Part shown: positions 1 to 64,000 of the stretch, in pieces
Layout: each line of letters opens with the position of its first letter
Numbering within the stretch: the first letter of the stretch is position 1
From: Neisseria arctica
Lineage (GTDB): Bacteria > Pseudomonadota > Gammaproteobacteria > Burkholderiales > Neisseriaceae
Assembly (NCBI RefSeq): GCF_022870905.1
Contig: NZ_CP091510.1
Coordinates: 558,001-622,000 of the forward strand
DNA: 64,000 bases
Direction: 5' to 3'
Program-made: the position numbers and the translations under genes
Notes under the pieces: generated by a model
Database searches by the model: none
What the model was told of the DNA's origin: nothing
What the model saw: only the letters and a program-made list of their open reading frames with translations

Positions 1-20
1 TACTTCTGTCTGCGACCAAA

Positions 21-515
21 TCAGTTGTTCAGTCGGGTCAGCAGTTTGCTCAGCAGATGGTGCAGTTGGGTATAATCTTCTTCGGTAAATACGTCCCAGA
101 CATTATCGCCATTATCAGAAATCTTAGGCCAAATTTTCTGGATGAATGATTCACCTTCGGCAGTTAATTTTAGCACGATTTGCCGACGGTCTTGTTGGTT
201 TATATGCCGTTCTACCCAGCCGCGCTCTACCATTTCGTCGGAAAGACGGGTAGCACTGGTACGGGTCAGATCCATCAAATCGCTCAGGCGGGAGGGAAGA
301 ATTTCACTGTTTGGGCTTACATATACCGCCATTACGGCAAACCAAAGGTTTTCATTAATGCCGTAAGCTTTCAGACTTTCATTCAGTTTGCTGCTCAAGC
401 GTTCGGTAACAACACGAAGCATGCGGGTTGCCCGTGCCTGCGGTTCTGAAAATTGAGGCAGTCGCTCGGAAAGCAGGCGTAAAGCATTAGATAATTCGGC
501 TTGTGAAAAACTCAT
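21..515 (-). CDS. MarR-family transcriptional regulator, EmrR/MprA-like
   Basis: A 164-residue cytoplasmic DNA-binding protein. The winged helix lies at about residues 73-118: the recognition helix is around RTSATRLSDEMVERGW and the wing contains DRRQIVLKLT. The stretch from YGINENLW to the end resembles E. coli EmrR/MprA (GINE-L, R-T-ATR-DE-RGW-ER) more closely than I remember neisserial FarR doing. EmrR-type proteins repress multidrug efflux genes and are released by small lipophilic ligands, but no efflux gene lies nearby, so the target is unknown. Transcription runs out of the left edge of the window. The gene starts 187 bases downstream of another minus-strand gene. Family assignment is firm; the EmrR subgroup is inferred from remembered sequence. 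Confidence 0.85.
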   Translation of the reverse strand: MSFSQAELSNALRLLSERLPQFSEPQARATRMLRVVTERLSSKLNESLKAYGINENLWFAVMAVYVSPNSEILPSRLSDLMDLTRTSATRLSDEMVERGWVERHINQQDRRQIVLKLTAEGESFIQKIWPKISDNGDNVWDVFTEEDYTQLHHLLSKLLTRLNN

Positions 516-702
516 ATTTATTATCTCGAAAATTAGATTTAAGCAAAACCTTAAGTTACATTAACAGTGGAAACTTCATGTTAGCAGAGGGTAAATGCAG
601 GTAGGCTATAAAATAGATAATCGGTTAAGCTATGCAACAGGCGGTTTAATCACTTCTTGAATTGTTTTATTGTGAGTTGTGTTGCAGGTTGCTTTTCTAT
701 TT

Positions 703-1272
703 TTAGCTTTCGCCAGGTTTGGGGAGCAATGTCAAAATACCTTTTTTTAGGGAAAGTGTATTTTGATCGGTGGAGTGCTCGTATATGGCGGCTTTCCTTA
801 AGTCTAGTACTTGGGTTCGCGGTTGATTGTCTGTTGTGCGCCAGCTAATGAGATAAAGGGTGGGAGATACTGTTGTGATGGCTGCATGAGTACGGTATAT
901 GCTGCCTTGAGTAATTGGAGTGAGGAGAATTTCATTATCAGAAACAACGGTAAAATTATAACGTTCGTTGCCGAAATCAATACGGTATGTTCTGCCGGCA
1001 GCTGGGAAGGGAGATTGACCGTTGTTTGCAAACGGGCTTGATGCAATAGCAGTATTTTCGGGTGTTGGTGAAGGAGAAGGGTGTTCAATTTTAATTGAAA
1101 ATGCAGCATCTGTTTGGGGCATAGCTACTGTGGGGGCTGCTTCTTTTTCAATGCGGACAGGAAAGGTGATATCGGGAGTAAGGATCTTATATTCTAGACC
1201 CCAGGCCGGCAATGCCGCGGCCCAAATACCTATACCGTAATAAATAATTGGTCTAAACATAGTGCAACTCAT
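703..1272 (-). CDS. exported protein of unknown function, possibly MoaF/calycin-like
   Basis: A 189-residue protein with an N-terminal signal peptide (hydrophobic IIYYGIGIWAAALPAWG, likely cleaved after AWG), so it is probably periplasmic. A Pro/Ser/Thr-rich linker follows at about residues 60-90. After it comes a beta-rich domain from about residue 93 to 185 (YRIDFGNERYNFTV ... TLYLISWRT ... QVLDLRKAAIYEH). This alternation, with a central L-Y-L-I-S-W strand, recalls the MoaF/lipocalin-like fold, but I cannot confirm it. A second ATG at codon 5 has a better-placed GGAG upstream and may be the true start. There is no operon partner apart from the marR gene 187 bases downstream. Confidence 0.6.
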   Translation of the reverse strand: MSCTMFRPIIYYGIGIWAAALPAWGLEYKILTPDITFPVRIEKEAAPTVAMPQTDAAFSIKIEHPSPSPTPENTAIASSPFANNGQSPFPAAGRTYRIDFGNERYNFTVVSDNEILLTPITQGSIYRTHAAITTVSPTLYLISWRTTDNQPRTQVLDLRKAAIYEHSTDQNTLSLKKGILTLLPKPGES

Positions 1273-1620
1273 ACTCCATTGAATTTGTTTTATTTATAAA
1301 TTAAATACCTTGTATCTCCAGTTAGACTTTTAGATTTGAATTTAGTTTCTATACTTTACTAATAAAATAGCATTAAGAATTATTATTTTATTTTTCATAA
1401 AAATGATGCAGTTATATTCTATAACAAAAGTATTTTTGCATATTTGTTGCATTAATGTTTGGGGACGGATTGGGAATTTTCCTACGTTATGATGGTGTTT
1501 CTATATTCCATGAAAATGGAAAATAGGAGTATTAAAATACCAATTATTACAGTTTGAATTAAATATGGAGACGTAAAATTTATGTGTTATCGGTTTAATG
1601 CTATAATTTAAAAATTGCAC
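1273..1620. other. AT-rich intergenic region
   Basis: Between the divergently arranged exported-protein gene and the queF leader. It is strongly AT-rich and contains no open frame that looks coding. Near the right end, TATAAT at 1602-1607 is a candidate -10 box for the queF transcript, placing its 5' end close to the start of the riboswitch. No good -35 box is seen. Confidence 0.4.
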
Positions 1621-1660
1621 TTGTGGTTCGAGAACCTCCCACATAAAAAAACTAAGGAAA
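1621..1660 (+). promoter_or_regulatory. preQ1-I riboswitch in the queF leader
   Basis: The sequence follows the compact preQ1-I (class I) plan. A P1 stem forms from TGTGG (1622-1626) with CCACA (1639-1643). The loop begins TTC, as in known class I members, and the stem is followed by the A-rich tail ending in AAAAAAACTAAGGA. The tail overlaps the ribosome-binding site AAGGAA (1654-1659), six bases before the queF ATG, so binding of preQ1 should hide the Shine-Dalgarno sequence and reduce translation. The layout closely resembles the Bacillus queC-leader aptamer as I remember it. Gene context (queF then yhhQ) supports the call. Confidence 0.85.
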
Positions 1661-1665
1661 TTGAT

Positions 1666-2139
1666 ATGTCTAGAAGTGAACAGGAGTTAGACGGGATTAC
1701 TTTATTGGGTGATAATAATACCCAATATAAAACCGAATATGCTCCGGAAGTACTGGAAGCTTTTGACAATAAGCATCCGGATAATGAATATCTCGTTAAG
1801 TTCGTATGTCCTGAATTTACCAGCCTGTGCCCGATGACCGGGCAGCCGGATTTCGCCACTATCTATATCCGTTATATTCCTGACGTGAAAATGGTGGAAA
1901 GTAAATCACTCAAACTCTATCTCTTTAGTTTCAGGAATCAAGGTGATTTTCATGAAGATTGTGTGAATATCATCATGAAGGATCTGATTTTGTTGATGCA
2001 GCCTAAGTATATCGAAGTACTGGGGGAGTTTACCCCCCGCGGAGGTATTGCTATTCACCCGTTTGCCAATTATGGGCGCCCGGGAACACGCTTTGAAAAA
2101 ATGGCTGAAAACCGCCTCTTTACTTACGATTTGCCTTAA
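1666..2139 (+). CDS. queF: NADPH-dependent 7-cyano-7-deazaguanine reductase QueF
   Basis: QueF reduces preQ0 to preQ1 in queuosine biosynthesis, in the cytoplasm. The 157-residue product is the short (unimodular, YkvM-type) form. It contains the conserved stretch [17 protein letters not shown], in which the second Cys is the expected thioimide-forming nucleophile. It also has the NADPH-binding E-S-K-S-L-K-L motif ([15 protein letters not shown]), the FHEDC stretch and a typical C-terminal RGGIAIHPF. The ATG at 1666 is chosen over an upstream in-frame ATG at 1615 because it follows AAGGAA, and because the upstream one lies before the riboswitch. The queuosine-precursor transporter gene follows. 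Confidence 0.97.
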
Positions 2140-2283
2140 ACAAAAATTACCCGATTATTTTTTAAGCTTAAGTGAAATACCTCAATTGGTATGCCGTCTG
2201 AAAGTTTCTTTCCGGCTGCTTTTGTATGCCAATGATGAATGATAGAGGTATGCGGTTTACTTTATTCTGATTGAAAGATTGTT

Positions 2284-2955
2284 ATGTATCATTTTACAGC
2301 GGAACAACAAAGCAAAGCTTTGGTTTGGTTGTGCTTTTTTCATATTTTAGTTATTGCGGCCAGTAATTATTTGGTGCAGTTTCCATTTGAAATTTTTGGT
2401 TTTCATACCACCTGGGGAGCTTTTACTTTTCCCTTTATTTTTCTAACTACCGATTTGACAGTACGCATTTTCGGCCAATATTTGGCACGTCGGATTATTT
2501 TTTGGGTGATGCTGCCGGCCTTACTGTTGTCTTATGTGGTTTCGGTGTTGTTCAGCGAGGGAAATTGGATGGGCTTGGCCTCTCTGTTCAGTTTTAACAC
2601 CTTTGTCGGGCGGATTGCCTTGGCTAGTTTTGCTGCTTATGTAGTAGGGCAGCTTTTGGATATTTTTGTTTTTAATCGCTTACGCCGTCTGAAAGCTTGG
2701 TGGGTTGCGCCTGCAGCTTCAACAGGATTTGGTAATGCGGTTGATACTTTGGTTTTCTTCAGTATAGCTTTTTACGCCAGTAGTGACAGTTTCATGGCGG
2801 CCAATTGGCCAGAGATTGCGTTTGTTGATTTCTTATTCAAACTGATTATTTGCGGTTTATTCTTTTTACCCGCATACGGTGTGATTTTGAAGTATTTGAC
2901 GGCCAAACTGACGACTTTAAAGAAGAAAGAAGAACCTTTGTTTGAATCTGCTTAA
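2284..2955 (+). CDS. yhhQ: queuosine precursor transporter YhhQ (QPTR family)
   Basis: A 223-residue inner-membrane protein with about six hydrophobic segments, of the YhhQ/DUF165 family that imports queuosine precursors (preQ0/preQ1). Diagnostic stretches include ASNYLVQFPFEIFG, FTFPFIFLTTDLTVRIFG and the ST-GFGNAVDTLVFFSIAF segment. The lysine-rich C-terminal tail is probably cytoplasmic. It lies 144 bases after queF on the same strand with no hairpin terminator between them, so the two are probably co-transcribed and under the same preQ1 riboswitch. A single AT-type DUS sits between them at 2191-2202. No strong ribosome-binding site is visible before the ATG. Confidence 0.93.
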   Translation: MYHFTAEQQSKALVWLCFFHILVIAASNYLVQFPFEIFGFHTTWGAFTFPFIFLTTDLTVRIFGQYLARRIIFWVMLPALLLSYVVSVLFSEGNWMGLASLFSFNTFVGRIALASFAAYVVGQLLDIFVFNRLRRLKAWWVAPAASTGFGNAVDTLVFFSIAFYASSDSFMAANWPEIAFVDFLFKLIICGLFFLPAYGVILKYLTAKLTTLKKKEEPLFESA

Positions 2956-2994
2956 CAACTGGCTTCAAGATTTTTTGTTGGCCTATTATTCTGG

Positions 2995-3024
2995 AAAACC
3001 GGCTTTAGAGAGGCCGGTTTTCTT
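2995..3024 (+). terminator. intrinsic terminator after yhhQ
   Basis: An inverted repeat with arms GAAAACCGGC and GCCGGTTTTC around a short AT-rich loop, running into T residues. It ends the queF-yhhQ unit. It is not DUS-based, unlike most hairpins in this window. Confidence 0.75.
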
Positions 3025-3056
3025 ATTGCGGAAAGCTAAGCCATCCATATTTCGTT

Positions 3057-3740
3057 TTAAAAAAAAGATTGCTGCCATGTAAAATAAGCCAATTGCCACA
3101 AGGCCCAAGCACATACCAGCATGCCAGCTATAAAACGGACATATTGTTGTTGCAGAAATCCTTTAAGTTGGCTTGCGAAAAAGCCCATTGCAAGCAAATT
3201 AGGCAGGGTTCCCAAGGCAAAAGCCAGCATATACAACCCGCCTTTTAAGGCACTCCCACTACCTAGTGCGTAAAGTGATGCGCTATATACCAATCCGCAA
3301 GGTAACCAGCCCCATAAAATACCGACTCCCAAACAAGCCGGTAGTGAGCGTATCGGTAGTAATTTGTTGAGCAGAGGATTTAAGCGCCTCCATATTGGGC
3401 GGCCTAGGTTTTCGATTTTGCTGGCGGTGTTGGTAAGACCAGCCAGATACAGGCCTAACAGCAGTAGAAGTATATGGGCGGCGATGAATAAAATATTTTG
3501 AATGCTACGGGTTTGATCTAATGAAATACCGACTTGGCCTAGTAGTCCGAGTAAGACACCTATAATCGTATAACTGGAGATGCGGCCGATATTAAGCAGT
3601 AAAATCAACCAAAAGCGCCGGATGTGCGATGGCAGCTGTAAGGCAAATGCGCTGGAGAGTCCACCGCACATGCCGACACAATGTCCGCCCCCGAAAAAGC
3701 CGATTAAAAATAATGTAAATAAGGTAATGTTGCCGCTCAT
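3057..3740 (-). CDS. sulfite exporter TauE/SafE-like (DsbD_2/UreH-type) membrane protein
   Basis: A 227-residue polytopic inner-membrane protein with about six transmembrane segments. It has the paired signatures of the DsbD_2/UreH-type TauE subfamily: FFGGGHCVGMCGG near the N-terminus (about residues 15-27) and LWGWLPCGLVYSA in the second half. Each carries Cys residues at membrane positions. Relatives are often linked to cytochrome oxidase assembly or copper handling, but nothing next to it here fixes that role. It stands alone, divergent from the LysM gene to its right. Function beyond the family is unresolved. Confidence 0.8.
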   Translation of the reverse strand: MSGNITLFTLFLIGFFGGGHCVGMCGGLSSAFALQLPSHIRRFWLILLLNIGRISSYTIIGVLLGLLGQVGISLDQTRSIQNILFIAAHILLLLLGLYLAGLTNTASKIENLGRPIWRRLNPLLNKLLPIRSLPACLGVGILWGWLPCGLVYSASLYALGSGSALKGGLYMLAFALGTLPNLLAMGFFASQLKGFLQQQYVRFIAGMLVCAWALWQLAYFTWQQSFF

Positions 3741-4046
3741 GGCTGTTGCCGCTTGGTTGGAATAATGATGAAGCAGTAGCAGTTATTGTAGCAATAATAT
3801 CTTTAGGCTGCTGATTTGTGGACAGTGCAATACACATAAATTGTAAAGGGAATAATATTAAGGAAGCTCTTTTTGGGGAGATCTTGCATTTGATTTCCAT
3901 GGAAGAAAGATCTATTAGATAGGTATATCCATATGTAAATTCGAGTAATTTTTACAAATGCTGCTTGAAAATTTGGCGGCTAAATGGAATCTTATAAACG
4001 AACCGGGCGTGGCTCGGGTTTTTAAATCTCTTAGGGAGTCTAAATT
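3741..4046. other. divergent intergenic region
   Basis: This stretch separates the minus-strand TauE-like gene from the plus-strand BON-LysM gene and must hold both promoters. It is AT-rich. AGGGAG at 4033-4038 is the ribosome-binding site of the right-hand gene. An open frame on the minus strand across 3915-4190 is only a shadow of the LysM gene and its leader. Confidence 0.35.
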
Positions 4047-4523
4047 ATGGGGCTGTTTAGCTTTGTTAAAAATGCAGGTGAAAAGCTGTTTGGTAAAGAT
4101 GAAAAAGAAGTAGCGGCTGCGGCTGCTGCCAATGTGGCGGATTTGAACGGTAAAGCTTCTGCTGCGATCCAAACCTATATCGAAAAACAAAATCTCGGTT
4201 TAACCGGTTTGGCAGTATCTTTCGACGGTGCGACCGGCAAGGTTACCTTAAACGGCTCAGCACCTTCTCAAGAAGCTGCCGAAAAAGCAGTGCTGGCTGC
4301 CGGCAATGTAACCGGTGTGGCTGATGTTGATAATAATTTGGTATTCCCTGCTGCCTCTGCTGCACAATATCATGATGTGGTAAGTGGTGATACTTTGTCT
4401 GGTATTGCTAAAAAATACTATGGTGATGCCAACAAATATATGAAGATCTTCGAGGCCAATAAGCCTATGTTGAGTGATCCCAACAAAATTTATCCGGGGC
4501 AGAAGTTGCGTATTCCTGAATAA
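4047..4523 (+). CDS. kbp: BON and LysM domain protein Kbp (YgaU-like potassium-binding protein)
   Basis: A 158-residue protein matching E. coli Kbp/YgaU over its whole length: the same MGLF-FVK-AGEKL start and the same FEANKPML..P-KIYPGQ-LRIPE end. Residues about 35-100 form a BON domain (VTLNGSAPSQEAAEKAVLAAGNV) and about 108-158 a LysM domain (YHDVVSGDTLSGIAKKYYGD). Kbp is a cytoplasmic potassium-binding protein in E. coli. No signal peptide is seen here. It follows a clear AGGGAG ribosome-binding site and is ended by a DUS hairpin, so it is monocistronic. Confidence 0.92.
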   Translation: MGLFSFVKNAGEKLFGKDEKEVAAAAAANVADLNGKASAAIQTYIEKQNLGLTGLAVSFDGATGKVTLNGSAPSQEAAEKAVLAAGNVTGVADVDNNLVFPAASAAQYHDVVSGDTLSGIAKKYYGDANKYMKIFEANKPMLSDPNKIYPGQKLRIPE

Positions 4524-4558
4524 GCTCAGTTTATTGGATAACTAACGACCTTATCCTA

Positions 4559-4593
4559 AGGCCGTCTGAAAAAAGTTTCAGACGGCCTTTTTG
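4559..4593 (+). terminator. DUS inverted-repeat terminator after kbp
   Basis: AGGCCGTCTGAA and its inverse TTCAGACGGCCT flank a short loop and are followed by a T run. This is the usual neisserial use of paired DUS as an intrinsic terminator. Confidence 0.85.
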
Positions 4594-4832
4594 TGTTCAG
4601 ATGTTTTTGAATAAACCATATTGCTACGAAAATTTCATTCATTTTATTTTTAAGTGTTTTGTAGTGAAGCTAATTTGACATAAATTTATTTAAAGTAATT
4701 TTTTTTTAGAATTAAATTTTTTCAAATCATGTTTTAGGTATCGATTCATGTAATTTTACCCAGTGCAATTTATTTTTTTTTCGCCTAATATTCGAAGCAC
4801 AGACTATTTTGTTTGCCCGATAAGGATAAAAA

Positions 4833-5846
4833 ATGAGCAAAACATATACTACTAAATTTTCATTGCTTGCAGTGGCTGCGATGGCTTTGGCCGCATGTTC
4901 GCCTGCCGAGCAGAAAAGTGCCGCTGCTACTGATGCCGCTCCTGCTGCCGGAACCGTAAAGTATGTAGCAATCACAGCCATTGTCGACCATCCTGCTTTG
5001 GAGAGTGTGCGTAAAGGTGTGATAGAGGAGCTGAAAACACAAGGTTTTGAAGAGGGTAAAAACCTGAAAGTCGATTTCCAATCCGCACAGGGCAGTACGG
5101 CTACAGCGGGGCAAATTGCGAAGAAATTTGCAGGCGACAAACCCGATGTGATTGTTGCCATCGCCACACCCAGTGCACAATCCATGGTTGCGGCAACCAA
5201 AACCATTCCGATCGTATATGCGGCAGTAACTGATCCGGTTGCGGCGAAACTGGTGCCGAGTTGGGAGGCTTCTAAAACAAACGTTACCGGCGTTTCTGAT
5301 GAGCTGCCGTTGGAGCCGCAGATCGAATTGATCAAGAAAATTGTGCCTAATGTAAAATCCGTCGGCTATGTGTATAGCCCGGGAGAAGTAAATTCAACGG
5401 TCGTATTGGATCAGCTGAAAGCAGCCTTGATTCCTCAAAATATCACCGTAGAGGCTGCTCCTGCACAGCGCAGTGCCGATGTGCCGACTGCTGCCCGCAG
5501 CCTGAAAGGCAAAGCTGATTTGATCTATACTTCATTGGATAACAATGTGGTGTCTGCATTTGAGTCGCTTTACAAAGTAGCCGTAGAAAATAAGCTGCCA
5601 CTTTTGGCATCTGATACCGGTTCGGTAAAGCGCGGTGCAGTAGCCGCATTGGGTGTTAATTATATTGATCTGGGTAAGAAAACCGGAGAAACGGTTGCCC
5701 GTATTCTAAAAGGTGAAAAAGCCGGCGATATTCCTTCTGTCCGCATGGACAAGCTTGATCTGATCGTGAATAAAAAGCATGCGCAAGAGCAAGGCCTGAC
5801 TCTTTCGGATGAAGTTTTGAAAGAGGCGGCAGAGGTACAGGAGTAA
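4833..5846 (+). CDS. ABC transporter substrate-binding lipoprotein (TrpX/DUF534 family)
   Basis: A 337-residue lipoprotein with signal peptide and lipobox ALAAC (Cys22), so it is anchored in the membrane facing the periplasm. The mature part has the two-lobe fold of the ABC_sub_bind (DUF534/TrpX) family: KYVAITAIVDHPALESVRKGV at the start, IVAIATPSAQSMVAATKTIPIVY in the hinge region, and LNNVVSAFESL-type segments later. Family members are annotated as tryptophan/tyrosine or other small-molecule importers; the ligand here is not determinable by eye. Permease and ATPase genes follow on the same strand. The ribosome-binding site AAGGA lies upstream of the ATG. Confidence 0.9.
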   Translation: MSKTYTTKFSLLAVAAMALAACSPAEQKSAAATDAAPAAGTVKYVAITAIVDHPALESVRKGVIEELKTQGFEEGKNLKVDFQSAQGSTATAGQIAKKFAGDKPDVIVAIATPSAQSMVAATKTIPIVYAAVTDPVAAKLVPSWEASKTNVTGVSDELPLEPQIELIKKIVPNVKSVGYVYSPGEVNSTVVLDQLKAALIPQNITVEAAPAQRSADVPTAARSLKGKADLIYTSLDNNVVSAFESLYKVAVENKLPLLASDTGSVKRGAVAALGVNYIDLGKKTGETVARILKGEKAGDIPSVRMDKLDLIVNKKHAQEQGLTLSDEVLKEAAEVQE

Positions 5847-5899
5847 AGCAGAACATTGGATGAGATTGCTGAAGGTTTTACGCAGTCTCTCGGAACCAT

Positions 5900-5940
5900 A
5901 AAGGCCGTCTGAACGGAAATCATTATTCGGACGGTCTTTA
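5900..5940 (+). terminator. imperfect DUS hairpin inside the ABC operon
   Basis: AGGCCGTCTGAA is paired with a diverged partner, TTCGGACGGTCTTT, between the binding-protein gene and the permease gene. It is probably a leaky terminator or mRNA end that keeps binding-protein mRNA more abundant than that of the membrane components. That role is inferred from position only. Confidence 0.5.
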
Positions 5941-5977
5941 TTGTTGGATTTACAGTTTGAAAAATAAGCAGAAAAAA

Positions 5978-6880
5978 ATGTCTATAGAAGCATTATTCGG
6001 AGCGTTTGAAAGCGGTTTGATTTATGCACTGGTAGCCATCGGTGTGTTGATTTCCTTCCGCATTTTGGATTTTCCTGATCTGACTGCCGACGGCAGTTTT
6101 CCCTTGGGTGGTGCGGTGGCCGCAGTTTGTATCGTAAGCGGGGTAAATCCGTGGTTAGCTTGTGCCGCAGGAATGCTTGCAGGCGCGGTAGCCGGTGTGG
6201 TTACTGCCTGGTTGCATGTGTCGCTGGGTATTTTGCAGCTCTTGGCCAGTATTTTGGTGATGGTCGCGCTGTATTCCGTCAACCTCAGAATTATGGGGGC
6301 GCCGAATGTACCGCTGATTGGGGAGAGTACCGTATTTACTCCATTTGTTGCCGAGGATTTCAGTAATCAATATTGGGTGCAGCCGCTGGTGATTTTGGGT
6401 TTCGTGATAGTGGCAAAACTGGTTATGGACTGGTTTTTCTCAACAGAAGCGGGTTTGTCGATGCGCTCGACGGGGGCTAACGGCCGTATGGCTAGGGCAC
6501 AGGGCGTGGGTACGTCTAAGATGATTATTATCGGTATGGCGATTTCCAATGCACTGGTTGCATTGGGCGGCGCGCTGTTTGTGCAAACACAGGGCGGTGC
6601 TGATATTTCTATCGGTGTAGGTACGATTGTGATCGGTTTGGCGGCAGTGATTATCGGCGAAACTTTAATGCCGAGTAAGCGTGTGTGGGTATGGATACTA
6701 TCGGTGGTGGTAGGGGCGGTGCTATACCGTTTGTTTATCGCCTTGGCCTTAGGCAGCGAAACTTTGCGCAACATAGGTTTCGGCCCGCAAGATTTGAATC
6801 TGCTTACCGCTGTTTTAGTCGTGATTGCTTTGCGTATGCCCTATATTAAACGCCGCTTGAAAAGGAAACATTCATCATGA
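5978..6880 (+). CDS. ABC transporter permease (TrpY-type)
   Basis: An inner-membrane permease of about 300 residues with some eight hydrophobic segments, of the branched-chain-amino-acid/ribose permease superfamily that accompanies TrpX-type binding proteins. Characteristic segments are FRILDFPDLTADGSFPLGGA near the start, the cytoplasmic EAGLSMRSTGANGRMARAQG loop that contacts the ATPase, and AVIIGETL. The ATG at 5978 is preferred; the frame also opens at a TTG at 5957, seven codons earlier. The stop codon overlaps the start of the ATPase gene, indicating translational coupling. Confidence 0.9.
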   Translation: MSIEALFGAFESGLIYALVAIGVLISFRILDFPDLTADGSFPLGGAVAAVCIVSGVNPWLACAAGMLAGAVAGVVTAWLHVSLGILQLLASILVMVALYSVNLRIMGAPNVPLIGESTVFTPFVAEDFSNQYWVQPLVILGFVIVAKLVMDWFFSTEAGLSMRSTGANGRMARAQGVGTSKMIIIGMAISNALVALGGALFVQTQGGADISIGVGTIVIGLAAVIIGETLMPSKRVWVWILSVVVGAVLYRLFIALALGSETLRNIGFGPQDLNLLTAVLVVIALRMPYIKRRLKRKHSS

Positions 6881-7671
6881 TGCGCGCCGATAATCTGAAA
6901 ATTACTTTTAACCCGGGTACGCCGATTGAAAACCCGGCCTTGCGCGGCACCAGCTTGAGCATTGCAGATGGTGAATTTATAACCGTTATCGGCAGCAACG
7001 GCGCGGGTAAATCTACATTTTTAAATGCCATCAGCGGTGATTTGCAGGTGGACTCGGGAGTGATTACGATTAACGGTCAAGATGTTACCCGTTTGCCCGC
7101 CCATAAGCGCGCACATCTTGTCGCTCGGGTGTTTCAAGATCCGATGGCAGGAACTTGTGAAGCTCTGAGTATTGAAGAAAACATGGCACTTGCTTATAAG
7201 CGTGGACAAAAACGCGGCTTGGGGTTGGCTTTGAATAAGGCGAACCGCGAGCTTTTCCGTGAAAAACTTTCAATACTGAAGTTGGGTTTGGAAAACCGTT
7301 TAACCGACCGTATGGGCTTGCTCTCGGGCGGACAGAGGCAGGCGGTTAGTTTGCTGATGGCTAGCTTGCAGCCCAGTAAGATTTTGTTGCTTGATGAGCA
7401 TACCGCCGCACTCGACCCGAAAACGGCGGCTTTTGTATTGGAGCTGACCGACCGTATCGTGAATGAAAACAAACTCACGGCCATGATGGTTACCCATTCG
7501 ATGCGGCAGGCTTTGGATCACGGTAGCCGTACGGTAATGCTGCATCAAGGGCAGGTGGTGTTGGATGTATCAGGTGAGGAGCGTGCGGGTATGGATGTTC
7601 CTGATTTGTTGGACATGTTTGAGCGCACGCGTGGTGAGAAAGTGGCGGATGATACATTATTATTGGGTTGA
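6877..7671 (+). CDS. ABC transporter ATP-binding protein (TrpZ-type)
   Basis: A 264-residue cytoplasmic ATPase completing the three-gene importer. Walker A is GSNGAGKST (residues 39-47), the Q-loop is in VFQDPMAG (about 86-92), the signature is LSGGQRQ (149-155) and Walker B is ILLLDEHTAALD (169-180). The switch His is in MVTHSMRQAL. The presence of H rather than P after DE (DEHTAALD) is the usual pattern of this subfamily. The gene overlaps the permease stop by four bases and is followed by a DUS terminator. Confidence 0.93.
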   Translation: MMRADNLKITFNPGTPIENPALRGTSLSIADGEFITVIGSNGAGKSTFLNAISGDLQVDSGVITINGQDVTRLPAHKRAHLVARVFQDPMAGTCEALSIEENMALAYKRGQKRGLGLALNKANRELFREKLSILKLGLENRLTDRMGLLSGGQRQAVSLLMASLQPSKILLLDEHTAALDPKTAAFVLELTDRIVNENKLTAMMVTHSMRQALDHGSRTVMLHQGQVVLDVSGEERAGMDVPDLLDMFERTRGEKVADDTLLLG

Positions 7672-7726
7672 TTATTGTAAAATGATTGAACTGTTTAATA
7701 TTGAATAATTGCCGGCCAAATATGCT

Positions 7727-7762
7727 ATGCCGTCTGAAACTAAGTTTCAGACGGCATTTTTT
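7727..7762 (+). terminator. DUS inverted-repeat terminator after the ABC operon
   Basis: ATGCCGTCTGAA and TTCAGACGGCAT are separated by seven bases and followed by T5. It ends the importer operon. Confidence 0.85.
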
Positions 7763-7850
7763 ACTTTGGGCCAGATAGGTTTGAAAAAAGTTTATTTTTA
7801 ATTGACTAAAAAATGATGGGAGTATCAGGCTTTAAATTGATAAATAAAAC

Positions 7851-8372
7851 TTAAGCCTGGCGGCGGCGTGCGGCCATTTTTTCACCGATAATGGTTAACT
7901 GTTCGACCGGAATAAATTTTTTGCCTAGCTCAAATAAGGGTTCTTCCAGCGCCAAGTGTTGTTTATAGGCTCGCGTAAAACGACGCAGAATTTCTTCATT
8001 CGGAAGATATGGTGTGTCGCCGGTTAATTTTTCAAATTCTGCGGTAAGTGCTAACCAATTGAGATGAAGGGATTCGTGCTGTTGTAACAGCAGGTTGATA
8101 TCATTTTGAGTTTGCGGGGCATATTGTACCAATAGAGGGAAAAAGTCCTCTTCTTCGTCTTGATGGTGAAGTGGCGCAGCCTGTGTGAAGTAGCGGATGA
8201 TTTGTCGTACGGCTTGGACTGCAACAGCGTCATATCCTTTTTCGGCAATGTGTTGCGGTAGAAGATTAATATCGTTGCAGAAACGGCGTACTTTTTCGTG
8301 GCATGCGTACAGCATTTCGACAGGCTCTGCAAAGGTTGTGCTTGTTTGGCCGGCGGGTGTAATTTGTATCAT
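7851..8372 (-). CDS. hemerythrin HHE-domain protein
   Basis: A 173-residue four-helix protein with the spaced ligands of the bacterial hemerythrin family: His25 (CHEKVRRF), the [11 protein letters not shown] stretch at 69-79, His99-Glu100 (QQHES) and His139 with Glu143 (HLALEEP). It most likely binds a non-haem di-iron centre and senses or carries oxygen, or handles NO or iron. There is no signal peptide, so it is cytoplasmic. It stands alone on the minus strand between two plus-strand units, and its partner is unknown. Confidence 0.88.
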
Positions 8373-8642
8373 GACAGTAGGCTTTCCGACAAAATGATTA
8401 ATTTATATGATAGCCGATTGGTGCGGTATTGCCATTCTTCAGAATGACTAGCGGCAACATGTGCCATCGAGAAAGTTGTGCATCACTATTCGGATGTAAA
8501 ATAGTAAAGATAATAACTATTGTGCCGCACTTGATACAATCCGTATGTAGGGCCAAGCGGAAAACGGCGGATAAAGTTTCAGGCCGTCTGAAAATATGCT
8601 AATTTAGTATGGTTTTAATAACGGTTCGATAAGGGGAAAAAC

Positions 8643-9506
8643 ATGTATATGTTGGCGAAAAACCGTGCCGAATACGACCGGGAATGGGCGGTAGGGCGGC
8701 AACTGGCCGCATCGGATACGCAATCTCTGATTGAACGGATTCACGCGGGCGGTTCGGCGGCTCTTGAAGCATTGGATAAATTATCAAATATCCATTTTGC
8801 CCGTGCTTTTGTTGCATTAGAGCAGACCGATCTCCGAGCTTTCCGTCAAGAGTGCTATACGGCGGGCAAACTGCATATTATGGCTGCTTTTAATGATGGT
8901 CATGGCGGCCAGCCGTTTAAGGTTCATAGCGGAAATTATATCTATATTTTGTTTGCGGCTTTAATGTCGGGAAATCCTGCTTTAATCGGATTTTTGCAGC
9001 AAAATACCGAACATATCGGGCAGGGTGGGTTTAAGTTTTCCGGTGTGGATGGCGAACCGTATTTGGCGCAAACGATTTTATTGGCTTTGAAAGGCGATTT
9101 TTCTGCTGTGGCGCAGCGTTGTGCGTTATTTTTAGAAAAACCGGTAACTAAAGCAATGCAGAAGCGTTTGGCGGATTTTCAATTTTTGCAGGCGTTGGCA
9201 GAGGGGAATATCAAAGCAATGATCGGTTCGCTCACTTCTTTGCTCGAACCTGCTACCGCACGCCGTTCCGCCCAAGGTATGCTTTGCGGGTGGGATTTCT
9301 GTTTACAGCCGCAGGTATTGATCTATTTGCGGGTGGCGCAATTGCATGGTTTCGTATTGAACATTGCTTCGAATATTGCGCCGCGCGGCTTGGCTTTGGC
9401 ACCGATGCCGTCTGAATATAGTGAATCTTATCCGTGGATGGCAGATTATGATTTGGGTGCACCTTTCGACCGGCAATATCAGTGGCTGGAGAAATTAAGC
9501 GCATAA
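8643..9506 (+). CDS. conserved hypothetical protein, possibly Imm49-like
   Basis: A 287-residue soluble protein, alpha-helical by its composition, without signal peptide or membrane segment. Conserved-looking stretches include HFARAFVALEQTDLRAFRQECYTAGKLHIM, split by a Gly-rich turn, and GNYIYILFAALMSGNPALIGFLQQ. The repeated helix-turn-helix rhythm and the small-residue A-L-M-S-G-N-P turn recall the Imm49 immunity family. I cannot confirm that, and no toxin gene is adjacent. The start is supported by AAGGGG ten bases upstream. A lone DUS precedes the gene and a DUS pair follows it, so it is monocistronic. Confidence 0.6.
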   Translation: MYMLAKNRAEYDREWAVGRQLAASDTQSLIERIHAGGSAALEALDKLSNIHFARAFVALEQTDLRAFRQECYTAGKLHIMAAFNDGHGGQPFKVHSGNYIYILFAALMSGNPALIGFLQQNTEHIGQGGFKFSGVDGEPYLAQTILLALKGDFSAVAQRCALFLEKPVTKAMQKRLADFQFLQALAEGNIKAMIGSLTSLLEPATARRSAQGMLCGWDFCLQPQVLIYLRVAQLHGFVLNIASNIAPRGLALAPMPSEYSESYPWMADYDLGAPFDRQYQWLEKLSA

Positions 9507-9527
9507 AATTGATTGGTACGAGGTGAT

Positions 9528-9560
9528 AGGCCGTCTGAAATATTGAGTTTCAGACGGCCT
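9528..9560 (+). terminator. DUS inverted-repeat hairpin after the 287-aa gene
   Basis: AGGCCGTCTGAA and TTCAGACGGCCT are nine bases apart. The T tract is poor on the plus strand, so termination may be weak. Confidence 0.7.
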
Positions 9561-9662
9561 ATAAATTTGCAATAACCTTAGTAAACCTATTATAGCCAAT
9601 GCTGGTGCTAGGTGATTGTAGTTTAGTCTATGTGGTTTGATTTTATTGAGTAGGAGAAAGCC

Positions 9663-9696
9663 GTCATAACTGGGCGCGTAAATTATGAGTTATGAC
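9663..9696. repeat. 9-bp perfect inverted repeat in intergenic DNA
   Basis: GTCATAACT (9663-9671) and AGTTATGAC (9688-9696) flank a 16-base spacer. There is no T run, so it is not an obvious terminator. It could be an operator or the 3' end of a small transcript. It lies between the DUS hairpin and the end of the convergent MOSC gene. Confidence 0.4.
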
Positions 9697-9785
9697 CCGT
9701 GGCGGCTAAACAAGTTTGTGTCAATTAATTGATATAAAAGTGATTTTTCTGTTTTCATTGATAGCTTATATGATTGCAAACAAAA

Positions 9786-10556
9786 TTATGCCAATACGGT
9801 AACAGCATCACCTACGGCAACCGTGCCGCTGTTGAGCGCCCGCATGTTCATGCCGAAAATGGCTTTTCGGGTTTGGGCTAGGGTTTTCAGCGGCTGTTGT
9901 TGGGGGTCTTTTTCACCGTTGTGCAAATCTACGGTAGTCATCACACAGCGTGTACAAGGTTTGAATAATTCAAACCGCACATTACCGATTTGAATTTCCC
10001 GCCAGCTTTCTTCTTCATACGCTTCGATACCGTTAATCACGAGGTTAGGGCGAAAGCGGCGCATTTCCACTGTGCGGGGCAGGGTGGCATTCAGAGCTGC
10101 CAAAGAGGCTTGGTTGGTAAGCAGATAGGGTGCACCGTCGGCAAAGGAAAGAGGGGTGTCCGTGCCGGCAAGGGTACGGTTGCTTGGTGCGCCGATATAA
10201 TTCAGACGGCATTGCGTACCGATTTTGCTGCTTAACCATGGGTCTGTATCATTGGTGTTTTGTTGTGCGGCAAAAGTATCTTTCCATACGGTTACATTGC
10301 TTGTTAACGTAAATTTTTTGGTAGGAAAAAAGCGGGATTCTCCATCAGGTGCGGTCAGGTATAAACCATCGGTTTCCACTGTTGCCTGCCATAGAAGTAG
10401 TTGGGGATATTTGCGGGCGGTGATGAAATTGCCTGTAAGGTCGGTCAGCAGCCAGCAGCGGTCGTGTTTAATGCCCATGGGTAGGATTTCCGTTTGTGCC
10501 ATGTTGATGCCGCGCATGGATTTAACGGGATAGTAAATTAGTTCGGTCAGTTGCAT
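9786..10556 (-). CDS. MOSC domain protein (YcbX-like, without ferredoxin domain)
   Basis: A 256-residue protein with an N-terminal MOSC beta-barrel (LTELIYYPVKSMRGINM) and a C-terminal MOSC domain ending in LNSGTVAVGDAVTVL. The conserved Cys of the family that ligates the molybdenum cofactor is in KPCTRCVMTTVD (Cys201/Cys204). E. coli YcbX, which detoxifies N-hydroxylated compounds, has an extra 2Fe-2S domain of about 100 residues that is absent here. The ATG at 10556 is chosen because GGAAG stands upstream and homology begins at MQLTELIYYPVKS. The frame stays open for 40 codons upstream without a convincing start. Confidence 0.87.
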   Translation of the reverse strand: MQLTELIYYPVKSMRGINMAQTEILPMGIKHDRCWLLTDLTGNFITARKYPQLLLWQATVETDGLYLTAPDGESRFFPTKKFTLTSNVTVWKDTFAAQQNTNDTDPWLSSKIGTQCRLNYIGAPSNRTLAGTDTPLSFADGAPYLLTNQASLAALNATLPRTVEMRRFRPNLVINGIEAYEEESWREIQIGNVRFELFKPCTRCVMTTVDLHNGEKDPQQQPLKTLAQTRKAIFGMNMRALNSGTVAVGDAVTVLA

Positions 10557-10676
10557 AGTGGACTTCCGTTTCCGTGTGGTTGGAGCAAGTGGCAAGCAGA
10601 GCAAGGCCGTAATCGGCATTTGGATGGGTGGCCTGAAGGCTCCAACGTTATCGTAAAACCATTCTCTCTTCAACAT

Positions 10677-10980
10677 ACGCGATAGATTTTGATTGTAAAG
10701 AGATTTTGACTGTAATTTAAGTTGTCGGATTCTGAATGTTGCTTGCCTTTTAATTATTGGAAAACGTATCTGTATTTGTGATGTAAAAGGCTGTCTGAAT
10801 GTATGATGGTGTTGATAGGCTTTTAATGCAGTTTAAGGCTTAAAATGATATGGGAGGTTGTCAGACGATATATTTTGAAATTCATCGGGCTGGTGTGTAT
10901 TTATGGGTATACCGATATTAAAAGCCGACAGTTCACAAACTGTCGGCTTTTAATATCGGGCAAACGAAGAGTGAAGTATC
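10677..10980. other. intergenic region with strong terminator
   Basis: The gap between the MOSC gene (upstream part) and the end of bioB. It holds the long hairpin at 10912-10959 and a degenerate DUS near 10790. No coding frame is supported. Confidence 0.4.
10912..10959 (-). terminator. 22-bp perfect hairpin terminator after bioB
   Basis: Two perfectly complementary 22-base arms (CCGATATTAAAAGCCGACAG... and its inverse) enclose a four-base CACA loop. The hairpin starts about 20 bases past the bioB stop on the minus strand. It has A/T-rich shoulders on both sides and could act in both directions. Confidence 0.8.
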
Positions 10981-11988
10981 TTAGGCTTCTGTTTGGTATT
11001 GCAGAGGCCGCAAGCCTAATTTGTCCATCAGCAGGCGGTCTTTGTCTTCTTCGGGGTTACCGGTAGTCAATAGCTTGTTGCCGTAGAAAATAGAGTTGGC
11101 ACCTGCCAGAAAACACATGGCCTGCATGGCTTCGGGCATTTCGCCGCGCCCTGCCGAAAGCCGTACATAGCTGTTGGGCATGGTAATGCGGGCAACGGCA
11201 ATGGTGCGTACGAATTCTGTCCAGTCTAAGTCTTCGGCATCGGCCAGCGGCGTGCCTTCTACTTTTACCAGTTGGTTGATGGGTACGCTTTCGGGCTGGG
11301 GGTCGAGATTGGCGAGGCTGGCGATCAAGCCGGCACGCTCGGGACGGCTTTCGTTCATGCCGACGATACCGCCGCAGCATACTTTCAAACCGGCACGGCG
11401 TACTTTACCTAAGGTATCCATACGGTCTTCGTGTTGGCGGGTATGGATAATGTCGTTGTAACGCTCGGGGTCGGTATCGAGATTATGGTTGTAGTAATCC
11501 AGTCCGGCATTTTTGAGGTCTTCGGCCATGCCTTCTTCGAGCATGCCGAAGGTGCCGCAAGTTTCCAAGCCGAGATTTTTGACGGCGGCGATAATTTCGC
11601 TAACTTGTTCGACATCTTTTGGTTTGGGGCCGCGCCAGGCAGCACCCATACAGAAACGGCTGGCTCCGCGTGCTTTGGCGATTTGTGCTTTTTCGAGAAT
11701 TTCGGCCACATCCATCATGGTTTCTTTTTGAACCTCGGTGCTGTAATGCGCCGATTGCGGGCAATACTCGCAATCTTCGGGGCAACCGCCGGTTTTGATG
11801 GAGAGTAAGGTAGAGAGTTGGATTTCTTGTGGGTTGAAATGCCGGCGGTGTACTTCTGCGGCCCGGTAAATTAAGTCGAGAAACGGCATTTCAAACAGTT
11901 CTTCTACTTGGCATTTGCGCCAATATTGTGCGGTAGCGTGCGGGTTGCGTTCGCTTTGGCGGCGCAAGGCAACTGGGGATACGGTCAT
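10981..11988 (-). CDS. bioB: biotin synthase BioB
   Basis: A radical-SAM enzyme that inserts sulfur into dethiobiotin in the last step of biotin synthesis. The 335-residue product has the cluster motif CPEDCEYC (Cys69, Cys73, Cys76), the family stretch [10 protein letters not shown], the [10 protein letters not shown] segment, YNHNLDT and the C-terminal [11 protein letters not shown]. The second, sulfur-donating 2Fe-2S cluster residues of the family lie in the FCMGAA and VCCGGIVG segments, both present. It is monocistronic: a strong hairpin follows and no other bio gene is adjacent. Confidence 0.97.
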
Positions 11989-12401
11989 GATATGGCTTTC
12001 TGTGGTTTGCAGCGGCGCAATGACGCTGACGTGCCGTTTGCAAGCGCAATGTTTGCAAGGGCGGTGGTAGGGATAAGGCCGTCTGAAAGCTATAAGGATT
12101 CAGGCGGCCCCAGTATGTGCCGCTTAGTGTAGCATACAAATAAGTGGCGGACATATTTGATATATGGTAGGAATGCTTTACATCGGATTGGCTTTTCCTT
12201 TTATGAGGTTGGTGTGGGATGAAAGAAATAGAAAGGCCGGTATTTAAAGAAAGCCAGCCAGAAAAAGTTCGTTTAATTGATACGTATATTTTTTTGAGAT
12301 GGAGCGAAAGAGGTGCTGCGGCGGTAGGAAACACGAGGTTGGGCTGCAAGCCGCATAACTTTTTAGGAGCAGCCGCTTGGTGAAGGCTTTAGCAGCCGGT
12401 G
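11989..12401. other. intergenic region upstream of bioB
   Basis: It contains a degenerate DUS hairpin at about 12077-12107 (AGGCCGTCTGAA with a diverged partner TTCAGGCGGCC) that may end the hydrolase transcript, and presumably the bioB promoter. Overlapping open frames here (for example 11891-12349) lack ribosome-binding sites and read as composition shadows. No BirA-type operator is recognised. Confidence 0.35.
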
Positions 12402-12935
12402 TTAATTGAGTAGCATTTCCTGCATTAATTTCATTCCCCACTGCCAACCATGCAGATAACCGTTCAAATGGCCTTCATGAGGCGACGTAAGTAAGCGGGC
12501 ATTCCAACAGGCCGCTTGTGAAGCTGCCCATTCACGGGTGCAGTAAGGGTCGTTATTTCCGATAACCAAAGCGGTTTTGCAGTGACAACGTACCCTTTGC
12601 AGTGTATGGCAGCCATCATCGGGAAACGCGTGTTGCAGAGGCGAAACCAAAATCATATTTTTGATCCGCTTTTGCGTGTTGACATCTGCGAGATAAAGCC
12701 ATGCCAGCCAGCCGGACACGCCCGCGCCATGTGAAACTACAGCGATATTCCGACTATGTATATCCTGCCAAGCCTGTCCAATAACCTGTTGCCAGTGAGC
12801 AATTGTCTGGTTTTGAGAAACTTCCGTAAGGCGGACGGTGGGATAACTGACTGCCCAACGGTCGATCCACATTTCAGGCTCGTCCGCATCGCGGACCAGC
12901 AGTAGGGTAAGGTCTTCGAGTTCTTGCGTATGCAT
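12402..12935 (-). CDS. RBBP9/YdeN-family alpha/beta hydrolase, nucleophile missing
   Basis: A 177-residue single-domain alpha/beta-hydrolase of the RBBP9/YdeN (DUF1234-like) type. The usual nucleophile elbow G/A-H-S-x-G reads S-H-G-A-G here (residues 68-72), so Gly70 stands where Ser should be. The acid (Asp129 in IGNNDPYC) and the His (His156 in HEGHLNG) are kept. The protein is therefore either catalytically dead or uses another mechanism. The strand order LLLVRD ... NIAVVSHG ... MILVSPL ... TALVIGNNDPY is intact, so the gene does not look like a decaying one. A DUS lies just upstream, between it and the AP endonuclease gene. Confidence 0.8.
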   Translation of the reverse strand: MHTQELEDLTLLLVRDADEPEMWIDRWAVSYPTVRLTEVSQNQTIAHWQQVIGQAWQDIHSRNIAVVSHGAGVSGWLAWLYLADVNTQKRIKNMILVSPLQHAFPDDGCHTLQRVRCHCKTALVIGNNDPYCTREWAASQAACWNARLLTSPHEGHLNGYLHGWQWGMKLMQEMLLN

Positions 12936-12999
12936 GGCTTTGCCTAAAAGTTTCAGACGGCCTTATCGGATAGAAAATAAACAGTAGGGCTAAAGCAGT

Positions 13000-13776
13000 T
13001 TACAGCGAATAATCATATTCCACCACTAAAGGCGCATGATCGGAGAATTTTTCATCTTTATAAATATGGGCGTGCAGTGCGCGTTCGGCCAAGTGAGGCG
13101 TTACCATTTGATAGTCGATACGCCAGCCCACATCTTTCGCATAGGCCTGCCCGCGGTTGCTCCACCAAGTATAACCAGGTACTTCGGGGTACAATTTGCG
13201 CCACATATCCACCCAGCCCAAATCGCGAATCACTTTGCCTATCCATTCACGCTCTTCGGGTAAAAAGCCCGAGTTTTTCTGATTGCCTTTCCAGTTTTTC
13301 AAGTCGATATTTTGATGGGCGATATTCCAGTCACCGCATACCACAATATCACGGCCTTCCATTTTCATAGTTTCCAACATCGGGTAAAACGCATCGAGAA
13401 AACGGTATTTGAGTTCTTGTCGTTCCGGTGCGCTGGTACCCGAGGGTAAGTAAAGCGAAATAACGGAGAGATTACCGAAATCGGCACGTACAAAACGGCC
13501 CTCACGGTCAAATTCTTCAATACCCATACCATATTGAACATTATCCGGAGCCTGTTTGCTATAAATGGCCACACCGCTGTAGCCGCGTTTTTCGGCACAA
13601 TGCCATACACCGTGCATACCATTCGGATTACGCATTTCAGGCTTCATATCAGCCTCTTGGGCTTTTAATTCTTGTACGCATACCACATCGGCATCCACTC
13701 GGGCAAGATATTCAATAAAGCCTTTTTGAGCGGCAGAGCGAATACCGTTTACATTGGCAGAGATAATTTTCAGCAT
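13000..13776 (-). CDS. xth: AP endonuclease / exodeoxyribonuclease III (NApe-type)
   Basis: A 258-residue base-excision repair nuclease of the ExoIII/APE1 family, closely matching neisserial NApe as I remember it. Metal and catalytic residues are in place: the Asn in SANVNGIR, Glu in VQELKAQEAD, the GDWNIAH Asp-Asn pair, DVGWRIDY and the final SDHAPLVVEYDY His. The start at 13776 fits the family (MLKIISANVNGIRSA). The upstream 100 bases are unusual: they are the decayed end of a tpsA cassette (C8), so the gene's promoter must lie in or near that remnant. Confidence 0.95.
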   Translation of the reverse strand: MLKIISANVNGIRSAAQKGFIEYLARVDADVVCVQELKAQEADMKPEMRNPNGMHGVWHCAEKRGYSGVAIYSKQAPDNVQYGMGIEEFDREGRFVRADFGNLSVISLYLPSGTSAPERQELKYRFLDAFYPMLETMKMEGRDIVVCGDWNIAHQNIDLKNWKGNQKNSGFLPEEREWIGKVIRDLGWVDMWRKLYPEVPGYTWWSNRGQAYAKDVGWRIDYQMVTPHLAERALHAHIYKDEKFSDHAPLVVEYDYSL

Positions 13777-13949
13777 AAATGTTTGGAAAAGGAAAAAATT
13801 GAAAGGTTGTATTGTACCTGAAAACCTTTTTGGACAGTTTGGGGAAAATAATAGTTATTTTATTGCTTTTGCTATTTTGTTTGGTTGTTATCATGCAGTT
13901 ATATTGTTGTGCGGCTTTTTCGGCGGCTACGGCTGTGCTGCCGCCCGAT

Positions 13950-14159
13950 GCGGGGCTGCTGCCGTTAATGTAGGCCAAGGTCGCGCCCAATGCGGGGCTG
14001 CTGCCGTTAATGTAGGCCAAGGTCGCGCCCAATGCGGGGCTGCTGCCGTTAATGTAGGCCAAGGTCGCGCCCAATGCGGGGCTGCTGCCGTTAATGTAGG
14101 CCAAGGTCGCGCCCAATGCGGGGCTGCTGCCGTTAATGTAGGCCAAGGTCGCGCCCAAT
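13950..14159. repeat. five tandem 42-bp repeats
   Basis: Five head-to-tail copies of a 42-bp unit (13950-13991, 13992-14033, 14034-14075, 14076-14117, 14118-14159) look identical by eye. Each encodes ALGATLAYINGSSP on the minus strand. The other cassettes of this type carry a single copy, so the array is a local expansion. There are no spacers. Confidence 0.95.
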
Positions 14160-14660
14160 GCGAAGTGTCCCAGTATTTGGGCGGCTTCGTTTTTGTTTTC
14201 ACCGTGGCCGAACTGCTGTCCGATAGCGGCTGCCTGCAGGTCGCTTTGTCCGCCCAATGCGCCGGTAATGAGGGTGGTTGCGGCATTTAGGGCGCGGCTG
14301 TTGCTGCCGCCTACGCCCCAATCGCGGGCTTTTGCATAGGCCGTCTGAAAGCTTTCGCTATTGTTTAGCAGAAAGAGGGTTTTTCCTGTGTCGTCCAGAT
14401 TGGCGTAATGCATTTGTTGTTCGGGCGACAGGTTGTTGAGGGCTTCTGCGCGGGCGGTTTCTTGCTCTTTTAGGGCATCGGCAGCCATATTGCCGCTAAT
14501 GGTGCGTACGGCGGAGAAGATGTCGGTAGTGGCTTTGGCAACGGTTTGCTGTTTCTGCATCACCTCGCGGATATCGGGCAGGGCGTCGATTTGGCGGTGG
14601 GCGGCTGCCGCATCGCTGTTGATGCCCAATTCCTGTGTGGTGGTTGCTTTACCGCCGATA

Positions 14661-14672
14661 TTCAGACGGCCT
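14661..14672 (-). repeat. intragenic DUS at the C8 boundary
   Basis: AGGCCGTCTGAA on the minus strand, read in frame as G-R-L-N within SEGRLNIGG. The tpsA homology of C8 stops within about 20 bases upstream of it. Confidence 0.85.
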
Positions 14673-14727
14673 TCGCTTAGGGTGGCGTGGATCTAATAGT
14701 AAGAAAATGCTGTATGAAAAGTTACAG

Positions 14728-14757
14728 GCTGCTTTCAATCTGTAAAGGCAGCCCGAA
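14728..14757 (-). terminator. hairpin after the C7 immunity gene
   Basis: GGCTGC and GCAGCC with further A/T pairing around the Ser-codon-like loop form a hairpin in the position where other cassettes have a DUS pair. It has no intact DUS. Confidence 0.45.
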
Positions 14758-14843
14758 AATCAGCGGCAAAAGTAACGATTAGAAATTGTCAAAACTAACA
14801 ATGCAAAAAGTTGGGTCTTGACCCAACCTACGCTTACTACTTG

Positions 14844-15176
14844 CTAAAAAAAGAAAAAAATCCCTGTTTCCCTTTCTATTGCTATAGAAACTAAATCAAA
14901 TATCTGCTTATAGATTTCTTCAGGGCTTTCCTGTATCCAATCTCTCAAAAAGTTTCTAAGGATAATTAATTTTTTAATATCAGTAATTTCTTCATTTTCG
15001 AAATCATCTATATTAATATCAAGTATATAGTTGATTTTTTCAAAAAAATCAGATGAAAATAGTTTATTAATTTGTTCCTGGTTAAGTGTTATTTCAATTA
15101 ACTCATCTTGACTAGCTTCATTATACATTAACCTCTGTAAAGCTAATATATTAATAGGAACTGTGATGTACTTCAT
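14844..15176 (-). CDS. C7 immunity protein (putative)
   Basis: A 110-residue, acidic, helical cytoplasmic protein of no recognised family, starting nine bases after the stop of the C7 toxin frame. Size, position and AT-rich composition fit a CDI/TPS immunity protein that neutralises the C7 C-terminal domain by binding it. The sequence ends in a run of Phe codons (GIFFFF). The pairing is inferred from gene order only. Confidence 0.7.
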   Translation of the reverse strand: MKYITVPINILALQRLMYNEASQDELIEITLNQEQINKLFSSDFFEKINYILDINIDDFENEEITDIKKLIILRNFLRDWIQESPEEIYKQIFDLVSIAIERETGIFFFF

Positions 15177-15185
15177 GATTTTATC

Positions 15186-16442
15186 CTAGTTCTTAATCTT
15201 AAAATGGGTTACTTCATTATATTCAGCAGTAGTTCTTCCAGCCTGTTTTCCCGTTGATATAATTTTATTATTTGGTACAGTTCCATTTAAATCAAGATAA
15301 TTTCTTTTTCCAGATATTTTAGTATCTAAAATTCTAAAATATCCTCCCGCAATGTCCTGAACAATCTGTATCCCATTCTTTCCTTCATATATAGCTTTAC
15401 CTTTAGGGGTAAAATATATTTTAGGATTGCTACCAACAAATTTTCTAATAGTTTCGTCTAAATCAGCTTCCTTCCAGTTTTGGCTGTATACTTGGGCACG
15501 TTTAGCACCCAAAGTTACCTTTTGTGGCACGGCAGCCATTTCTCCATCTACAGGAGAAGGTTTAGCTATTTGATTACCTCTTTGTAAGGTCGTTAATGTT
15601 TTAGATGAAGTTGCTTTAATTGCTGCCCCCGAAATGGCGGCTCCCACTACCGGACTAAGCTTCACCCCCGTATCCAGTAGTTTTGCACCGTCCGTTAACT
15701 GGTCTTCGTGGTAAGTTAAGTCAGGAAGGTTGGAATCCAACGCCAAGCCCCATGCCGAAAGGTCGGTTCTGCCTGATTCGGTTAGTGAGAACAGTAATCC
15801 GTTATTTATGATGGTCGCTGCCGCCTGATTGGTATTTCTCAAGTCGGCAATTGCGTTCAGATGGCATTCATTCCCTTTGCTGCGACAAAGTTCTCTCAAT
15901 GCTTGGGATTGCTTTTCACCTTTTTTGCGGTATTTTTCAATTATCCTTTCTTTTTCTTCGTCTGTCTTGGCACGTTTAAGCTCGGCACGTAAATCGTTGA
16001 CATCTTTTAAACTTAGATAGTTATTCTCGACTGCATTCTGCCCAATCACCCCGCCAATCTGCGCACCCAAGGCAGAGCCGCCGTCTCCGGTTGCGCCAAC
16101 GATAGACGCAATTACACCGGTAGTCGATTTAATTTCATCTTTGATATGCTCGGGTAACAGGTTGGCGTTGAATTCTCCCGTTACCGGATCGCGGGCGGTT
16201 TGTCCGTCGTCATACTGTTGCGCCAAATATTGTGCGGCTTTTTCGGCGGCTACGGCTGCACTGCCGCCCGATGCGGGGCTGCTGCCGTTAATGTAGGCCA
16301 AGGTCGCGCCCAATGCGAAGTGTCCCAGTATTTGAGCAGCTTCGTTTTTGTTTTCACCGTGGCCGAACTGCTGTCCGATAGCGGCTGCTGCATAAGGGGC
16401 GAGAGTGTTGGCGGCTGCCTGCAGGTCGCTTTGTCCGCCCAA
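15186..16442 (-). CDS. C7: silent tpsA/cdiA cassette with C-terminal toxin domain
   Basis: A partial TpsA lacking secretion signal and TPS domain. The frame is open from the DUS at 16523-16534; the TTG at 16442 is only a formal start. Order: stalk (GGQSDLQAAANTLAPYAAAAIGQQFGHG), LAYINGSSPASGG, pretoxin domain, VENN, a charged linker (NDLRAELKRAKTDEEKERI), then a variable C-terminal domain. The last 100 residues (AQVYSQNWKEADLDETIRKFVG ... GGYFRILD ... SGKRNYLDLNG) resemble RNase-type toxin tails of other neisserial and enterobacterial polymorphic toxins. A BECR-fold RNase is possible but unproven. The immunity gene follows. It needs recombination into tpsA to be secreted. Confidence 0.8.
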   Translation of the reverse strand: MGGQSDLQAAANTLAPYAAAAIGQQFGHGENKNEAAQILGHFALGATLAYINGSSPASGGSAAVAAEKAAQYLAQQYDDGQTARDPVTGEFNANLLPEHIKDEIKSTTGVIASIVGATGDGGSALGAQIGGVIGQNAVENNYLSLKDVNDLRAELKRAKTDEEKERIIEKYRKKGEKQSQALRELCRSKGNECHLNAIADLRNTNQAAATIINNGLLFSLTESGRTDLSAWGLALDSNLPDLTYHEDQLTDGAKLLDTGVKLSPVVGAAISGAAIKATSSKTLTTLQRGNQIAKPSPVDGEMAAVPQKVTLGAKRAQVYSQNWKEADLDETIRKFVGSNPKIYFTPKGKAIYEGKNGIQIVQDIAGGYFRILDTKISGKRNYLDLNGTVPNNKIISTGKQAGRTTAEYNEVTHFKIKN

Positions 16443-16522
16443 TACGCCGGTAATGAGGGTGGTTGCGGCATTTAGGGCGCGGCTGTTGCTGCCGCCTACG
16501 CCCCAATCGCGGGCTTTTGCAT

Positions 16523-16534
16523 AGGCCGTCTGAA
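16523..16534 (+). repeat. intragenic DUS at the C7 boundary
   Basis: AGGCCGTCTGAA, lying in the F-Q-T-A codons of the stalk segment SFQTAYAKARDW (complete in C8). TpsA homology of C7 begins about six bases before it. The flanking bases (AGCTTTAGATTGC...) are the same as those beside C5. Confidence 0.85.
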
Positions 16535-16561
16535 AGCTTTAGATTGCTTTATATTACAAGT

Positions 16562-16599
16562 ATACCGTCTGAAAAAGATAAGATTTTTTCAGACGGTAT
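16562..16599 (-). terminator. variant-DUS hairpin after the C6 immunity gene
   Basis: ATACCGTCTGAA paired with TTCAGACGGTAT. This is a one-base variant of the AT-DUS present in both arms, so the pairing is kept. It separates the C6 immunity gene from C7. Confidence 0.75.
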
Positions 16600-16612
16600 C
16601 AAACTTATATAT

Positions 16613-17077
16613 TTAAAATTTCATATTATTTTTTCTTCTGTTTATATATGAATTTATAAGTTTAGTTATTATGTTTAATAGTATTAAAAATATAATGCTT
16701 GAGATAATTGAGGCTATAAGATAAATTTCTTTTGTTTTGAAAATAGGTATGTGTATGGGCCTGTATTGATTGTCTGAGAATCCAATAAATAATCCATATC
16801 CATAACAAAATAATAATAAAAAAGTTGAAACAAGATTAACTATTTTGTTTTTTATAAAATATCTTAATGTGGCAATAATAAGTAGTGCTAGGAAAAAATA
16901 AAGATATGCTATAAATGCAGCACCAAAAGATCCTGTAATATAGTCTATTATTGTTTCAAATATATTTCCTTCTTTATAATTAATGCTTAATAATAAGTAT
17001 GCAAAAAAAATATATGAAATAATAAAAAATGTTAATGAGGTACAAAAAAAGTGAAAAATAAAAGAAGGTTTTTTCAT
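16613..17077 (-). CDS. C6 immunity protein (putative), four-helix membrane protein
   Basis: A 154-residue, very hydrophobic protein with about four transmembrane helices (around residues 8-30, 52-72, 83-103 and 121-142) and a Lys/Arg/Asn-rich C-terminus. Its ATG overlaps the C6 toxin stop by four bases (ATGA), giving tight translational coupling. Integral-membrane immunity proteins are typical for toxins that act in or at the inner membrane, such as pore-formers. That role is an inference from topology and position. No family recognised. Confidence 0.7.
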   Translation of the reverse strand: MKKPSFIFHFFCTSLTFFIISYIFFAYLLLSINYKEGNIFETIIDYITGSFGAAFIAYLYFFLALLIIATLRYFIKNKIVNLVSTFLLLFCYGYGLFIGFSDNQYRPIHIPIFKTKEIYLIASIISSIIFLILLNIITKLINSYINRRKNNMKF

Positions 17078-18012
17078 GATTTACATCCTTGCTTTTCTGT
17101 ATAGCCTAGGAGATTACATCCATATTGTATTCTTGACTTGTAGTCTAAAATATTTACTCCGCTTACTATTTCAGATACTTTCCGAAATAGCTGTTTATTA
17201 GCAAGATATTTATCATGAATCGGTTGTAATACTCTTTGTTCATCTTTAAGTTGCTTAATATCCCATTGTATTGGGTTGGGTCTATTGTTATATAAATATT
17301 TAAAATTATTAAAACCTTGTGTTATTAATGTATCTCCAGCTTCTTTACGCCAACTATAGATATCAGGATTAGAAAGGATTTTACCAGCACCAAATGTTAT
17401 ATAGGAGCCGCAACCATCTGCTCCGAGGCCTGTTATACAATTACGAGAAACTTTTTCTGCACCTTCAAACCATTTTGCCCCCACTCCTAAGTTTTTCTCA
17501 TATTGGTTACTTGCTGCAAAAAAGTCTGCTCGGTTATCAATGGTATTCATATAATGAACCAATCTATCTTTTGCTTTTTCCGTATTGTAAATGTAATTAA
17601 ATGTTTTATTAGATGTTCTTGAAACATCTTGTCTCATGACGTTCCATGCTTCTTGCATAGAAATATACTTTATTTGATTTGAAATTCCTGTTCTACATGC
17701 ATCACTATACGGATTTGTAGAACATAATCTTTGTACTTCCTGATCTAGTAATTCACTAATTTTTTCAGCTTCTTGAGTTGATAATTCACCACGTTTCATT
17801 CTTTGGAAATGTATTGGGGTGAGATAATTATTTTCTACAGCATTTTTGCCAACGGCGGCATTGATTTGGGCGCTTAATGCCGAATCACCGCCAATGCTGC
17901 CTACAAATGCGCCTACCGCACTGCTGAGACTGCGGATGTTTTCTTTCTGATCTTCGGTGAGGTTGTTCGGATTATCCGCTGCTTCTTGACCGTATAGTCC
18001 TGCCGTAATCAC
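17074..18012 (-). CDS. C6: silent tpsA/cdiA cassette with unrecognised toxin domain
   Basis: The frame holds the end of the pretoxin domain (QEAADNPNNLTEDQKENIRSL, SAQINAAVGKNAVENN) and a C-terminal domain of about 245 residues after VENN. The latter is Cys-containing (RLCSTNPYSDACRTGI, RNCITGLGADGCGSY, GCNLLGYTEKQGC), with a hydrophobic glycine stretch in the middle. I recognise no catalytic motif. Upstream homology continues to the DUS at 18249-18260 but is broken. Around 18190 the segment ELGINS is joined to AANTL with loss of the intervening stalk and a frame change, so the formal GTG start at 18012 lies after the break. A membrane immunity gene overlaps the stop. Confidence 0.72.
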   Translation of the reverse strand: MITAGLYGQEAADNPNNLTEDQKENIRSLSSAVGAFVGSIGGDSALSAQINAAVGKNAVENNYLTPIHFQRMKRGELSTQEAEKISELLDQEVQRLCSTNPYSDACRTGISNQIKYISMQEAWNVMRQDVSRTSNKTFNYIYNTEKAKDRLVHYMNTIDNRADFFAASNQYEKNLGVGAKWFEGAEKVSRNCITGLGADGCGSYITFGAGKILSNPDIYSWRKEAGDTLITQGFNNFKYLYNNRPNPIQWDIKQLKDEQRVLQPIHDKYLANKQLFRKVSEIVSGVNILDYKSRIQYGCNLLGYTEKQGCKS

Positions 18013-18260
18013 TTTGGCTGCGGCCTCCGCACCGGTGCCGGCTATTGCGCCGGTACCGAAGCTGCCGCCGTTGGCATAGGCCAGTAAACCGCCGATGACG
18101 GCATGGCTGAGAAGCTGTGCCGCTTCATTCGGATGACTGCCGCTTTGCCCGAAAGTTTTACCGACCGTTTCGGCGGCATAGGGTGTTGGCGGCTGCTATA
18201 GCGCTGTTGATGCCTAATTCCTGTGTAGTGGTTGCTTTACCGCCAATATTCAGACGGCCT
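18013..18260 (-). pseudogene. C6 stalk remnant, deleted and frame-shifted
   Basis: Bases encoding EGRLNIGGKA-TTQELGINS are followed directly by AIAAANTL and then, out of frame, by the segment that reads ETVGKTFGQSGSHPNEAAQLLSH in C4. Compared with C4, most of the HRQIDALPDIREV-to-GGQSDLQ stretch is missing and eight bases are lost in the APYAAE segment. This separates the DUS boundary from the intact toxin frame. Confidence 0.7.
18249..18260 (-). repeat. intragenic DUS at the C6 boundary
   Basis: AGGCCGTCTGAA on the minus strand within the EGRLNIGG codons. Homology to other cassettes stops about ten bases upstream. The flank (AATAGTAAGAAAAT) resembles the flank of C8. Confidence 0.85.
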
Positions 18261-18297
18261 TCGCTTAGGAGCGTAGTTGCTTGAATAGTAAGAAAAT

Positions 18298-18333
18298 ACT
18301 GTCTGGAAAGCTGGAATTTTTTCAGACGGCAGT
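18298..18333 (-). terminator. degenerate DUS hairpin after the C5 immunity gene
   Basis: ACTGTCTGGAA is paired with TTCAGACGGCAGT. It lies just after the SUKH immunity gene on the minus strand. Confidence 0.6.
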
Positions 18334-18396
18334 GTCATTTACCAAAACAGAAAAATAATTAAATTGAGTTGGCAAAAGAGGTTATTCTACAGTTCG

Positions 18397-18879
18397 TTAA
18401 ATTTCATTAAAGAAATCAGGATTTTCAAACAATTTGTAAATAAAATTTTCTATTGAATCTGCTAATGGGTTCTCCATATCCCATATCCAATATACAGGTT
18501 GTTTAGGTTTGTCTACATCTCGTATATCAAAACAAACAAAATATTCGCTAAATCTTTCGAAAAATGGTACTTGATATGGCTCGAGAACGAAATCTGGAGA
18601 TATTTGTTCTGACTCTCCTTTTAGTATATCTGCAATTGATAGGGGATCCATTAGTCTATTTACTTCCTCTGTTACTTTACTTTTATCAGCACTAGTTTTA
18701 AAGAAACCATATCCTATTTCTTGCCAAAAATAGAGCAAATCAGATGGAATATGAATATATTTTTCCAGCTCTGCAAAGTCGTCATCTGGCAGCTTGAAAA
18801 ATAAATTTTTTTCTACAGGCGATGTATATTCACTTGGGTCATCCATAATAACGGAAGCATTCTTTATTGAATCAAACAT
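18397..18879 (-). CDS. C5 immunity protein, SMI1/KNR4 (SUKH) family
   Basis: A 160-residue acidic cytoplasmic protein with the SUKH layout: an early helix-strand DFAELEKYIHIPSDLLYFWQEIGYGFF, then the hydrophobic NRLMDPLSIADIL motif, and later strands EYFVCFDIRD and PVYWIWDM. SUKH proteins are common immunity partners of nuclease toxins, which fits the HNH-type C5 toxin just upstream (10-base gap). Cognate pairing is inferred from order and family habit. Confidence 0.82.
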   Translation of the reverse strand: MFDSIKNASVIMDDPSEYTSPVEKNLFFKLPDDDFAELEKYIHIPSDLLYFWQEIGYGFFKTSADKSKVTEEVNRLMDPLSIADILKGESEQISPDFVLEPYQVPFFERFSEYFVCFDIRDVDKPKQPVYWIWDMENPLADSIENFIYKLFENPDFFNEI

Positions 18880-18889
18880 ATTATTTATC

Positions 18890-20026
18890 CTAATCTTTTT
18901 GAAGACTTCTTAGTGGGCCACCTGAGCGGTGAATACCGCCTTGATGTTGGTCAGGGTATCTAGCAGGAGTAATATTTTGCCAAATGTTAGCGCCATTATT
19001 TTCTAGTGGTTGAATATGATGTACATCATATTTATCTCCTATATTCCTAATGCGTAGCCCTGTTTTAGATGAATTAACAGGCTTAGTATAGGTTGGCCAT
19101 TTTTGACCTGTATTCTGTTCCCATTCTCTGATGAGTTTAGCTTTATTTCTGCCAAACTCCGCTCGGCGTTTTGCCAACTCCTGCTGGCTTGGTCTGGCTG
19201 TACCATTGGCTCTTATATATTCAGTTAACCCTGCACGCTGGCTAAATTCAATACGATAGCCCGTTTGAGCCTGAATATCATTTAAGTATTCTCGAATATT
19301 CAATGCTCTTTGAGTTACCGCGGTAGGTGTTTGATAAGCCTGATAGTTATTATTAAATCTTGCTACATATTCAGCTTGGCTTCTTCCTCTCGGTTGCGTT
19401 CTTAAAAACTCTGCAAATGCCCTCATTTGAGCAATTTCTGCAGCAGTTATAACACCCCTTCCTTCTGCGTCTATATTTCTATATGTCGGAAACCCATTAA
19501 AGTTAGGTATAAAAGAGCGTACTTGTGCCAATTGAAGATTATTGGCCGCAATATTAGAATCATTTCTCACTAATTGTGGGGCTCTAAATCTTCTTCCGGC
19601 GGTATTATTCTCCACCGCATTCTGCCCAATCACCCCGCCGATCTGCGCACCTAAGGCAGAGCCGCCGTCTCCGGTCGCGCCCACCACGGCAGCAATCGCT
19701 CCCGTAGCGGCTTTGATTTCATCTTTGATATGCTCGGGTAACAGGTTGGCGTTAAATTCTCCCGTTACCGGATCGCGGGCGGTTTGTCCGTCGTCATACT
19801 GTTGCGCCAAATATTGTGCGGCTTTTTCGGCGGCTACGGCTGCACTGCCGCCCGATGCGGGGCTGCTGCCGTTAATGTAGGCCAAGGTCGCGCCCAATGC
19901 GAAGTGTCCCAGTATTTGAGCAGCTTCGTTTTTGTTTTCACCGTGGCCGAACTGCTGTCCGATAGCGGCTGCTGCATAAGGGGCGAGAGTGTTGGCGGCT
20001 GCCTGCAGGTCGCTTTGTCCGCCCAA
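18890..20026 (-). CDS. C5: silent tpsA/cdiA cassette with HNH-type nuclease toxin
   Basis: The frame is open from the DUS at 20107-20118; the formal start is an internal TTG. It carries the same stalk and pretoxin part as C7 (GGQSDLQAAANTLAPYAAAAIGQQ through GVIGQNAVENN). After VENN comes a toxin of about 235 residues. Its C-terminal 50 residues have a His-Me-finger/HNH pattern: YDVHHIQPLENNGANIWQNI, then P-A-x-x-P-D-Q-H, then IHRSGGPLRSL. The double His, the central Asn and the downstream His suggest a metal-dependent DNase. An Arg-rich region (RPSQQELAKRRAEFGRNKAK) precedes it. It is followed by a SUKH immunity gene. Confidence 0.85.
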   Translation of the reverse strand: MGGQSDLQAAANTLAPYAAAAIGQQFGHGENKNEAAQILGHFALGATLAYINGSSPASGGSAAVAAEKAAQYLAQQYDDGQTARDPVTGEFNANLLPEHIKDEIKAATGAIAAVVGATGDGGSALGAQIGGVIGQNAVENNTAGRRFRAPQLVRNDSNIAANNLQLAQVRSFIPNFNGFPTYRNIDAEGRGVITAAEIAQMRAFAEFLRTQPRGRSQAEYVARFNNNYQAYQTPTAVTQRALNIREYLNDIQAQTGYRIEFSQRAGLTEYIRANGTARPSQQELAKRRAEFGRNKAKLIREWEQNTGQKWPTYTKPVNSSKTGLRIRNIGDKYDVHHIQPLENNGANIWQNITPARYPDQHQGGIHRSGGPLRSLQKD

Positions 20027-20106
20027 TACGCCGGTAATGAGGGTGGTTGCGGCATTTAGGGCGCGGCTGTTGCTGCCGCCTATGCCCCAATCGCGGGCTT
20101 TTGCAT

Positions 20107-20118
20107 AGGCCGTCTGAA
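20107..20118 (+). repeat. intragenic DUS at the C5 boundary
   Basis: AGGCCGTCTGAA within the F-Q-T-A codons of the stalk. The cassette's homology to C8 starts about six bases before it. The next 20 bases of flank match the C7 flank. Confidence 0.85.
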
Positions 20119-20146
20119 AGCTTTAGATTGCTTTATATTAAAAAAT

Positions 20147-20183
20147 ATGCCGTCTGAAAAATATAATATTTTTCAGACGGCAT
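20147..20183 (-). terminator. DUS inverted-repeat terminator after the C4 immunity gene
   Basis: ATGCCGTCTGAA and TTCAGACGGCAT, with A/T pairs extending the stem. It is placed between the C4 immunity gene and C5. A stretch of about 190 AT-rich bases without a gene precedes it. Confidence 0.8.
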
Positions 20184-20375
20184 ATTAGCCATTTTATTTT
20201 AGGTAGTTTGATTTATTATACTACTTACCATCATTTTCTGCTCCTTTTAAGAAAGTAAGAAAGCATTAAAATATTTCAAAACTTAATGTTTTTCATTGTG
20301 TTTAATATTTAGAATGTAAATATTTAATAATATGGAGTGAAATTATCTTGCTTATAATTTAAAATTATTATATTT

Positions 20376-20798
20376 TTATTTGCAAGAGTCTACAGGGTAT
20401 CTCCATTGAATGATTATTTGCTTTTGGTTTGAGATATCGTCAAAGCTGATGAATATAGCCTCTTTATCCCGGCATACCCCATTAAATCCAATGGAAGGAA
20501 TTTTATTTTCAATAATGCTATTTATTTTTTTATAGTCTTCTTCTGTTCCTTTGATATAAAAGTTATTAATGCTTAATGGACCTTGTTGGGCGTGATTTTT
20601 TTTATATATTTTATAAGGTTTTATAATATATTCAATTTCGGCTGATATTTTATTATTTCTTTCTGAGTAATCTTTTTTGTACCCGAATTTTTCTTTTTCA
20701 AATTCAAACCTCGTTACTAAGAATATTATAAAAAAGAGGAATGCTGAGAAAAATAGAATTTGGTATCTTAATTTTATATGAATATTAGAATGCCACAT
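20376..20798 (-). CDS. C4 immunity protein (putative), membrane-anchored
   Basis: A 140-residue protein with one N-terminal transmembrane helix (YQILFFSAFLFFIIFLVT, residues about 12-29) and a hydrophilic remainder rich in Lys, Ile and Asn, ending in IIIQWRYPVDSCK. It has a pair of Cys (GVCRDKE and DSCK) that could form a disulfide, so the domain is probably periplasmic. It starts 47 bases after the C4 toxin stop. Topology suggests protection against a toxin acting in the periplasm or at the membrane. The orphan gene at 28240-28731 has the same plan. Confidence 0.65.
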   Translation of the reverse strand: MWHSNIHIKLRYQILFFSAFLFFIIFLVTRFEFEKEKFGYKKDYSERNNKISAEIEYIIKPYKIYKKNHAQQGPLSINNFYIKGTEEDYKKINSIIENKIPSIGFNGVCRDKEAIFISFDDISNQKQIIIQWRYPVDSCK

Positions 20799-20845
20799 TA
20801 AAATAACTCCAATTGAAATATTTTATATATTTATGTATTTTCTGT

Positions 20846-22528
20846 TCAGTCTGTAATAAATTTTCCAATTTTTACCATATTTGCTTTCCCAATAGAGCCA
20901 GAAGGAGATTTAGTTGTTGTAATTCCAAATTCAAAAGATATTTTTCCACTAGGAGTTTTGCTACTACCTACACAGGCAAAATAACCACATCCTGATATTG
21001 TTGTAGATTGCCCTTGAAGGGTATTTGTAATTGTTTCCCATAAACGAGCTTTTTCAATAGATGATAAATTATTAATATTACCTGCTGTAGCTGTTACGCT
21101 GGGTATACCTAAAAAATTAATATTATTATTTTCTTTAATGTTTGGGGAGGCTGATGCTCCTAAAAATATTTCTCCAGTAACTCTATTTACAGCTAAGCTT
21201 AGTCCGTAGTTTAATTTATCAGTAATAGGTAAATTAATAGTAGTAGCCCAGTAATGAATGCTGGGATTATTAGCCCATGGGGTATTATAATAGTTTACAA
21301 AAGCAGGTATAGGCTTAGCTGGATTATTATTTCCATAAGAATTTAATTCTTTCTTTGTTATTTCTCGACTTAAATCTGCTTCCTTAACATATTTGCTACA
21401 TAAGGTAATATTACCATTTTCAGCACATGCAGCTTTTAATTTTTCATTACGATTTTTACTTATTGCATAAAGCTTTTGTTGAGCTGTGCGATAACATGCA
21501 GCTATATTTTGATTTTGTGAGCAAGATTTAATAGTATCTCGATATTTATCCCAATCTTGCTGAAGTAAGTAATTATTTTCTACCGCATTTTTGCCAACGG
21601 CGGCATTGATTTGGGCGCTTAATGCCGAATCACCGCCAATGCTGCCTACAAATGCGCCTACCGCACTGCTGAGGCTGCGGATGTTTTCTTTCTGATCTTC
21701 GGTGAGGTTGTTCGGATTATCGGCGGCTTCTTGACCGTATAGTCCTGCCGTAATCGCTTTGGCTGCGGCTTCCGCACCGGCGCCGGCTACTGCGCCGGTA
21801 CCGAAACTGCCGCCGTTGGCATAGGCCAGTAAACCGCCGATGACGGCATGGCTGAGAAGCTGTGCCGCTTCATTCGGATGACTGCCGCTTTGCCCGAAAG
21901 TTTTACCGACCGTTTCGGCTGCATAGGGGGCGAGGGTGTTGGCGGCTGCCTGTAAATCGCTCTGTCCGCCAAGCAGGCCGGTGGCTAGGGTGGAAACCAC
22001 ATTCAGTGCGCGGGATTTGCTGCCGCCCATCTCCCAGTCTTTGGCTGCCCGGCTGGCTAGATCCAATCGTACGGCCGCTGTATCTATGGCAGCCTGATCA
22101 TTGCTTTGCAATGCCGTCTGAAGCTGTTCTTGTGCCTGTTGCTGCTCTTTTAGGGCATCGGCAGCCATATTGCCGCTAAAGGTGCGTACGGCGGAGAAGA
22201 TGTCGGCAGTGGCTTTGGCAACGGTTTGCTGTTTCTGCATCACCTCGCGGATATCGGGTAGGGCGTCGATTTGGCGGTGGGCGGTTGCCGCATCGCTGTT
22301 GATGCCCAATTCCTGCGCGGTGGCTGCTTTACCGCCGATATTCAGACGGCCTTCGCTTAGGGTGGCGTAGGTGGTGCCGCTGTCGCCACCGCTTTCGTAT
22401 TGCGGCAGGGTAGGGGCGAAGCCGGCTCCTTGGTTCATACTTTGTCCGGCAATGGCGGATGATTTGCCCAATGCGCTTTGTTTGAAGGCTTCGCCGGAAT
22501 TGAGCTGTCCGCCGTAGCCGCCGCTCAA
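20846..22528 (-). CDS. C4: silent tpsA/cdiA cassette with unrecognised toxin domain
   Basis: A long partial TpsA; the TTG at 22528 is formal. It spans the segment GGYGGQLNSGEAFKQSALGKSSA, the EGRLNIGG segment with its DUS (22341-22352), a second DUS in LQTALQS, the helical linker, SHPNEAAQLLSH, pretoxin and VENN. The C-terminal domain after VENN is about 240 residues. It contains Cys pairs early (KSCSQNQNIAAC, AACAENGNITLC) and ends in a beta-rich half with SIHYWATTINLP, TGEIFLGASASP and GCGYFACVGSSK. I do not recognise the fold. Upstream the frame is broken by a seven-base loss near 22712, so the cassette is not continuous with its own 5' homology. Confidence 0.78.
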   Translation of the reverse strand: MSGGYGGQLNSGEAFKQSALGKSSAIAGQSMNQGAGFAPTLPQYESGGDSGTTYATLSEGRLNIGGKAATAQELGINSDAATAHRQIDALPDIREVMQKQQTVAKATADIFSAVRTFSGNMAADALKEQQQAQEQLQTALQSNDQAAIDTAAVRLDLASRAAKDWEMGGSKSRALNVVSTLATGLLGGQSDLQAAANTLAPYAAETVGKTFGQSGSHPNEAAQLLSHAVIGGLLAYANGGSFGTGAVAGAGAEAAAKAITAGLYGQEAADNPNNLTEDQKENIRSLSSAVGAFVGSIGGDSALSAQINAAVGKNAVENNYLLQQDWDKYRDTIKSCSQNQNIAACYRTAQQKLYAISKNRNEKLKAACAENGNITLCSKYVKEADLSREITKKELNSYGNNNPAKPIPAFVNYYNTPWANNPSIHYWATTINLPITDKLNYGLSLAVNRVTGEIFLGASASPNIKENNNINFLGIPSVTATAGNINNLSSIEKARLWETITNTLQGQSTTISGCGYFACVGSSKTPSGKISFEFGITTTKSPSGSIGKANMVKIGKFITD

Positions 22529-22728
22529 CCCGATATTTGACGCTTTGTAGCTGCTTTGGTTTTGAATATCTTCAAAGGTAAGGCTGTCGGCAGTCAGCTC
22601 GTTTTGCGCTGCGGGGGCGGTTGAGGTGATGGCGCCGCCTTTGAGGTGGACGCTGTCGGCTTTGACATGGTAGCCGCCTTCTCCGGCAAAGAGGCCGGAT
22701 TGTCGGTTGCGCTTTGTCCGCCGACTTC
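22529..22728 (-). pseudogene. C4 5' remnant with 7-bp deletion
   Basis: TpsA homology begins at GGQSAT (about 22728) and runs to the start of the intact frame. Where other copies read GQSATVNRQSG, one of two direct GGTTG copies and the bases AC are missing, which shifts the frame. This looks like slippage between the direct repeats. Confidence 0.65.
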
Positions 22729-22800
22729 AGAACTCGTAGGTATGGTTAACTGCCCTATGCGGCATAACCGTACGAATCCCTTTGAAATGAAAATATGCAC

Positions 22801-22842
22801 AGCCGTCTGAAACAGTTTTAAGAAAACGGATTTCAGACGGCT
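22801..22842 (-). terminator. DUS hairpin between C3 immunity and C4 (second of two)
   Basis: AGCCGTCTGAAA and TTTCAGACGGCT around an 18-base loop, followed by T5 on the plus strand. It is the second of two hairpins downstream of the C3 immunity gene. Confidence 0.7.
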
Positions 22843-22852
22843 TTTTAAATAA

Positions 22853-22889
22853 ATGCCGTCTGAAAAGTTAGAGTTTTTTCAGACAGCAT
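22853..22889 (-). terminator. DUS hairpin after the C3 immunity gene (first of two)
   Basis: ATGCCGTCTGAA with a diverged arm TTCAGACAGCAT. The two hairpins in tandem suggest two past insertion or recombination events at this spot. Confidence 0.7.
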
Positions 22890-22968
22890 AGAACTGTCAA
22901 TTATAGAAAGTATACTATAGGTACGTCCCATATCTGTGAATTTTATATATTATTTAGGTTGCAACTTA

Positions 22969-23235
22969 CTAATCATCCTTATTTACTATATCAAATAGAT
23001 TTTTAGTAAGATTTAGGCATTCATCTTTGCTTAATTTGAACTCTTCTCCCATATCCATTGCAATTAAATTCATAATTATATCTCGGCTTTCTTCGTTAAA
23101 ATTAGATGAATATTTATTTAGAATTTTCATAGATATATAAGAAATAATATTTGCATCAAAATTATTTTCAATGTTATCTTTTAAATATAAGAGTGCATCT
23201 AAAAAGCTTCGATCAAAATTAGTATTAATCTTCAT
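22969..23235 (-). CDS. C3 immunity protein (putative)
   Basis: An 88-residue acidic helical protein. Its ATG overlaps the stop of the C3 toxin frame by four bases. The general plan (FLDALLYLKDNI ... LTKNLFDIVNKDD) resembles the C2 immunity protein, which also has SLIDALLFFEF near its start, so the two may be distant members of one immunity family. Assignment is by position, size and composition. Confidence 0.7.
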   Translation of the reverse strand: MKINTNFDRSFLDALLYLKDNIENNFDANIISYISMKILNKYSSNFNEESRDIIMNLIAMDMGEEFKLSKDECLNLTKNLFDIVNKDD

Positions 23236-24665
23236 TTTTTAATTCCTTGATTAATTTCATGGCCTGTTGGTGGATAATGTTGCCCAGAAACAACTTGACC
23301 ATTTATAGATTTTGGATGTACTTGAATGACATTTCCATTTTTGTCATAATTTTCCATCCATTGTCGAACATGACCATTGTTAGGATTATATTCTGTTACA
23401 AAAGAAGCTCCTCTTGTATATCCTGCTTTTTTAGAAGGAACTTCTTTATCATAATACCTTATACGCCCATCAGGTAATTTTGTTATTCTAACAGCTGACT
23501 TTTGAGCCCCCTGAAGGCCAGATAATTTTGCCCGCAAAGCTGCTTGTGCATTCAAATTATTAGAAGTGGAGGGATTATTTCTGTTAGATACCTTTTCATT
23601 AATAGCAGGTGCCTCTTTAGATATGTCAGTATGTTTGACACCTTTCAGATTATTAACTTTACTGGCACCAGTAGTACCTACCATTCCTGCTTTACCTACA
23701 CTCAACGTATCCACCGCCAGTTGCACATAATTGGCAGCCTGTTCAGATAAGCCCAGCTTTTTCAAACCTTGAACAGTAACAGTAGGTCTTTGTTCGCTGG
23801 CTTTCTTTCCGAAATTGCTCAAACCGGTAATCAGATGGTCGCTTGATGAAGCGAGGCCAACTGCTGCTGCACCACAAGTCAGGCCAAATGTTTGGGCACA
23901 AGTGGCTGCGCCACCTTTTACCGAAATAACAATACCCGATGCACCGCCTACAATTTCAGCACCCGGAGTGATATAGCGATGGAGGATACTTTTATCTTCA
24001 CGGCTCAGCTTTTCGTATTGTGCTGTTAAATAATCAGCAAGTATTTTCGGATTATCGGATAAGAATTGCATTGACTCGATTTGTAAGTCTTTATAACTTC
24101 CCGAAAATCTTGTGTCTTGAGCAAACGCAATAATACGTTTGACATCTTGACGGCATTCTTGAATTCTACCGCCCTGGCACTCTTTGTGTACTTTATCCTT
24201 TAATACTTTATATATATTTCGAACTTCTCTTGATGTTTTAGCTAAAGCATTCTCAGTCAGATAGAAATTATTCTCGACTGCATTCTGCCCAATCACCCCA
24301 CCGATCTGCGCGCCTAAGGCAGAGCCGCCGTCTCCGGTTGCGCCAACGATAGACGCAATTACACCGGTAGTCGATTTAATTTCTTCTTTGATATGCTCGG
24401 GTAACAGGTTAGCGTTAAATTCTCCTGTTATCGGGTCGCGGGCGGTTTGTCCGTCGTCATACTGTTGTGCCAAATATTGTGCGGCTTTTTCGGCGGCTAC
24501 GGCTGCGCTGCCGCCCGATGCGGGGCTGCTGCCGTTAATGTAGGCCAAGGTCGCGCCCAATGCGAAGTATCCCAGTATTTGGGCGGCTTCGTTTTTGTTT
24601 TCACCGTGGCCGAACTGCTGCCCGATAGCGGCTGCGGCATAAGGGGCGAGGGTGTTGGCGGCTTT
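23232..24665 (-). CDS. C3: silent tpsA/cdiA cassette with putative nuclease-type toxin
   Basis: Homologous coding starts at AANTLAPYAAAAIGQQ just after a fusion point at about 24665; the frame upstream of that is a shadow. It contains the LAYINGSSPASGG stalk, pretoxin, VENN, and a toxin region of about 330 residues. That region begins with a helical, Cys-containing part (VHKECQGGRIQECRQDV) and a hydrophobic GGASGIVISVKGG segment. It ends in a compact domain (RITKLPDGRIRYYDKEVPSKK, TRGASFVTEYNPNNGHVRQW, SGQHYPPTGHE). The last domain has the look of small CDI RNase/nuclease tails, but I cannot name it. The immunity gene overlaps the stop. Confidence 0.78.
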   Translation of the reverse strand, partial: KAANTLAPYAAAAIGQQFGHGENKNEAAQILGYFALGATLAYINGSSPASGGSAAVAAEKAAQYLAQQYDDGQTARDPITGEFNANLLPEHIKEEIKSTTGVIASIVGATGDGGSALGAQIGGVIGQNAVENNFYLTENALAKTSREVRNIYKVLKDKVHKECQGGRIQECRQDVKRIIAFAQDTRFSGSYKDLQIESMQFLSDNPKILADYLTAQYEKLSREDKSILHRYITPGAEIVGGASGIVISVKGGAATCAQTFGLTCGAAAVGLASSSDHLITGLSNFGKKASEQRPTVTVQGLKKLGLSEQAANYVQLAVDTLSVGKAGMVGTTGASKVNNLKGVKHTDISKEAPAINEKVSNRNNPSTSNNLNAQAALRAKLSGLQGAQKSAVRITKLPDGRIRYYDKEVPSKKAGYTRGASFVTEYNPNNGHVRQWMENYDKNGNVIQVHPKSINGQVVSGQHYPPTGHEINQGIKK

Positions 24666-25349
24666 GGCCGGATTCAAGGCGTATGTTTTGGGCGGCATCA
24701 AGGGCGATGGTGTCGCCCGCGCCGGCGTTGGTGTGGTGCAGCCGGATGTCGCCTTCGGTAGCTTGTAGATTGAGGTTGCCGCCGGCGGTGAGGCTGTTGG
24801 CCTGGCTTTGGGCATAGCTTTGGTTTTGGCTGGAATTGGCGGTTTTGAAGCCGACACCGGCTTCCACCTTGGCAATCACGCCCTTGCCGGAAACGGCATT
24901 ATAGGCCTGATAACCCTGCGCGGCGGCGGCCATGCCTTGCAGGGCGCGGGTGCGGCCATCGGCTTTGCTTTCGGCTGCACCTTCTACGGCGTTGAGCAAA
25001 TCAATCAGCGGTGAGGAGACTTTGGCAAAGCTGCCGATTTTGACATCGCGCTCGGATTGCTGATTGCTGCCGTAGTTGCTGTCGGCCAAGACATCGATGC
25101 TTTGGGCGCGGATGTTGATATCCTTGGTGGCGGAAACATCGGCCACTTGCTGGGTGTAGCGTTCTGAGGCACGGATGTTGACGTTGCCGTCGAGGCTGCC
25201 GATTTAGGCTTTGACTTGCTCTACCTGATTGCTGCGGCTGTTTTGGGTGTTTTTCATCCAACCGCTGAAGTATTCAGTGTCGGAGATTTGGACGGAGCCG
25301 ATGCCGCTGCTGGTTTTTTGTTCGCTTTGGCTTTTGAAATTGTTAGAGA
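24661..25349 (-). pseudogene. C3 stalk remnant with nonsense codon and out-of-frame fusion
   Basis: Homologous to TpsA from the segment SSGIGS-QISDTEYFSGWMKNT to LESGQS, but clearly diverged in the middle (DVLADSNYGSNQQSERDVKIGS, EGAAESKADGRTRALQGM). A TAA stands at about 25204-25206 where TpsA has a Gln codon. At 24661-24665 the LESGQS segment is joined directly, in the wrong frame, to the AANTLAPYA segment that belongs several hundred codons further on. So C3 cannot encode one continuous protein. Confidence 0.8.
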
Positions 25350-25353
25350 ACAA

Positions 25354-25386
25354 AGGCCGTCTGAAAATTGATATTTCAGATGGCCT
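25354..25386 (-). terminator. DUS hairpin after the C2 immunity gene
   Basis: AGGCCGTCTGAA with a diverged partner TTCAGATGGCCT. It sits between the C2 immunity gene and the C3 remnant. Confidence 0.75.
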
Positions 25387-25401
25387 TTATTTAGCTGTTA
25401 G

Positions 25402-25647
25402 TTATTCAATGCCCATAAATTCTGGCAGATTACGAATAAAATTAATTTCTTCCTGCGTGTAACTATTTAACTCTAAAGATTCAAGTGTTTCTAAAAAAAT
25501 TTTTATATCAATTTGATTCATTTCTTGGAAATTTATAGCTATACTTTCCATAATTTCAATAGCTGAATCTGGATTTAATATCTCTTCATTTGAAAACTCG
25601 AAAAATAAAAGGGCATCTATTAATGATTTCATTAAAATTTGGTTCAT
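25402..25647 (-). CDS. C2 immunity protein (putative)
   Basis: An 81-residue, strongly acidic helical cytoplasmic protein (SLIDALLFFEFSNEEIL ... YTQEEINFIRNLPEFMGIE) starting eight bases after the C2 toxin stop. Its acidity would suit binding to the basic nuclease-like C2 toxin. No named family is recognised. It shares its opening pattern with the C3 immunity protein. Confidence 0.7.
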   Translation of the reverse strand: MNQILMKSLIDALLFFEFSNEEILNPDSAIEIMESIAINFQEMNQIDIKIFLETLESLELNSYTQEEINFIRNLPEFMGIE

Positions 25648-25655
25648 ATTAATTC

Positions 25656-27539
25656 CTATGGTTTAACAACTTTTACGGATATATTTTTAATGTTTAACTC
25701 CTTAAGTAATTTATTAGCTCTATTTGCTTGTAATTCTGATGAAACCTCCCACCGTCCAGTCATTCCATTTTCTTTAAGTGCTTGTGATTGCCTGATTGCT
25801 TGATCCTTAGCTTTTGGGGTAGTTACAACGGAAATCTTTCTATCAATCAGTATATTATTCTCCACTCCATCAAATCTTACTAGCTTTTTACTACCATCAG
25901 CTAATGTCCTTTCTAGAGCAGGTGCTTCTCCCTGTTTAGTTTGAATATTAGATCGGGCTCCAGTTGCAGCATCATTGTAGCTACGAGCTTTTGAGCCCAT
26001 ATGCGCATTTTCTTTTACCCAAATGACATTTTTATCACTAGCATTCCACTGATTGCCAACCTTAGATTTCCCAATACTGCCAATTATTCCAACTGAGGCG
26101 TACATTGCTGATTTTGCATGGTCGATAACTTCTTGGTCATTCATGCCACGGAAATCAAGAATTTTACCTAGTGCTCCGTTGCGGTAGCCGTCTGCGGTTC
26201 GCTTCAAGAATTCAGAGTTACGCTCTACAATTGATTGGTCAAGATTGTTTCTTAAATCTTGCCGGGTGATTTCGTCGCGACAAGTTTGATTGTTGCCGCA
26301 CAATAGGTGGAGAGCTTCCTTACCGGGTTTAGAAGGGTCTGGTCTGGGGTAATTATCACTCTCAGTAATTACTGCCCAGTCGCCTGATTGCGCACCTCCA
26401 ATTAAATCAGCACAGCCTTTTGTTTGCGGGGCGGTAGTACAAATATTGACTAGTTTTTGCCGCTGATAAGAATCTAACGCAGCATAAGTTTTCTTCACAT
26501 CTACGCAAGCTTGTTCATTGCCTGATTGGCAATGTTCTTTTAATGCATCTGCATATGCCCAAACTTGTTTTTCAGTCAGGTAATTATTCTCCACCGCATT
26601 CTGCGCCACCACGCCGCCAATCTGCGCATTCAACGAAGAATCGTCCGCTACTCCGCCAACCAGCGCACCGACTGCTGCACTCAAGCTCTTGATGTTTTCT
26701 TTTTGCGTTTCAGACAGACTATTGGGGTTGGCGGCGGCTTCTTCGCCGTACAAACCGAGGGTAATCGCTTTGGCTGCGGCTTCCGCTCCCGTCCCTGCTA
26801 CTGCGCCGGTTGTGAAGTCTCCGCCATTGGTGGCGGCTACTACGCCGGCGAGGATGGCGTGGCTTAACAGTTGCGCGGCTTCGTTGGGGTTGCTGCCGTT
26901 TTGGCCGAAGGTTTGGCCTATGGTTTCAGCGGCATAGGGCGCGAGGGCGTTGGTGGCCGTCTTAAGACCGCTTTGGCCGCCCAGTGCGCCGGTAACGACT
27001 GTGGTGACGGCATTCAGGGCGCGGCTGTTGCTGCCGCCGATGCCCCAATCTTTAGCGGATTGCTCGGCCTGATTGTAACGCTGCATGGCTGCTGCTATGG
27101 CCTGATTGTCTTGGTTTTTAATGGCCGTCTGAAGCTGATCGTATGCCTGCTGCTGCTCTTTCGCTGCCTTATCTGCCATATTACCACTGAAGGTTTTCAC
27201 CGCCGAGGCAATATCCGCCGTAGCGGCGGCTATGGTTTGCTGTTTGTCCAACACTTGTTGGATATCGGGTAATTCGTTCAGCTTTTGATGTGCGGTAGCT
27301 GCATCGCTGTGAATGCCCAGCTCTTCAACCGTGGTTGCTTTACCGCCGATATTCAGACGGCCTTCGCTTAGGGTGGCGTAGGTGGTGCCGCTGTCGCCGC
27401 CGCTTTCGTATTGCGGCAGGGTAGGGGCGAAGCTGGCTCCTTGGTTCATACTTTGTCCGGCAATGGCGGATGATTTGCCTAATGTGCTTTGTTTGAAGGC
27501 TTCGCCGGAATTGAGCTGTCCGCCGTAGCTGCCGCTCAA
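25656..27539 (-). CDS. C2: silent tpsA/cdiA cassette with restriction-endonuclease-like toxin
   Basis: The longest cassette. The frame stays open to 28136, where an in-frame TAA stands immediately before homology to TpsA begins (KEAGQSRQHADGK). The TTG at 27539 is only formal. It spans the beta-helix end, the GSYGGQLNSGEAFKQS segment, EGRLNIGG with DUS (27352-27363), a DUS in LQTAIKN, pretoxin and VENN. The toxin part ends in a domain of about 110 residues: SKKLVRFDGVENNILIDRKISVV, then AIRQSQALKENGMTGRWEVS and KNISVKVVKP. The D-x(n)-I-D-R-K arrangement and the closing strand fit a PD-(D/E)xK restriction-endonuclease-like toxin. The immunity gene follows after eight bases. Confidence 0.82.
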   Translation of the reverse strand: MSGSYGGQLNSGEAFKQSTLGKSSAIAGQSMNQGASFAPTLPQYESGGDSGTTYATLSEGRLNIGGKATTVEELGIHSDAATAHQKLNELPDIQQVLDKQQTIAAATADIASAVKTFSGNMADKAAKEQQQAYDQLQTAIKNQDNQAIAAAMQRYNQAEQSAKDWGIGGSNSRALNAVTTVVTGALGGQSGLKTATNALAPYAAETIGQTFGQNGSNPNEAAQLLSHAILAGVVAATNGGDFTTGAVAGTGAEAAAKAITLGLYGEEAAANPNSLSETQKENIKSLSAAVGALVGGVADDSSLNAQIGGVVAQNAVENNYLTEKQVWAYADALKEHCQSGNEQACVDVKKTYAALDSYQRQKLVNICTTAPQTKGCADLIGGAQSGDWAVITESDNYPRPDPSKPGKEALHLLCGNNQTCRDEITRQDLRNNLDQSIVERNSEFLKRTADGYRNGALGKILDFRGMNDQEVIDHAKSAMYASVGIIGSIGKSKVGNQWNASDKNVIWVKENAHMGSKARSYNDAATGARSNIQTKQGEAPALERTLADGSKKLVRFDGVENNILIDRKISVVTTPKAKDQAIRQSQALKENGMTGRWEVSSELQANRANKLLKELNIKNISVKVVKP

Positions 27540-28239
27540 ACCGATATTTGACGCTTTGTAGCTGCTTTGGTTTTGAATATCTTCAAAGGTAAGGCTGTCG
27601 GCAGTCAGCTCGTTTTGCGCTGCGGGGGCGGTTGAGGCGATGGCGCCGCCTTTGAGGTGGACGCTGTCGGCTTTGACATGGTAACCGCCTTCTCCGGCAA
27701 AGAGGCCGGATTGTCGGTTGACGGTTGCGCTTTGTCCGCTGCCTTTGCTTTGGTTGAAGTTACCCGAGGCTTCCCAAGCTGTGCCGAGGGATACCTGTAC
27801 CCGTACGCCGGCACCGCTTTGTTTGCTTTCCTGAGAAAGTGTGTCTTGCAGGCTTTCGATATGGAGCTTGCCGCCGATATCGGTGTCGATACGGCGGGCG
27901 GTGGCGGCGGCACCGCGCAGGGTTGTACCGCCTTTGCCGGTGATGCGGATGTGGTCGGCATTGAGTGTGGTGTTTTCGCGGGTTTGGGCATCGCTGCGGT
28001 ATTTGCCTTTGCCGGCACCGGCTTCGGCATAAACGTATACGCCGGTTTGTGCCCCTACGGATGCGCCTACGCCGACAGATGCGCCGACATTACTGTTCTT
28101 ACCGTCTGCATGCTGCCGGCTTTGTCCGGCTTCTTTTTAATCTTTAATTTTTATTTAAATATAGATTTATTTGAATCATAATTTATTATTTATGTTTTTA
28201 ATCAATATATCTAGAACTTTAATGAGCAGTTGATACATG

Positions 28240-28731
28240 CTATGGGTTACTTAAACACTTTGGATTGTTCTTATGTTCACCTTGTCTCCATGAAATAGAG
28301 AAAGAAATTTTACCACATATATAATATTTCTTATCAGCTTCTACACCATAGTCCATATTTTTCTCAGCGCGTATGTCGGTGATTGAAACATCTTTTTTGC
28401 AATAGTAAGAAGTGTTTCCAATTTGGTTGAATCCTTGGTTATATAAGGCTTCTTTAAATGCATAATATTCAATACACTTGGGTAAGGTAATATATGCGCC
28501 CACATAAACCCATGCATTTTTTTCAACATATTTACCATCTCCATAATCCCATAATTTTGCATTTAGTGATTGAGCTAATTCGGAAATAGTATTTTTTGTA
28601 TGGTTTAGCTCGTATAAACCATTGTTACTTAAAAATCTTTCTGGTTTTTTGGATGAATTTTTAAGCATAAAGAAGAAAAAAAGCACAAATAAAAGGCTTG
28701 TTATCTTCATGATTATTTCAAATTTTTTCAC
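28240..28731 (-). CDS. orphan membrane-anchored immunity-like protein
   Basis: A 163-residue protein with an N-terminal transmembrane helix (MKITSLLFVLFFFFMLK) and a periplasmic-looking domain containing several Cys (PKCIEYY, SYYCKKD, YYICGK, PKCLSNP), ending in SISWRQGEHKNNPKC. The plan matches the C4 immunity protein (TM anchor, late W-R, terminal Cys). No toxin frame precedes it, so it is an orphan immunity gene kept after toxin loss, or a hypothetical protein. The region is very AT-rich. Confidence 0.55.
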   Translation of the reverse strand: MKKFEIIMKITSLLFVLFFFFMLKNSSKKPERFLSNNGLYELNHTKNTISELAQSLNAKLWDYGDGKYVEKNAWVYVGAYITLPKCIEYYAFKEALYNQGFNQIGNTSYYCKKDVSITDIRAEKNMDYGVEADKKYYICGKISFSISWRQGEHKNNPKCLSNP

Positions 28732-29164
28732 AAAAAATCCTAATTAAAAAATGCAAAGAAATAAAAAGTTAAAATATTATTTCCCATGAAGATCATTAAA
28801 TAAGCCATTCAATTTTAAGGTGGGGTTTACCACCAATAATGTGTATCTTTTAATATTGGATTAAATAGCGTATAAATATCTCTGAGTTTGAAAAAAAGGG
28901 TTAAATCTTGGGTTTGATAATTTAGTAATCTTAATTTCCTACTTTGCTACTAATAAAAATACCTACTAGAGTACGGAGAATATTCTCTGCAGGATTTTTT
29001 CTTTGGATTTTTCAAGAATTAGCTGTTGTGTTGATAATCAATTAATAAAACCAAAATTATATTTAGAAACAATACCGTCCGTGGCATATTTGAAGCAATA
29101 GTAGGATAATTTATTGATATCCCATTTTTTTGAATGGTTGAGCTATCAGTCTTGGTATAAAAAT
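28732..29164. other. AT-rich gap with possible toxin or immunity debris
   Basis: No full gene is visible. On the minus strand around 29030-29130 a short frame reads KKWDINKLSYYCFKYATDG and on to GFIN, then a stop; it looks like the tail of a lost coding sequence. No DUS hairpin occurs here, unlike the other cassette junctions. Confidence 0.3.
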
Positions 29165-29449
29165 TTATGTTGACCAAAAAATATTAATCACTAATAAAAT
29201 TAGTATAATTACACCAAATATTAAATTAATCCTTAATAAAAGCAAATTAAATTTGTTTGATATCTCTTTTTTTCCGAACAATATTTTGAAATATTTAAAA
29301 TTTAAGTGGCTAAATTTAATTAAAAAATCAAAAAATCCAGAAATTTCTCCTTCTTCTTTAAATATTTTGTATGAAATTATGAAGTTCAGTATAGCTACTA
29401 TTATATAAATTAGTATCAGAATTCCAAAAAAATAAGGTGATGACATCAT
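29165..29449 (-). CDS. C1 immunity protein (putative), two-helix membrane protein
   Basis: A 94-residue protein with two long hydrophobic helices (about residues 6-28 and 68-91) linked by a Lys/Phe-rich cytoplasmic loop. Its ATG overlaps the C1 toxin stop by four bases. A small integral-membrane immunity protein suggests that the C1 toxin acts on the inner membrane. No family recognised. Confidence 0.68.
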   Translation of the reverse strand: MMSSPYFFGILILIYIIVAILNFIISYKIFKEEGEISGFFDFLIKFSHLNFKYFKILFGKKEISNKFNLLLLRINLIFGVIILILLVINIFWST

Positions 29450-30378
29450 TTAGTGTTTCCTTTTGATTTAGGTACATTAACTGTCCATTGATAACCGATA
29501 TTTGCATTGGCGATTGCTGAAGCTCCTCCTCCTACTTTTCCTGTTAACACTAATGGTTCATTTCTTGAAAGATGTGCACCTGCACAACCACCTAATACAA
29601 TACCTCCACCAGCAGTACTACATACTTCAGTAAAAGCACCATCTCCTCTAGAAACATTCGAAGCGGATAAACCAGCAAAAGCTTCGAAGCCAGTACCGGC
29701 TGTAAGAGCAGCTGTTATTACAATGCTTTTATCTTGGTTAATAGTGACACTTAAATTGGCACCTAATCCCAGTGCAGCCGTTACCTCCGCAGTAAGGGCA
29801 GCATTTGCCTTGTAGGTTTTTAATAGATCAAATAATTTTTTTCTCTCTGCAGCAGTACTATTTGCATTGACGATAAATTGTTGGGTTCGTTGATGTGCCA
29901 TTTGTTGTAGATTGCTTTGTGCATTTGGAGAAATCCCAAAATCACTCAACGAGAAATTATTCTCCACCGCATTCTGTCCAATCACCCCTCCAATCTGCGC
30001 ACCCAAGGCAGAACCGCCGTCTCCGGTCGCGCCCACCACGGCAGCAATCGCTCCCGTAGCGGCTTTGATTTCATCTTTGATATGTTCGGGTAACAGGTTG
30101 GCGTTAAATTCTCCTGTTATCGGGTCGCGGGCGGTTTGTCCGTCGTCATACTGTTGCGCCAAATATTGTGCGGCTTTTTCGGCGGCTACGGCTGCACTGC
30201 CGCCCGATGCGGGGCTGCTGCCGTTAATGTAGGCTAAGGTTGCGCCCAATGCGAAGTGCCCCAGTATTTGGGCGGCTTCGTTTTTGTTTTCACCGTGGCC
30301 GAACTGCTGTCCGATAGCGGCTGCGGCATAAGGGGCGAGGGTGTTGGCAGCTGCCTGCAGGTCGCTTTGTCCGCCCAA
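29446..30378 (-). CDS. C1: silent tpsA/cdiA cassette with Gly/Ala-rich toxin domain
   Basis: The frame is open from the DUS at 30459-30470; the TTG at 30378 is formal. The stalk and pretoxin part matches C5 and C7 nearly perfectly up to VENN. The following 170 residues begin with a helical segment (SPNAQSNLQQMAHQRTQQF) and continue into an Ala/Gly-rich part with alternating hydrophobic strands (LGLGANLSVTINQDKSIVI, GGGIVLGGCAGAHLS, GGGASAIANANIGYQW). No catalytic motif is seen. Composition and the membrane immunity protein suggest a pore-former rather than an enzyme, as a guess. This is the cassette closest to the expressed tpsA end. Confidence 0.78.
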   Translation of the reverse strand: MGGQSDLQAAANTLAPYAAAAIGQQFGHGENKNEAAQILGHFALGATLAYINGSSPASGGSAAVAAEKAAQYLAQQYDDGQTARDPITGEFNANLLPEHIKDEIKAATGAIAAVVGATGDGGSALGAQIGGVIGQNAVENNFSLSDFGISPNAQSNLQQMAHQRTQQFIVNANSTAAERKKLFDLLKTYKANAALTAEVTAALGLGANLSVTINQDKSIVITAALTAGTGFEAFAGLSASNVSRGDGAFTEVCSTAGGGIVLGGCAGAHLSRNEPLVLTGKVGGGASAIANANIGYQWTVNVPKSKGNTK

Positions 30379-30458
30379 TACGCCGGTAATGAGGGTGGTT
30401 GCGGCATTTAGGGCGCGGCTGTTGCTGCCGCCTACGCCCCAATCGCGGGCTTTTGCAT

Positions 30459-30470
30459 AGGCCGTCTGAA
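30459..30470 (+). repeat. intragenic DUS at the C1 boundary
   Basis: AGGCCGTCTGAA in the F-Q-T-A codons. Homology of C1 to the other cassettes ends within two or three bases of it, and the sequence then becomes the 3' end region of the lipoprotein gene. Confidence 0.85.
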
Positions 30471-30493
30471 AGATGGTATTTTATGCAGATTTA

Positions 30494-30781
30494 CTATTTA
30501 CAAGCGGGATAATCTTTATACGCATTTTTATCGCATGTACGTTTTCCATTAAATAAATATCCTTTTTTTTCCATACATAAAGAAGCTTTAATGTATTTGT
30601 TGTCTGACATCTCTGCATTATTCCATGCATTTTCAAATCCACAAGAACGCATATCGTTTTGCACCACTTCGTAACCAGGCCATTTGCCGTTTTTTTTCCA
30701 ATATTCGCTTGCTGTAGGAAATGTACCGCAACCAACCAGCCATACCATTATTACTATTGCCATCAACATATTCTTTTTCAT
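30494..30781 (-). CDS. lipoprotein, putative immunity protein for the TpsA C-terminus
   Basis: A 95-residue lipoprotein with signal peptide and lipobox LVGC (Cys18), then a small Cys-containing domain ([33 protein letters not shown] ends in DYPACK, interrupted by NGKRTCDKN). It starts 16 bases after the tpsA stop, exactly where immunity genes sit in CDI loci. An outer- or inner-membrane lipoprotein facing the periplasm would fit protection against an extracytoplasmic lipase-like toxin, as with T6SS lipase immunity lipoproteins. Function is inferred from position and export signal. Confidence 0.72.
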
Positions 30782-30797
30782 TTGTAAATCCTTTCAT

Positions 30798-33700
30798 TCA
30801 CCAATTTGTTTTACTGTTAAAACTTGCAGGTTTCCATTCGGGTAAATTATTAGGAGATTGTTGCCAATATCTCTTATCTCTACACAAATCATTACCTTTT
30901 CCATAACAACTGTGCACCGTAGCTGGATTTCCAAGCATATCCTTCCATTCTTGCCATGTGGTTTTACCTTCAGAAAGATTCCCACCTGTCGACTTATTTC
31001 CACCGATTAAGCCGCCCACCGCATCGGCTTTATGAGATTGGTACTTCAATTCGGCTGCGGCAGCCTGCTCAGATGACATTTTTTCACGACCCTGCAATGG
31101 AGCAAGAAAACCGTCAGCTTTGCTTGCGTTATAGGCCGGCCCTACAAAATGAACCGTTAAAGCAGGTAATTGTCCCAATTGTGCTTCATCTTTAGCCAAT
31201 GATTCCAAAGCATTGCCTGTTGTCATTGCCCCACGGCTATGGCCATCGATATGAACACCATCTTGCCCGTATTTAGCCATAATGGCTTTGGTTTCTTGAG
31301 TAGCATTGGTTAGCCCCATAAAATCATTTTCCATAAATTTCATATACCCTGCTACCAGCATTTCTGCAAAAGCATTATTGGTTTGTGGGAAATAAATGAA
31401 GTATTGGACGTCCGGATTATGTTGGTCGGCATATTGGGCGGCAGAATCGATATTGGTAAAAATGCCATTATTAAATACGGTTACTTTTCCTCCCGGACCA
31501 GCCTGCAGGTTCTGCTTTTCTTCATCGGTTACTTTTCGATACTTGGGCAACTCTTTTCCATTTTTGTCTGTTCCATTGGGAATAATTTTGCCATCTTTAT
31601 CTCTTTCCAATACATATACATCAGCAGACTCCACAAACATTTTGTTATAAGCTTCATCGCTACTAAACGTTAATGCCAAATCCGTTAACGTGCCTTTAGC
31701 ATCTCTTTTTGCTTCTACGTTGGTCAACATTTGCTGAATATCAACAGCCTCCAATTTTCTGTGCGCACCCTCTAAATCTTTTCTGATTGATTCAGCAGCT
31801 TTTTGTCCATTTTCAGAAGAAATATTGAATACACCATCACTGAGTACGCTATAGGTTGTACTGTTATCGGATTTAGATTCTGAAGAATTGGCGACCTGAT
31901 CCATAACCACACCACGGGCAATCGCATATTTACTGCCATTCAGCATATTTTGATCAACACTTACACCCATACTGCTGGCACTGCCGCTTGTATGATTGCT
32001 CATGTTTTCATAGCTGAAATCATTGGCAGTCAGCTCGTTTTGCGCTGCCGGTGCGGTTGAGGCGATGGCGCCGCCTTTGAGGTGGACGCTGTCGGCTTTG
32101 ATATGGTAGCCGTCTTCTTCGGCAAAGAGGCCGGATTGTCGGTTGACGGTTGCGCTTTGTCCGCTGCCGTTGCTTTGGTTGAAATTGCCCGAGGCTTCCC
32201 AAGCTGTGCCGAGGGATACCTGTACCCGTACGCCGGCACCGCTTTGTTTGCTCTCCTGAGAAAGTGTGTCTTGCAGGCTTTCGATATGGAGCTTGCCGCC
32301 GATATCGGTGTCGATACGGCGGGCGGTGGCGGTGGCACCGCGCAGGGTTGTACCGCCTTTGCCGGTGATGCGGATGTGGTCGGCATTGAGTGTGGTGTTT
32401 TCGTGGGTTTGGGCATCGCTGCGGTATTTGCCTTTGCCGGCGCCGGCTTCGGCATAAACGTATACGCCGGTTTGTGCCCCTACGGATGCGCCTACGCCGA
32501 CAGATGCGCCGACATTACTGTTCTTACCGTCTGCATGCTGCCGGCTTTGTCCGGCTTCGAGCATGATATCGCGGGCGGAATCCAAAGAGAGGGTATCGCC
32601 GGCTTGTACCTGCGTGTGTTGCATGCGGATATCGCCTGCGGTGGATTGGAGGTTGACGTTTCCTCCTGCAGACAGGCGGTTGCTTTGGCTTTGCGCGTAG
32701 CTTTGGTTTTGGCTGGAATTGGCGGTTTTAAAGCCGATGCCGGCCTCGGCTTTTGCCAATACGGCTCCTTGTTTCAAGTCTTTGGGGTCGACGGCAGTGC
32801 CGTTTTGCAGTGCTTTTTGTACGGCTTGAGCGTTATCGGCGGCTGCGCCGGCGACTTTGTTGACGGCATCGTAAGCCTGATAGGCTTGGGCACCGGCGGC
32901 CAGCCCTTGGAGGGCGCGGGTGCGGTCGTCGGCTTTGCTTTTTACTGCGCCTTCGGCGGCATTGGCTAAGTCGATGAGCGGTGATGAGACTTTGGCGAAT
33001 GCACCGATTTTAAGGTCTCGTTCAGATTGGCTGCTGCTGCCGAGATTGTGGTCTTGAAGGATGTCGATGCTTTGCGCGCGGATGTTGATGTCTTTGGCCG
33101 CGGCTACATCCGCAACTTGTTGGGTATAGTTGCCGCCTGCTTGGATATTGACATTGCCGCCCAAGCTGCCGACTTGTGATTTGACTTGCTCTACTTGGCT
33201 ACTGCGGGAGCTGCGGGTGTTTTTCATCCAGCCGCTGAAGTATTCGGTGTCGGAGATTTGGGCGGAGCCGATGCCGCTGGCGGTTTGTGTTTCGCTGAGG
33301 TTGCTGCTGTTTTGGGTAGAGCGGATATTGACATCGCGGGCGGCATTGAGGGTGAGATCTTCTTGTGCGACGGCACTGCTGCCTAAAATGTTGATATCGC
33401 CTTTTTGGGTTTGCAGGGTGGCGGTACCGCCTACGGACAATCGGGTAGCGGTAGTATTGGCCAGTGCGCCCCGGCCGTCGCCGCGGTCTTTGAATGTGCC
33501 GGCGGGAGTCAGCACGTCGACGGTATCGATAGCGAAACCGCTGCGGCGGCTGTCGGCGCTCTGGTTTTGGCTATCGGTGGCGAATCCTAGGTTGATGTTG
33601 TCGCGGGCATGCAGCAGGGCGTTGCCTTCGGCGGAGATTTTAGTGCCTTCGCTGTTGATGCTGCTTTGGGTAGCGATAATGTTTAGGTTGCGGCCTGCGG

Positions 33701-36700
33701 TGATTTCTCCGGTAACGGCTTGTTCCGAAGCGGTATTTTGCCGGATCTCGCTATTGGTTTGGCCTCCGCGGATAACCAGAGGCGATTGTACAGACGTAGC
33801 GCCTTTAAATGTGGCCAAGCCGTGCGTAACGGATTTTCCGACCAGGCTGCCGCTGTTTTGGCTGCCGGCCATGGTTTTGTCGTAAACGTCTTTGGTTACT
33901 TTGAGCGGGTTATAAACCAGCCCTACGGATAAGCCGCTTTGTTTGCTTTGCTGCTCGGTATGGTTGCTGTCTGTGATATGCGCTGCGGTCAGGTTGACTT
34001 CGCTGCCTTGCAGGTTTATGTCTTGACCGGCATTCAGACGGCCTGCTTCGATGTTGAGAGCCTTATCCGCAATAATGGTTGTGTTGCCTTGGGTGCTGCC
34101 GATTTGGGAAAGGGTAAGGGTTTGGCTTGTGCCTTCTTGTTGCAGGCTTTGGCTGGATTTGCCGTAGCCTATGGAGGCAACGCCGCCTTTCAGGCTGCCG
34201 GTAAAGCCTTTGCGTGTTTCCTGCTGGAAGTTTTCATGATGAGTAGTATCAGTAACGGTATCAATATGAATATTTTGTCCGGCAACTAAACGGGTTTGTT
34301 CTTGTGCCAAAATGTTACTGCCACTTACCGTCAAATCATTGCCTGCACTAATCTGGATATTTCGTGCGGCAAGATTGCTGCCAACGGCATTTTCTTCAGC
34401 TATCCGGATATTGCTGATATTGGTCTGCTTACGTCCTCCTCCGGTTCGTCCGACATGCTTGGAGGCGTCATCAACCGTGTTGCTGCTGTTGCCTGCATTC
34501 AGTGCAATATCGTTACCGGCGCTCAGATTGAGTTTGCCGTCGCTGCTGTAAAGATCGGCGGCTGTGGTACTGATGTTATTTTGAGCTGCCAGCGTAATAT
34601 CGCCTTGTGCATGAATGGTGCTGCCTATATCGGTATGACTGTCACGGATAATATGGTTGTCGGCATCAAAATGGTTTTCCTGATGGCGGCCAGTACCCAC
34701 AGCTCCCAGTACAATCTTATTACCCGCCTGCAACAACGTTTGACCGTTGACTGCTGAATTGCCGATGTCGGCGGCAGCAAGGTTGATATTACGCCCGGCA
34801 TCCATTTGCAGAATCGCATTCTCTGCACCAGAAACGTAAATGCCGGCCAAGCGATCAAGATGGGTAACCGAACCTTGTTCGTTTTGGTTGCTTGCACTGG
34901 TACTGCGGTGATTGATGTCGCGCTCTGCTTGCAGCAGCAAGGTATTGTCGGCATCTATGCTGCCTCCAATATTGTTGATATCTTCGGCGGCATTGGCAGC
35001 CAATCGGGCAGCATGGATTCTGCCGCCGATGTTGTTAACCGTATCGGCATTAATTTGCAAGGCTTGGCGGGCGGCTATGGTACCGCTGTTGTCAAGGTTG
35101 CCGCCTATATCCAATGCAGCGACACTGCCTGAGAGTAGTGCGCCGTTGCCGTCTATATCACCCGGTTGTACACGGACATAAACTTGCGGTACAAAGACAA
35201 CTTGGACACTACCGTCGGGTAATGTAACATCTTGAGCAACCAGCCAGATGATATCACTGGTAAGGCGAGCAATCTGTTCTGCATTCAAGGCGATACCGGG
35301 AGTGAGGTTGAAAGCTTGTGCAGCAGTGATTCCGCTGTCCATCAAGGCCTTGAATTGTTCTTCATTATTGCTATGGCCATTCAAATAACGTTGGCCGGTG
35401 AGGTTCAGAATCTGCTCAGTGACCATGCGTTGCTCGTAATAGCCGTCGCCTAAGCGTTTATGCATATTTCCGGAATCAATGTTCAAGGCTTTGAGCATGT
35501 AATCGCTGGATAACCACTGGCGGTAATTGGTAAAAGCAGGGTCGGTTTCAATCAGATAACTGCCAGACTGGGCATTAACGGCAAACAGGCTGCTGTTCGG
35601 CAGTGTAGCGCCCGGTGTGCCGGTACGCACGGCTACTTCGGCAGCGGTGGCTGCATTGGTTTGTCGTACTGTTTGCTGGCTGTCATTTTGTGTTTTTGTG
35701 GCTTCGGCAGTGATAGTTTGGGCCGTGGCAGCACGATTTGGGATGTCTATGACCGATGTGGCCGCATCGGTGTTGATGCGCAAACCTTGGCGTTTCTCGG
35801 TGGTGTTTGCAGGTGTAACAGCCGCATATTCCCGGTAGGCAAAAGAGCCGAGGGAAATATGGTTATTGATTTCCGGTGCCGGAGCGTAATCTACCCGGTT
35901 GTGACCGGTACTATCCCGGCCTTTTTGGTGGTTACGCCAGTAAGAATGCAGGCCTGGAGAGGATTCGCTGTTCCAGCGCCCTTTGCTTATGTTGAGCCCG
36001 GCCTCGGCTGCTTGTTGCTGGGTCAGGCAACCATCGGCATTTGCGTTCTCGACCGCGCAACCCAAATCATGGGTTATCTTAGTGCCGAAGGATTCTTTAT
36101 TAAACAATTGGCCTTTAGGCAGATTAGCAGCCAGCTTGCCTCCAGCCACGATTTGGCTGTCGCTGTTCCACAATTCACTGGCGTTAATGGTCAGATTGTT
36201 ACCGGCAATAATTTTGGCCGGAGCAGTTTCTGTAACACGGGTTTCCTGGGTAATACGCCAATAATCATACTTATGCCAGCTTTCATGGCGTTGGCCGTCA
36301 GGAGTGCGCAACTGATTGGATTCATCGTTAAAAATACTCCAGCCCAATTCGGTCTGAGTGCCTTCGCGCAATCGTTCATCGCGCCCTTCTTGTGCCCCGT
36401 ATTCAACGATATGTTCACGACTGGTTTCCACCAGCTCGGTCTTAAGGTGCTCGTTGGTGTTACGCAGTTCTTTGGCGTAAATTTGCATATCACCACCAGA
36501 TTCGATGGTGGCGCTGCTGTTGTGGATGGTGTCCGCTGTGCCGATGGCTTGGTTTCGTCCGTCCAGTGCACCACCAATGGCCATTTCTCCATCGCTGAGT
36601 ATTAGTGCATTTTCCCGGTTGGTGAGGTTTTTTACTCCAAGATCAAGACGGCTTCGTGCTGCAATGGTGCCGGCTTTACCGTTTTCATTGTCGTTATTCA

Positions 36701-39700
36701 GGGTTTGGGCGGCAATAGCCAGGTGATTGCCATAAATTTTGGCGTTTTCTCCTAGATTGTGGAGCGTTTGTGCTGCAATCACGGTGTCGGCACCATCAAT
36801 CAGACCCTGATTGGTTAGGGTGCCGCTGATCTGAATTTGTGTGTCAGTGGCGTTGATTGCTCCGGTAGCTGTGTTGTCAAGCTTGTCCGCTTGCAAATGC
36901 AATTGTTGGCCGGCTTGCAAATTGCCCCGATTATCCAGTGTGCCGTCAATTTGAATATTTGCGTTACCTGAGGCGGCCATATCGCCGCGCTGCTGGTAAT
37001 CCGAGGCAAGATGGGCATTCAGGTTGCCCAAAGAGATGATTTTGCCGTCAAGGTTATTCAGAGTTTGGCTGCTCAAATTGAGTTGGTTGCCTGCAAACAA
37101 TTTACCAGTGTGGTTTTCGAGGGTGGTCAGCGGATGATTGCCATTACTGAGAGAAAGTGTATCAGTCGCAGTGATTTTGCCTTGGCTGTTATCCAGGTTA
37201 TGGCTGTTGATGTCTATGTGGTTGGCTTGAATGCCTTGGCTTTCGGTTTGGGTTCGGCTGTTATCCAACAAGGCTGTTTGAATGGAAAGGGATTCTCCGG
37301 CAGCCATCAGCCCCTGTTGGTTATTTAGCTCGTTGGTACTGGCAAGCTGCATATTGCCAACGGTCTGGATTTCTCCGTTTTGGTTATAAATGGCCGTGCT
37401 GTCGACAATGATGTTATTACCGCTCAATATGCTGCCTTGCTGGTTTTCTAGCGAGGAAGTATGGATCGACAGGGAGTCTTGTGCCAACAAGCCGCCGTTG
37501 CTGCGGGTGTTCTGATTGTTGAATGCGTGGCCGTGCGTATCGATATTGAGCGTACCGTTACTTTGTATCATGCCGCTGCTGTTGTTTAACGCGCCGCTTT
37601 GTAGCTCGGCTTGCGTGATGGCGCTGATACGGCCATTCTGATTATTGAGCTGTTGTTGCTGGGTGTCGATATGCAGATGCCCGTTAACACTGATTTCACC
37701 AGCCTGATTATTCAAACCCAGGCTGGCTAGGGTGGTTTCACCACCCGAAACAATACGACCCCGGCTGTTGTCCAGGTCTTTTTGGGCATGGAGGGCTATC
37801 TGGCCGCCAGACAGGATGCCGCTTTGATTGCCAATTTTCTGGGCTTGGATGTACAGTTGATCGGCCGCCGTGATTTGACCGCTCCGATTTTGTAGATTGC
37901 CGCTATTATTGATTGTTGTTGTGGAGCTTGCGGAGCCTATTTCACCGTTTTGATTGTCCAGATTGTTGCTGTTTAGACTGAGTAACCGATTTGCAGCAAT
38001 CAAGCCGCTTTGGTTGTTCAAGTCGCCCGTCACATTGGCTGTCAGCATGCCGGTGCTGAGTATGTGTCCTTGTTGATTGGTCAGAGTACCGGAGGATAGC
38101 AGCGTATCGCCGCCCGTTATTTGCCCTTGAGCATTGTCCAGCGTCCGGGATGTGAGTTGCAAAGACTCAGCAACAGCGATGCTGCCTTGGTTGTTGGTGC
38201 TTTCGGTTGCCTGGATATGGGCTGTTTTAGCAGCTATTGTGCCATCATCGTTGTTCATCCTGCCGCTTTGAATATTGAGGTCGGCTGCATAAATGCCTCC
38301 GCTGCCAGCAGTATGACTATTGTCCAATATTTTCTGGTGCGTGTTAATCAAGGCGGCTTTCTGTGCAATCAGACTCCCATTTTGGTTCAGTAAAGCTCCG
38401 CTCTGAATTTCAGCCTGCTGCCCGGCACCGATTTGCCCATCGGTATTGGTAAGTTGCCGACCTTGTGTGTCCATGGTAATGTTTTGATTGGCTAGAATTT
38501 GGCCTTGGCTATTGTCTAGAGCACCGCTGCTTATTTGCAAGTCGGTTTGGCTTAGCAGTTTCCCTTGTGTATTGTTGATTTGCTGGTTGCCTGCGCGCAC
38601 ATCCAGTTTGTGTCCCTGTATTGTGCCTTCAGTATTCTGGATGCCGCTTGCCATCAGCGAGATATTTCCCGTGGATTGGATGCGGCCTTGCTGGTTGTTA
38701 AGGCTGCCTGATTGTCCATCAATCGAAACGGTATCTTGTCCTGAGATGATTTCACCGGCTTGATTGTCAATGCCTTTGCTTTGCAGCGTAATGGATTGAT
38801 TGGCATGCAGTTTGCCTGCTTGATTTTGCCAAAGCGCCGCGGCATTGATATAGAGTGCATCGGCGCTGGCAATGCTGCCTTGCCGGTTGTTACCCTCACT
38901 GGTTCGGATTTCGGTGCTTTCACCGGAAGCTATATTGCCTTTGCTGTTGTCAAAGTACTCGCTTTCGATATTGATGCCATGACGGGCGCGGATTCGGCCG
39001 GATTGGTTGCTGAATGCCTGAGTTGCGCTTTGGAAATCAGTGGTTTCGATTTGGCCTTGGTTATTGTTGAATGTTTGTCCTCCTGCGTTCAGGTTATGCA
39101 AATTCAATATGCCCTGATTGCTGAGACTGCTGTGGCTGTTCACATCCGTTTCGCCGTTGGCACTGATACTGCCGCTGTTAATTAGGTTATCTACAACAGC
39201 AATGCTGCCTGCGGCTAGTGTTACAGGAACACTTGTAGTCGGCACGGTAGTAGTGACACCTCCGCCGGTGGCGGTGCTGGGGGCAGGAGAGGCGTTGCCG
39301 TTATTACTGCCGTTATCGGAGGAACCGTCGCCGGTGCTGCTGTCGGCCGGGGTGTAGCCGATCAGGCCGTTGTTACGGTTGGTGAGCGTCGCGGTATCTA
39401 CAGTCAATGTCTGCAAACCGGTTTGGCTGATGTCGCCACTGTTGAGGAGAGTGTCTGTTTCAATATCGAGGCGGGCTGCGCTGGTTTGGCCGCTGTTGCT
39501 GATTTCGCCGTTATTACGGATGTTCAGCTCGTTGGAGGAGGCTAACAGACCGCTGTTGTTCAATGAGGCCGTCTGAATGGCGGCTTTGCCTTGGGCGGAA
39601 ATGCTGCCGCTGTTTTCAAGCGCATCGGCACGAATGCTGACGGACGCATTATCAGCATGGCTTTGCTTTTGCTCGGAAGCAACGATGCTGCCGCTGTTGC

Positions 39701-40700
39701 CGATTTTGCCGTCGGCGCTGAGGGTGACGCCGCCCGCTCCTGCGAAGATTTGGCCGGCATTGTTGATGCCGATGCCCTTATCGGTGCTGACAAGGCGGAT
39801 TTTACCAGCATACATGCCGCCGAGGCTGCCGGTATCGATGGACACTTGGGGGGTATCAGTAGTTTGGCCGTCTGCAACCGGGGTATGCGTGCCGTCGGCG
39901 TGGATGTCGTTGCTGCCGGCAACCACTTGCAAGTCTTTCGCCCAAATGCCGGCATTGATCTGGGCGGCACGGGCGAGGATACGGGTGTAGTCGCTGTCGG
40001 ACGTATTAAGGCCTTTACCTGTAATGTCGATGCTGCCACCGCGTATGATAAAGCTTTCAAGATAGCCGTTGTTGAGCACTGGTTTGCCGGTAGTGAGTGT
40101 GACGCCGGCGGTGTTGATGAAGCCGCCGCCGTTCACCTGAATGCCGGCGGGGTTGGCCATGATCACTTCGGCGCGTTTGCCGCCTACTTCGATGTAGCCG
40201 TTCAGCAGGCTGGGGTTGCTGCTGTTGACTTGGTTCACAATCACTTTGGCTTCGCCGCCGGCCAGCCATGGATTGCCCTGTATCCAGCCGCCCAGCTGTG
40301 TTTGGGTATTGCTGCGGCTGTTGTTGAGGATGGCGCCTTTGCCGTCGACGTCGAACTGGCGGTATTGGTTCATCGATACGCCGCCGACCGTCGGCGTTTG
40401 GATGTTGACTTGCGGCAGGCCGTTGCCGGTTTTTAAGACGGTGGGCTGCTGGTTTTGCGGGGCGGCTTTGTCGGCCGTAATGCCGGTGGCGTGAGCGGGA
40501 AGTACCAACGCCAAACCGAACGCGAGCATCAGCGAGAAACAGACAACTGGTAGATGCAACACCGGAGTTGCTCCCCTTGCTAAAGTCGTGCCACCCGCGC
40601 TGTCCTGAACTGATTTACCTTCACGGGTAGTATTTTCGGCAACCACCACCATTTGGCCACGTTTTTTGTTGAAGATGACTTTATATAGGGTTTTGTTCAT
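30798..40700 (-). CDS. two-partner secretion exoprotein TpsA / CdiA-like (filamentous haemagglutinin family)
   Basis: A 3300-residue secreted protein and the only full-length copy. An extended signal peptide (MNKTLYKVIFNKKRGQMVVV, then hydrophobic VVCFSLMLAFGLALVLPAHA) leads into the TPS domain at about 73-320, with VNSSNPSLLNG and the IMANPAGIQVNGGG motif. A Ser/Gly/Thr linker lies at about 450-495. Long FHA-type repeats of the form LDNxxGxI follow to about 1450, and a second haemagglutinin-repeat region at about 1800-2750. From about residue 2888 (NELTANDFSYENM) it departs from all cassettes: there is no VENN pretoxin domain. Instead a 413-residue end carries G-H-S-R-G (Ser3155) and a late His (VHSCYG, His3263), suggesting an alpha/beta-hydrolase esterase or lipase. 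TpsB exports it; the lipoprotein gene follows. Confidence 0.92.
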   Translation of the reverse strand: MNKTLYKVIFNKKRGQMVVVAENTTREGKSVQDSAGGTTLARGATPVLHLPVVCFSLMLAFGLALVLPAHATGITADKAAPQNQQPTVLKTGNGLPQVNIQTPTVGGVSMNQYRQFDVDGKGAILNNSRSNTQTQLGGWIQGNPWLAGGEAKVIVNQVNSSNPSLLNGYIEVGGKRAEVIMANPAGIQVNGGGFINTAGVTLTTGKPVLNNGYLESFIIRGGSIDITGKGLNTSDSDYTRILARAAQINAGIWAKDLQVVAGSNDIHADGTHTPVADGQTTDTPQVSIDTGSLGGMYAGKIRLVSTDKGIGINNAGQIFAGAGGVTLSADGKIGNSGSIVASEQKQSHADNASVSIRADALENSGSISAQGKAAIQTASLNNSGLLASSNELNIRNNGEISNSGQTSAARLDIETDTLLNSGDISQTGLQTLTVDTATLTNRNNGLIGYTPADSSTGDGSSDNGSNNGNASPAPSTATGGGVTTTVPTTSVPVTLAAGSIAVVDNLINSGSISANGETDVNSHSSLSNQGILNLHNLNAGGQTFNNNQGQIETTDFQSATQAFSNQSGRIRARHGINIESEYFDNSKGNIASGESTEIRTSEGNNRQGSIASADALYINAAALWQNQAGKLHANQSITLQSKGIDNQAGEIISGQDTVSIDGQSGSLNNQQGRIQSTGNISLMASGIQNTEGTIQGHKLDVRAGNQQINNTQGKLLSQTDLQISSGALDNSQGQILANQNITMDTQGRQLTNTDGQIGAGQQAEIQSGALLNQNGSLIAQKAALINTHQKILDNSHTAGSGGIYAADLNIQSGRMNNDDGTIAAKTAHIQATESTNNQGSIAVAESLQLTSRTLDNAQGQITGGDTLLSSGTLTNQQGHILSTGMLTANVTGDLNNQSGLIAANRLLSLNSNNLDNQNGEIGSASSTTTINNSGNLQNRSGQITAADQLYIQAQKIGNQSGILSGGQIALHAQKDLDNSRGRIVSGGETTLASLGLNNQAGEISVNGHLHIDTQQQQLNNQNGRISAITQAELQSGALNNSSGMIQSNGTLNIDTHGHAFNNQNTRSNGGLLAQDSLSIHTSSLENQQGSILSGNNIIVDSTAIYNQNGEIQTVGNMQLASTNELNNQQGLMAAGESLSIQTALLDNSRTQTESQGIQANHIDINSHNLDNSQGKITATDTLSLSNGNHPLTTLENHTGKLFAGNQLNLSSQTLNNLDGKIISLGNLNAHLASDYQQRGDMAASGNANIQIDGTLDNRGNLQAGQQLHLQADKLDNTATGAINATDTQIQISGTLTNQGLIDGADTVIAAQTLHNLGENAKIYGNHLAIAAQTLNNDNENGKAGTIAARSRLDLGVKNLTNRENALILSDGEMAIGGALDGRNQAIGTADTIHNSSATIESGGDMQIYAKELRNTNEHLKTELVETSREHIVEYGAQEGRDERLREGTQTELGWSIFNDESNQLRTPDGQRHESWHKYDYWRITQETRVTETAPAKIIAGNNLTINASELWNSDSQIVAGGKLAANLPKGQLFNKESFGTKITHDLGCAVENANADGCLTQQQAAEAGLNISKGRWNSESSPGLHSYWRNHQKGRDSTGHNRVDYAPAPEINNHISLGSFAYREYAAVTPANTTEKRQGLRINTDAATSVIDIPNRAATAQTITAEATKTQNDSQQTVRQTNAATAAEVAVRTGTPGATLPNSSLFAVNAQSGSYLIETDPAFTNYRQWLSSDYMLKALNIDSGNMHKRLGDGYYEQRMVTEQILNLTGQRYLNGHSNNEEQFKALMDSGITAAQAFNLTPGIALNAEQIARLTSDIIWLVAQDVTLPDGSVQVVFVPQVYVRVQPGDIDGNGALLSGSVAALDIGGNLDNSGTIAARQALQINADTVNNIGGRIHAARLAANAAEDINNIGGSIDADNTLLLQAERDINHRSTSASNQNEQGSVTHLDRLAGIYVSGAENAILQMDAGRNINLAAADIGNSAVNGQTLLQAGNKIVLGAVGTGRHQENHFDADNHIIRDSHTDIGSTIHAQGDITLAAQNNISTTAADLYSSDGKLNLSAGNDIALNAGNSSNTVDDASKHVGRTGGGRKQTNISNIRIAEENAVGSNLAARNIQISAGNDLTVSGSNILAQEQTRLVAGQNIHIDTVTDTTHHENFQQETRKGFTGSLKGGVASIGYGKSSQSLQQEGTSQTLTLSQIGSTQGNTTIIADKALNIEAGRLNAGQDINLQGSEVNLTAAHITDSNHTEQQSKQSGLSVGLVYNPLKVTKDVYDKTMAGSQNSGSLVGKSVTHGLATFKGATSVQSPLVIRGGQTNSEIRQNTASEQAVTGEITAGRNLNIIATQSSINSEGTKISAEGNALLHARDNINLGFATDSQNQSADSRRSGFAIDTVDVLTPAGTFKDRGDGRGALANTTATRLSVGGTATLQTQKGDINILGSSAVAQEDLTLNAARDVNIRSTQNSSNLSETQTASGIGSAQISDTEYFSGWMKNTRSSRSSQVEQVKSQVGSLGGNVNIQAGGNYTQQVADVAAAKDINIRAQSIDILQDHNLGSSSQSERDLKIGAFAKVSSPLIDLANAAEGAVKSKADDRTRALQGLAAGAQAYQAYDAVNKVAGAAADNAQAVQKALQNGTAVDPKDLKQGAVLAKAEAGIGFKTANSSQNQSYAQSQSNRLSAGGNVNLQSTAGDIRMQHTQVQAGDTLSLDSARDIMLEAGQSRQHADGKNSNVGASVGVGASVGAQTGVYVYAEAGAGKGKYRSDAQTHENTTLNADHIRITGKGGTTLRGATATARRIDTDIGGKLHIESLQDTLSQESKQSGAGVRVQVSLGTAWEASGNFNQSNGSGQSATVNRQSGLFAEEDGYHIKADSVHLKGGAIASTAPAAQNELTANDFSYENMSNHTSGSASSMGVSVDQNMLNGSKYAIARGVVMDQVANSSESKSDNSTTYSVLSDGVFNISSENGQKAAESIRKDLEGAHRKLEAVDIQQMLTNVEAKRDAKGTLTDLALTFSSDEAYNKMFVESADVYVLERDKDGKIIPNGTDKNGKELPKYRKVTDEEKQNLQAGPGGKVTVFNNGIFTNIDSAAQYADQHNPDVQYFIYFPQTNNAFAEMLVAGYMKFMENDFMGLTNATQETKAIMAKYGQDGVHIDGHSRGAMTTGNALESLAKDEAQLGQLPALTVHFVGPAYNASKADGFLAPLQGREKMSSEQAAAAELKYQSHKADAVGGLIGGNKSTGGNLSEGKTTWQEWKDMLGNPATVHSCYGKGNDLCRDKRYWQQSPNNLPEWKPASFNSKTNW

Positions 40701-40757
40701 GATAATGCTTTGTTCAAATAAACGTTTGAATAATTGGAATAGATACTAAATAATTGT

Positions 40758-41279
40758 TTAAAACGGTGCTTGCCGTATAGGGTGAGCCTTCTCCCATGCA
40801 GCTTGTTGTACAGCATCAACGGCTTGCCCTTTAAACAACATGATTCTCATGCCGCGTTCATCCCCTCTATGATGTAAAGAACGCACGCATTGATGGGGAA
40901 ATAGCTGAACCGTTATATTTTTTATTAGGCGGCTGTGTCCAAAGGGAGCAAACCAATTAATGAACCACATGCAATCACCACTGTTCCAATCTTGGTTCTG
41001 CAGCAAGCTGTCGTTCGATTCCAGGTAACGTGATTGAGCCGCCTCATCGAAGTAGGCCCACGTGATATAACCCAGAGGTTGGGCATGACGGCTAAACAAG
41101 GCAAACTGGCCATTTTTCAATACGGGCAATACCCAAGCAGCCATTTCGTTGATAGGGCTGTTGCAATAGGCTTTTGATTTCATCCACAACCAGGTAATAG
41201 CGCCAAAAACCTCTGCTTCATTCCAAATTTCATCAGGAAACAGGCTCGGAGCAACAACATCTATATCTTCAAATTTCAT
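40758..41279 (-). CDS. HlyC-family toxin acyltransferase-like protein (CdiC-type), catalytic residues replaced
   Basis: A 173-residue cytoplasmic protein of the RTX-toxin lysine acyltransferase family. It aligns with E. coli HlyC through GAITWLWMKS, WVLPVLKNGQFALFSR, LGYITWAYFDE, WNSGDCMWFINWFAPFG. Family enzymes transfer acyl groups from acyl-ACP to toxin lysines, and some cdi loci have such a gene between cdiB and cdiA, as here. The HlyC catalytic His23 falls on Tyr38 and Asp92 on Asn108, so the usual chemistry seems unavailable. It lies 14 bases after tpsB and 57 bases before tpsA, clearly in the same operon. Confidence 0.85.
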   Translation of the reverse strand: MKFEDIDVVAPSLFPDEIWNEAEVFGAITWLWMKSKAYCNSPINEMAAWVLPVLKNGQFALFSRHAQPLGYITWAYFDEAAQSRYLESNDSLLQNQDWNSGDCMWFINWFAPFGHSRLIKNITVQLFPHQCVRSLHHRGDERGMRIMLFKGQAVDAVQQAAWEKAHPIRQAPF

Positions 41280-41293
41280 TTATCTGCTTTTCA

Positions 41294-43075
41294 TTAAAAC
41301 GAATAATTCAAACTGAATCCCAATGCCGTATTGGCCGTCTGAAAGCCGGAGGGCTTTTTAAACGGCCTGCCGGCGAACACATCGTAATAAAGCTGGCCGC
41401 CGGCCTTGATTTGCCCTTTAAGACCGACCACGCCGCCGGCGAGAGTTTGATCGAGCAGTTTCGGCGCGGATGGCCCAGACACATGGCCGACATCGGCACC
41501 GATATACGCCAAATGTCCCGGCCGGTATTGCCAGCTCAGATCGTTGCGCCAATACCAGCCACGCTCGGCCGCCAGGGTCATCTCGCCATCGAAGCCACGC
41601 ACGGTGTATCGCCCGCCGATGGCAAGTTTGTCCAGCTGTATCAGCGGCGATTTGTTCCATTGGGCATGTACGGCGGTGTCGTAGGCCAAAGTCTGTTTGC
41701 CGATGGAGAAGGGTAGGTTGAGACCGGCATCGGCAGTGAGGATTTTCATGCGCGAAGTGCCTTCGCCGACGGCTTCTTCAGGCGCACGCAAGCTGTTGGC
41801 CCCGCCGGTACCGCGTTTGTAGGCCGCACCAAGGTTGAGGGTGGCATTGCCGATGTATTCCTTGTGGCTCAGATTGAGTCCCCAACCGGCGGTTTTGCGG
41901 CGCTGTACGGGAATTTCAGCATCATTGATGAAACTGTGTGATTCCTGCTTCCACAGTTTCAAACCGGCATGACTTTTACGGTGGGCATCCCGGTAAAGCA
42001 GGCGGGTGACGCCGATGTCGGTATTGAAGCGCTCACCGTTGTAATCATAGTTTTCACTATCGCCGGCCACCGCCTGATGGTAGCGGTAACGGCTGTGGTT
42101 GAACGCCCACAGCCAGTTGCCGAACGGCACTGAATAATGTGCTGCCAGAGATTTGCTGCCGCTGCCGGTGGTGTGGCCGTCGTTATCTGTGTAGCTGGCT
42201 TTATGGCCCAAATCGCGGCCGTATGAAAGATAGAACAAATCGCTCAAACCAAACGGGTTGTCGGCCGAGAAGGTCACATTGGCCTGGTATTTGCCGGTTT
42301 CCTTACTGCCGCTGTCGTCAACGCCGAAACTCAGGCGGTAGGGCAGAGGGCGCTGCTGCCATTGCACCACCACGTCGCTTTGGTTGGGGACTGCTGCCGG
42401 TTCGATGCGGATGTCGGCTTCGGCGGTGGGGATGCGTTTGAGGTTTTCCAGTCCTTGCTCCAGATCACGGAGATTGAGAATTTGGCCGTTTGAAATAGGA
42501 AATTCGTTCTGAAAGTTTGCAATGCGTCCTGCGGTATTATTGCTGTTTTCTTTTCCTTGCACATATAGTTTGCCTATACGTCCGGGGGCAACAGTTAAGG
42601 TCAGGATACTGTTATTTAAGTCTTGCGGGGCAGCCAAAATGCGGGTGGTGATATAACCCTTGCCGATTAATGTATTTTGGGTAGATGACATTATGCGGTT
42701 GATTCCTTGCGCCCCCAAGCACATACCGGATTTAAATCCGAGAGAATCTAATGACTTTTTGAGGTCTGCTTGAAATTGCTGTGCACTATCGCCATCAAGC
42801 AATACTTGTTGGATGTGGAAGCATGGAGACTCCTCCTCCGGCAGGGTTGTTGCAGGTGATTGTATTTTTCTATCTAAACGTACATCTTGGCTAGGCTGCC
42901 ATTGTTGCTGTTGCTGGTCGATGCGCTGCTGTTCGCGCAAAAAATGATTTTCTTGTACTTCGGCGGCTTGATGTTCTGATTCTGCAGCGATGGGAGCCGA
43001 AAAAAGAGTTGTTGGTAAGGTAAGGGTGACTAAAGCTGTTGCTAAGGGTTTGATTTTATAGTTTAGCGTTTTCAT
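41294..43075 (-). CDS. two-partner secretion outer-membrane transporter TpsB / CdiB-like
   Basis: A 593-residue Omp85-superfamily transporter of the FhaC/ShlB type that exports TpsA. A signal peptide (ALVTLTLPTTLFSAPIAA) is followed by a Gln-rich plug-helix region (REQQRIDQQQQQWQ). Then come POTRA domains at about 85-235 (CFHIQQVLLDG, GYITTRILAAPQDLNNSILTLTV, RIPTAEADIRI) and a beta-barrel to the C-terminal Phe (GFSLNYSF). The family motif VRGFDG, of the lid loop L6, is present at about residue 505. It is the first gene of the minus-strand operon with the acyltransferase-like gene and tpsA. It resembles meningococcal HrpB in layout. Confidence 0.94.
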   Translation of the reverse strand: MKTLNYKIKPLATALVTLTLPTTLFSAPIAAESEHQAAEVQENHFLREQQRIDQQQQQWQPSQDVRLDRKIQSPATTLPEEESPCFHIQQVLLDGDSAQQFQADLKKSLDSLGFKSGMCLGAQGINRIMSSTQNTLIGKGYITTRILAAPQDLNNSILTLTVAPGRIGKLYVQGKENSNNTAGRIANFQNEFPISNGQILNLRDLEQGLENLKRIPTAEADIRIEPAAVPNQSDVVVQWQQRPLPYRLSFGVDDSGSKETGKYQANVTFSADNPFGLSDLFYLSYGRDLGHKASYTDNDGHTTGSGSKSLAAHYSVPFGNWLWAFNHSRYRYHQAVAGDSENYDYNGERFNTDIGVTRLLYRDAHRKSHAGLKLWKQESHSFINDAEIPVQRRKTAGWGLNLSHKEYIGNATLNLGAAYKRGTGGANSLRAPEEAVGEGTSRMKILTADAGLNLPFSIGKQTLAYDTAVHAQWNKSPLIQLDKLAIGGRYTVRGFDGEMTLAAERGWYWRNDLSWQYRPGHLAYIGADVGHVSGPSAPKLLDQTLAGGVVGLKGQIKAGGQLYYDVFAGRPFKKPSGFQTANTALGFSLNYSF

Positions 43076-43415
43076 CTTTATTAAATAAACTTATCTGGTT
43101 GTTAGATATATTTTATTTGTAAAAATAATTTAACATTAAGTGGAGCTGAAAGGCTGAACCAGGTAATAAAAGGTTAAAACTTAGTAATGGGCGGTATTGG
43201 GAAGTCGCGATTTCATTTTCAGTAAGAGAACTTATTTATTATTTTATTTAAATCTTAACAGGCTCGCCGTAAGACTATTGGTATCTCTAATTGAAACTGG
43301 CTGTGGATTTTCAAAAAATTGAAATACTTGAAGTTTATAGGGTTCTAGCCATTATTTTCAGACGGCTGTTTGAAGATACCTGTTGCGGATCCTTATGCAC
43401 ATGATATTAGGCTAC
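43076..43415. other. intergenic region upstream of tpsB
   Basis: An AT-rich stretch that must carry the promoter of the tpsB operon. I see no convincing -35/-10 pair. It also holds a partial DUS near 43361. Beyond it lies the secA terminator. Confidence 0.35.
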
Positions 43416-43446
43416 AAAAAACCGCTGTAATATACAGCGGTTTTTT
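43416..43446 (-). terminator. intrinsic terminator after secA
   Basis: AAAAAACCGCTGTA and TACAGCGGTTTTTT enclose a three-base loop. It is symmetric, so it can stop transcription from both sides and insulates secA from the tps operon. Confidence 0.85.
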
Positions 43447-43462
43447 AGTAAGAAGCCCGTAT

Positions 43463-46219
43463 TTAGGCTAGTTTGCCATGGCACTGCTTATATTTTTTGC
43501 CACTACCGCAAGGGCAGGGATCGTTGCGGTGGATAAGTTGGCCTCGAGCTGCTAATGCTTCCGGGCTGAAATCGTTACCTGTCGGATCGAAAGCTTCGGT
43601 AGCCAAATTGTCGCGCGATTCTCCCAAAACTTCCGCCATAGCAGGTGCACCGGAATGGATTTCTTGTATGTCACTAATTTCCTGCGGTTGTGTTTCCGCA
43701 ATGATGTCTTCGGTACGCTCTATTTGAACAGAGGTTAGCAATGAGGCAACGTTGTGCTTGATGCTGCTCCATAAGTTTTCAAACATTGAAAAAGCTTCGC
43801 GCTTGTATTCTTGTTTGGGGTTTTTCTGTGCGTAACCGCGCAGGTGGATGCCTTGGCGTAAGTAGTCCATAGCGGCTAAATGTTCGCGCCAGTTGCTGTC
43901 GATAACTTGCAACATAACGTTGCGTTCGAAGCCACTCATGGTTTGCTCGCCGACAATTTCTACTTTTTCGGCATATTCACGTTCTACTTGCTCTATCAGG
44001 CGGGCTTTGATATCCGGATTATCTAAGGTTTTTTCTGCTGAGAGCCAACCTTGAATATCGGCGTGAACGCGGAATTCGCCTGCTAATTGGGCTTCAAGTG
44101 CGGGAATATCCCATTGCTCCTCCATGCTGTCAGGCGGCATATGCAAATCGACCAAGTCACCGATTACCTCTTCACGGATACTCTTAGCCAGCTCGGTTAC
44201 ATTGTGATTGGTTAGGATTTCGTTTCGTTGGTGGTAAATCACTTTACGCTGGTCATTCGCAACGTCGTCATATTCCAATACTTGTTTGCGCATATCGAAA
44301 TTGCGGCCTTCAACTTTGCGTTGTGCCCCTTCGATTTGGCGTGTTAACAGGCCGTGTTCAATGGCAACGCCGCGCTCGGGTGCGAGGCGGTTGAGAATGG
44401 CAGCAGCACGGTCAAGTGCAAACAGGCGAAGTAAAGGATCTTCAAACGAAAGGTAGAAGCGGCTTGAACCGGGATCTCCTTGACGGCCGGCACGACCGCG
44501 CAGCTGATTGTCGATACGGCGGCTTTCGTGGCGCTCCGTTCCGATGATGTGCAGGCCGCCGGCAGCCAATACTTTTTGATGCTCTTCTTCCCAACCGGCT
44601 TCCAGCGCGGCGATACGGGAGGCTTTTTCTTCATCGCTCAGGCTGTTGTCGGCCATGATGGCATCGGATTGGTGTTTGACGTTACCGCCCAATACAATGT
44701 CGGTACCGCGTCCGGCCATATTGGTGGCTACGGTAATCATGCCGGATTTGCCCGCTTGTGCCACGATCAGTGCTTCACGTTCGTGCTCTTTGGCATTTAA
44801 GACGTTGTGAGGTAATCCCTCACGATTTAGAAGCTGGGATACGAGTTCGGAGTTTTCAATACTGGTGGTGCCCACCAATACGGGCTGACCGGCTTCATAA
44901 CAGCGTTTGATGTCGGCGACGACGGCTTCGTATTTTTCTTCTGCACTTCTGAAGATTTGGTCGTTGGCATCTTTGCGCTGCATCGGACGGTTGGTCGGGA
45001 TAATAACCGTTTCCAAGCCATAGATGCTTTGGAACTCAAATGCTTCGGTATCGGCTGTGCCGGTCATGCCGGCAAGTTTGTCGTAGAGACGGAAATAATT
45101 TTGGAAGGTAATTGAGGCCAGTGTTTGGTTTTCACGTTTGATTTCTACGCCTTCTTTTGCTTCTACGGCTTGATGTAAGCCCTCGGACCAGCGGCGTCCT
45201 GCCATCAGACGGCCTGTAAATTCATCGACAATAACGATTTCGCCGTCTTGGATAACGTAATGCTGGTCTTTGTGGAACAGGCTGTGTGCGCGTAATGCGG
45301 CCATCAGATGGTGCATCAGCATAATGTTGGCAGCGGAATATAGGGAATCGCCTTCTTGTAACAGGCCGATTTTTACCAAGATATCTTCGGCATGCTCATG
45401 GCCTGCTTCGCTCAGGATAACCACATGGCTTTTTTCGTCCACCCAGTAATCGCCTTCACCTTCTTCGGTTTCTTGGCGGGTAAGCATGGCGGGTACTTTA
45501 TCCATGACTTGATAAAGTTGTACGTTATCATCGGCTTGGCCGGAGATAATCAGCGGTGTACGCGCTTCGTCGATTAAGATCGAATCGACTTCGTCCACTA
45601 CGGCAAATGACAGTTCGCGCTGGACCTTATCGTATTGGTCGGTAACCATGTTGTCGCGCAGGTAGTCGAAACCGAATTCATTATTGGTGCCGTAGGTTAT
45701 ATCGGCGTTGTAAGCGGTTTGGCGGTGGAAAGGCTCCATATCAGCCACAATCACGCCTACGCTTAAGCCTAAGAAGTTATACAGTGGCTCCATGATGCTG
45801 GCATCGCGGCGGGCGAGATAGTCGTTGACGGTTACGACATGTACGCCTTTTCCGGATAGGGCATTCAAATAGACGGGGAGGGTGGCAACCAGTGTTTTGC
45901 CTTCGCCTGTACGCATTTCTGCAATTTTACCGTCGTGCAATACCATGCCGCCGATCAGCTGTACATCGAAATGACGCATACCGAGCACGCGTCGGGAAGC
46001 TTCGCGGCAAACGGCGAAAGCTTCTTCGAGAATATCGTTAAGTGTTGCGCCATCGGCCAAGCGTTGTTTGAATTCGGCGGTTTTGGCTTGAAGCGCTTCA
46101 TCGCTGAGTGCTTGGATTTCGGCTTCGCGGGCATTGATTCGATTAACTGTTTTACGGTATTGTTTGAGCAGACGGTCATTACGGCTGCCAAAGACTTTTT
46201 TGGCTAATTTTGTAAGCAT
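43463..46219 (-). CDS. secA: preprotein translocase ATPase SecA
   Basis: A 918-residue motor that drives proteins through SecYEG. The DEAD motor has Walker A MRTGEGKT (residues 102-109), the [13 protein letters not shown] stretch and [12 protein letters not shown]. The preprotein cross-linking and helical scaffold domains follow. The C-terminal zinc/SecB-binding tail [14 protein letters not shown] is present, so SecB dependence is likely. The start at ATG 46219 is chosen over the upstream frame extension because AGGAAA lies at the right spacing and the family begins MLT-(L/I)AKK-FGSRNDR. It diverges from dciA. Confidence 0.98.
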
Positions 46220-46398
46220 ATATGGATTTCCTGCGCCAGAGTTAAAGTTGGCAATCAACTGCCGATTTTAACACAAACGCTGCGTTTTAAGGGACAATGC
46301 CGACAGATATGGCGGCCGATCAGCCGGATTTCAATTCTGGGAATATAACTTTTCCCTGATCTTCGCCCGTCGAAGGGTATCGGATACGGATCAGTATT

Positions 46399-46845
46399 AT
46401 GGATTTAGACCAAATCGGTAGGCGTAATGCCGGAGCGGTAGAACACACCCGGTTAAAGAGCTTGATTGCGCAGGCACGTTATTGGCATAGACTGCATAGC
46501 CGGGTAAGTGAGATTCTTCCGGCCAATTTACGTCCTTATGTTCAGACGGCATGTATTGAAGAAGGTTGTTTGGTATTGTTGGCAACCAATAATATGGCGG
46601 CGTCACGTTTGAAAATGTTGATGCCGGGGCTATTGCCACAGTTGCGGCAGTTGGATAGCCGTATAGAGAGGGTGCGGGCACGTTTGATACCGCAGCCGCC
46701 CCAGGCGTTAAGAGAAAACCGCTTGCAGATGAGCAAAGCGGCTTTGGATGGTTTCAGCCGCACAGCCAGACAGTTACAGCATCATCCGGAGCTGGCTGAG
46801 GCTTTGCAAAAGTTGGTGCGGCGTCGGAAAAATACGGCTGGGTAA
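46399..46845 (+). CDS. dciA: DciA-family helicase-loading protein (DUF721)
   Basis: A 148-residue protein of the DciA/DUF721 family, the ancestral loader or partner of the replicative helicase DnaB in bacteria without DnaC. It has the conserved N-terminal KH-like domain (LIAQARYWHRLHSRVSEILPANLRPYVQTAC, then GCLVLLATNNMAASRLKMLMPGLL). The C-terminal part is basic and probably flexible. Its position, divergent from secA, is the usual neighbourhood in beta- and gammaproteobacteria. The two share a 180-base promoter region. Confidence 0.87.
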   Translation: MDLDQIGRRNAGAVEHTRLKSLIAQARYWHRLHSRVSEILPANLRPYVQTACIEEGCLVLLATNNMAASRLKMLMPGLLPQLRQLDSRIERVRARLIPQPPQALRENRLQMSKAALDGFSRTARQLQHHPELAEALQKLVRRRKNTAG

Positions 46846-47158
46846 TTTCTAGAATATTGAATATATTTTGAAAATTTATCTTATTGATGGAGTGTTAATG
46901 CTACTTGAGTAAGGTTGTGCGGATTCCTACTTATTGTGTTATGCATGTGTAAATTTATGTCGTTTTATTTTGATATAAGACAAAACTGATACACAATACA
47001 TAGACCATATGACATATCGGTTTGGCCGAAACTGCTATGGTTGGAAACCAATCGACGGATAAGGTATGGCTTGCTGCTAAAAACCGAGCTTTTGTATTGC
47101 GTTTCTCAGCTAACCCGTCCCTGTTTTAGGGAAATCTAGAAATACCAAGGAGTATATT
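46846..47158. other. azurin 1 upstream region
   Basis: The region between dciA and the first azurin gene. It carries the FNR-like element at 46970-46983 and a long putative leader. AAGGAG at about 47147-47152 is the ribosome-binding site. No coding frame is supported. Confidence 0.4.
46970..46983 (+). promoter_or_regulatory. FNR/CRP-like site upstream of azurin 1
   Basis: TTGATATAAGACAA fits the left half of TTGAT-N4-ATCAA well and the right half poorly. The copy upstream of azurin 2 matches it at 12 of 14 positions. The conservation between paralogues is the main argument; binding is unproven. Confidence 0.35.
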
Positions 47159-47749
47159 ATGAAAGTTTATCTGGCTATGATTTCCGCTGCTGCATTAGGC
47201 TTGGCAGCCTGTTCGCAAGAAGCTCCGAAATCTGCCGAAACAGCAGCACCTGCTACCGAGGCTTCAGCAGCAGCTTCTGCTCCGGTAGCAGAAACCGCAC
47301 CTGCATCAGCCCCGGCTGCTGCATCATCAGCGGTTCCGGCAACTGCGGCAGCCTCTGATGCGGCGTGCAGTACGGTTGTCGAAGCAACTGATGCGATGAA
47401 ATACAATGTATCTGAAATTAATATCAGCAAAGCTTGCCCGAAATTCTCTATTACTTTGAAACATGTAGGTACGATTCCGAAAGCGGCAATGGGACACAAT
47501 CTTGTGATTGCGAAAACGGAAGATGTTGACGGCGTGGTTCAAGAAGGTGCGGGTGCGGGTGCCGACAATAACTTTATTAAGGCGGATGATACCCGTGTAA
47601 TCGCCCACAGTAATTTGGTGGGTGGCGGTGAGGAAACTACCATCACGGTTGATACCGGCAAATTCTCGGCGGGCAACCAATATGAGTTTTTCTGTACGTT
47701 CCCCGGCCATGTGTCGATGATGCGCGGCAAGGTGAATTTGACTGATTAA
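47159..47749 (+). CDS. laz: lipid-modified azurin (Laz), copy 1
   Basis: A 196-residue cupredoxin lipoprotein. Signal peptide and lipobox LAAC (Cys18) are followed by an Ala/Pro/Glu-rich H.8-like linker (residues about 20-66) and an azurin domain. Copper ligands by family position are His113 (MGHN), Cys179 (FFCTFPGH), His184 and Met188; Cys70-Cys93 is the expected disulfide. Laz is an outer-membrane-attached electron carrier, thought to supply electrons to cytochrome peroxidase or denitrification enzymes. A second copy follows on the same strand after a DUS terminator, so each copy is probably transcribed on its own. Confidence 0.93.
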
Positions 47750-47769
47750 TATGCTTTAAATCAATTGAG

Positions 47770-47802
47770 AGGCCGTCTGAAATTTTCAGACGGCCTTTTT
47801 TA
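47770..47802 (+). terminator. DUS inverted-repeat terminator after azurin 1
   Basis: AGGCCGTCTGAA and TTCAGACGGCCT with a very short loop, followed by T5. It separates the two azurin genes. Confidence 0.87.
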
Positions 47803-48121
47803 TGGTTTGGGTAGTAGGAGATTTTACAGTTTATTTTTAAAACTTATATTCTAAAGAGCTGGTTTTTTTATATCTTGCCCGTGGTGGGGTTTTATAGTCG
47901 GCGGTAGAATTTTATCGGCTGTACGGATGGGTATGCAAATTCGGGCGGTGCTACGAAGAATATGGATATTCGCTGCTTTATATTGTGCGGTTGTGTTGTT
48001 TGATTTAACACAAAGCCGCCAAAGCATATCCGTATCATACTGAACACCGTTGCGAATGCTTGCTATCAGGGTTATTTTTATTTATTGGGAAAGTATTCCG
48101 TGTTCTCAAAGGAGTAAGATT
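47803..48121. other. azurin 2 upstream region
   Basis: A promoter-bearing gap between the tandem azurin genes. It holds the FNR-like element at 48000-48013, a TATCAT -10 candidate at 48033-48038, and AAGGAG before the ATG at 48122. Confidence 0.4.
48000..48013 (+). promoter_or_regulatory. FNR/CRP-like site upstream of azurin 2
   Basis: TTGATTTAACACAA, centred about 41 bases before the likely transcription start if TATCAT (48033-48038) is the -10 box. That is the class II activator position. It matches the site before azurin 1 at 12 of 14 positions. Confidence 0.4.
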
Positions 48122-48673
48122 ATGAAAACTTATTTGGCTATGATTTCCGCTGCCGTACTGGGTTTGGCAGCCTGTTCCCAAGAGTCTCCCAAATCTGCTG
48201 AAACCACAGCGCCCGCTGCCGAATCTCCGGCATCGGCCGCAACGGCAGCCTCTGCTGAAACCGCATCTGTCGCGGCGGCAGATGCGGCTTGTAGTACGGT
48301 TGTGGAATCTGATGACGCTATGAAGTTTAATGTGTCGGAAATCAATATCAGTAAAGCTTGCCCGCAATTCTCGATTACGCTGAAGCATGTGGGCAAAATG
48401 CCCAAAGCGGCAATGGGGCATAATATTGTGATTAGTAAGGCCGAAGATGTGGATGCTGTGGTGAAAGAATCTGCCGCAGCAGGTGCCGATAACGAATTTG
48501 TAAAAACCGATGATGCTCGTGTGATTGCACACAGTAGCTTAATCGGTGGCGGTGAGGAAACTACATTTACGGTTGACACCGGTAAATTCGCAGCCGGCAA
48601 CCAGTATGAATTTTTCTGCTCATTCCCCGGCCACGTAGCCATGATGCGCGGTAAGGTGAATCTGACGGAATAA
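48122..48673 (+). CDS. lipid-modified azurin (Laz), copy 2
   Basis: A 183-residue paralogue of the preceding gene. The lipobox is again LAAC (Cys18), the Ala/Ser/Glu-rich linker is shorter (about 20-53), and the azurin domain keeps all copper ligands (His100, Cys166, His171, Met175) and the disulfide pair Cys57-Cys80. The azurin domains are largely identical, while the linkers differ in length and proline content. The ATG at 48122 is chosen over an upstream in-frame ATG at 48050 because AAGGAG precedes it and the signal peptide starts there. It probably arose by tandem duplication. Confidence 0.93.
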
Positions 48674-48710
48674 TAGGCAGTATACATAAAAACACTTACG
48701 GGACTTCAAA

Positions 48711-48742
48711 AAAATGCCTGCAGGATAATGCGGGCATTTTTT
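48711..48742 (+). terminator. terminator after azurin 2
   Basis: AAAATGCCTGCA and TGCGGGCATTTT, with one mismatch and a six-base loop, run into T residues. It is not DUS-based. Confidence 0.75.
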
Positions 48743-48808
48743 GTTGCATAGCTTGCCAAACGGGAAAATATGGAAAAGATATGGATATATACACCTTATT
48801 ATTTGATG

Positions 48809-48846
48809 ATGCCGTCTGAAAAATGCGTATTCAGACGGCTTTTTAA
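48809..48846 (-). terminator. DUS inverted-repeat hairpin after rmuC
   Basis: ATGCCGTCTGAA and TTCAGACGGCT followed by T5 lie between the convergent azurin 2 and rmuC genes and may serve both. Confidence 0.75.
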
Positions 48847-48911
48847 AGATTGTTAGGTAATAGTGGGGGCGATGTATTTGGTTGCAGGTGTTGGCCGTCG
48901 AAGTAGATAAA

Positions 48912-50705
48912 TTAATTTTCCACTAACGAGCCGCCTGCCGTGTCGGCTTTATGCTCTGAATATTCAGGTAATGCTTCCTGGCTGTTTTGGGCTTGTTCGA
49001 TTAGGGATTTTTCTAATTGCTTGCTGGCTTTCGCTCCCAATTTGTAAAGTTTTTGGGCGCGATTTACCAGATTGCCCCGGCCTTCGGAAAGTTGTTTATA
49101 GGCAGCCTGATATTGGCTTTGTGCCTGCTCCAGGTTTTTACCTATATTTTCTAGTGTGCCGACAAAACCGACGAATTTGTCATATAACTTGCCGCCCTCT
49201 TCGGCAATCGCAAGTGCGTTTTGGTTTTGCTGCTCATTACGCCAAATATTGGCTACGGTCCGCAAAGTAGCCAGCAGGGTACTGGGGCCGACCAGCATGA
49301 TGCGTTTGTCGAAGCATTCTTGGAATAGGGTATTGTCGTGTTGAAGAGCCAGCAGATAAGCGGGCTCGACTGGAATGAACATAAAAATGAAGTCGAGGGT
49401 ATTGATGCCTTCGATGTTGCTGTATTGTTTGAGGGAAAGCCCTTTGATGTGCGCGCGGATGCTGGCGACGTGTGCCGCCAAGTGCTGTTTGGCTTCGCTA
49501 CTGTCGGCAGCTTGGGTATGGCGCACATAAGATGTCAGGGATACTTTGCTGTCGATAATGATTTGTTTGTTGTCGGGCAGGTTGACGAGAATATCGGGTT
49601 GCAGCCGGCGTGTACTACCGTCTTCTTCCGTACGCGTGCCTGCAGCCTGGACAATATATTCACGGCCTTTGAGTAGGCCCGAATTTTCTAATACCGTTTC
49701 GAGTATCATTTCGCCCCAGTTGCCTTGGGTTTTGTTTTGAGTGCCGGTGAGGGCTTGGGTAAGTGCTTGGGCGTCATTATGCAGTTGCGTGTTGAGGTTT
49801 TGCAGGCGTTTGAGTTCGTTTTCGAGAGTTAACCGTTCTTTGGCTTCTTTTTCGTAAGTATTTTGTACCAATTGGCTGAATTGCCCCATCCGTTCATTGA
49901 GCGGATTGAGCAACCGATTGAGGCTTTCGGTATTTTGTTCGTTGAATTTTTTGGTTTTTTCTTCGAGTATGCTGTTGGCGAGATTTTGGAATTGGTCGCT
50001 TAAGCTGGTACGCGCCTCGGTAAGTAAGGCGAGCTTTTCTTCGTGAGCAATTCGGTCTTGCTCAATGCGGGTGGCAAGGCCTTCATTGCGGACTTGTTCT
50101 TCGGCCAACTGCCGGCGTAATTCTGTCGCTTCGGCTTGTAGAACGCCGAATTCTGTATCCCGCTGTTGTCGCGCTTGGTTGACCAGTGCGGTTTTTTCTT
50201 CGTACGCCAGCCGCTCTTGTTGGATTTGGGTGTGCAGCCGCTCGTTACTAACTTGCAGGGCAGAATAGGTTTGCTGTAATTCTTGGTAGTCTTCTTTCAG
50301 ACGGCCGTATTCATTGTTGTGGGCTTGCAGATTTTCAACTTGTTGGGTAGCGGCGGCAAGACGGCTATGTATATCTTGTATTTGTGATTGTAGCTCGTGA
50401 ACAAGTTTACGGCTTTCTTGGAGTTCGGTTTGCAGGCCGGGCATTTGGGCAGCTGTGGTTTCGGCTGCCGTAAGAGCGGTTTGGCTGTGCCGGTATTGTT
50501 GTTGCAGCTCTGCCAGTTCGGCTTCTGCCGAGGTGCGTGTTTTCTCGGAGAATTGGTATTGTTGGTTCAGTTCGGTAAGGCGGTTGTTGAGTTGTGCGGT
50601 TTCGGTTTGATGTTTGTTACGCAGTACCAGCCAAACAAGTAATGCACTCAGTGCGGCTGCGGCAAGGGCTGTGAAGACTAGGATAATAGGGGCTGAATCG
50701 GTCAT
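48912..50705 (-). CDS. rmuC: DNA recombination protein RmuC
   Basis: A 597-residue protein. It has an N-terminal membrane anchor (IILVFTALAAAALSALLVWLVL, residues 6-27), a long Gln/Glu-rich coiled coil to about 260, and the RmuC nuclease-like domain at about 290-560. That domain contains NWGEMILETVLENSGL, QPDILVNLPDNKQIIIDSKVSL and DFIFMFIPVEPAYLLAL. The D-S-K of IIDSKVS belongs to the PD-(D/E)xK-like core. RmuC limits recombination at inverted repeats in E. coli. The many DUS inverted repeats in this genome make that role noteworthy, but no direct link is shown. Confidence 0.94.
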   Translation of the reverse strand: MTDSAPIILVFTALAAAALSALLVWLVLRNKHQTETAQLNNRLTELNQQYQFSEKTRTSAEAELAELQQQYRHSQTALTAAETTAAQMPGLQTELQESRKLVHELQSQIQDIHSRLAAATQQVENLQAHNNEYGRLKEDYQELQQTYSALQVSNERLHTQIQQERLAYEEKTALVNQARQQRDTEFGVLQAEATELRRQLAEEQVRNEGLATRIEQDRIAHEEKLALLTEARTSLSDQFQNLANSILEEKTKKFNEQNTESLNRLLNPLNERMGQFSQLVQNTYEKEAKERLTLENELKRLQNLNTQLHNDAQALTQALTGTQNKTQGNWGEMILETVLENSGLLKGREYIVQAAGTRTEEDGSTRRLQPDILVNLPDNKQIIIDSKVSLTSYVRHTQAADSSEAKQHLAAHVASIRAHIKGLSLKQYSNIEGINTLDFIFMFIPVEPAYLLALQHDNTLFQECFDKRIMLVGPSTLLATLRTVANIWRNEQQNQNALAIAEEGGKLYDKFVGFVGTLENIGKNLEQAQSQYQAAYKQLSEGRGNLVNRAQKLYKLGAKASKQLEKSLIEQAQNSQEALPEYSEHKADTAGGSLVEN

Positions 50706-50819
50706 GTTTGTGAGATAAGATTGGGTTGGTAAAGGTTTTTTATTATAGCTTATCGCGGATAAACGTTTAGGGCTTTATCAGCAATGAAACATGGCAAGTT
50801 TGATTGGATAAATTAAAAA

Positions 50820-50850
50820 ATGCCGTCTGAAAATTCAGACGGCATTTGTT
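50820..50850 (-). terminator. DUS inverted-repeat terminator after lpd-like gene
   Basis: ATGCCGTCTGAA and TTCAGACGGCAT are separated by two bases, placed after the stop of the minus-strand lpd-like gene. Confidence 0.75.
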
Positions 50851-50883
50851 TTGTATAGGGTTTAAAGGGTAACCCTATGCCAA

Positions 50884-52293
50884 TCAGGCGGTTTTTAATT
50901 TGCTGTTTACATCGCGTAGTGCGGTGCGCAGGCCTTCTTCAATCACGGGGTGGTAGAAAGGCATATCGAGCATTTGTGTGATGGTCATTTTTTGCTGGTG
51001 TGCCCAAGCCAGCAGATGCGCAAGGTGTTCGGCTGCGGGTCCGACAATTTCGGCGCCGAGGAATAGTCCGCTGCCTTGTTCGGCGTAAACGCGCATGTGG
51101 CCTTTATTAACCAGCATGACGCGGCTGCGGCCTTGATTGCGGAAGGATACTTCGCCGATGGCAACGTCATCCGGATTGGGATATTGGGCTTGGACTTGGG
51201 CGAATTTCAGACCGATGCTGGCAATTTGCGGGCTGGTAAAGACTACGCCGATAGGGCTGCGCCGTAAACCATTGCGGATTTCGGGGTAAGTACCCGCGTT
51301 TTCACCGGCAATTTTGCCTTGGTCGCTGGCTTCGTGCAGCAGCGGCAGTTGGTTGGATGCGTCTCCGGCGATAAAAATGTGGGGAATGCTGGTTTGCATG
51401 GTGAGACGGTCGGCTTTGGGAACGCCGCGTTCGTCTAACTCAATATTGAGGTTTTCCAAGCCGATTTGGTCGGTGTTGGGGCGGCGGCCTACTGCAGCCA
51501 GCAGGTACTCGGCAGTGAATACTCCGCTTTCGCTTCCTTCGCTCCATTGAACTTCTACTTTGCCTTTGCTATTGAGTTTTACGTCGGTTTTAGCATCCAG
51601 ATTCATGGTGAGTTCTTCGCCGAATACGGCTTTGGCTTCTGCGAGTACGACAGGATCGGAAATGCCGCCGAGCATACCGCCCAAGCCGAAGATGTGTACA
51701 CGCACTCCTAAGCGGTGCAGTGCTTGTCCGAGCTCCAAACCGATAACGCCGGGGCCGAATACGGCGACGCTTTCGGGCAGCGTATTCCAAGAGAAAACGT
51801 CATCGTTAATAATCAGCTTGTCGCCCAAGCCTTGCCATTGTGGGAGGATAATCGGGCGCGAACCGGTAGCAATAACGATGCGGTCGGCAGTGATTTGGGT
51901 ATGGTCGTCGATTTGAATGGTGTGTTCATTGATGAATTTTGCTGCACCGATGATGCGTTTATCGGCCGGCCATTCTTCTACGTCGCTCACTACAAAACCG
52001 ACAAAGCGGTCGCGTTCGGATTTAACGCGGTCCATAACTTCTTCACCATTGACTTCAATACTGGTTTTATCCAGGTGTACGCCGAACGGGTCGGTATGCA
52101 AGGCATGATGGCGGGCTTCGGCTGCGGCAATCAGTAATTTGGAAGGCATACAGCCTACGCGTGCGCAAGTGGTGCCGAATGCATGGCTTTCAATTAAATA
52201 AACATTGTCGGTGTGCAGGCGCGCGTTGCGGAATGCGCCCATGCCGGCGGTGCCGCCGCCGATAACTACTACGTCTGCTTGGATTTTTTTCAT
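50884..52293 (-). CDS. dihydrolipoyl dehydrogenase-like FAD/NAD oxidoreductase
   Basis: A 469-residue class I pyridine nucleotide-disulfide oxidoreductase. The FAD-binding GGGTAG lies at residues 12-17, the redox disulfide CARVGC at 43-48, an NAD-binding GPGVIGLELGQ near 180, and FAD-binding IFIAGDASNQLPLLHEASDQG in the second half. The C-terminal catalytic His is in FYHPVIEEGLR. True E3 enzymes usually have C-L-N-V-G-C, so C-A-R-V-G-C and its position away from pdh or ogdh genes suggest the solo neisserial paralogue found beside the peroxiredoxin-glutaredoxin gene. The start at 52293 follows AAGGAA. It may take part in thiol/peroxide redox. Confidence 0.88.
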   Translation of the reverse strand: MKKIQADVVVIGGGTAGMGAFRNARLHTDNVYLIESHAFGTTCARVGCMPSKLLIAAAEARHHALHTDPFGVHLDKTSIEVNGEEVMDRVKSERDRFVGFVVSDVEEWPADKRIIGAAKFINEHTIQIDDHTQITADRIVIATGSRPIILPQWQGLGDKLIINDDVFSWNTLPESVAVFGPGVIGLELGQALHRLGVRVHIFGLGGMLGGISDPVVLAEAKAVFGEELTMNLDAKTDVKLNSKGKVEVQWSEGSESGVFTAEYLLAAVGRRPNTDQIGLENLNIELDERGVPKADRLTMQTSIPHIFIAGDASNQLPLLHEASDQGKIAGENAGTYPEIRNGLRRSPIGVVFTSPQIASIGLKFAQVQAQYPNPDDVAIGEVSFRNQGRSRVMLVNKGHMRVYAEQGSGLFLGAEIVGPAAEHLAHLLAWAHQQKMTITQMLDMPFYHPVIEEGLRTALRDVNSKLKTA

Positions 52294-52553
52294 TCTGTTT
52301 CCTTGGGCGGCCGTTTCAGACGGCATCGCTTTGTTGGTATGGGATTATTTCGGCTTTGTATTGTCGTTTTAAACTTAAGAAATCAAAAGATTATTTAAGG
52401 CCTTGCTATCGGCAGGGTAGTTAAAAGCAATTTGTAAAGCCAGATATAAAAAGAGTTACCCGCCTGCCTTAGGATGCCCTGTGACTATGCGGATAACCCT
52501 TGATTAATCAGGTTGTTGGAAACAGCCTGATTTTTCGGTTTGCATTAACGGTA

Positions 52554-53291
52554 TTAAACGTTGGCCAAGTAAGCTGCCAAATCTTCGCTGCCGCCGATAT
52601 ATTTGCCGCCGATGAATACTTGCGGAGCGGTAGCTTTACCGGTAATAGCGCGTACAGATACGATGCTGGCGTCTTTACCCAATACGATTTCTTCGTAAGC
52701 CAAGCCTTTTTCTTCCAAAGCGGCTTTAGCTTTGGCACAGAATTGGCAGCCGGGTTTGGTGAAGATAGCGATGGATTCTTGCGGTTTCCATTCGGGGGCA
52801 ATGTGTTTCAGCATGGTGTCGGCATCTGATACTTCGAAGGGGTCACCTTCTTTTTCAGGTTCGATGAACATTTTTTCGATTACGCCGTCGTTTACCAGCA
52901 TAGAGTAACGCCAAGAGCGTTTACCGAAGCCCAGGTTGTTTTTGTCAACCAACATGCCCATGCCTTCGGTGAATTCGCCGTTGCCGTCGGGGATCATCAC
53001 GATGTTGTCAGACTCTTCGTCGGCAGCCCAAGCATTCATTACGAAAGTGTCGTTTACTGATACGCACAAGATGCTGTCTACACCGTTTTCTTTAAACGCG
53101 TTGGCCAACTCGTTGTAGCGGGGCAGGTGGGTAGAAGAGCAGGTGGGGGTGAATGCGCCCGGCAGAGAGAATACGACTACTTTTTTGCCGCTGAACAATT
53201 CATCGGTAGTAACGTCTTTCCAAGAATCGCCTACGCGGGTGTGGAAGGTGCAGCTCGGTACTTTTTGACCGGTACGATCTACTAAAGCCAT
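52554..53291 (-). CDS. hybrid peroxiredoxin-glutaredoxin (Prx5/Grx)
   Basis: A 245-residue fusion: Prx5-type peroxiredoxin at residues about 3-160 with the peroxidatic Cys51 in [14 protein letters not shown], followed by a glutaredoxin at about 173-245 with [11 protein letters not shown] (Cys182, Cys185). It reduces hydrogen peroxide and organic peroxides with glutathione as electron donor, the two domains acting in series. It is the first gene of a minus-strand pair with the lpd-like gene, 260 bases upstream, an arrangement known from Neisseria. It is cytoplasmic, with no signal peptide. Confidence 0.95.
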
Positions 53292-53419
53292 GTGATTACT
53301 CCTAATCGTTAAAAAGGTTGGAACAACTATATTAATTTCACGCTTTGCATTATAGCGTCTATCGGTGTGGGTGTTAATTTACACTTCAAATGATTGTTAT
53401 TATGAAAAGCTATATATAT

Positions 53420-54244
53420 TTAAAATTTGATTGGATTTGTTTGTTGGGGCGATGTATCCGTATGCGTGTGGGCGACCGGGCTGTCGGTCATCACTTTACT
53501 ACGGACAAAGTTTTCGGAAATTTCTTTGAGTTGGAAACGGTCTGCTCCGGGATATTGTTCGGGCATGAGGGGAGCGTCAAAATCGATACGGATGCATAGG
53601 CCGGGCATGGAAACTATACGCCAAAGAGAGCGGAAAAGGTTTGTTTTGCCTGCATACGAGGCGGTGGTGGTGCGTTGCCCGGTATGATCATAATAGCGTA
53701 AAGCAATACTTTGAATCGGTACGTTGCTGTCGATGGCGGCTTGGAACAATGCGGCTTTGAAAGGTAAAACATCAATACCCAGTGAAGTGCGTGCCTCAGG
53801 AAAGAAGCTGACATTCAAACCATGCCGAAGGGCGTCGTTAACTGCTTGTTTGGCCGGTTCGATATCGCGGCGGGAGTCGCGGTTGATGAATACTGTGCCG
53901 GCATTTCGTCCCATTTTGCCTAATATGGGCCAGCCGCTGATTTCTTTTTTTGCAATGAAACTGCTTGGATAGACTGCGCTGATGGCAAAAATATCCAACC
54001 ATGAAATATGGTTGGCGGCAACTAATGCACCTGTCCCTTGCAGCATTCGGGGCGGTGCTCCGATTTCAAGGCGGATATCCATGGCTGTCAAAGCACCGCT
54101 ACCTAGACGGATCAATACCTGTTCCCGCCCGGCTGCATCGTCGCTTTTTACATTGCGCAGGTCGCGACCGGTACGGAACAACCAACATGCCATACGGCAT
54201 AAGCGGGTGATACGTTTGGTAAGAGGGGCTTTTTGTTTGGACAT
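53420..54244 (-). CDS. 1-acyl-sn-glycerol-3-phosphate acyltransferase (NlaA/PlsC family)
   Basis: A 274-residue membrane-associated acyltransferase that adds the second acyl chain in phosphatidic acid synthesis. The catalytic HX4D box is NHISWLD (His79, Asp84). The substrate-binding block reads FFPEARTS (149-154) in place of the usual EGTR, and GTVFINRDSRRD is the second family block. Such block III changes are typical of the lysophospholipid acyltransferases NlaA and NlaB in Neisseria, which are additional to PlsC; I lean to nlaA but cannot prove it. The hydrophobic start is short. The gene is flanked by intergenic DNA on both sides. Confidence 0.86.
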   Translation of the reverse strand: MSKQKAPLTKRITRLCRMACWLFRTGRDLRNVKSDDAAGREQVLIRLGSGALTAMDIRLEIGAPPRMLQGTGALVAANHISWLDIFAISAVYPSSFIAKKEISGWPILGKMGRNAGTVFINRDSRRDIEPAKQAVNDALRHGLNVSFFPEARTSLGIDVLPFKAALFQAAIDSNVPIQSIALRYYDHTGQRTTTASYAGKTNLFRSLWRIVSMPGLCIRIDFDAPLMPEQYPGADRFQLKEISENFVRSKVMTDSPVAHTHTDTSPQQTNPIKF

Positions 54245-54651
54245 GGCGCCGAAATTAGGTTTTTTAATCTAATCTTAAATTATATTACAAGTTTGTTGGG
54301 TGTGCAGACTAAATCTGATTTGGCTTGGGAACAGTATTGTTTGGAGTATATATAGACATATATGGAATACGGCTAAGATTTCAGACGGCATTTTTGAAAA
54401 TGAAACATAAATCTGGCAGATGGCAAATAAAAATACAAGAATAAGCTTCGGGCTTGTTTTGTTTTCGTACCTTTTTATTTGGGGCCGTCTGAAAAGCAAG
54501 CCGATAAGCGCGCATATCAACTATGATTTTATAGTTTATGCTTTCCGTCATGCAGTCTGCGGGCAGGCTTTGGATTGCATGCCGGTGAAGGATGGTGAAA
54601 AAGCGCTTTATGAAGGCTGTGGTAATTTTATACGGGTTTTTGTGTTGCCTT
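54245..54651. other. intergenic region with two separate DUS copies
   Basis: DUS copies stand near 54379 (minus orientation) and 54483 (plus orientation), about 90 bases apart, too far to form a simple hairpin. An 86-codon frame at 54420-54680 lacks a ribosome-binding site and overlaps the sixA stop, and is not accepted. The nlaA-like promoter should lie near the left end. Confidence 0.35.
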
Positions 54652-55125
54652 TTATCGTGCCGCTAATACAGAAGGGGTAAGTGCGGCTTTGAGCTTGACG
54701 TTATATCCGCCTTCTTCTGTTGCTTTGACTTGAAGCCACCAGAATCCTCCTTTTTTGTATGACCAATATTGTTTGTCGGACCAATCGCCATTGAATAAAA
54801 AAGCGGTTAGCTCGCCCAACCAAGGCTGGTGGCCGACAATGACAACGGTTTCATCGTTATGGATACTTTCTAATAGCCGGGGGAGCGTGCGGGCATCGGT
54901 TTCCGGATTGAGGCGGGAAAGCGACAAATAATCCTTCCTCAGATAAGAAGCGGTTTGCCGGCTGCGTTCTGCTTGTGATGCCCATAATTGATAATTGGGA
55001 GGCAGGTGTCGGTTTAGCCAGGCGGCCATTTGTTTGGCTTGTTTGCATCCTTTGTCGGTCAGACGGCGTTCCAGATCGGGTGGTCCGTATTCGGCTTCGG
55101 CATGCCGCCATAAAATAAGATCCAT
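54652..55125 (-). CDS. sixA: phosphohistidine phosphatase SixA
   Basis: A 157-residue histidine-phosphatase-superfamily enzyme. The catalytic RHA triad is in LILWRHAEAEYG (Arg7-His8), and the second His is in VIVGHQPWLGEL. SixA removes phosphate from histidine in phosphorelay or PTS-Ntr proteins; in E. coli NPr is a target. A ptsN gene lies 2 kb away in this window, so a functional link is possible. The ATG at 55125 follows AAAGGGA; the long frame extension upstream is not coding. It diverges from ubiC. Confidence 0.9.
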   Translation of the reverse strand: MDLILWRHAEAEYGPPDLERRLTDKGCKQAKQMAAWLNRHLPPNYQLWASQAERSRQTASYLRKDYLSLSRLNPETDARTLPRLLESIHNDETVVIVGHQPWLGELTAFLFNGDWSDKQYWSYKKGGFWWLQVKATEEGGYNVKLKAALTPSVLAAR

Positions 55126-55193
55126 TTTTATTCCCTTTAAAGTATCCGCTAATCGTATTGTGATTATAGCGTGCTTTTCAGGCGGCCTATATA

Positions 55194-55721
55194 ATGCGGC
55201 GCATGGATAATTTATTAGATTGGCAGGCTTCTTTGCCGGATGTTTTTTTTGCTCCCGAAGTGGTAGTCGCACAATCTTTGACGGCGGCCTTGCGCAGTTT
55301 GGGGGCGGAATTTTCAGTGCGGCTGCTGTATCTTGGGAATGTGGGTTTTGATCCGATTTTTGCCGGTGGTTTGCAAGAGCAGGGTAAAAATAATTGGTTT
55401 GCCCGCGATGTTTTATTGTGTTTGAACGGCACACCGGTAGTGTGGGCACGTAGTATGTGTCATGAAGGTGCAGATAGATGGTCGGCATTACTTGATTGTG
55501 GTACCCAACCTTTGGGGGAACGTTTGTTTGACGGCTCTCTGCCCTTGATCCGTACGTCTTTCGAATACGCAAGTATACCGCCTGCCCGGTTGCCGCAAGG
55601 TTTGGTTGCGCAGGAGGTATTGGCAAGGCGTTCGTTTTTTGATTGGGAAGGGCAAACACTTGGTTTGGCAGAATGCTTTTTACCTGCTTTGTCTCAGTTT
55701 TTACCGGCCAAGCCACAATAA
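55194..55721 (+). CDS. ubiC: chorismate pyruvate-lyase UbiC
   Basis: A 175-residue enzyme that cleaves chorismate to 4-hydroxybenzoate and pyruvate, the first committed step of ubiquinone synthesis. The fold is recognised from RLLYLGNVGFDPIFAGG-like segments, WARSMCHEGADRW (where family members have the active-site Arg), PLGERLFDGSLPLIRTSFEYA and the final RRSFFDWEGQTLGLAECFLPAL with the catalytic Glu. It precedes ubiA, which uses its product. The first ATG and one three codons later are both possible starts. Confidence 0.92.
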   Translation: MRRMDNLLDWQASLPDVFFAPEVVVAQSLTAALRSLGAEFSVRLLYLGNVGFDPIFAGGLQEQGKNNWFARDVLLCLNGTPVVWARSMCHEGADRWSALLDCGTQPLGERLFDGSLPLIRTSFEYASIPPARLPQGLVAQEVLARRSFFDWEGQTLGLAECFLPALSQFLPAKPQ

Positions 55722-55944
55722 GTTTGCTGGCGGCTTAGTTTGCATTATGAAAAGCTGTTTTTATAATTAAGGCGCCGGGTGCTAAATTTAAGACATAGGA
55801 TCAATATGTGGTAGATGGAATGTAAAAGCCATATAATGCCCGATTGCCTGAAATATGCTTTCATTGCTCAAATATATTTCTATAATATTGATATAAAATT
55901 TTCAGACGGCCTTGTGAAAACCAACTCCTTTACTTTAACTTTCC

Positions 55945-56853
55945 ATGGAAAAGAATATTAAAAGACTATTACTGCGGTTTCTGCCCCGTTATGCGGTTGG
56001 CAGAATATCGGTGTATGCGCGTCTGATGCGTATCGAGAAGCCTATTGGTACGTTGCTTTTATTGTGGCCGACGCTTTGGGCGCTATGGATTGCGGCAGAA
56101 GGTATGCCCGATTGGCCTATTTTGTTTGCCTTCGTTTGCGGTACTTTTTTAATGCGCAGTGCGGGATGCGTCATTAATGATTTTGCTGACCGTGATATAG
56201 ACGGGGCGGTTGAGCGTACAAACCAAAGGCCGTTTGCCAAAGGTTTGGTTACCAAAAGCGAAGCTTTGCTGTTGGTGTTGATATTGTGTTTGTTGGCAGC
56301 CTTGTGTTTGTTGCCTTTAAACGTGCTGACGTGGCTGATGAGCCTGCCTGCACTGTTTCTGGCGATGACTTATCCCTTTACCAAAAGATTCTTTCCCTTG
56401 CCGCAACTCTATCTCGGTTTGGCCTTTTCATTCGGTATTCCTATGGCTTTCGCAGCGGTAAGCGCGGATGTACCTCATTTGGCATGGTTGCTTTTTGTGG
56501 CTAATGTGTTTTGGACATTGGCTTACGACACTGTTTATGCCATGGTTGATAAAGAAGATGATCTTAAAATAGGCATTAAAACGTCAGCCATTACATTTGG
56601 CGATTATGATGTTGCGGCGGTGATGTTATGTCATTTCTGGTTTACTGCTTTGATGGCTGTTTTAGGGTGGCAGATTGGAGCAACATGGCCTTATTGGGTG
56701 GTTTTACCGATTGTCGTTTACTGGCAATGGCATCAGTATCGGACGATTAAGACGCGTGATCGGGGAGCATGTTTCCGTATATTTTTAGAAAATAACCGGA
56801 TAGGCCTGCTTTGGTTTGTGGGTATTGTTTTACATTATGCTTTCAAACTTTAA
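55945..56853 (+). CDS. ubiA: 4-hydroxybenzoate octaprenyltransferase UbiA
   Basis: A 302-residue inner-membrane prenyltransferase with about eight or nine helices that attaches the polyprenyl tail to 4-hydroxybenzoate. The first Asp-rich motif is [19 protein letters not shown] and the second is [21 protein letters not shown], both with their Asp clusters intact. A DUS stands in the 220-base gap after ubiC. Since UbiC makes its substrate, the two genes form a functional unit and may be co-transcribed. Confidence 0.95.
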
Positions 56854-57051
56854 ATGGATCCGTCTGTGGCCGCCTAAGGTGCCGAAGTTGAGTTTTAAAG
56901 CACTTTTTAAATTATAGATGATTGATTTATTTTTGGAATTGTGCTGATTATGTTGCCGTTGCAAATGTAAAATACTTTGCAAAGATTGAGATTTAAAACA
57001 ACACTCGGTACAATCAGCGATTGTTTTGCTTACTTACTAAAGAGAAGTTCT

Positions 57052-57501
57052 ATGAGCCTTATCGGCGAAATTTTGCCCATCTCCCATATTTTATTAGATT
57101 TGGAAGTTAGCAGTAAAAAACGTCTGTTCGAACAGGTGGGTCTGCTGTTGGAAAATGAGGCCGGTTTGGCACGGGCGGATGTTTTCGATTGTCTTTTTGC
57201 CCGTGAAAAACTAGGTACTACCGGTTTGGGGCAGGGCGTTGCCATCCCCCACGGTCGTCATGCTTCTGTAAAAAAAGCTGTCGGTGCGTTTATCCGTACC
57301 AAAGAACCGGTTGCTTTCGATGCGCCTGACGGTAAGCCTGTTTCGCTTGTTTTCGTATTGTTGGTGCCTGAAAATGCGACGGGCCAGCACCTCGAAGTTT
57401 TGTCTAAGCTGGCGGGCAAATTTTCACAAAAAGCAGTACGGGAAGCCTTGATGACTGCAACCGATCCCACAGAGGTACAGCACCTGCTAACCGAAGAGTA
57501 A
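57052..57501 (+). CDS. ptsN: PTS IIA-like nitrogen-regulatory protein PtsN
   Basis: A 149-residue EIIA-Ntr protein. The phosphorylated His is His67 in [11 protein letters not shown]. The conserved N-terminal [19 protein letters not shown] and the middle [29 protein letters not shown] are present. The ATG at 57052 is chosen because homology starts there and AGAGAAG precedes it; the frame upstream is open but not family-like. It starts the ptsN-hprK-rapZ cluster typical of betaproteobacteria, where it acts in regulation rather than sugar uptake. Confidence 0.93.
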
Positions 57502-57506
57502 ATATT

Positions 57507-58469
57507 ATGCCGAGTGTTTCTGTCCGCCGCCTGTATCAAGATAATCAAACCAAATTGCAGTTGGCTTGGGCAGCCGGTACGGCAGGTGCCGACAACCGCA
57601 TCGGCGTAGAGGCCGACAAGCCCGTTTTGGCGCTGGTCGGCCATTTGAATTTTATCCATCCCAATCAAGTGCAAGTGTTAGGTGTTGCCGAAGTCGATTA
57701 TCTGCAGCGCGTTGAGAACGGTGATATCTCATACAGTTTCGACCAATTGTTTGATTTCCCGATGTCGCTGGTGATTGTCGCTAATGGCCTGCCTGTGCCG
57801 CCTATTTTGCGTGATTATTGCCATACCCATAATGTACCGCTGCTGACTTCAAAGCTGGAAAGCCCATATCTAATGGATGTGTTGCGGATTTATCTGCAGC
57901 GAACTTTGGCTGTTTCCACGGTAAAGCACGGTGTGTTTTTGGATGTATTCGAAGTGGGAGTGTTGATTACAGGGCAATCGGGCTTAGGTAAGAGTGAGCT
58001 GGCTTTGGAATTGATCTCACGGGGACATAGCTTGATTGCAGATGATGCGGTGGAGCTTTACCGAACAGGCCCGGAAACATTGGACGGACGCTGTCCGCCG
58101 ATGTTGCGTGATTTCTTGGAAGTACGCGGTTTAGGGGTGTTGAATATCCGCCATATTTTTGGCGAAACCTCTATCCGACCTAAAAAAATACTTCAATTAA
58201 TCATTAATTTGGTTGCAGCTGATGATGAGTATATGAAGCGGCTCGACAGATTGAGTATCCGTACCGAAACCGAATCCATCTTAGATGTAAGTGTACGTTC
58301 GGTGACCCTGCCGGTAGCGATAGGTCGAAACCTTGCTGTTTTGGTAGAAGCTGCGGTGCGGAACTATATCTTGCAATTACGGGGTAAAGACAGCACCAAA
58401 GAATTTCTCGAACGCCATCAAACTATGTTAAAAGAAGACGAACTCAACCATGAAAATAGTTCTAATTAG
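57507..58469 (+). CDS. hprK: HPr kinase/phosphorylase
   Basis: A 320-residue bifunctional enzyme that phosphorylates and dephosphorylates HPr on Ser. An N-terminal HprK_N domain (residues 1-130) is followed by the catalytic domain with [13 protein letters not shown] (His141) and P-loop GQSGLGKS (156-163). The family signature [17 protein letters not shown] follows. It starts six bases after ptsN and its 3' end overlaps rapZ by 20 bases, indicating one operon. Confidence 0.96.
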
Positions 58470-59304
58470 CGGTCTTTCCGGTTCGGGGAAATCGGTTGCG
58501 CTAAGATTATTGGAAGATTTAGGTTATTTTTGCGTCGATAATCTTCCGCTCAAACTTTTACCCTCACTTATTCTTTACCATATCGGTGAAGAGACTGTAG
58601 AAAATTTGGGAATCAGTGTCGATATCCGTTCACGCATTGATTTGTGTGAAGCACGAAAGCATATTGAAAATCTTCGAAACCAGGGCCATGAAGTCGAAGT
58701 GCTGTTTTTGGAGGCTGAGGAAGGCGTATTGGTACGGCGTTTTTCCGAAACACGCAGAAGCCACCCCCTATCTGGTCAAAATCTCACACTGTTGGAAAGT
58801 TTGAATCAAGAAAGGCAAGCCCTATCGCCGCTTAGAGAAATAGCATACTGCATTGATACTTCTAAGATGAATGCCCAACAGTTGCGTTATACCGTACAGC
58901 AATGGTTACAAATCCAGCGTAAGGGCTTATTGGTTATTTTGGAATCTTTTGGTTTCAAATACGGCGTGCCGACCAACGTCGATTTCTTATTCGATATGCG
59001 CAGCCTGCCTAATCCCTATTATGATCCTGAATTAAGGCCGTTTAACGGCATGGATAAAGAAATTCAAGATTATCTTGATGCCCAGCCTTTAGCGGGTGAA
59101 ATGCTTGAGGATATCAACTTATTTCTTTCCCGTTGGTTGCCGAGAATGCAGATAGAAAGCCGTAGTTATGTCACCATAGGCATCGGTTGTACTGGTGGCC
59201 AGCACCGTTCGGTTTATATGGTTGAGCGCTTGGCGGAACGGCTTTCCGGTCAGTATGAACTTCTGGTACGCCACCGCCAGGCACAGAATTTAGCCATGCG
59301 TTAA
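58450..59304 (+). CDS. rapZ: RNase adapter protein RapZ
   Basis: A 284-residue protein with Walker A GLSGSGKS (residues 8-15), the D-N-L-P switch and a C-terminal RNA-binding domain ([25 protein letters not shown] segment, then [21 protein letters not shown]). In E. coli RapZ guides RNase E to GlmZ and binds glucosamine-6-phosphate. In betaproteobacteria its gene sits with hprK and ptsN as here. It overlaps hprK by 20 bases, so translation is probably coupled. Confidence 0.95.
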
Positions 59305-59375
59305 ACAGTATGGAATCGTTATTGCTTTGAAAAGTTAAAAGCTTAGAAATACAATCTGCTATAATGCAGTTTTAT

Positions 59376-59403
59376 TTTCAGGCAGCCTTGGTGCTGCCTG
59401 AAA
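59376..59403 (+). terminator. terminator after rapZ
   Basis: TTTCAGGCAGC and GCTGCCTGAAA around a six-base loop. It is related in look to DUS hairpins but lacks the DUS core. Confidence 0.65.
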
Positions 59404-59529
59404 TACATTATTCTTTTCCGAGATATTTTCAGACGGCATATTGGTTTGATAACTCAATAAAAGCCAAAAATAACCTGGCCTAATAATGGGCCTCTGCCAA
59501 TTATGAAATAAAAAATTAAAGAGAACAAT

Positions 59530-60471
59530 ATGGCAATCCAATGGTATCCCGGCCACATGCACAAGGCCAAAAAAGCCATTATTGAAAGGCTTAAAAGTGT
59601 TGATATGGTGATCGAGGTACTCGATGCCCGGTTGCCGGCTTCCAGCGAAAATCCGCTGTTGGCAAAGCTTTCAGCCGATAAACCGAAATTGAAGATTTTA
59701 AATAAACAGGATTTGGCGGATCCGGAGCGTACCGCTGTGTGGCTGGCTGAGTTTCAAAGCCGTCCTAATACCAATGCGATTGCGCTGGATGCCTCAGACC
59801 GAGGGGCAGCTGCCAAATTAATTGAAGCCTGCCGAAAGTTGGTGCCAAACCGTAAAGGTGTCGACAAGCCGTTGAGGGTATTGATTTGCGGTATCCCCAA
59901 TGTGGGCAAATCTACCTTGATTAACGGTATGCTGGGTAAAAAGTCAGCCAAAACGGGTAATGAACCCGGGATTACTAAAGCCGAGCAACGTTTGTTTTTG
60001 GCCGATGATTTTTGGTTGTACGATACGCCGGGAATGCTATGGCCTAAAATCATTGTAGAGGAAAGCGGTTATAATCTGGCTGCCAGCGGTGCGGTGGGGC
60101 GTAATGCTTTGGATGAGGAAACCGTAGCACTTGAGCTTTTGGACTATCTGCGCCGTCATTATTTGTCGTTGTTGCAGGAGCGTTACCAAGCCGATAGAGA
60201 TGCAAGCAGCCACTGGCGTGATGACGAGTGGTTGGAATGGATAGGACGTAAACGCGGCGCATTATTGCCGGGCGGGCGCATCAACTACCAAAAAGCCGCC
60301 GAAAATACGTTAACTGATTTTCGCGACGGCCAAATCGGCCGCATTACTTTGGAAACGCCGCAACAGTGGGAAAATTGGTTGAAAAAAGCCCGGCAGCACG
60401 AGGCGGCGTTAAAAGCCGAACGCGAGGCGAGAAAAGCGGCGCGTAAAGGCCAACCCCTGCAAGAGCATTAA
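59530..60471 (+). CDS. ylqF: ribosome biogenesis GTPase YlqF/RbgA
   Basis: A 313-residue circularly permuted GTPase. G4 NKQD (residues 58-61) precedes G1 GIPNVGKS (121-128) and G3 DTPG (165-168), as in the YlqF/RbgA family involved in late 50S subunit assembly. The N-terminal WYPGHMHKAKKAI motif is characteristic. The C-terminus is Lys/Arg/Ala-rich (RQHEAALKAEREARKAARKG). AAAGAGAAC before the ATG serves as ribosome-binding site. It is transcribed alone, with a DUS pair after it. Confidence 0.93.
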   Translation: MAIQWYPGHMHKAKKAIIERLKSVDMVIEVLDARLPASSENPLLAKLSADKPKLKILNKQDLADPERTAVWLAEFQSRPNTNAIALDASDRGAAAKLIEACRKLVPNRKGVDKPLRVLICGIPNVGKSTLINGMLGKKSAKTGNEPGITKAEQRLFLADDFWLYDTPGMLWPKIIVEESGYNLAASGAVGRNALDEETVALELLDYLRRHYLSLLQERYQADRDASSHWRDDEWLEWIGRKRGALLPGGRINYQKAAENTLTDFRDGQIGRITLETPQQWENWLKKARQHEAALKAEREARKAARKGQPLQEH

Positions 60472-60493
60472 ATGTTAATTTGATGAAACAATA

Positions 60494-60531
60494 TTTTCAG
60501 ACGGCTTGGCAATATACGGGCCGTCTGAAAA
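60494..60531 (+). terminator. DUS inverted-repeat hairpin after ylqF
   Basis: TTTTCAGACGGC and GCCGTCTGAAAA are in the outward order (inverse copy first), with a 13-base loop. It lies between ylqF and the GIY-YIG gene. Confidence 0.7.
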
Positions 60532-60565
60532 ATACCGGTTCAAATTTGATTGCATTACGGAAACC

Positions 60566-61507
60566 ATGTCGAAACCACGTTCGCAAACCATCAGAATTTT
60601 TTTACCCGACGGTAATCCGCGCAGTATCCGCAAAGTAGAGCGCAGCAGTAACAGCAATATCCGCCTGTTTGATATTCCGCGCGCTGAGCTGGGAAAATTT
60701 TGTCAAATGAACGAAGCGGCAAATATGGGTATTTACCTGCTGCTCGGAGACGGTCAGCTCTACATCGGGCAAACTTCCGATTTGGGCGCGCGTCTGAAAA
60801 CGCATGACAAAAACAAACCGTTTTGGCAACGGGCATTTGCCGTTGTTTTAAATAACGATTTCCGTACGTTCGATCATTTGTATTATCTTGAGAAAACCGC
60901 TATCGAGCATGTGCAGAAGGCGGGACGGCTGGTGTTGGAAAATGGAACGGCCGGAAACAACCATCGCCATCTGCATGATTCGATCAGATCGGACTGCGAG
61001 AATATTTTTGATGAAATCGAAACCCTATTGGCGGTATTGAATCAGGATTTTTTCACGGAAGAGAAGGCTGCTGTATTGCCTGAGATATGCGCTTCGGGTG
61101 TTGTGGTGGAAAATGGAAAAACTTTATCCGTTGAAACAACGGCTGATGAGAGGCTGTCTGAAAACAATAGGGAGATATTTTATTGTAAACGTGGCGTTGC
61201 GGATGCGCGTGGCTTTTTACATGAGGACGGTAAGCAATTTATTGTAATGGCGGGTTCTTTGATCAATAGCGAGTATGCTTCATATGCGCCGCGCGCTATT
61301 GAAATACTGCGTCAACAATGGCTTTCAGAGGGCTTGTTGTCGCCGGTAAATTCCAAACAATACCGATTGAATCAAGATCAGATATTTAGCAGTGTCAGTT
61401 ATGCGGCTGTGATGGTAATTGGTAAGAACGCGAATGGTAGAGCTGAATGGAAGAATGCTTCGGGCCGAACATTTAAGGAATGCTATCCGCAAGAGTCTGA
61501 AAAATAA
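60566..61507 (+). CDS. GIY-YIG nuclease family protein with DUF4357 domain
   Basis: A 313-residue protein. An N-terminal GIY-YIG domain has GIYLLLGDGQLYIGQTSDLGARL (GIY at 55-57, YIG at 66-68, Arg76) and a later Glu in YYLEKTAIEH. The C-terminal part (about 235-310: RGVADARGFLHEDGKQFIVMAGS and TFKECYPQ) matches DUF4357, seen fused to GIY-YIG domains in accessory nucleases. The ATG at 60566 is preferred since MSKPRSQTIRIFLPDGNPRSI is the usual start of these proteins; an upstream ATG at 60506 overlaps the DUS hairpin. DNA target and role are unknown; these are often near defence or mobile loci. Confidence 0.82.
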   Translation: MSKPRSQTIRIFLPDGNPRSIRKVERSSNSNIRLFDIPRAELGKFCQMNEAANMGIYLLLGDGQLYIGQTSDLGARLKTHDKNKPFWQRAFAVVLNNDFRTFDHLYYLEKTAIEHVQKAGRLVLENGTAGNNHRHLHDSIRSDCENIFDEIETLLAVLNQDFFTEEKAAVLPEICASGVVVENGKTLSVETTADERLSENNREIFYCKRGVADARGFLHEDGKQFIVMAGSLINSEYASYAPRAIEILRQQWLSEGLLSPVNSKQYRLNQDQIFSSVSYAAVMVIGKNANGRAEWKNASGRTFKECYPQESEK

Positions 61508-61575
61508 AATGGCCGCAAACCGTATGCCTGAAATACTGTAATTATTCAAAAAAACGGTAAACCGATATGATATGG

Positions 61576-61613
61576 TTTCAGACGGTTCCACATTATTTCA
61601 GGCCGTCTGAAAA
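61576..61613 (+). terminator. DUS inverted-repeat hairpin before scpB
   Basis: TTTCAGACGG and GGCCGTCTGAAA about 15 bases apart, between the GIY-YIG gene and scpB. Confidence 0.6.
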
Positions 61614-61628
61614 AATAATATTTTAAGA

Positions 61629-62270
61629 ATGAACGATAAACTTTCTCCCGATGCGCTGATAGAAGCCGCACTGTTAACCCAAATCGAGCCCTTGAGCGAA
61701 AAAGCCATGCGAGAGTTGTGTGTGCCGCCGCTTTCCGCAGATAAGCTGATTGACGTACTTTCTACACTGAAAGCACGTTGGTACAACCGTGCATTGCAGT
61801 TGGTTCACACACATGAGGGCTGGCGCTTCCAAATTGATGCCCGTGCATTCGAGCGTTTGGGCAGTTTGCAGGAGCAGCGCGCACCGCGTTACTCGCGGGC
61901 TGTAATGGAAACACTGGCGATTATCGCTTACCAACAGCCTGTTACCCGAGGTGATATCGAAGGCATACGGGGCGTAGCGGTGTCCAGTAATGTGATGCAG
62001 ACGCTTCAAGACAGAGGTTGGATTGAGGTAATCGGCCATCGGGATACGGTTGGACGGCCGGCTTTGTGGGCGACCACAGAGGCGTTTTTAACCGATTTGC
62101 AGTTGAATGATTTAACCGAGCTGCCGCCGCTTACCGAATTGGGTGAATTGGTGTTGCCGGATTTGATGGAACCCCCGCCTGAAGATGATAGCGAAGAGAT
62201 TGAGAAAGATATAGTGGAAGCGGTAGAAAACGTTTCTGCATCAGAAAACGGCGGCACTTTATTAAATTAA
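61629..62270 (+). CDS. scpB: segregation and condensation protein B (ScpB)
   Basis: A 213-residue subunit of the Smc-ScpAB condensin complex. Two winged-helix domains span about residues 10-165, with LIEAALLTQIEPLSEKAMRELC at the start. The family core is ETLAIIAYQQPVTRGDIEGIRGVAVSSNVMQTLQDRGWIEVIG. The C-terminal tail is acidic and probably disordered. scpA is not in this window. rluB follows on the same strand, the usual neisserial order, with a single DUS in the gap. Confidence 0.93.
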   Translation: MNDKLSPDALIEAALLTQIEPLSEKAMRELCVPPLSADKLIDVLSTLKARWYNRALQLVHTHEGWRFQIDARAFERLGSLQEQRAPRYSRAVMETLAIIAYQQPVTRGDIEGIRGVAVSSNVMQTLQDRGWIEVIGHRDTVGRPALWATTEAFLTDLQLNDLTELPPLTELGELVLPDLMEPPPEDDSEEIEKDIVEAVENVSASENGGTLLN

Positions 62271-62424
62271 AGGCCGTCTGAAAACCGTAATACGGATTAA
62301 ATGATTTTAAAGGCGTTTAATTGGTGTTATCGGGCTAAATGAGGTGGGCAAGCGCCGCACCGTTTTAACCATCCTGCCGCATAAGCCGCAGAAGAACTGT
62401 TTGAAGACAGTTAGGAGATATGTC

Positions 62425-63480
62425 ATGAAAAGTAAACAACCTACCAGCAAACGGGAGTTTAGGGACGGTGTGGGCACCAAACCTACTACCCGCAAACCTC
62501 AAGCCAAACGCTCGGGTAGTCCGAAAGCACAGATGCAAGCGGCTAAAGGTAAGTCGCAAGCTAATGATAAATTAAAAAATACCACTGGCAATGAGCAAAG
62601 TGCGCCAAAAGTGCGTGTCGCACGGGCAAAGAAATTAGTGGTGCGTTCGCCCAACCAAAAAATCCAAGACCGTGTACGAGATTTGAAAGATAAGCGTGTA
62701 GATGCCGAATATATCGAACCAGTACGCTTGCAAAAGGCGTTGGCTGCATCAGGCGTAGGCTCGCGGCGTGAAATGGAAGAATGGATTGCACAGGGCTTGG
62801 TGAAAGTTAACGGGCGAGTGGCCGGTTTGGGTGAAAAAGTCGCTCCGGGTGATCAGGTATTGGTGAAAGGTCAGGTGATTAACCTGAAATGGGCCGACCG
62901 TTTGCCGCGTGTGATTCTGTATTATAAGCAAGAAGGCGAGATTGTTTCGCGAGACGATCCGCAAGGCCGGATCAGCATTTTCGACCGTTTGCCGCAAGCC
63001 GCCAGCAGCCGCTGGGTTGCTATCGGCCGATTGGATATCAATACCAGCGGTTTGCTGATTCTCACTACTTCGGGTGAGTTGGTACAGCGGTTTGCCCATC
63101 CAAGTTTTGAGGTAGAGCGCGAATATGCCGTCCGTGTGTTGGGCGAGTTGACGACCGAGCAAATGAAAATGCTGACTGAAGAGGGCGTGATGCTCGAAGA
63201 CGGTTTGGCAAAAGTAGAGCGCATATACGAGCAGGGCGGAGAGGGTGCGAACAAATGGTATAACGTGGTGATTAAAGAAGGCCGAAACCGCGAAGTACGC
63301 CGTATTTTCGAAAGCCAAGGTTTGACTGTGAGCCGGCTGGTTCGTGTGGGTTTTGGCCCGATAGGATTACCCAACCGTTTGAAACGTGGTCAGTTTTACG
63401 AGTTGAATCCTGCAGAGGTGGCCAATATTATGAAGTGGGCGGATATGCCTCTGCCGGGCGAGCGCCGCCGTAAAAAATAA
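62425..63480 (+). CDS. rluB: 23S rRNA pseudouridine synthase RluB
   Basis: A 351-residue enzyme. It has a long Lys/Arg-rich disordered N-terminus (residues 1-95), an S4 RNA-binding domain (RLQKALAASGVGSRREMEEWI, about 101-145) and the RsuA/RluB catalytic domain with Asp204 in GRLDINTSGLLILT. The family's EGRNREVRRIFES stretch is near the end. It modifies helix 69-adjacent U2605 in E. coli 23S rRNA. The ATG at 62425 follows TAGGAGA; an upstream frame from 62344 is not family-like. Confidence 0.94.
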   Translation: MKSKQPTSKREFRDGVGTKPTTRKPQAKRSGSPKAQMQAAKGKSQANDKLKNTTGNEQSAPKVRVARAKKLVVRSPNQKIQDRVRDLKDKRVDAEYIEPVRLQKALAASGVGSRREMEEWIAQGLVKVNGRVAGLGEKVAPGDQVLVKGQVINLKWADRLPRVILYYKQEGEIVSRDDPQGRISIFDRLPQAASSRWVAIGRLDINTSGLLILTTSGELVQRFAHPSFEVEREYAVRVLGELTTEQMKMLTEEGVMLEDGLAKVERIYEQGGEGANKWYNVVIKEGRNREVRRIFESQGLTVSRLVRVGFGPIGLPNRLKRGQFYELNPAEVANIMKWADMPLPGERRRKK

Positions 63481-63630
63481 GCATATTCTATATGCCGGTT
63501 GTATCAATAAAGGCAGGTATAAGCTCTGTTTAATGTTGGAATTTCAGTATGGTTTTATGATTTGCAGATAGAATCCATTTTCTGGATTTCTCGTTGACTG
63601 ATCATTCTGATGCCGTCTGAAAGAAAAATA

Positions 63631-64000
63631 ATGATGGAAAAGCCCCGTTCGTTTTCTGCTGTTCAGTTCATTGCATTGTATGAGGTAGGCAAAGGAATTC
63701 TGGCACTGCTTACCGCTGCCGTAATTTGGTACGATCGGGATAAACTATCGTTATTAGCACAAGTGCTAACAGAAGGTTTACATCATTTTTTTGGTCGCTT
63801 TCTTGTTTATCAAATCGATAAATTGTATGCATTGAGCCAAACGGCGATTCACAACGTATATGCTGTTATCACTATGTTGGTAATTTATGCCCTGATTCGT
63901 TTTGGTGAAGGCTATGGGCTATATCGTGAACGAACTTGGGGTTATTGGTTTAGTTTTATTGCTTACGGTTTGTTTGTCCCTGTTGAGTTGTACGAGGTTG
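63631..64000 (+). CDS. DUF2127 family membrane protein (partial, cut by window edge)
   Basis: The first 123 codons of a plus-strand gene that continues beyond the window. The protein starts MMEKPRSFSAVQFIALYEVGKGILALL and has hydrophobic segments at about 13-30, 73-90 and 102-120. The cytoplasmic turn FGEGYGLYRERTWGYWFSF and the following GLFVPVELYEV match the DUF2127 family of small polytopic membrane proteins. Function is unknown. An AT-type DUS lies at 63610-63621 just upstream. Confidence 0.82.
   Translation, partial: MMEKPRSFSAVQFIALYEVGKGILALLTAAVIWYDRDKLSLLAQVLTEGLHHFFGRFLVYQIDKLYALSQTAIHNVYAVITMLVIYALIRFGEGYGLYRERTWGYWFSFIAYGLFVPVELYEV

What the first reader, a model, noticed from the sequence alone, without database searches (positions are those of the whole stretch)
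13885..30473. Toxin-immunity cassettes that begin at DNA uptake sequences embedded in the tpsA reading frame
Seen: eight partial tpsA copies follow the full gene. Five begin (on the minus strand) at or within about 20 bases of a DUS that is part of the coding sequence: C1, C5 and C7 at the DUS in the F-Q-T-A codons (30459, 20107, 16523), C6 and C8 at the DUS in the G-R-L-N codons (18249, 14661). C2 and C4 each carry a further in-frame DUS in LQTA. Most immunity genes are followed by a DUS hairpin. Inference: the uptake signal doubles as coding sequence, and each toxin plus immunity unit is framed by DUS. Such fragments would be preferentially taken up by transformation and recombined into tpsA through the shared stalk, replacing both toxin and immunity.
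Basis: partly seen in the sequence, partly recalled or inferred. Interest (0 to 1): 0.8.

Follow-up and report, generated by a model that had tools for sequence, protein, structure and literature searches.

The report
Uptake signals inside toxin-cassette genes
A Neisseria stores spare bacterial-warfare toxin ends behind its main toxin gene, and several spare pieces contain DNA-uptake signals inside their protein-coding part; the signals look selected as DNA words, but they do not generally mark where the pieces begin.

Summary
The array is real: tpsB, an HlyC-like gene, a 3,300-aa tpsA, then eight 5'-truncated copies with toxin ends and immunity ORFs, a tpsC island as in N. meningitidis. C1, C5, C7 (FQTA) and C6, C8 (GRLN) start 2-21 b before an in-frame DUS, but C5=C7 and C6=C8 share junctions: three events, not five. 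Across species 6 of 58 independent 5' edges lie at a coding DUS (1.7 expected); without the window's island 4 of 52; in a later set 0 of 16. DUS before edges are no commoner than after ordinary genes. C1 and C5-C7 share no detectable DNA with this tpsA, C8 only 19-24 b, so the shared-stalk route fails for five of eight. Arenas 2013 already noted DUS at tpsC 5' ends. What stands: coding DUS are kept as DNA words. GRL before N/K is GGC-CGT-CTG in 63 of 71 contexts, before other residues 0 of 18; and in a genome with dialect GCCGTCTGCA, five of eight alignable stalk sites carry that dialect with the residue changed (F>L, N>Q, K>H, S>A twice). Verdict: known system, reading partly supported, one worthwhile addition.

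The parts
41294..43075 (-). tpsB, outer-membrane transporter
   Evidence: Pfam ShlB E 4e-103 with POTRA_2 and POTRA_3
40758..41279 (-). HlyC-like acyltransferase gene between tpsB and tpsA
   Evidence: Pfam HlyC E 1.6e-37
30798..40700 (-). full-length tpsA, 3,300 aa; own toxin end joined after NELTA; 2 DUS in 9.9 kb
   Evidence: ESPR, TPS and Fil_haemagg_2 domains; translation; DUS count
30494..30781 (-). immunity ORF I0 of tpsA by position (looks like a lipoprotein)
   Evidence: position; no Pfam match at E 0.01
29446..30472 (-). cassette C1, begins 2 b before the FQTA DUS; PT-VENN
   Evidence: edge; Pfam
30461..30470 (+). coding DUS in FQTAY codons of C1
25656..28133 (-). cassette C2; 534 b at 97.6% to tpsA; DUS at 27352 and 27124
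23232..25365 (-). cassette C3; stalk and VENN parts in different frames; upstream edge uncertain by some 50 b
20846..22727 (-). cassette C4; 140 b at 90.7% to tpsA; DUS at 22341 and 22113
18890..20124 (-). cassette C5 (weak HNH match, E 0.007, below cut-off), begins 6 b before the FQTA DUS at 20109
18397..18879 (-). immunity ORF I5, SMI1/KNR4 (SUKH-1)
   Evidence: Pfam E 5.3e-6
17074..18279 (-). cassette C6, begins 21 b before the EGRLN DUS at 18249; DUS part and VENN part in different frames
15186..16540 (-). cassette C7, begins 6 b before the FQTA DUS at 16525; same junction as C5
13871..14688 (-). cassette relic C8, begins 18 b before the EGRLN DUS (14661), FQTA DUS internal (14340), 42-b tandem repeat, no toxin end seen
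20149..20181 (.). exact DUS inverted pair after immunity ORF I4
22802..22841 (.). exact DUS inverted pair after immunity ORF I3

Best explanation
This is an ordinary tpsC island of a two-partner-secretion (CDI-type) polymorphic toxin system. Its 5'-truncated cassettes arose by recombination at short shared stretches scattered over the tpsA stalk. The stalk carries in-frame DUS because Neisseria keeps DUS as DNA words through DUS-dependent transformation, here in a permissive repeat protein. A few cassette edges fall at those coding DUS, partly by chance and probably partly because a coding DUS and an intergenic terminator DUS are one of the short identities at which recombination can join. Shown here: anatomy, edges, codon choice, dialect-following residues. 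Inferred: the recombination step, the toxin and immunity functions, and the role of uptake.
For: Anatomy and domains. Edges scattered: 58 independent edges in the first set, 16 in the later set. The same toxin plus immunity pair carries different stalk edges in other species: C5/I5 at 77/72% in G038 (edge more than 1 kb from any DUS), C4/I4 at 76/62% in G011 and 71/51% in G001 on another stalk type, C1/I1 at 68/62% in G042. Two junctions look like a terminator DUS arm running straight into a coding DUS (G043a base 7813, G001 base 8049). Codon test: 63 of 71 GRL[NK] contexts use GGCCGTCTG against 0 of 18 GRL[other], Fisher 5e-13; 18 of 18 LS[EA]GRLNI sites carry the DUS. Dialect test: G001 has 2302 GCCGTCTGCA and 873 GCCGTCTGAA; apart from G030 and G032 the other 43 genomes have at most 103 GCCGTCTGCA. 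Of 8 alignable DUS sites of the G043d stalk, 5 read the CA dialect in G001, with F>L, N>Q, K>H, S>A, S>A; outside DUS codons F>L is seen in 1 of 18, N>Q or H in 7 of 100, K>Q or H in 9 of 79, S>A in 8 of 143. Arenas 2013 (passages; Discussion): recombination at 5-23 b identities at no specific site.
Against: The excess of edges exactly at a DUS in the first set (6 of 58, 1.7 expected, p 0.007) hints that DUS may be more than one short identity among many. Dialect misses: 3 of 8 G043d sites, 3 of 5 G042b, 4 of 7 G041, 5 of 7 G020 and 0 of 2 G011 sites aligned to G001 have no DUS there, mostly where the residues also differ. Only one CA-dialect island was compared, so the five sites are not independent lineages. 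Keeping the place of a coding DUS is seen in other genes too, in small numbers.
Confidence: 0.78

Rival explanations
1. DUS x DUS joining: the intergenic terminator DUS behind an immunity gene recombines with a coding DUS of the stalk, so the uptake word itself is the seed that creates cassette 5' ends.
For: Edges within -9 to +8 b of a coding DUS: 6 of 58 against 1.7 expected. Fusions at G043a 7813 (terminator hairpin arm reads straight into VSDGRI codons) and G001 8049 (an AA-type arm into QTASLGS codons in a CA-dialect genome); G038b 8793 starts exactly at the LQTA DUS.
Against: Without the window's island 4 of 52 (p 0.08); later set 0 of 16; together 4 of 68 (p 0.14). The G001 8049 case was recognised by eye after the caller had placed the edge 25 b further in. 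Most edges are at no DUS.
Confidence: 0.18
2. One reading: cassettes are framed by DUS so that each toxin-immunity unit is taken up as a parcel and recombined into tpsA through the stalk.
For: Five of eight starts lie near coding DUS; Arenas 2013 reports DUS mostly at tpsC 5' ends and recombination of supplied tpsC into tpsA.
Against: DUS before edges are rarer than in non-coding stretches after ordinary genes; no clearly raised density; C1, C5-C7 share no detectable DNA with the resident tpsA and C8 only 19-24 b; same toxin-immunity units have other edges elsewhere.
Confidence: 0.12
3. Pure chance: the DUS near the window's five starts reflect ordinary DUS abundance plus two duplications of junctions.
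For: Five starts are three events; edges without the window's island show no significant excess at 300-b jitter.
Against: First set p 0.007, all 74 edges p 0.02.
Confidence: 0.4

Closest known systems
Meningococcal TPS islands with tpsC cassettes and IORFs (Arenas et al. 2013, PMC3848433; abstract, passages and whole Discussion read)
   Same: tpsB-tpsA followed by 5'-truncated tpsA copies with different 3' ends and immunity ORFs; VENN; DUS noted mostly at 5' ends of tpsC; recombination at short identities
   Different: Here the expressed tpsA lacks the VENN region that C1-C7 carry, so five of eight cassettes have no usable homology to it
MafB cassettes (Jamet et al. 2015, PMC4287609; passages read)
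   Same: full-length toxin followed by alternative C-terminal cassettes and immunity genes, exchange inferred
   Different: another toxin family; the main text has no 'DUS', and the one passage with 'DNA uptake sequence' is about primers
DUS dialects (Frye et al. 2013, PMC3630211; passages read)
   Same: dominant DUS variant per species; the paper notes that dialect choice alters residues encoded by intragenic DUS
   Different: no word beginning CTGCA in its main text; the GCCGTCTGCA genomes G001, G030, G032 and residue-by-residue following in a toxin stalk are added here. PMC11316581 (passages read) mentions seven possible new dialects, sequences not seen, which may include it

Membership tests
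tpsC cassette island (TPS/CDI polymorphic toxin) | TpsB-type transporter beside a TPS-domain exoprotein | tested here: met
tpsC cassette island (TPS/CDI polymorphic toxin) | downstream 5'-truncated tpsA copies with different 3' ends | tested here: met
   C1-C7 distinct ends, C8 a relic
tpsC cassette island (TPS/CDI polymorphic toxin) | pre-toxin VENN domain | tested here: met
   PT-VENN above Pfam cut-off in 6 of 7 cassettes scanned (C5 below, 17.9 of 20.3 bits; C8 not scanned); not listed for tpsA itself
tpsC cassette island (TPS/CDI polymorphic toxin) | immunity gene after each toxin end | tested here: inconclusive
   by position for 8 units; 1 of 9 small ORFs scanned has a known immunity family (SUKH-1, I5); I1, I3, I4, I5 recur beside a related toxin end in other species
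tpsC cassette island (TPS/CDI polymorphic toxin) | growth inhibition and protection | not testable with these tools
   needs experiment
cassette defined by DUS borders | 5' edges fall at coding DUS more often than jittered edges | tested here: inconclusive
   6 of 74, p 0.02; 4 of 68 without the window's island, p 0.14; 0 of 16 in the later set
cassette defined by DUS borders | DUS flank units more often than ordinary genes | tested here: not met
   25 of 74 against 99 of 208 and 120 of 214
cassette defined by DUS borders | shared stalk with the resident tpsA | tested here: not met
   only C2, C3, C4 have stretches over 100 b; C1, C5, C6, C7 no hit; C8 19-24 b
functional DUS in coding sequence | codon choice preserves the motif | tested here: met
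   63 of 71 against 0 of 18
functional DUS in coding sequence | motif follows the species dialect at homologous codons | tested here: met
   5 of 8 G043d stalk sites in G001; fewer against more distant stalks
functional DUS in coding sequence | raises DNA uptake of the fragment | not testable with these tools
   needs uptake assay

The most novel reading that the evidence does not exclude
In the tps stalk the uptake word has two jobs: it is kept so strictly that it dictates residues of a secreted toxin carrier when the species dialect changes, and, being present both in terminators and in the stalk, it is a preferred seed at which new toxin cassettes are cut and joined, so competence signals shape both the sequence and the modular architecture of a weapon.
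Probability: 0.15. Interest if true: 0.68.

Novelty: new member of a known kind. Interest (0 to 1): 0.38.

Why it matters
It bounds a tempting idea: DUS near cassette starts look like a transfer design in one locus, but across 74 edges they are at most a weak bias. At the same time the dialect test is a natural experiment in which an uptake signal overrides amino-acid identity at homologous sites of a toxin-carrying protein, which makes selection or drive on coding DUS directly measurable.

Tried and rejected
DUS enrichment in the island: not clear (1 per 976 b against 1 per 1181 b). Raised DUS in stalk codons: mixed. Window tpsA 2 in 9.9 kb and the held part of the second island's tpsA 4 in 4.4 kb, against 1 per 2017 b in long ORFs of a 400-kb sample of this genome; TPS genes of G042 (1 per 618 b) and G043 (1 per 591 b) are denser than their long ORFs (1 per 1411, 1 per 2048), G041 about equal (780 against 902), G038 less dense (601 against 430), G020 723 against 1100; the long-ORF samples are small, 3 to 27 kb.

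MucDUS species as dialect test: the four GTCGTCTGAA genomes (G006, G018, G023, G026) have no match with either stalk query, so only G001 served. Generality outside TPS: 27 alignable comparisons of G001 coding CA-DUS in 48 ORFs, 3 with the AA-DUS at the same place (all in one gene); from the other side 25 comparisons, 3 CA, 8 AA, 14 none; one site may be counted against several targets.

Rows dropped: first set 72 clusters, 69 with a called edge, 3 without; I dropped 7 judged toxin-only, full-gene or continuation calls and one duplicate row (61 left), then 3 shared junctions (58). Later set 39 clusters, 38 edges; 16 unique stalk edges used; the rest were contig starts, toxin-only matches, gene 5' ends, unclear homology or junctions shared with a kept one. 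Selection was by hand. The edge of G043a 7813 was shifted 12 b by hand in its reference before testing; G001 8074 was left as called. The class '-9 to +8 b' was set after seeing the first set and before fetching the later set. In one search two GRL sites outside the ORF set use GGCCGTCTG before another residue (G000a 18787, G038a 3345).

Paper search for the letters GCCGTCTGCA: 37 papers, ten listed, none of the ten on Neisseria by title; the other 27 not seen.
Full report
The window is bases 558001-622000 of a 2,378,219-b chromosome. Its genus is taken to be Neisseria from the DUS and because genomes of its genus include, by matching coordinates, the N. bergeri and N. elongata records (inference; species not named). 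It has 2013 GCCGTCTGAA, 12 GTCGTCTGAA and 31 GCCGTCTGCA. On the minus strand it holds tpsB (41294-43075, ShlB), an HlyC-like gene, tpsA (30798-40700, 3,300 aa; ESPR, TPS, Fil_haemagg_2) and eight truncated copies down to about 13871, next to an exonuclease-family gene.

Observation. Mapped against reference stalks, the 5' edges of C1, C5, C7, C6 and C8 lie 2, 6, 6, 21 and 18 b before a coding DUS; C2, C3 and C4 do not start at one. C5 and C7 share the spacer before the edge, and so do C6 and C8, so there are three independent junctions. C2, C4 and C8 show that such DUS sites also occur inside longer stalks. Density is near the genome's: 17 in 16,589 b against one per 1181 b. In a 400-kb sample of this genome DUS fall once per 3589 b in ORFs and once per 332 b outside; the ten stalk DUS of the cassettes are copies of three kinds of site (EGRLN, LQTA, FQTA).

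Homology to tpsA. The resident tpsA has no VENN part: its toxin joins after NELTA. C2 (534 b, 97.6%), C3 (435 and 212 b, 74-77%) and C4 (140 b, 90.7%) share stalk with it; C1, C5, C6 and C7 give no hit at E 0.1, C8 only 19-24-b matches. Exchange into this tpsA through shared stalk is therefore open to three of eight cassettes.

Other species. A search of 46 genus genomes with the C4 stalk found matches in 15, with a G043 stalk in 17. From 20 fetched stretches plus the window and an N. bergeri record, arranged as 18 islands, 72 clusters gave 69 edges; 61 were kept and, after joining shared junctions, 58. A coding DUS starts within -9 to +8 b of 6 edges; jittering each edge by up to 300 b in its reference expects 1.7 (p 0.007); without the window's island 4 of 52 (p 0.08). 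A later set of 20 stretches gave 16 usable independent edges, none at a DUS (0.4 expected). Together 6 of 74 (p 0.02), without the window's island 4 of 68 (p 0.14). The 100 b before an edge hold a DUS in 25 of 74 cases, less often than the 110 b after ordinary stop codons where non-coding (99 of 208 in this genome, 120 of 214 in five others). So DUS do not define or frame the cassettes in general.

Same weapon, other edge. The toxin and immunity pair of C5 recurs in G038 (77 and 72% identity) on a cassette whose edge is more than 1 kb from any DUS; C4's pair in G011 and G001 on another stalk type; C1's pair in G042 at another edge. A search of 46 genomes for I5 found it in this genome and G038 only. 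Units are shared between species, edges vary.

DUS-seeded junctions. Some junctions do sit in the word itself. At G043a 7813 a terminator hairpin's second DUS arm reads directly into the coding DUS of the VSDGRI codons; at G001 8049 an AA-type arm reads into QTASLGS codons, while the genome's full gene has the CA-type word there; G038b 8793 begins exactly at the LQTA DUS. This keeps DUS x DUS joining alive as an occasional route; G001 8049 was recognised by eye and is not in the counts.

DUS as a DNA word in the protein. In island ORFs of 200 aa or more that hold VENN, GRLN, FQTA or DWG, GRL followed by N or K, which can complete a DUS, is written GGC-CGT-CTG in 63 of 71 distinct contexts; GRL followed by residues that cannot, in 0 of 18 (Fisher 5e-13); the LS[EA]GRLNI site carries the DUS in 18 of 18 (two exceptions outside that ORF set). 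Genome G001 has 2302 GCCGTCTGCA and 873 GCCGTCTGAA; G030 and G032 share this dialect (1410, 1960), no other of the 46 exceeds 103. The G001 tpsA part held has eight CA words and no AA word. Eight DUS sites of the G043d stalk can be aligned to it: five read the CA word at the same codons, FQTA>LQTA, GRLN>GRLQ, GRLK>GRLH, NSDG>NADG, VSDG>LADG, and three have no DUS; against other stalks the count is G011 2 of 2, G042b 2 of 5, G041 3 of 7, G020 2 of 7. Outside DUS codons N goes to Q or H in 7 of 100, K to Q or H in 9 of 79, S to A in 8 of 143, F to L in 1 of 18. Where the site is kept, the residue follows the uptake dialect. In a sample of other G001 genes the place of a coding DUS was kept in 3 of 27 comparisons, or 11 of 25 from the other side, so keeping the place is a property of DUS, seen well in the stalk, not a special device of the toxin locus.

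Literature. Arenas 2013 (PMC3848433; [quoted passage not shown] Frye 2013 (passages) says intragenic DUS dialects alter encoded residues. [quoted passage not shown] By title and abstract start, the papers listed in my searches (lists capped) include none on dialect-following residues in a toxin stalk; that is all I can say on novelty.

Conclusion.

Noticed in passing
genomes G001, G030, G032: Dominant uptake word GCCGTCTGCA (2302, 1410, 1960 copies) where the 43 other genus genomes have at most 103; possibly an undescribed dialect.
   Followed up: partly
window 13942-14162: 42-b unit repeated 5.3 times at 99% identity in frame (LGATLAYINGSSPA) inside the C8 relic.
   Followed up: no
window 30798-31997: TpsA toxin end has a GHSRG motif like an alpha/beta hydrolase (motif recalled, no Pfam match at E 0.01) and its immunity ORF looks like a lipoprotein, suggesting a periplasmic lipase-type toxin.
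   Followed up: no
window 23232-25365 and 17074-18279: C3 and C6 have stalk and VENN parts in different frames, apparently from internal deletions.
   Followed up: partly
window 28240-28731: A second small ORF without Pfam match after C1's immunity ORF, some 430 b further on; possibly an orphan immunity gene.
   Followed up: no
G000:C1:1161183-1167542: A second tps island in the same genome whose tpsA keeps the VENN part; residues 788-1331 of the 1,466 held, reaching past VENN into the toxin end, are 95% identical to a G042 cassette, a sign of cross-species exchange.
   Followed up: partly
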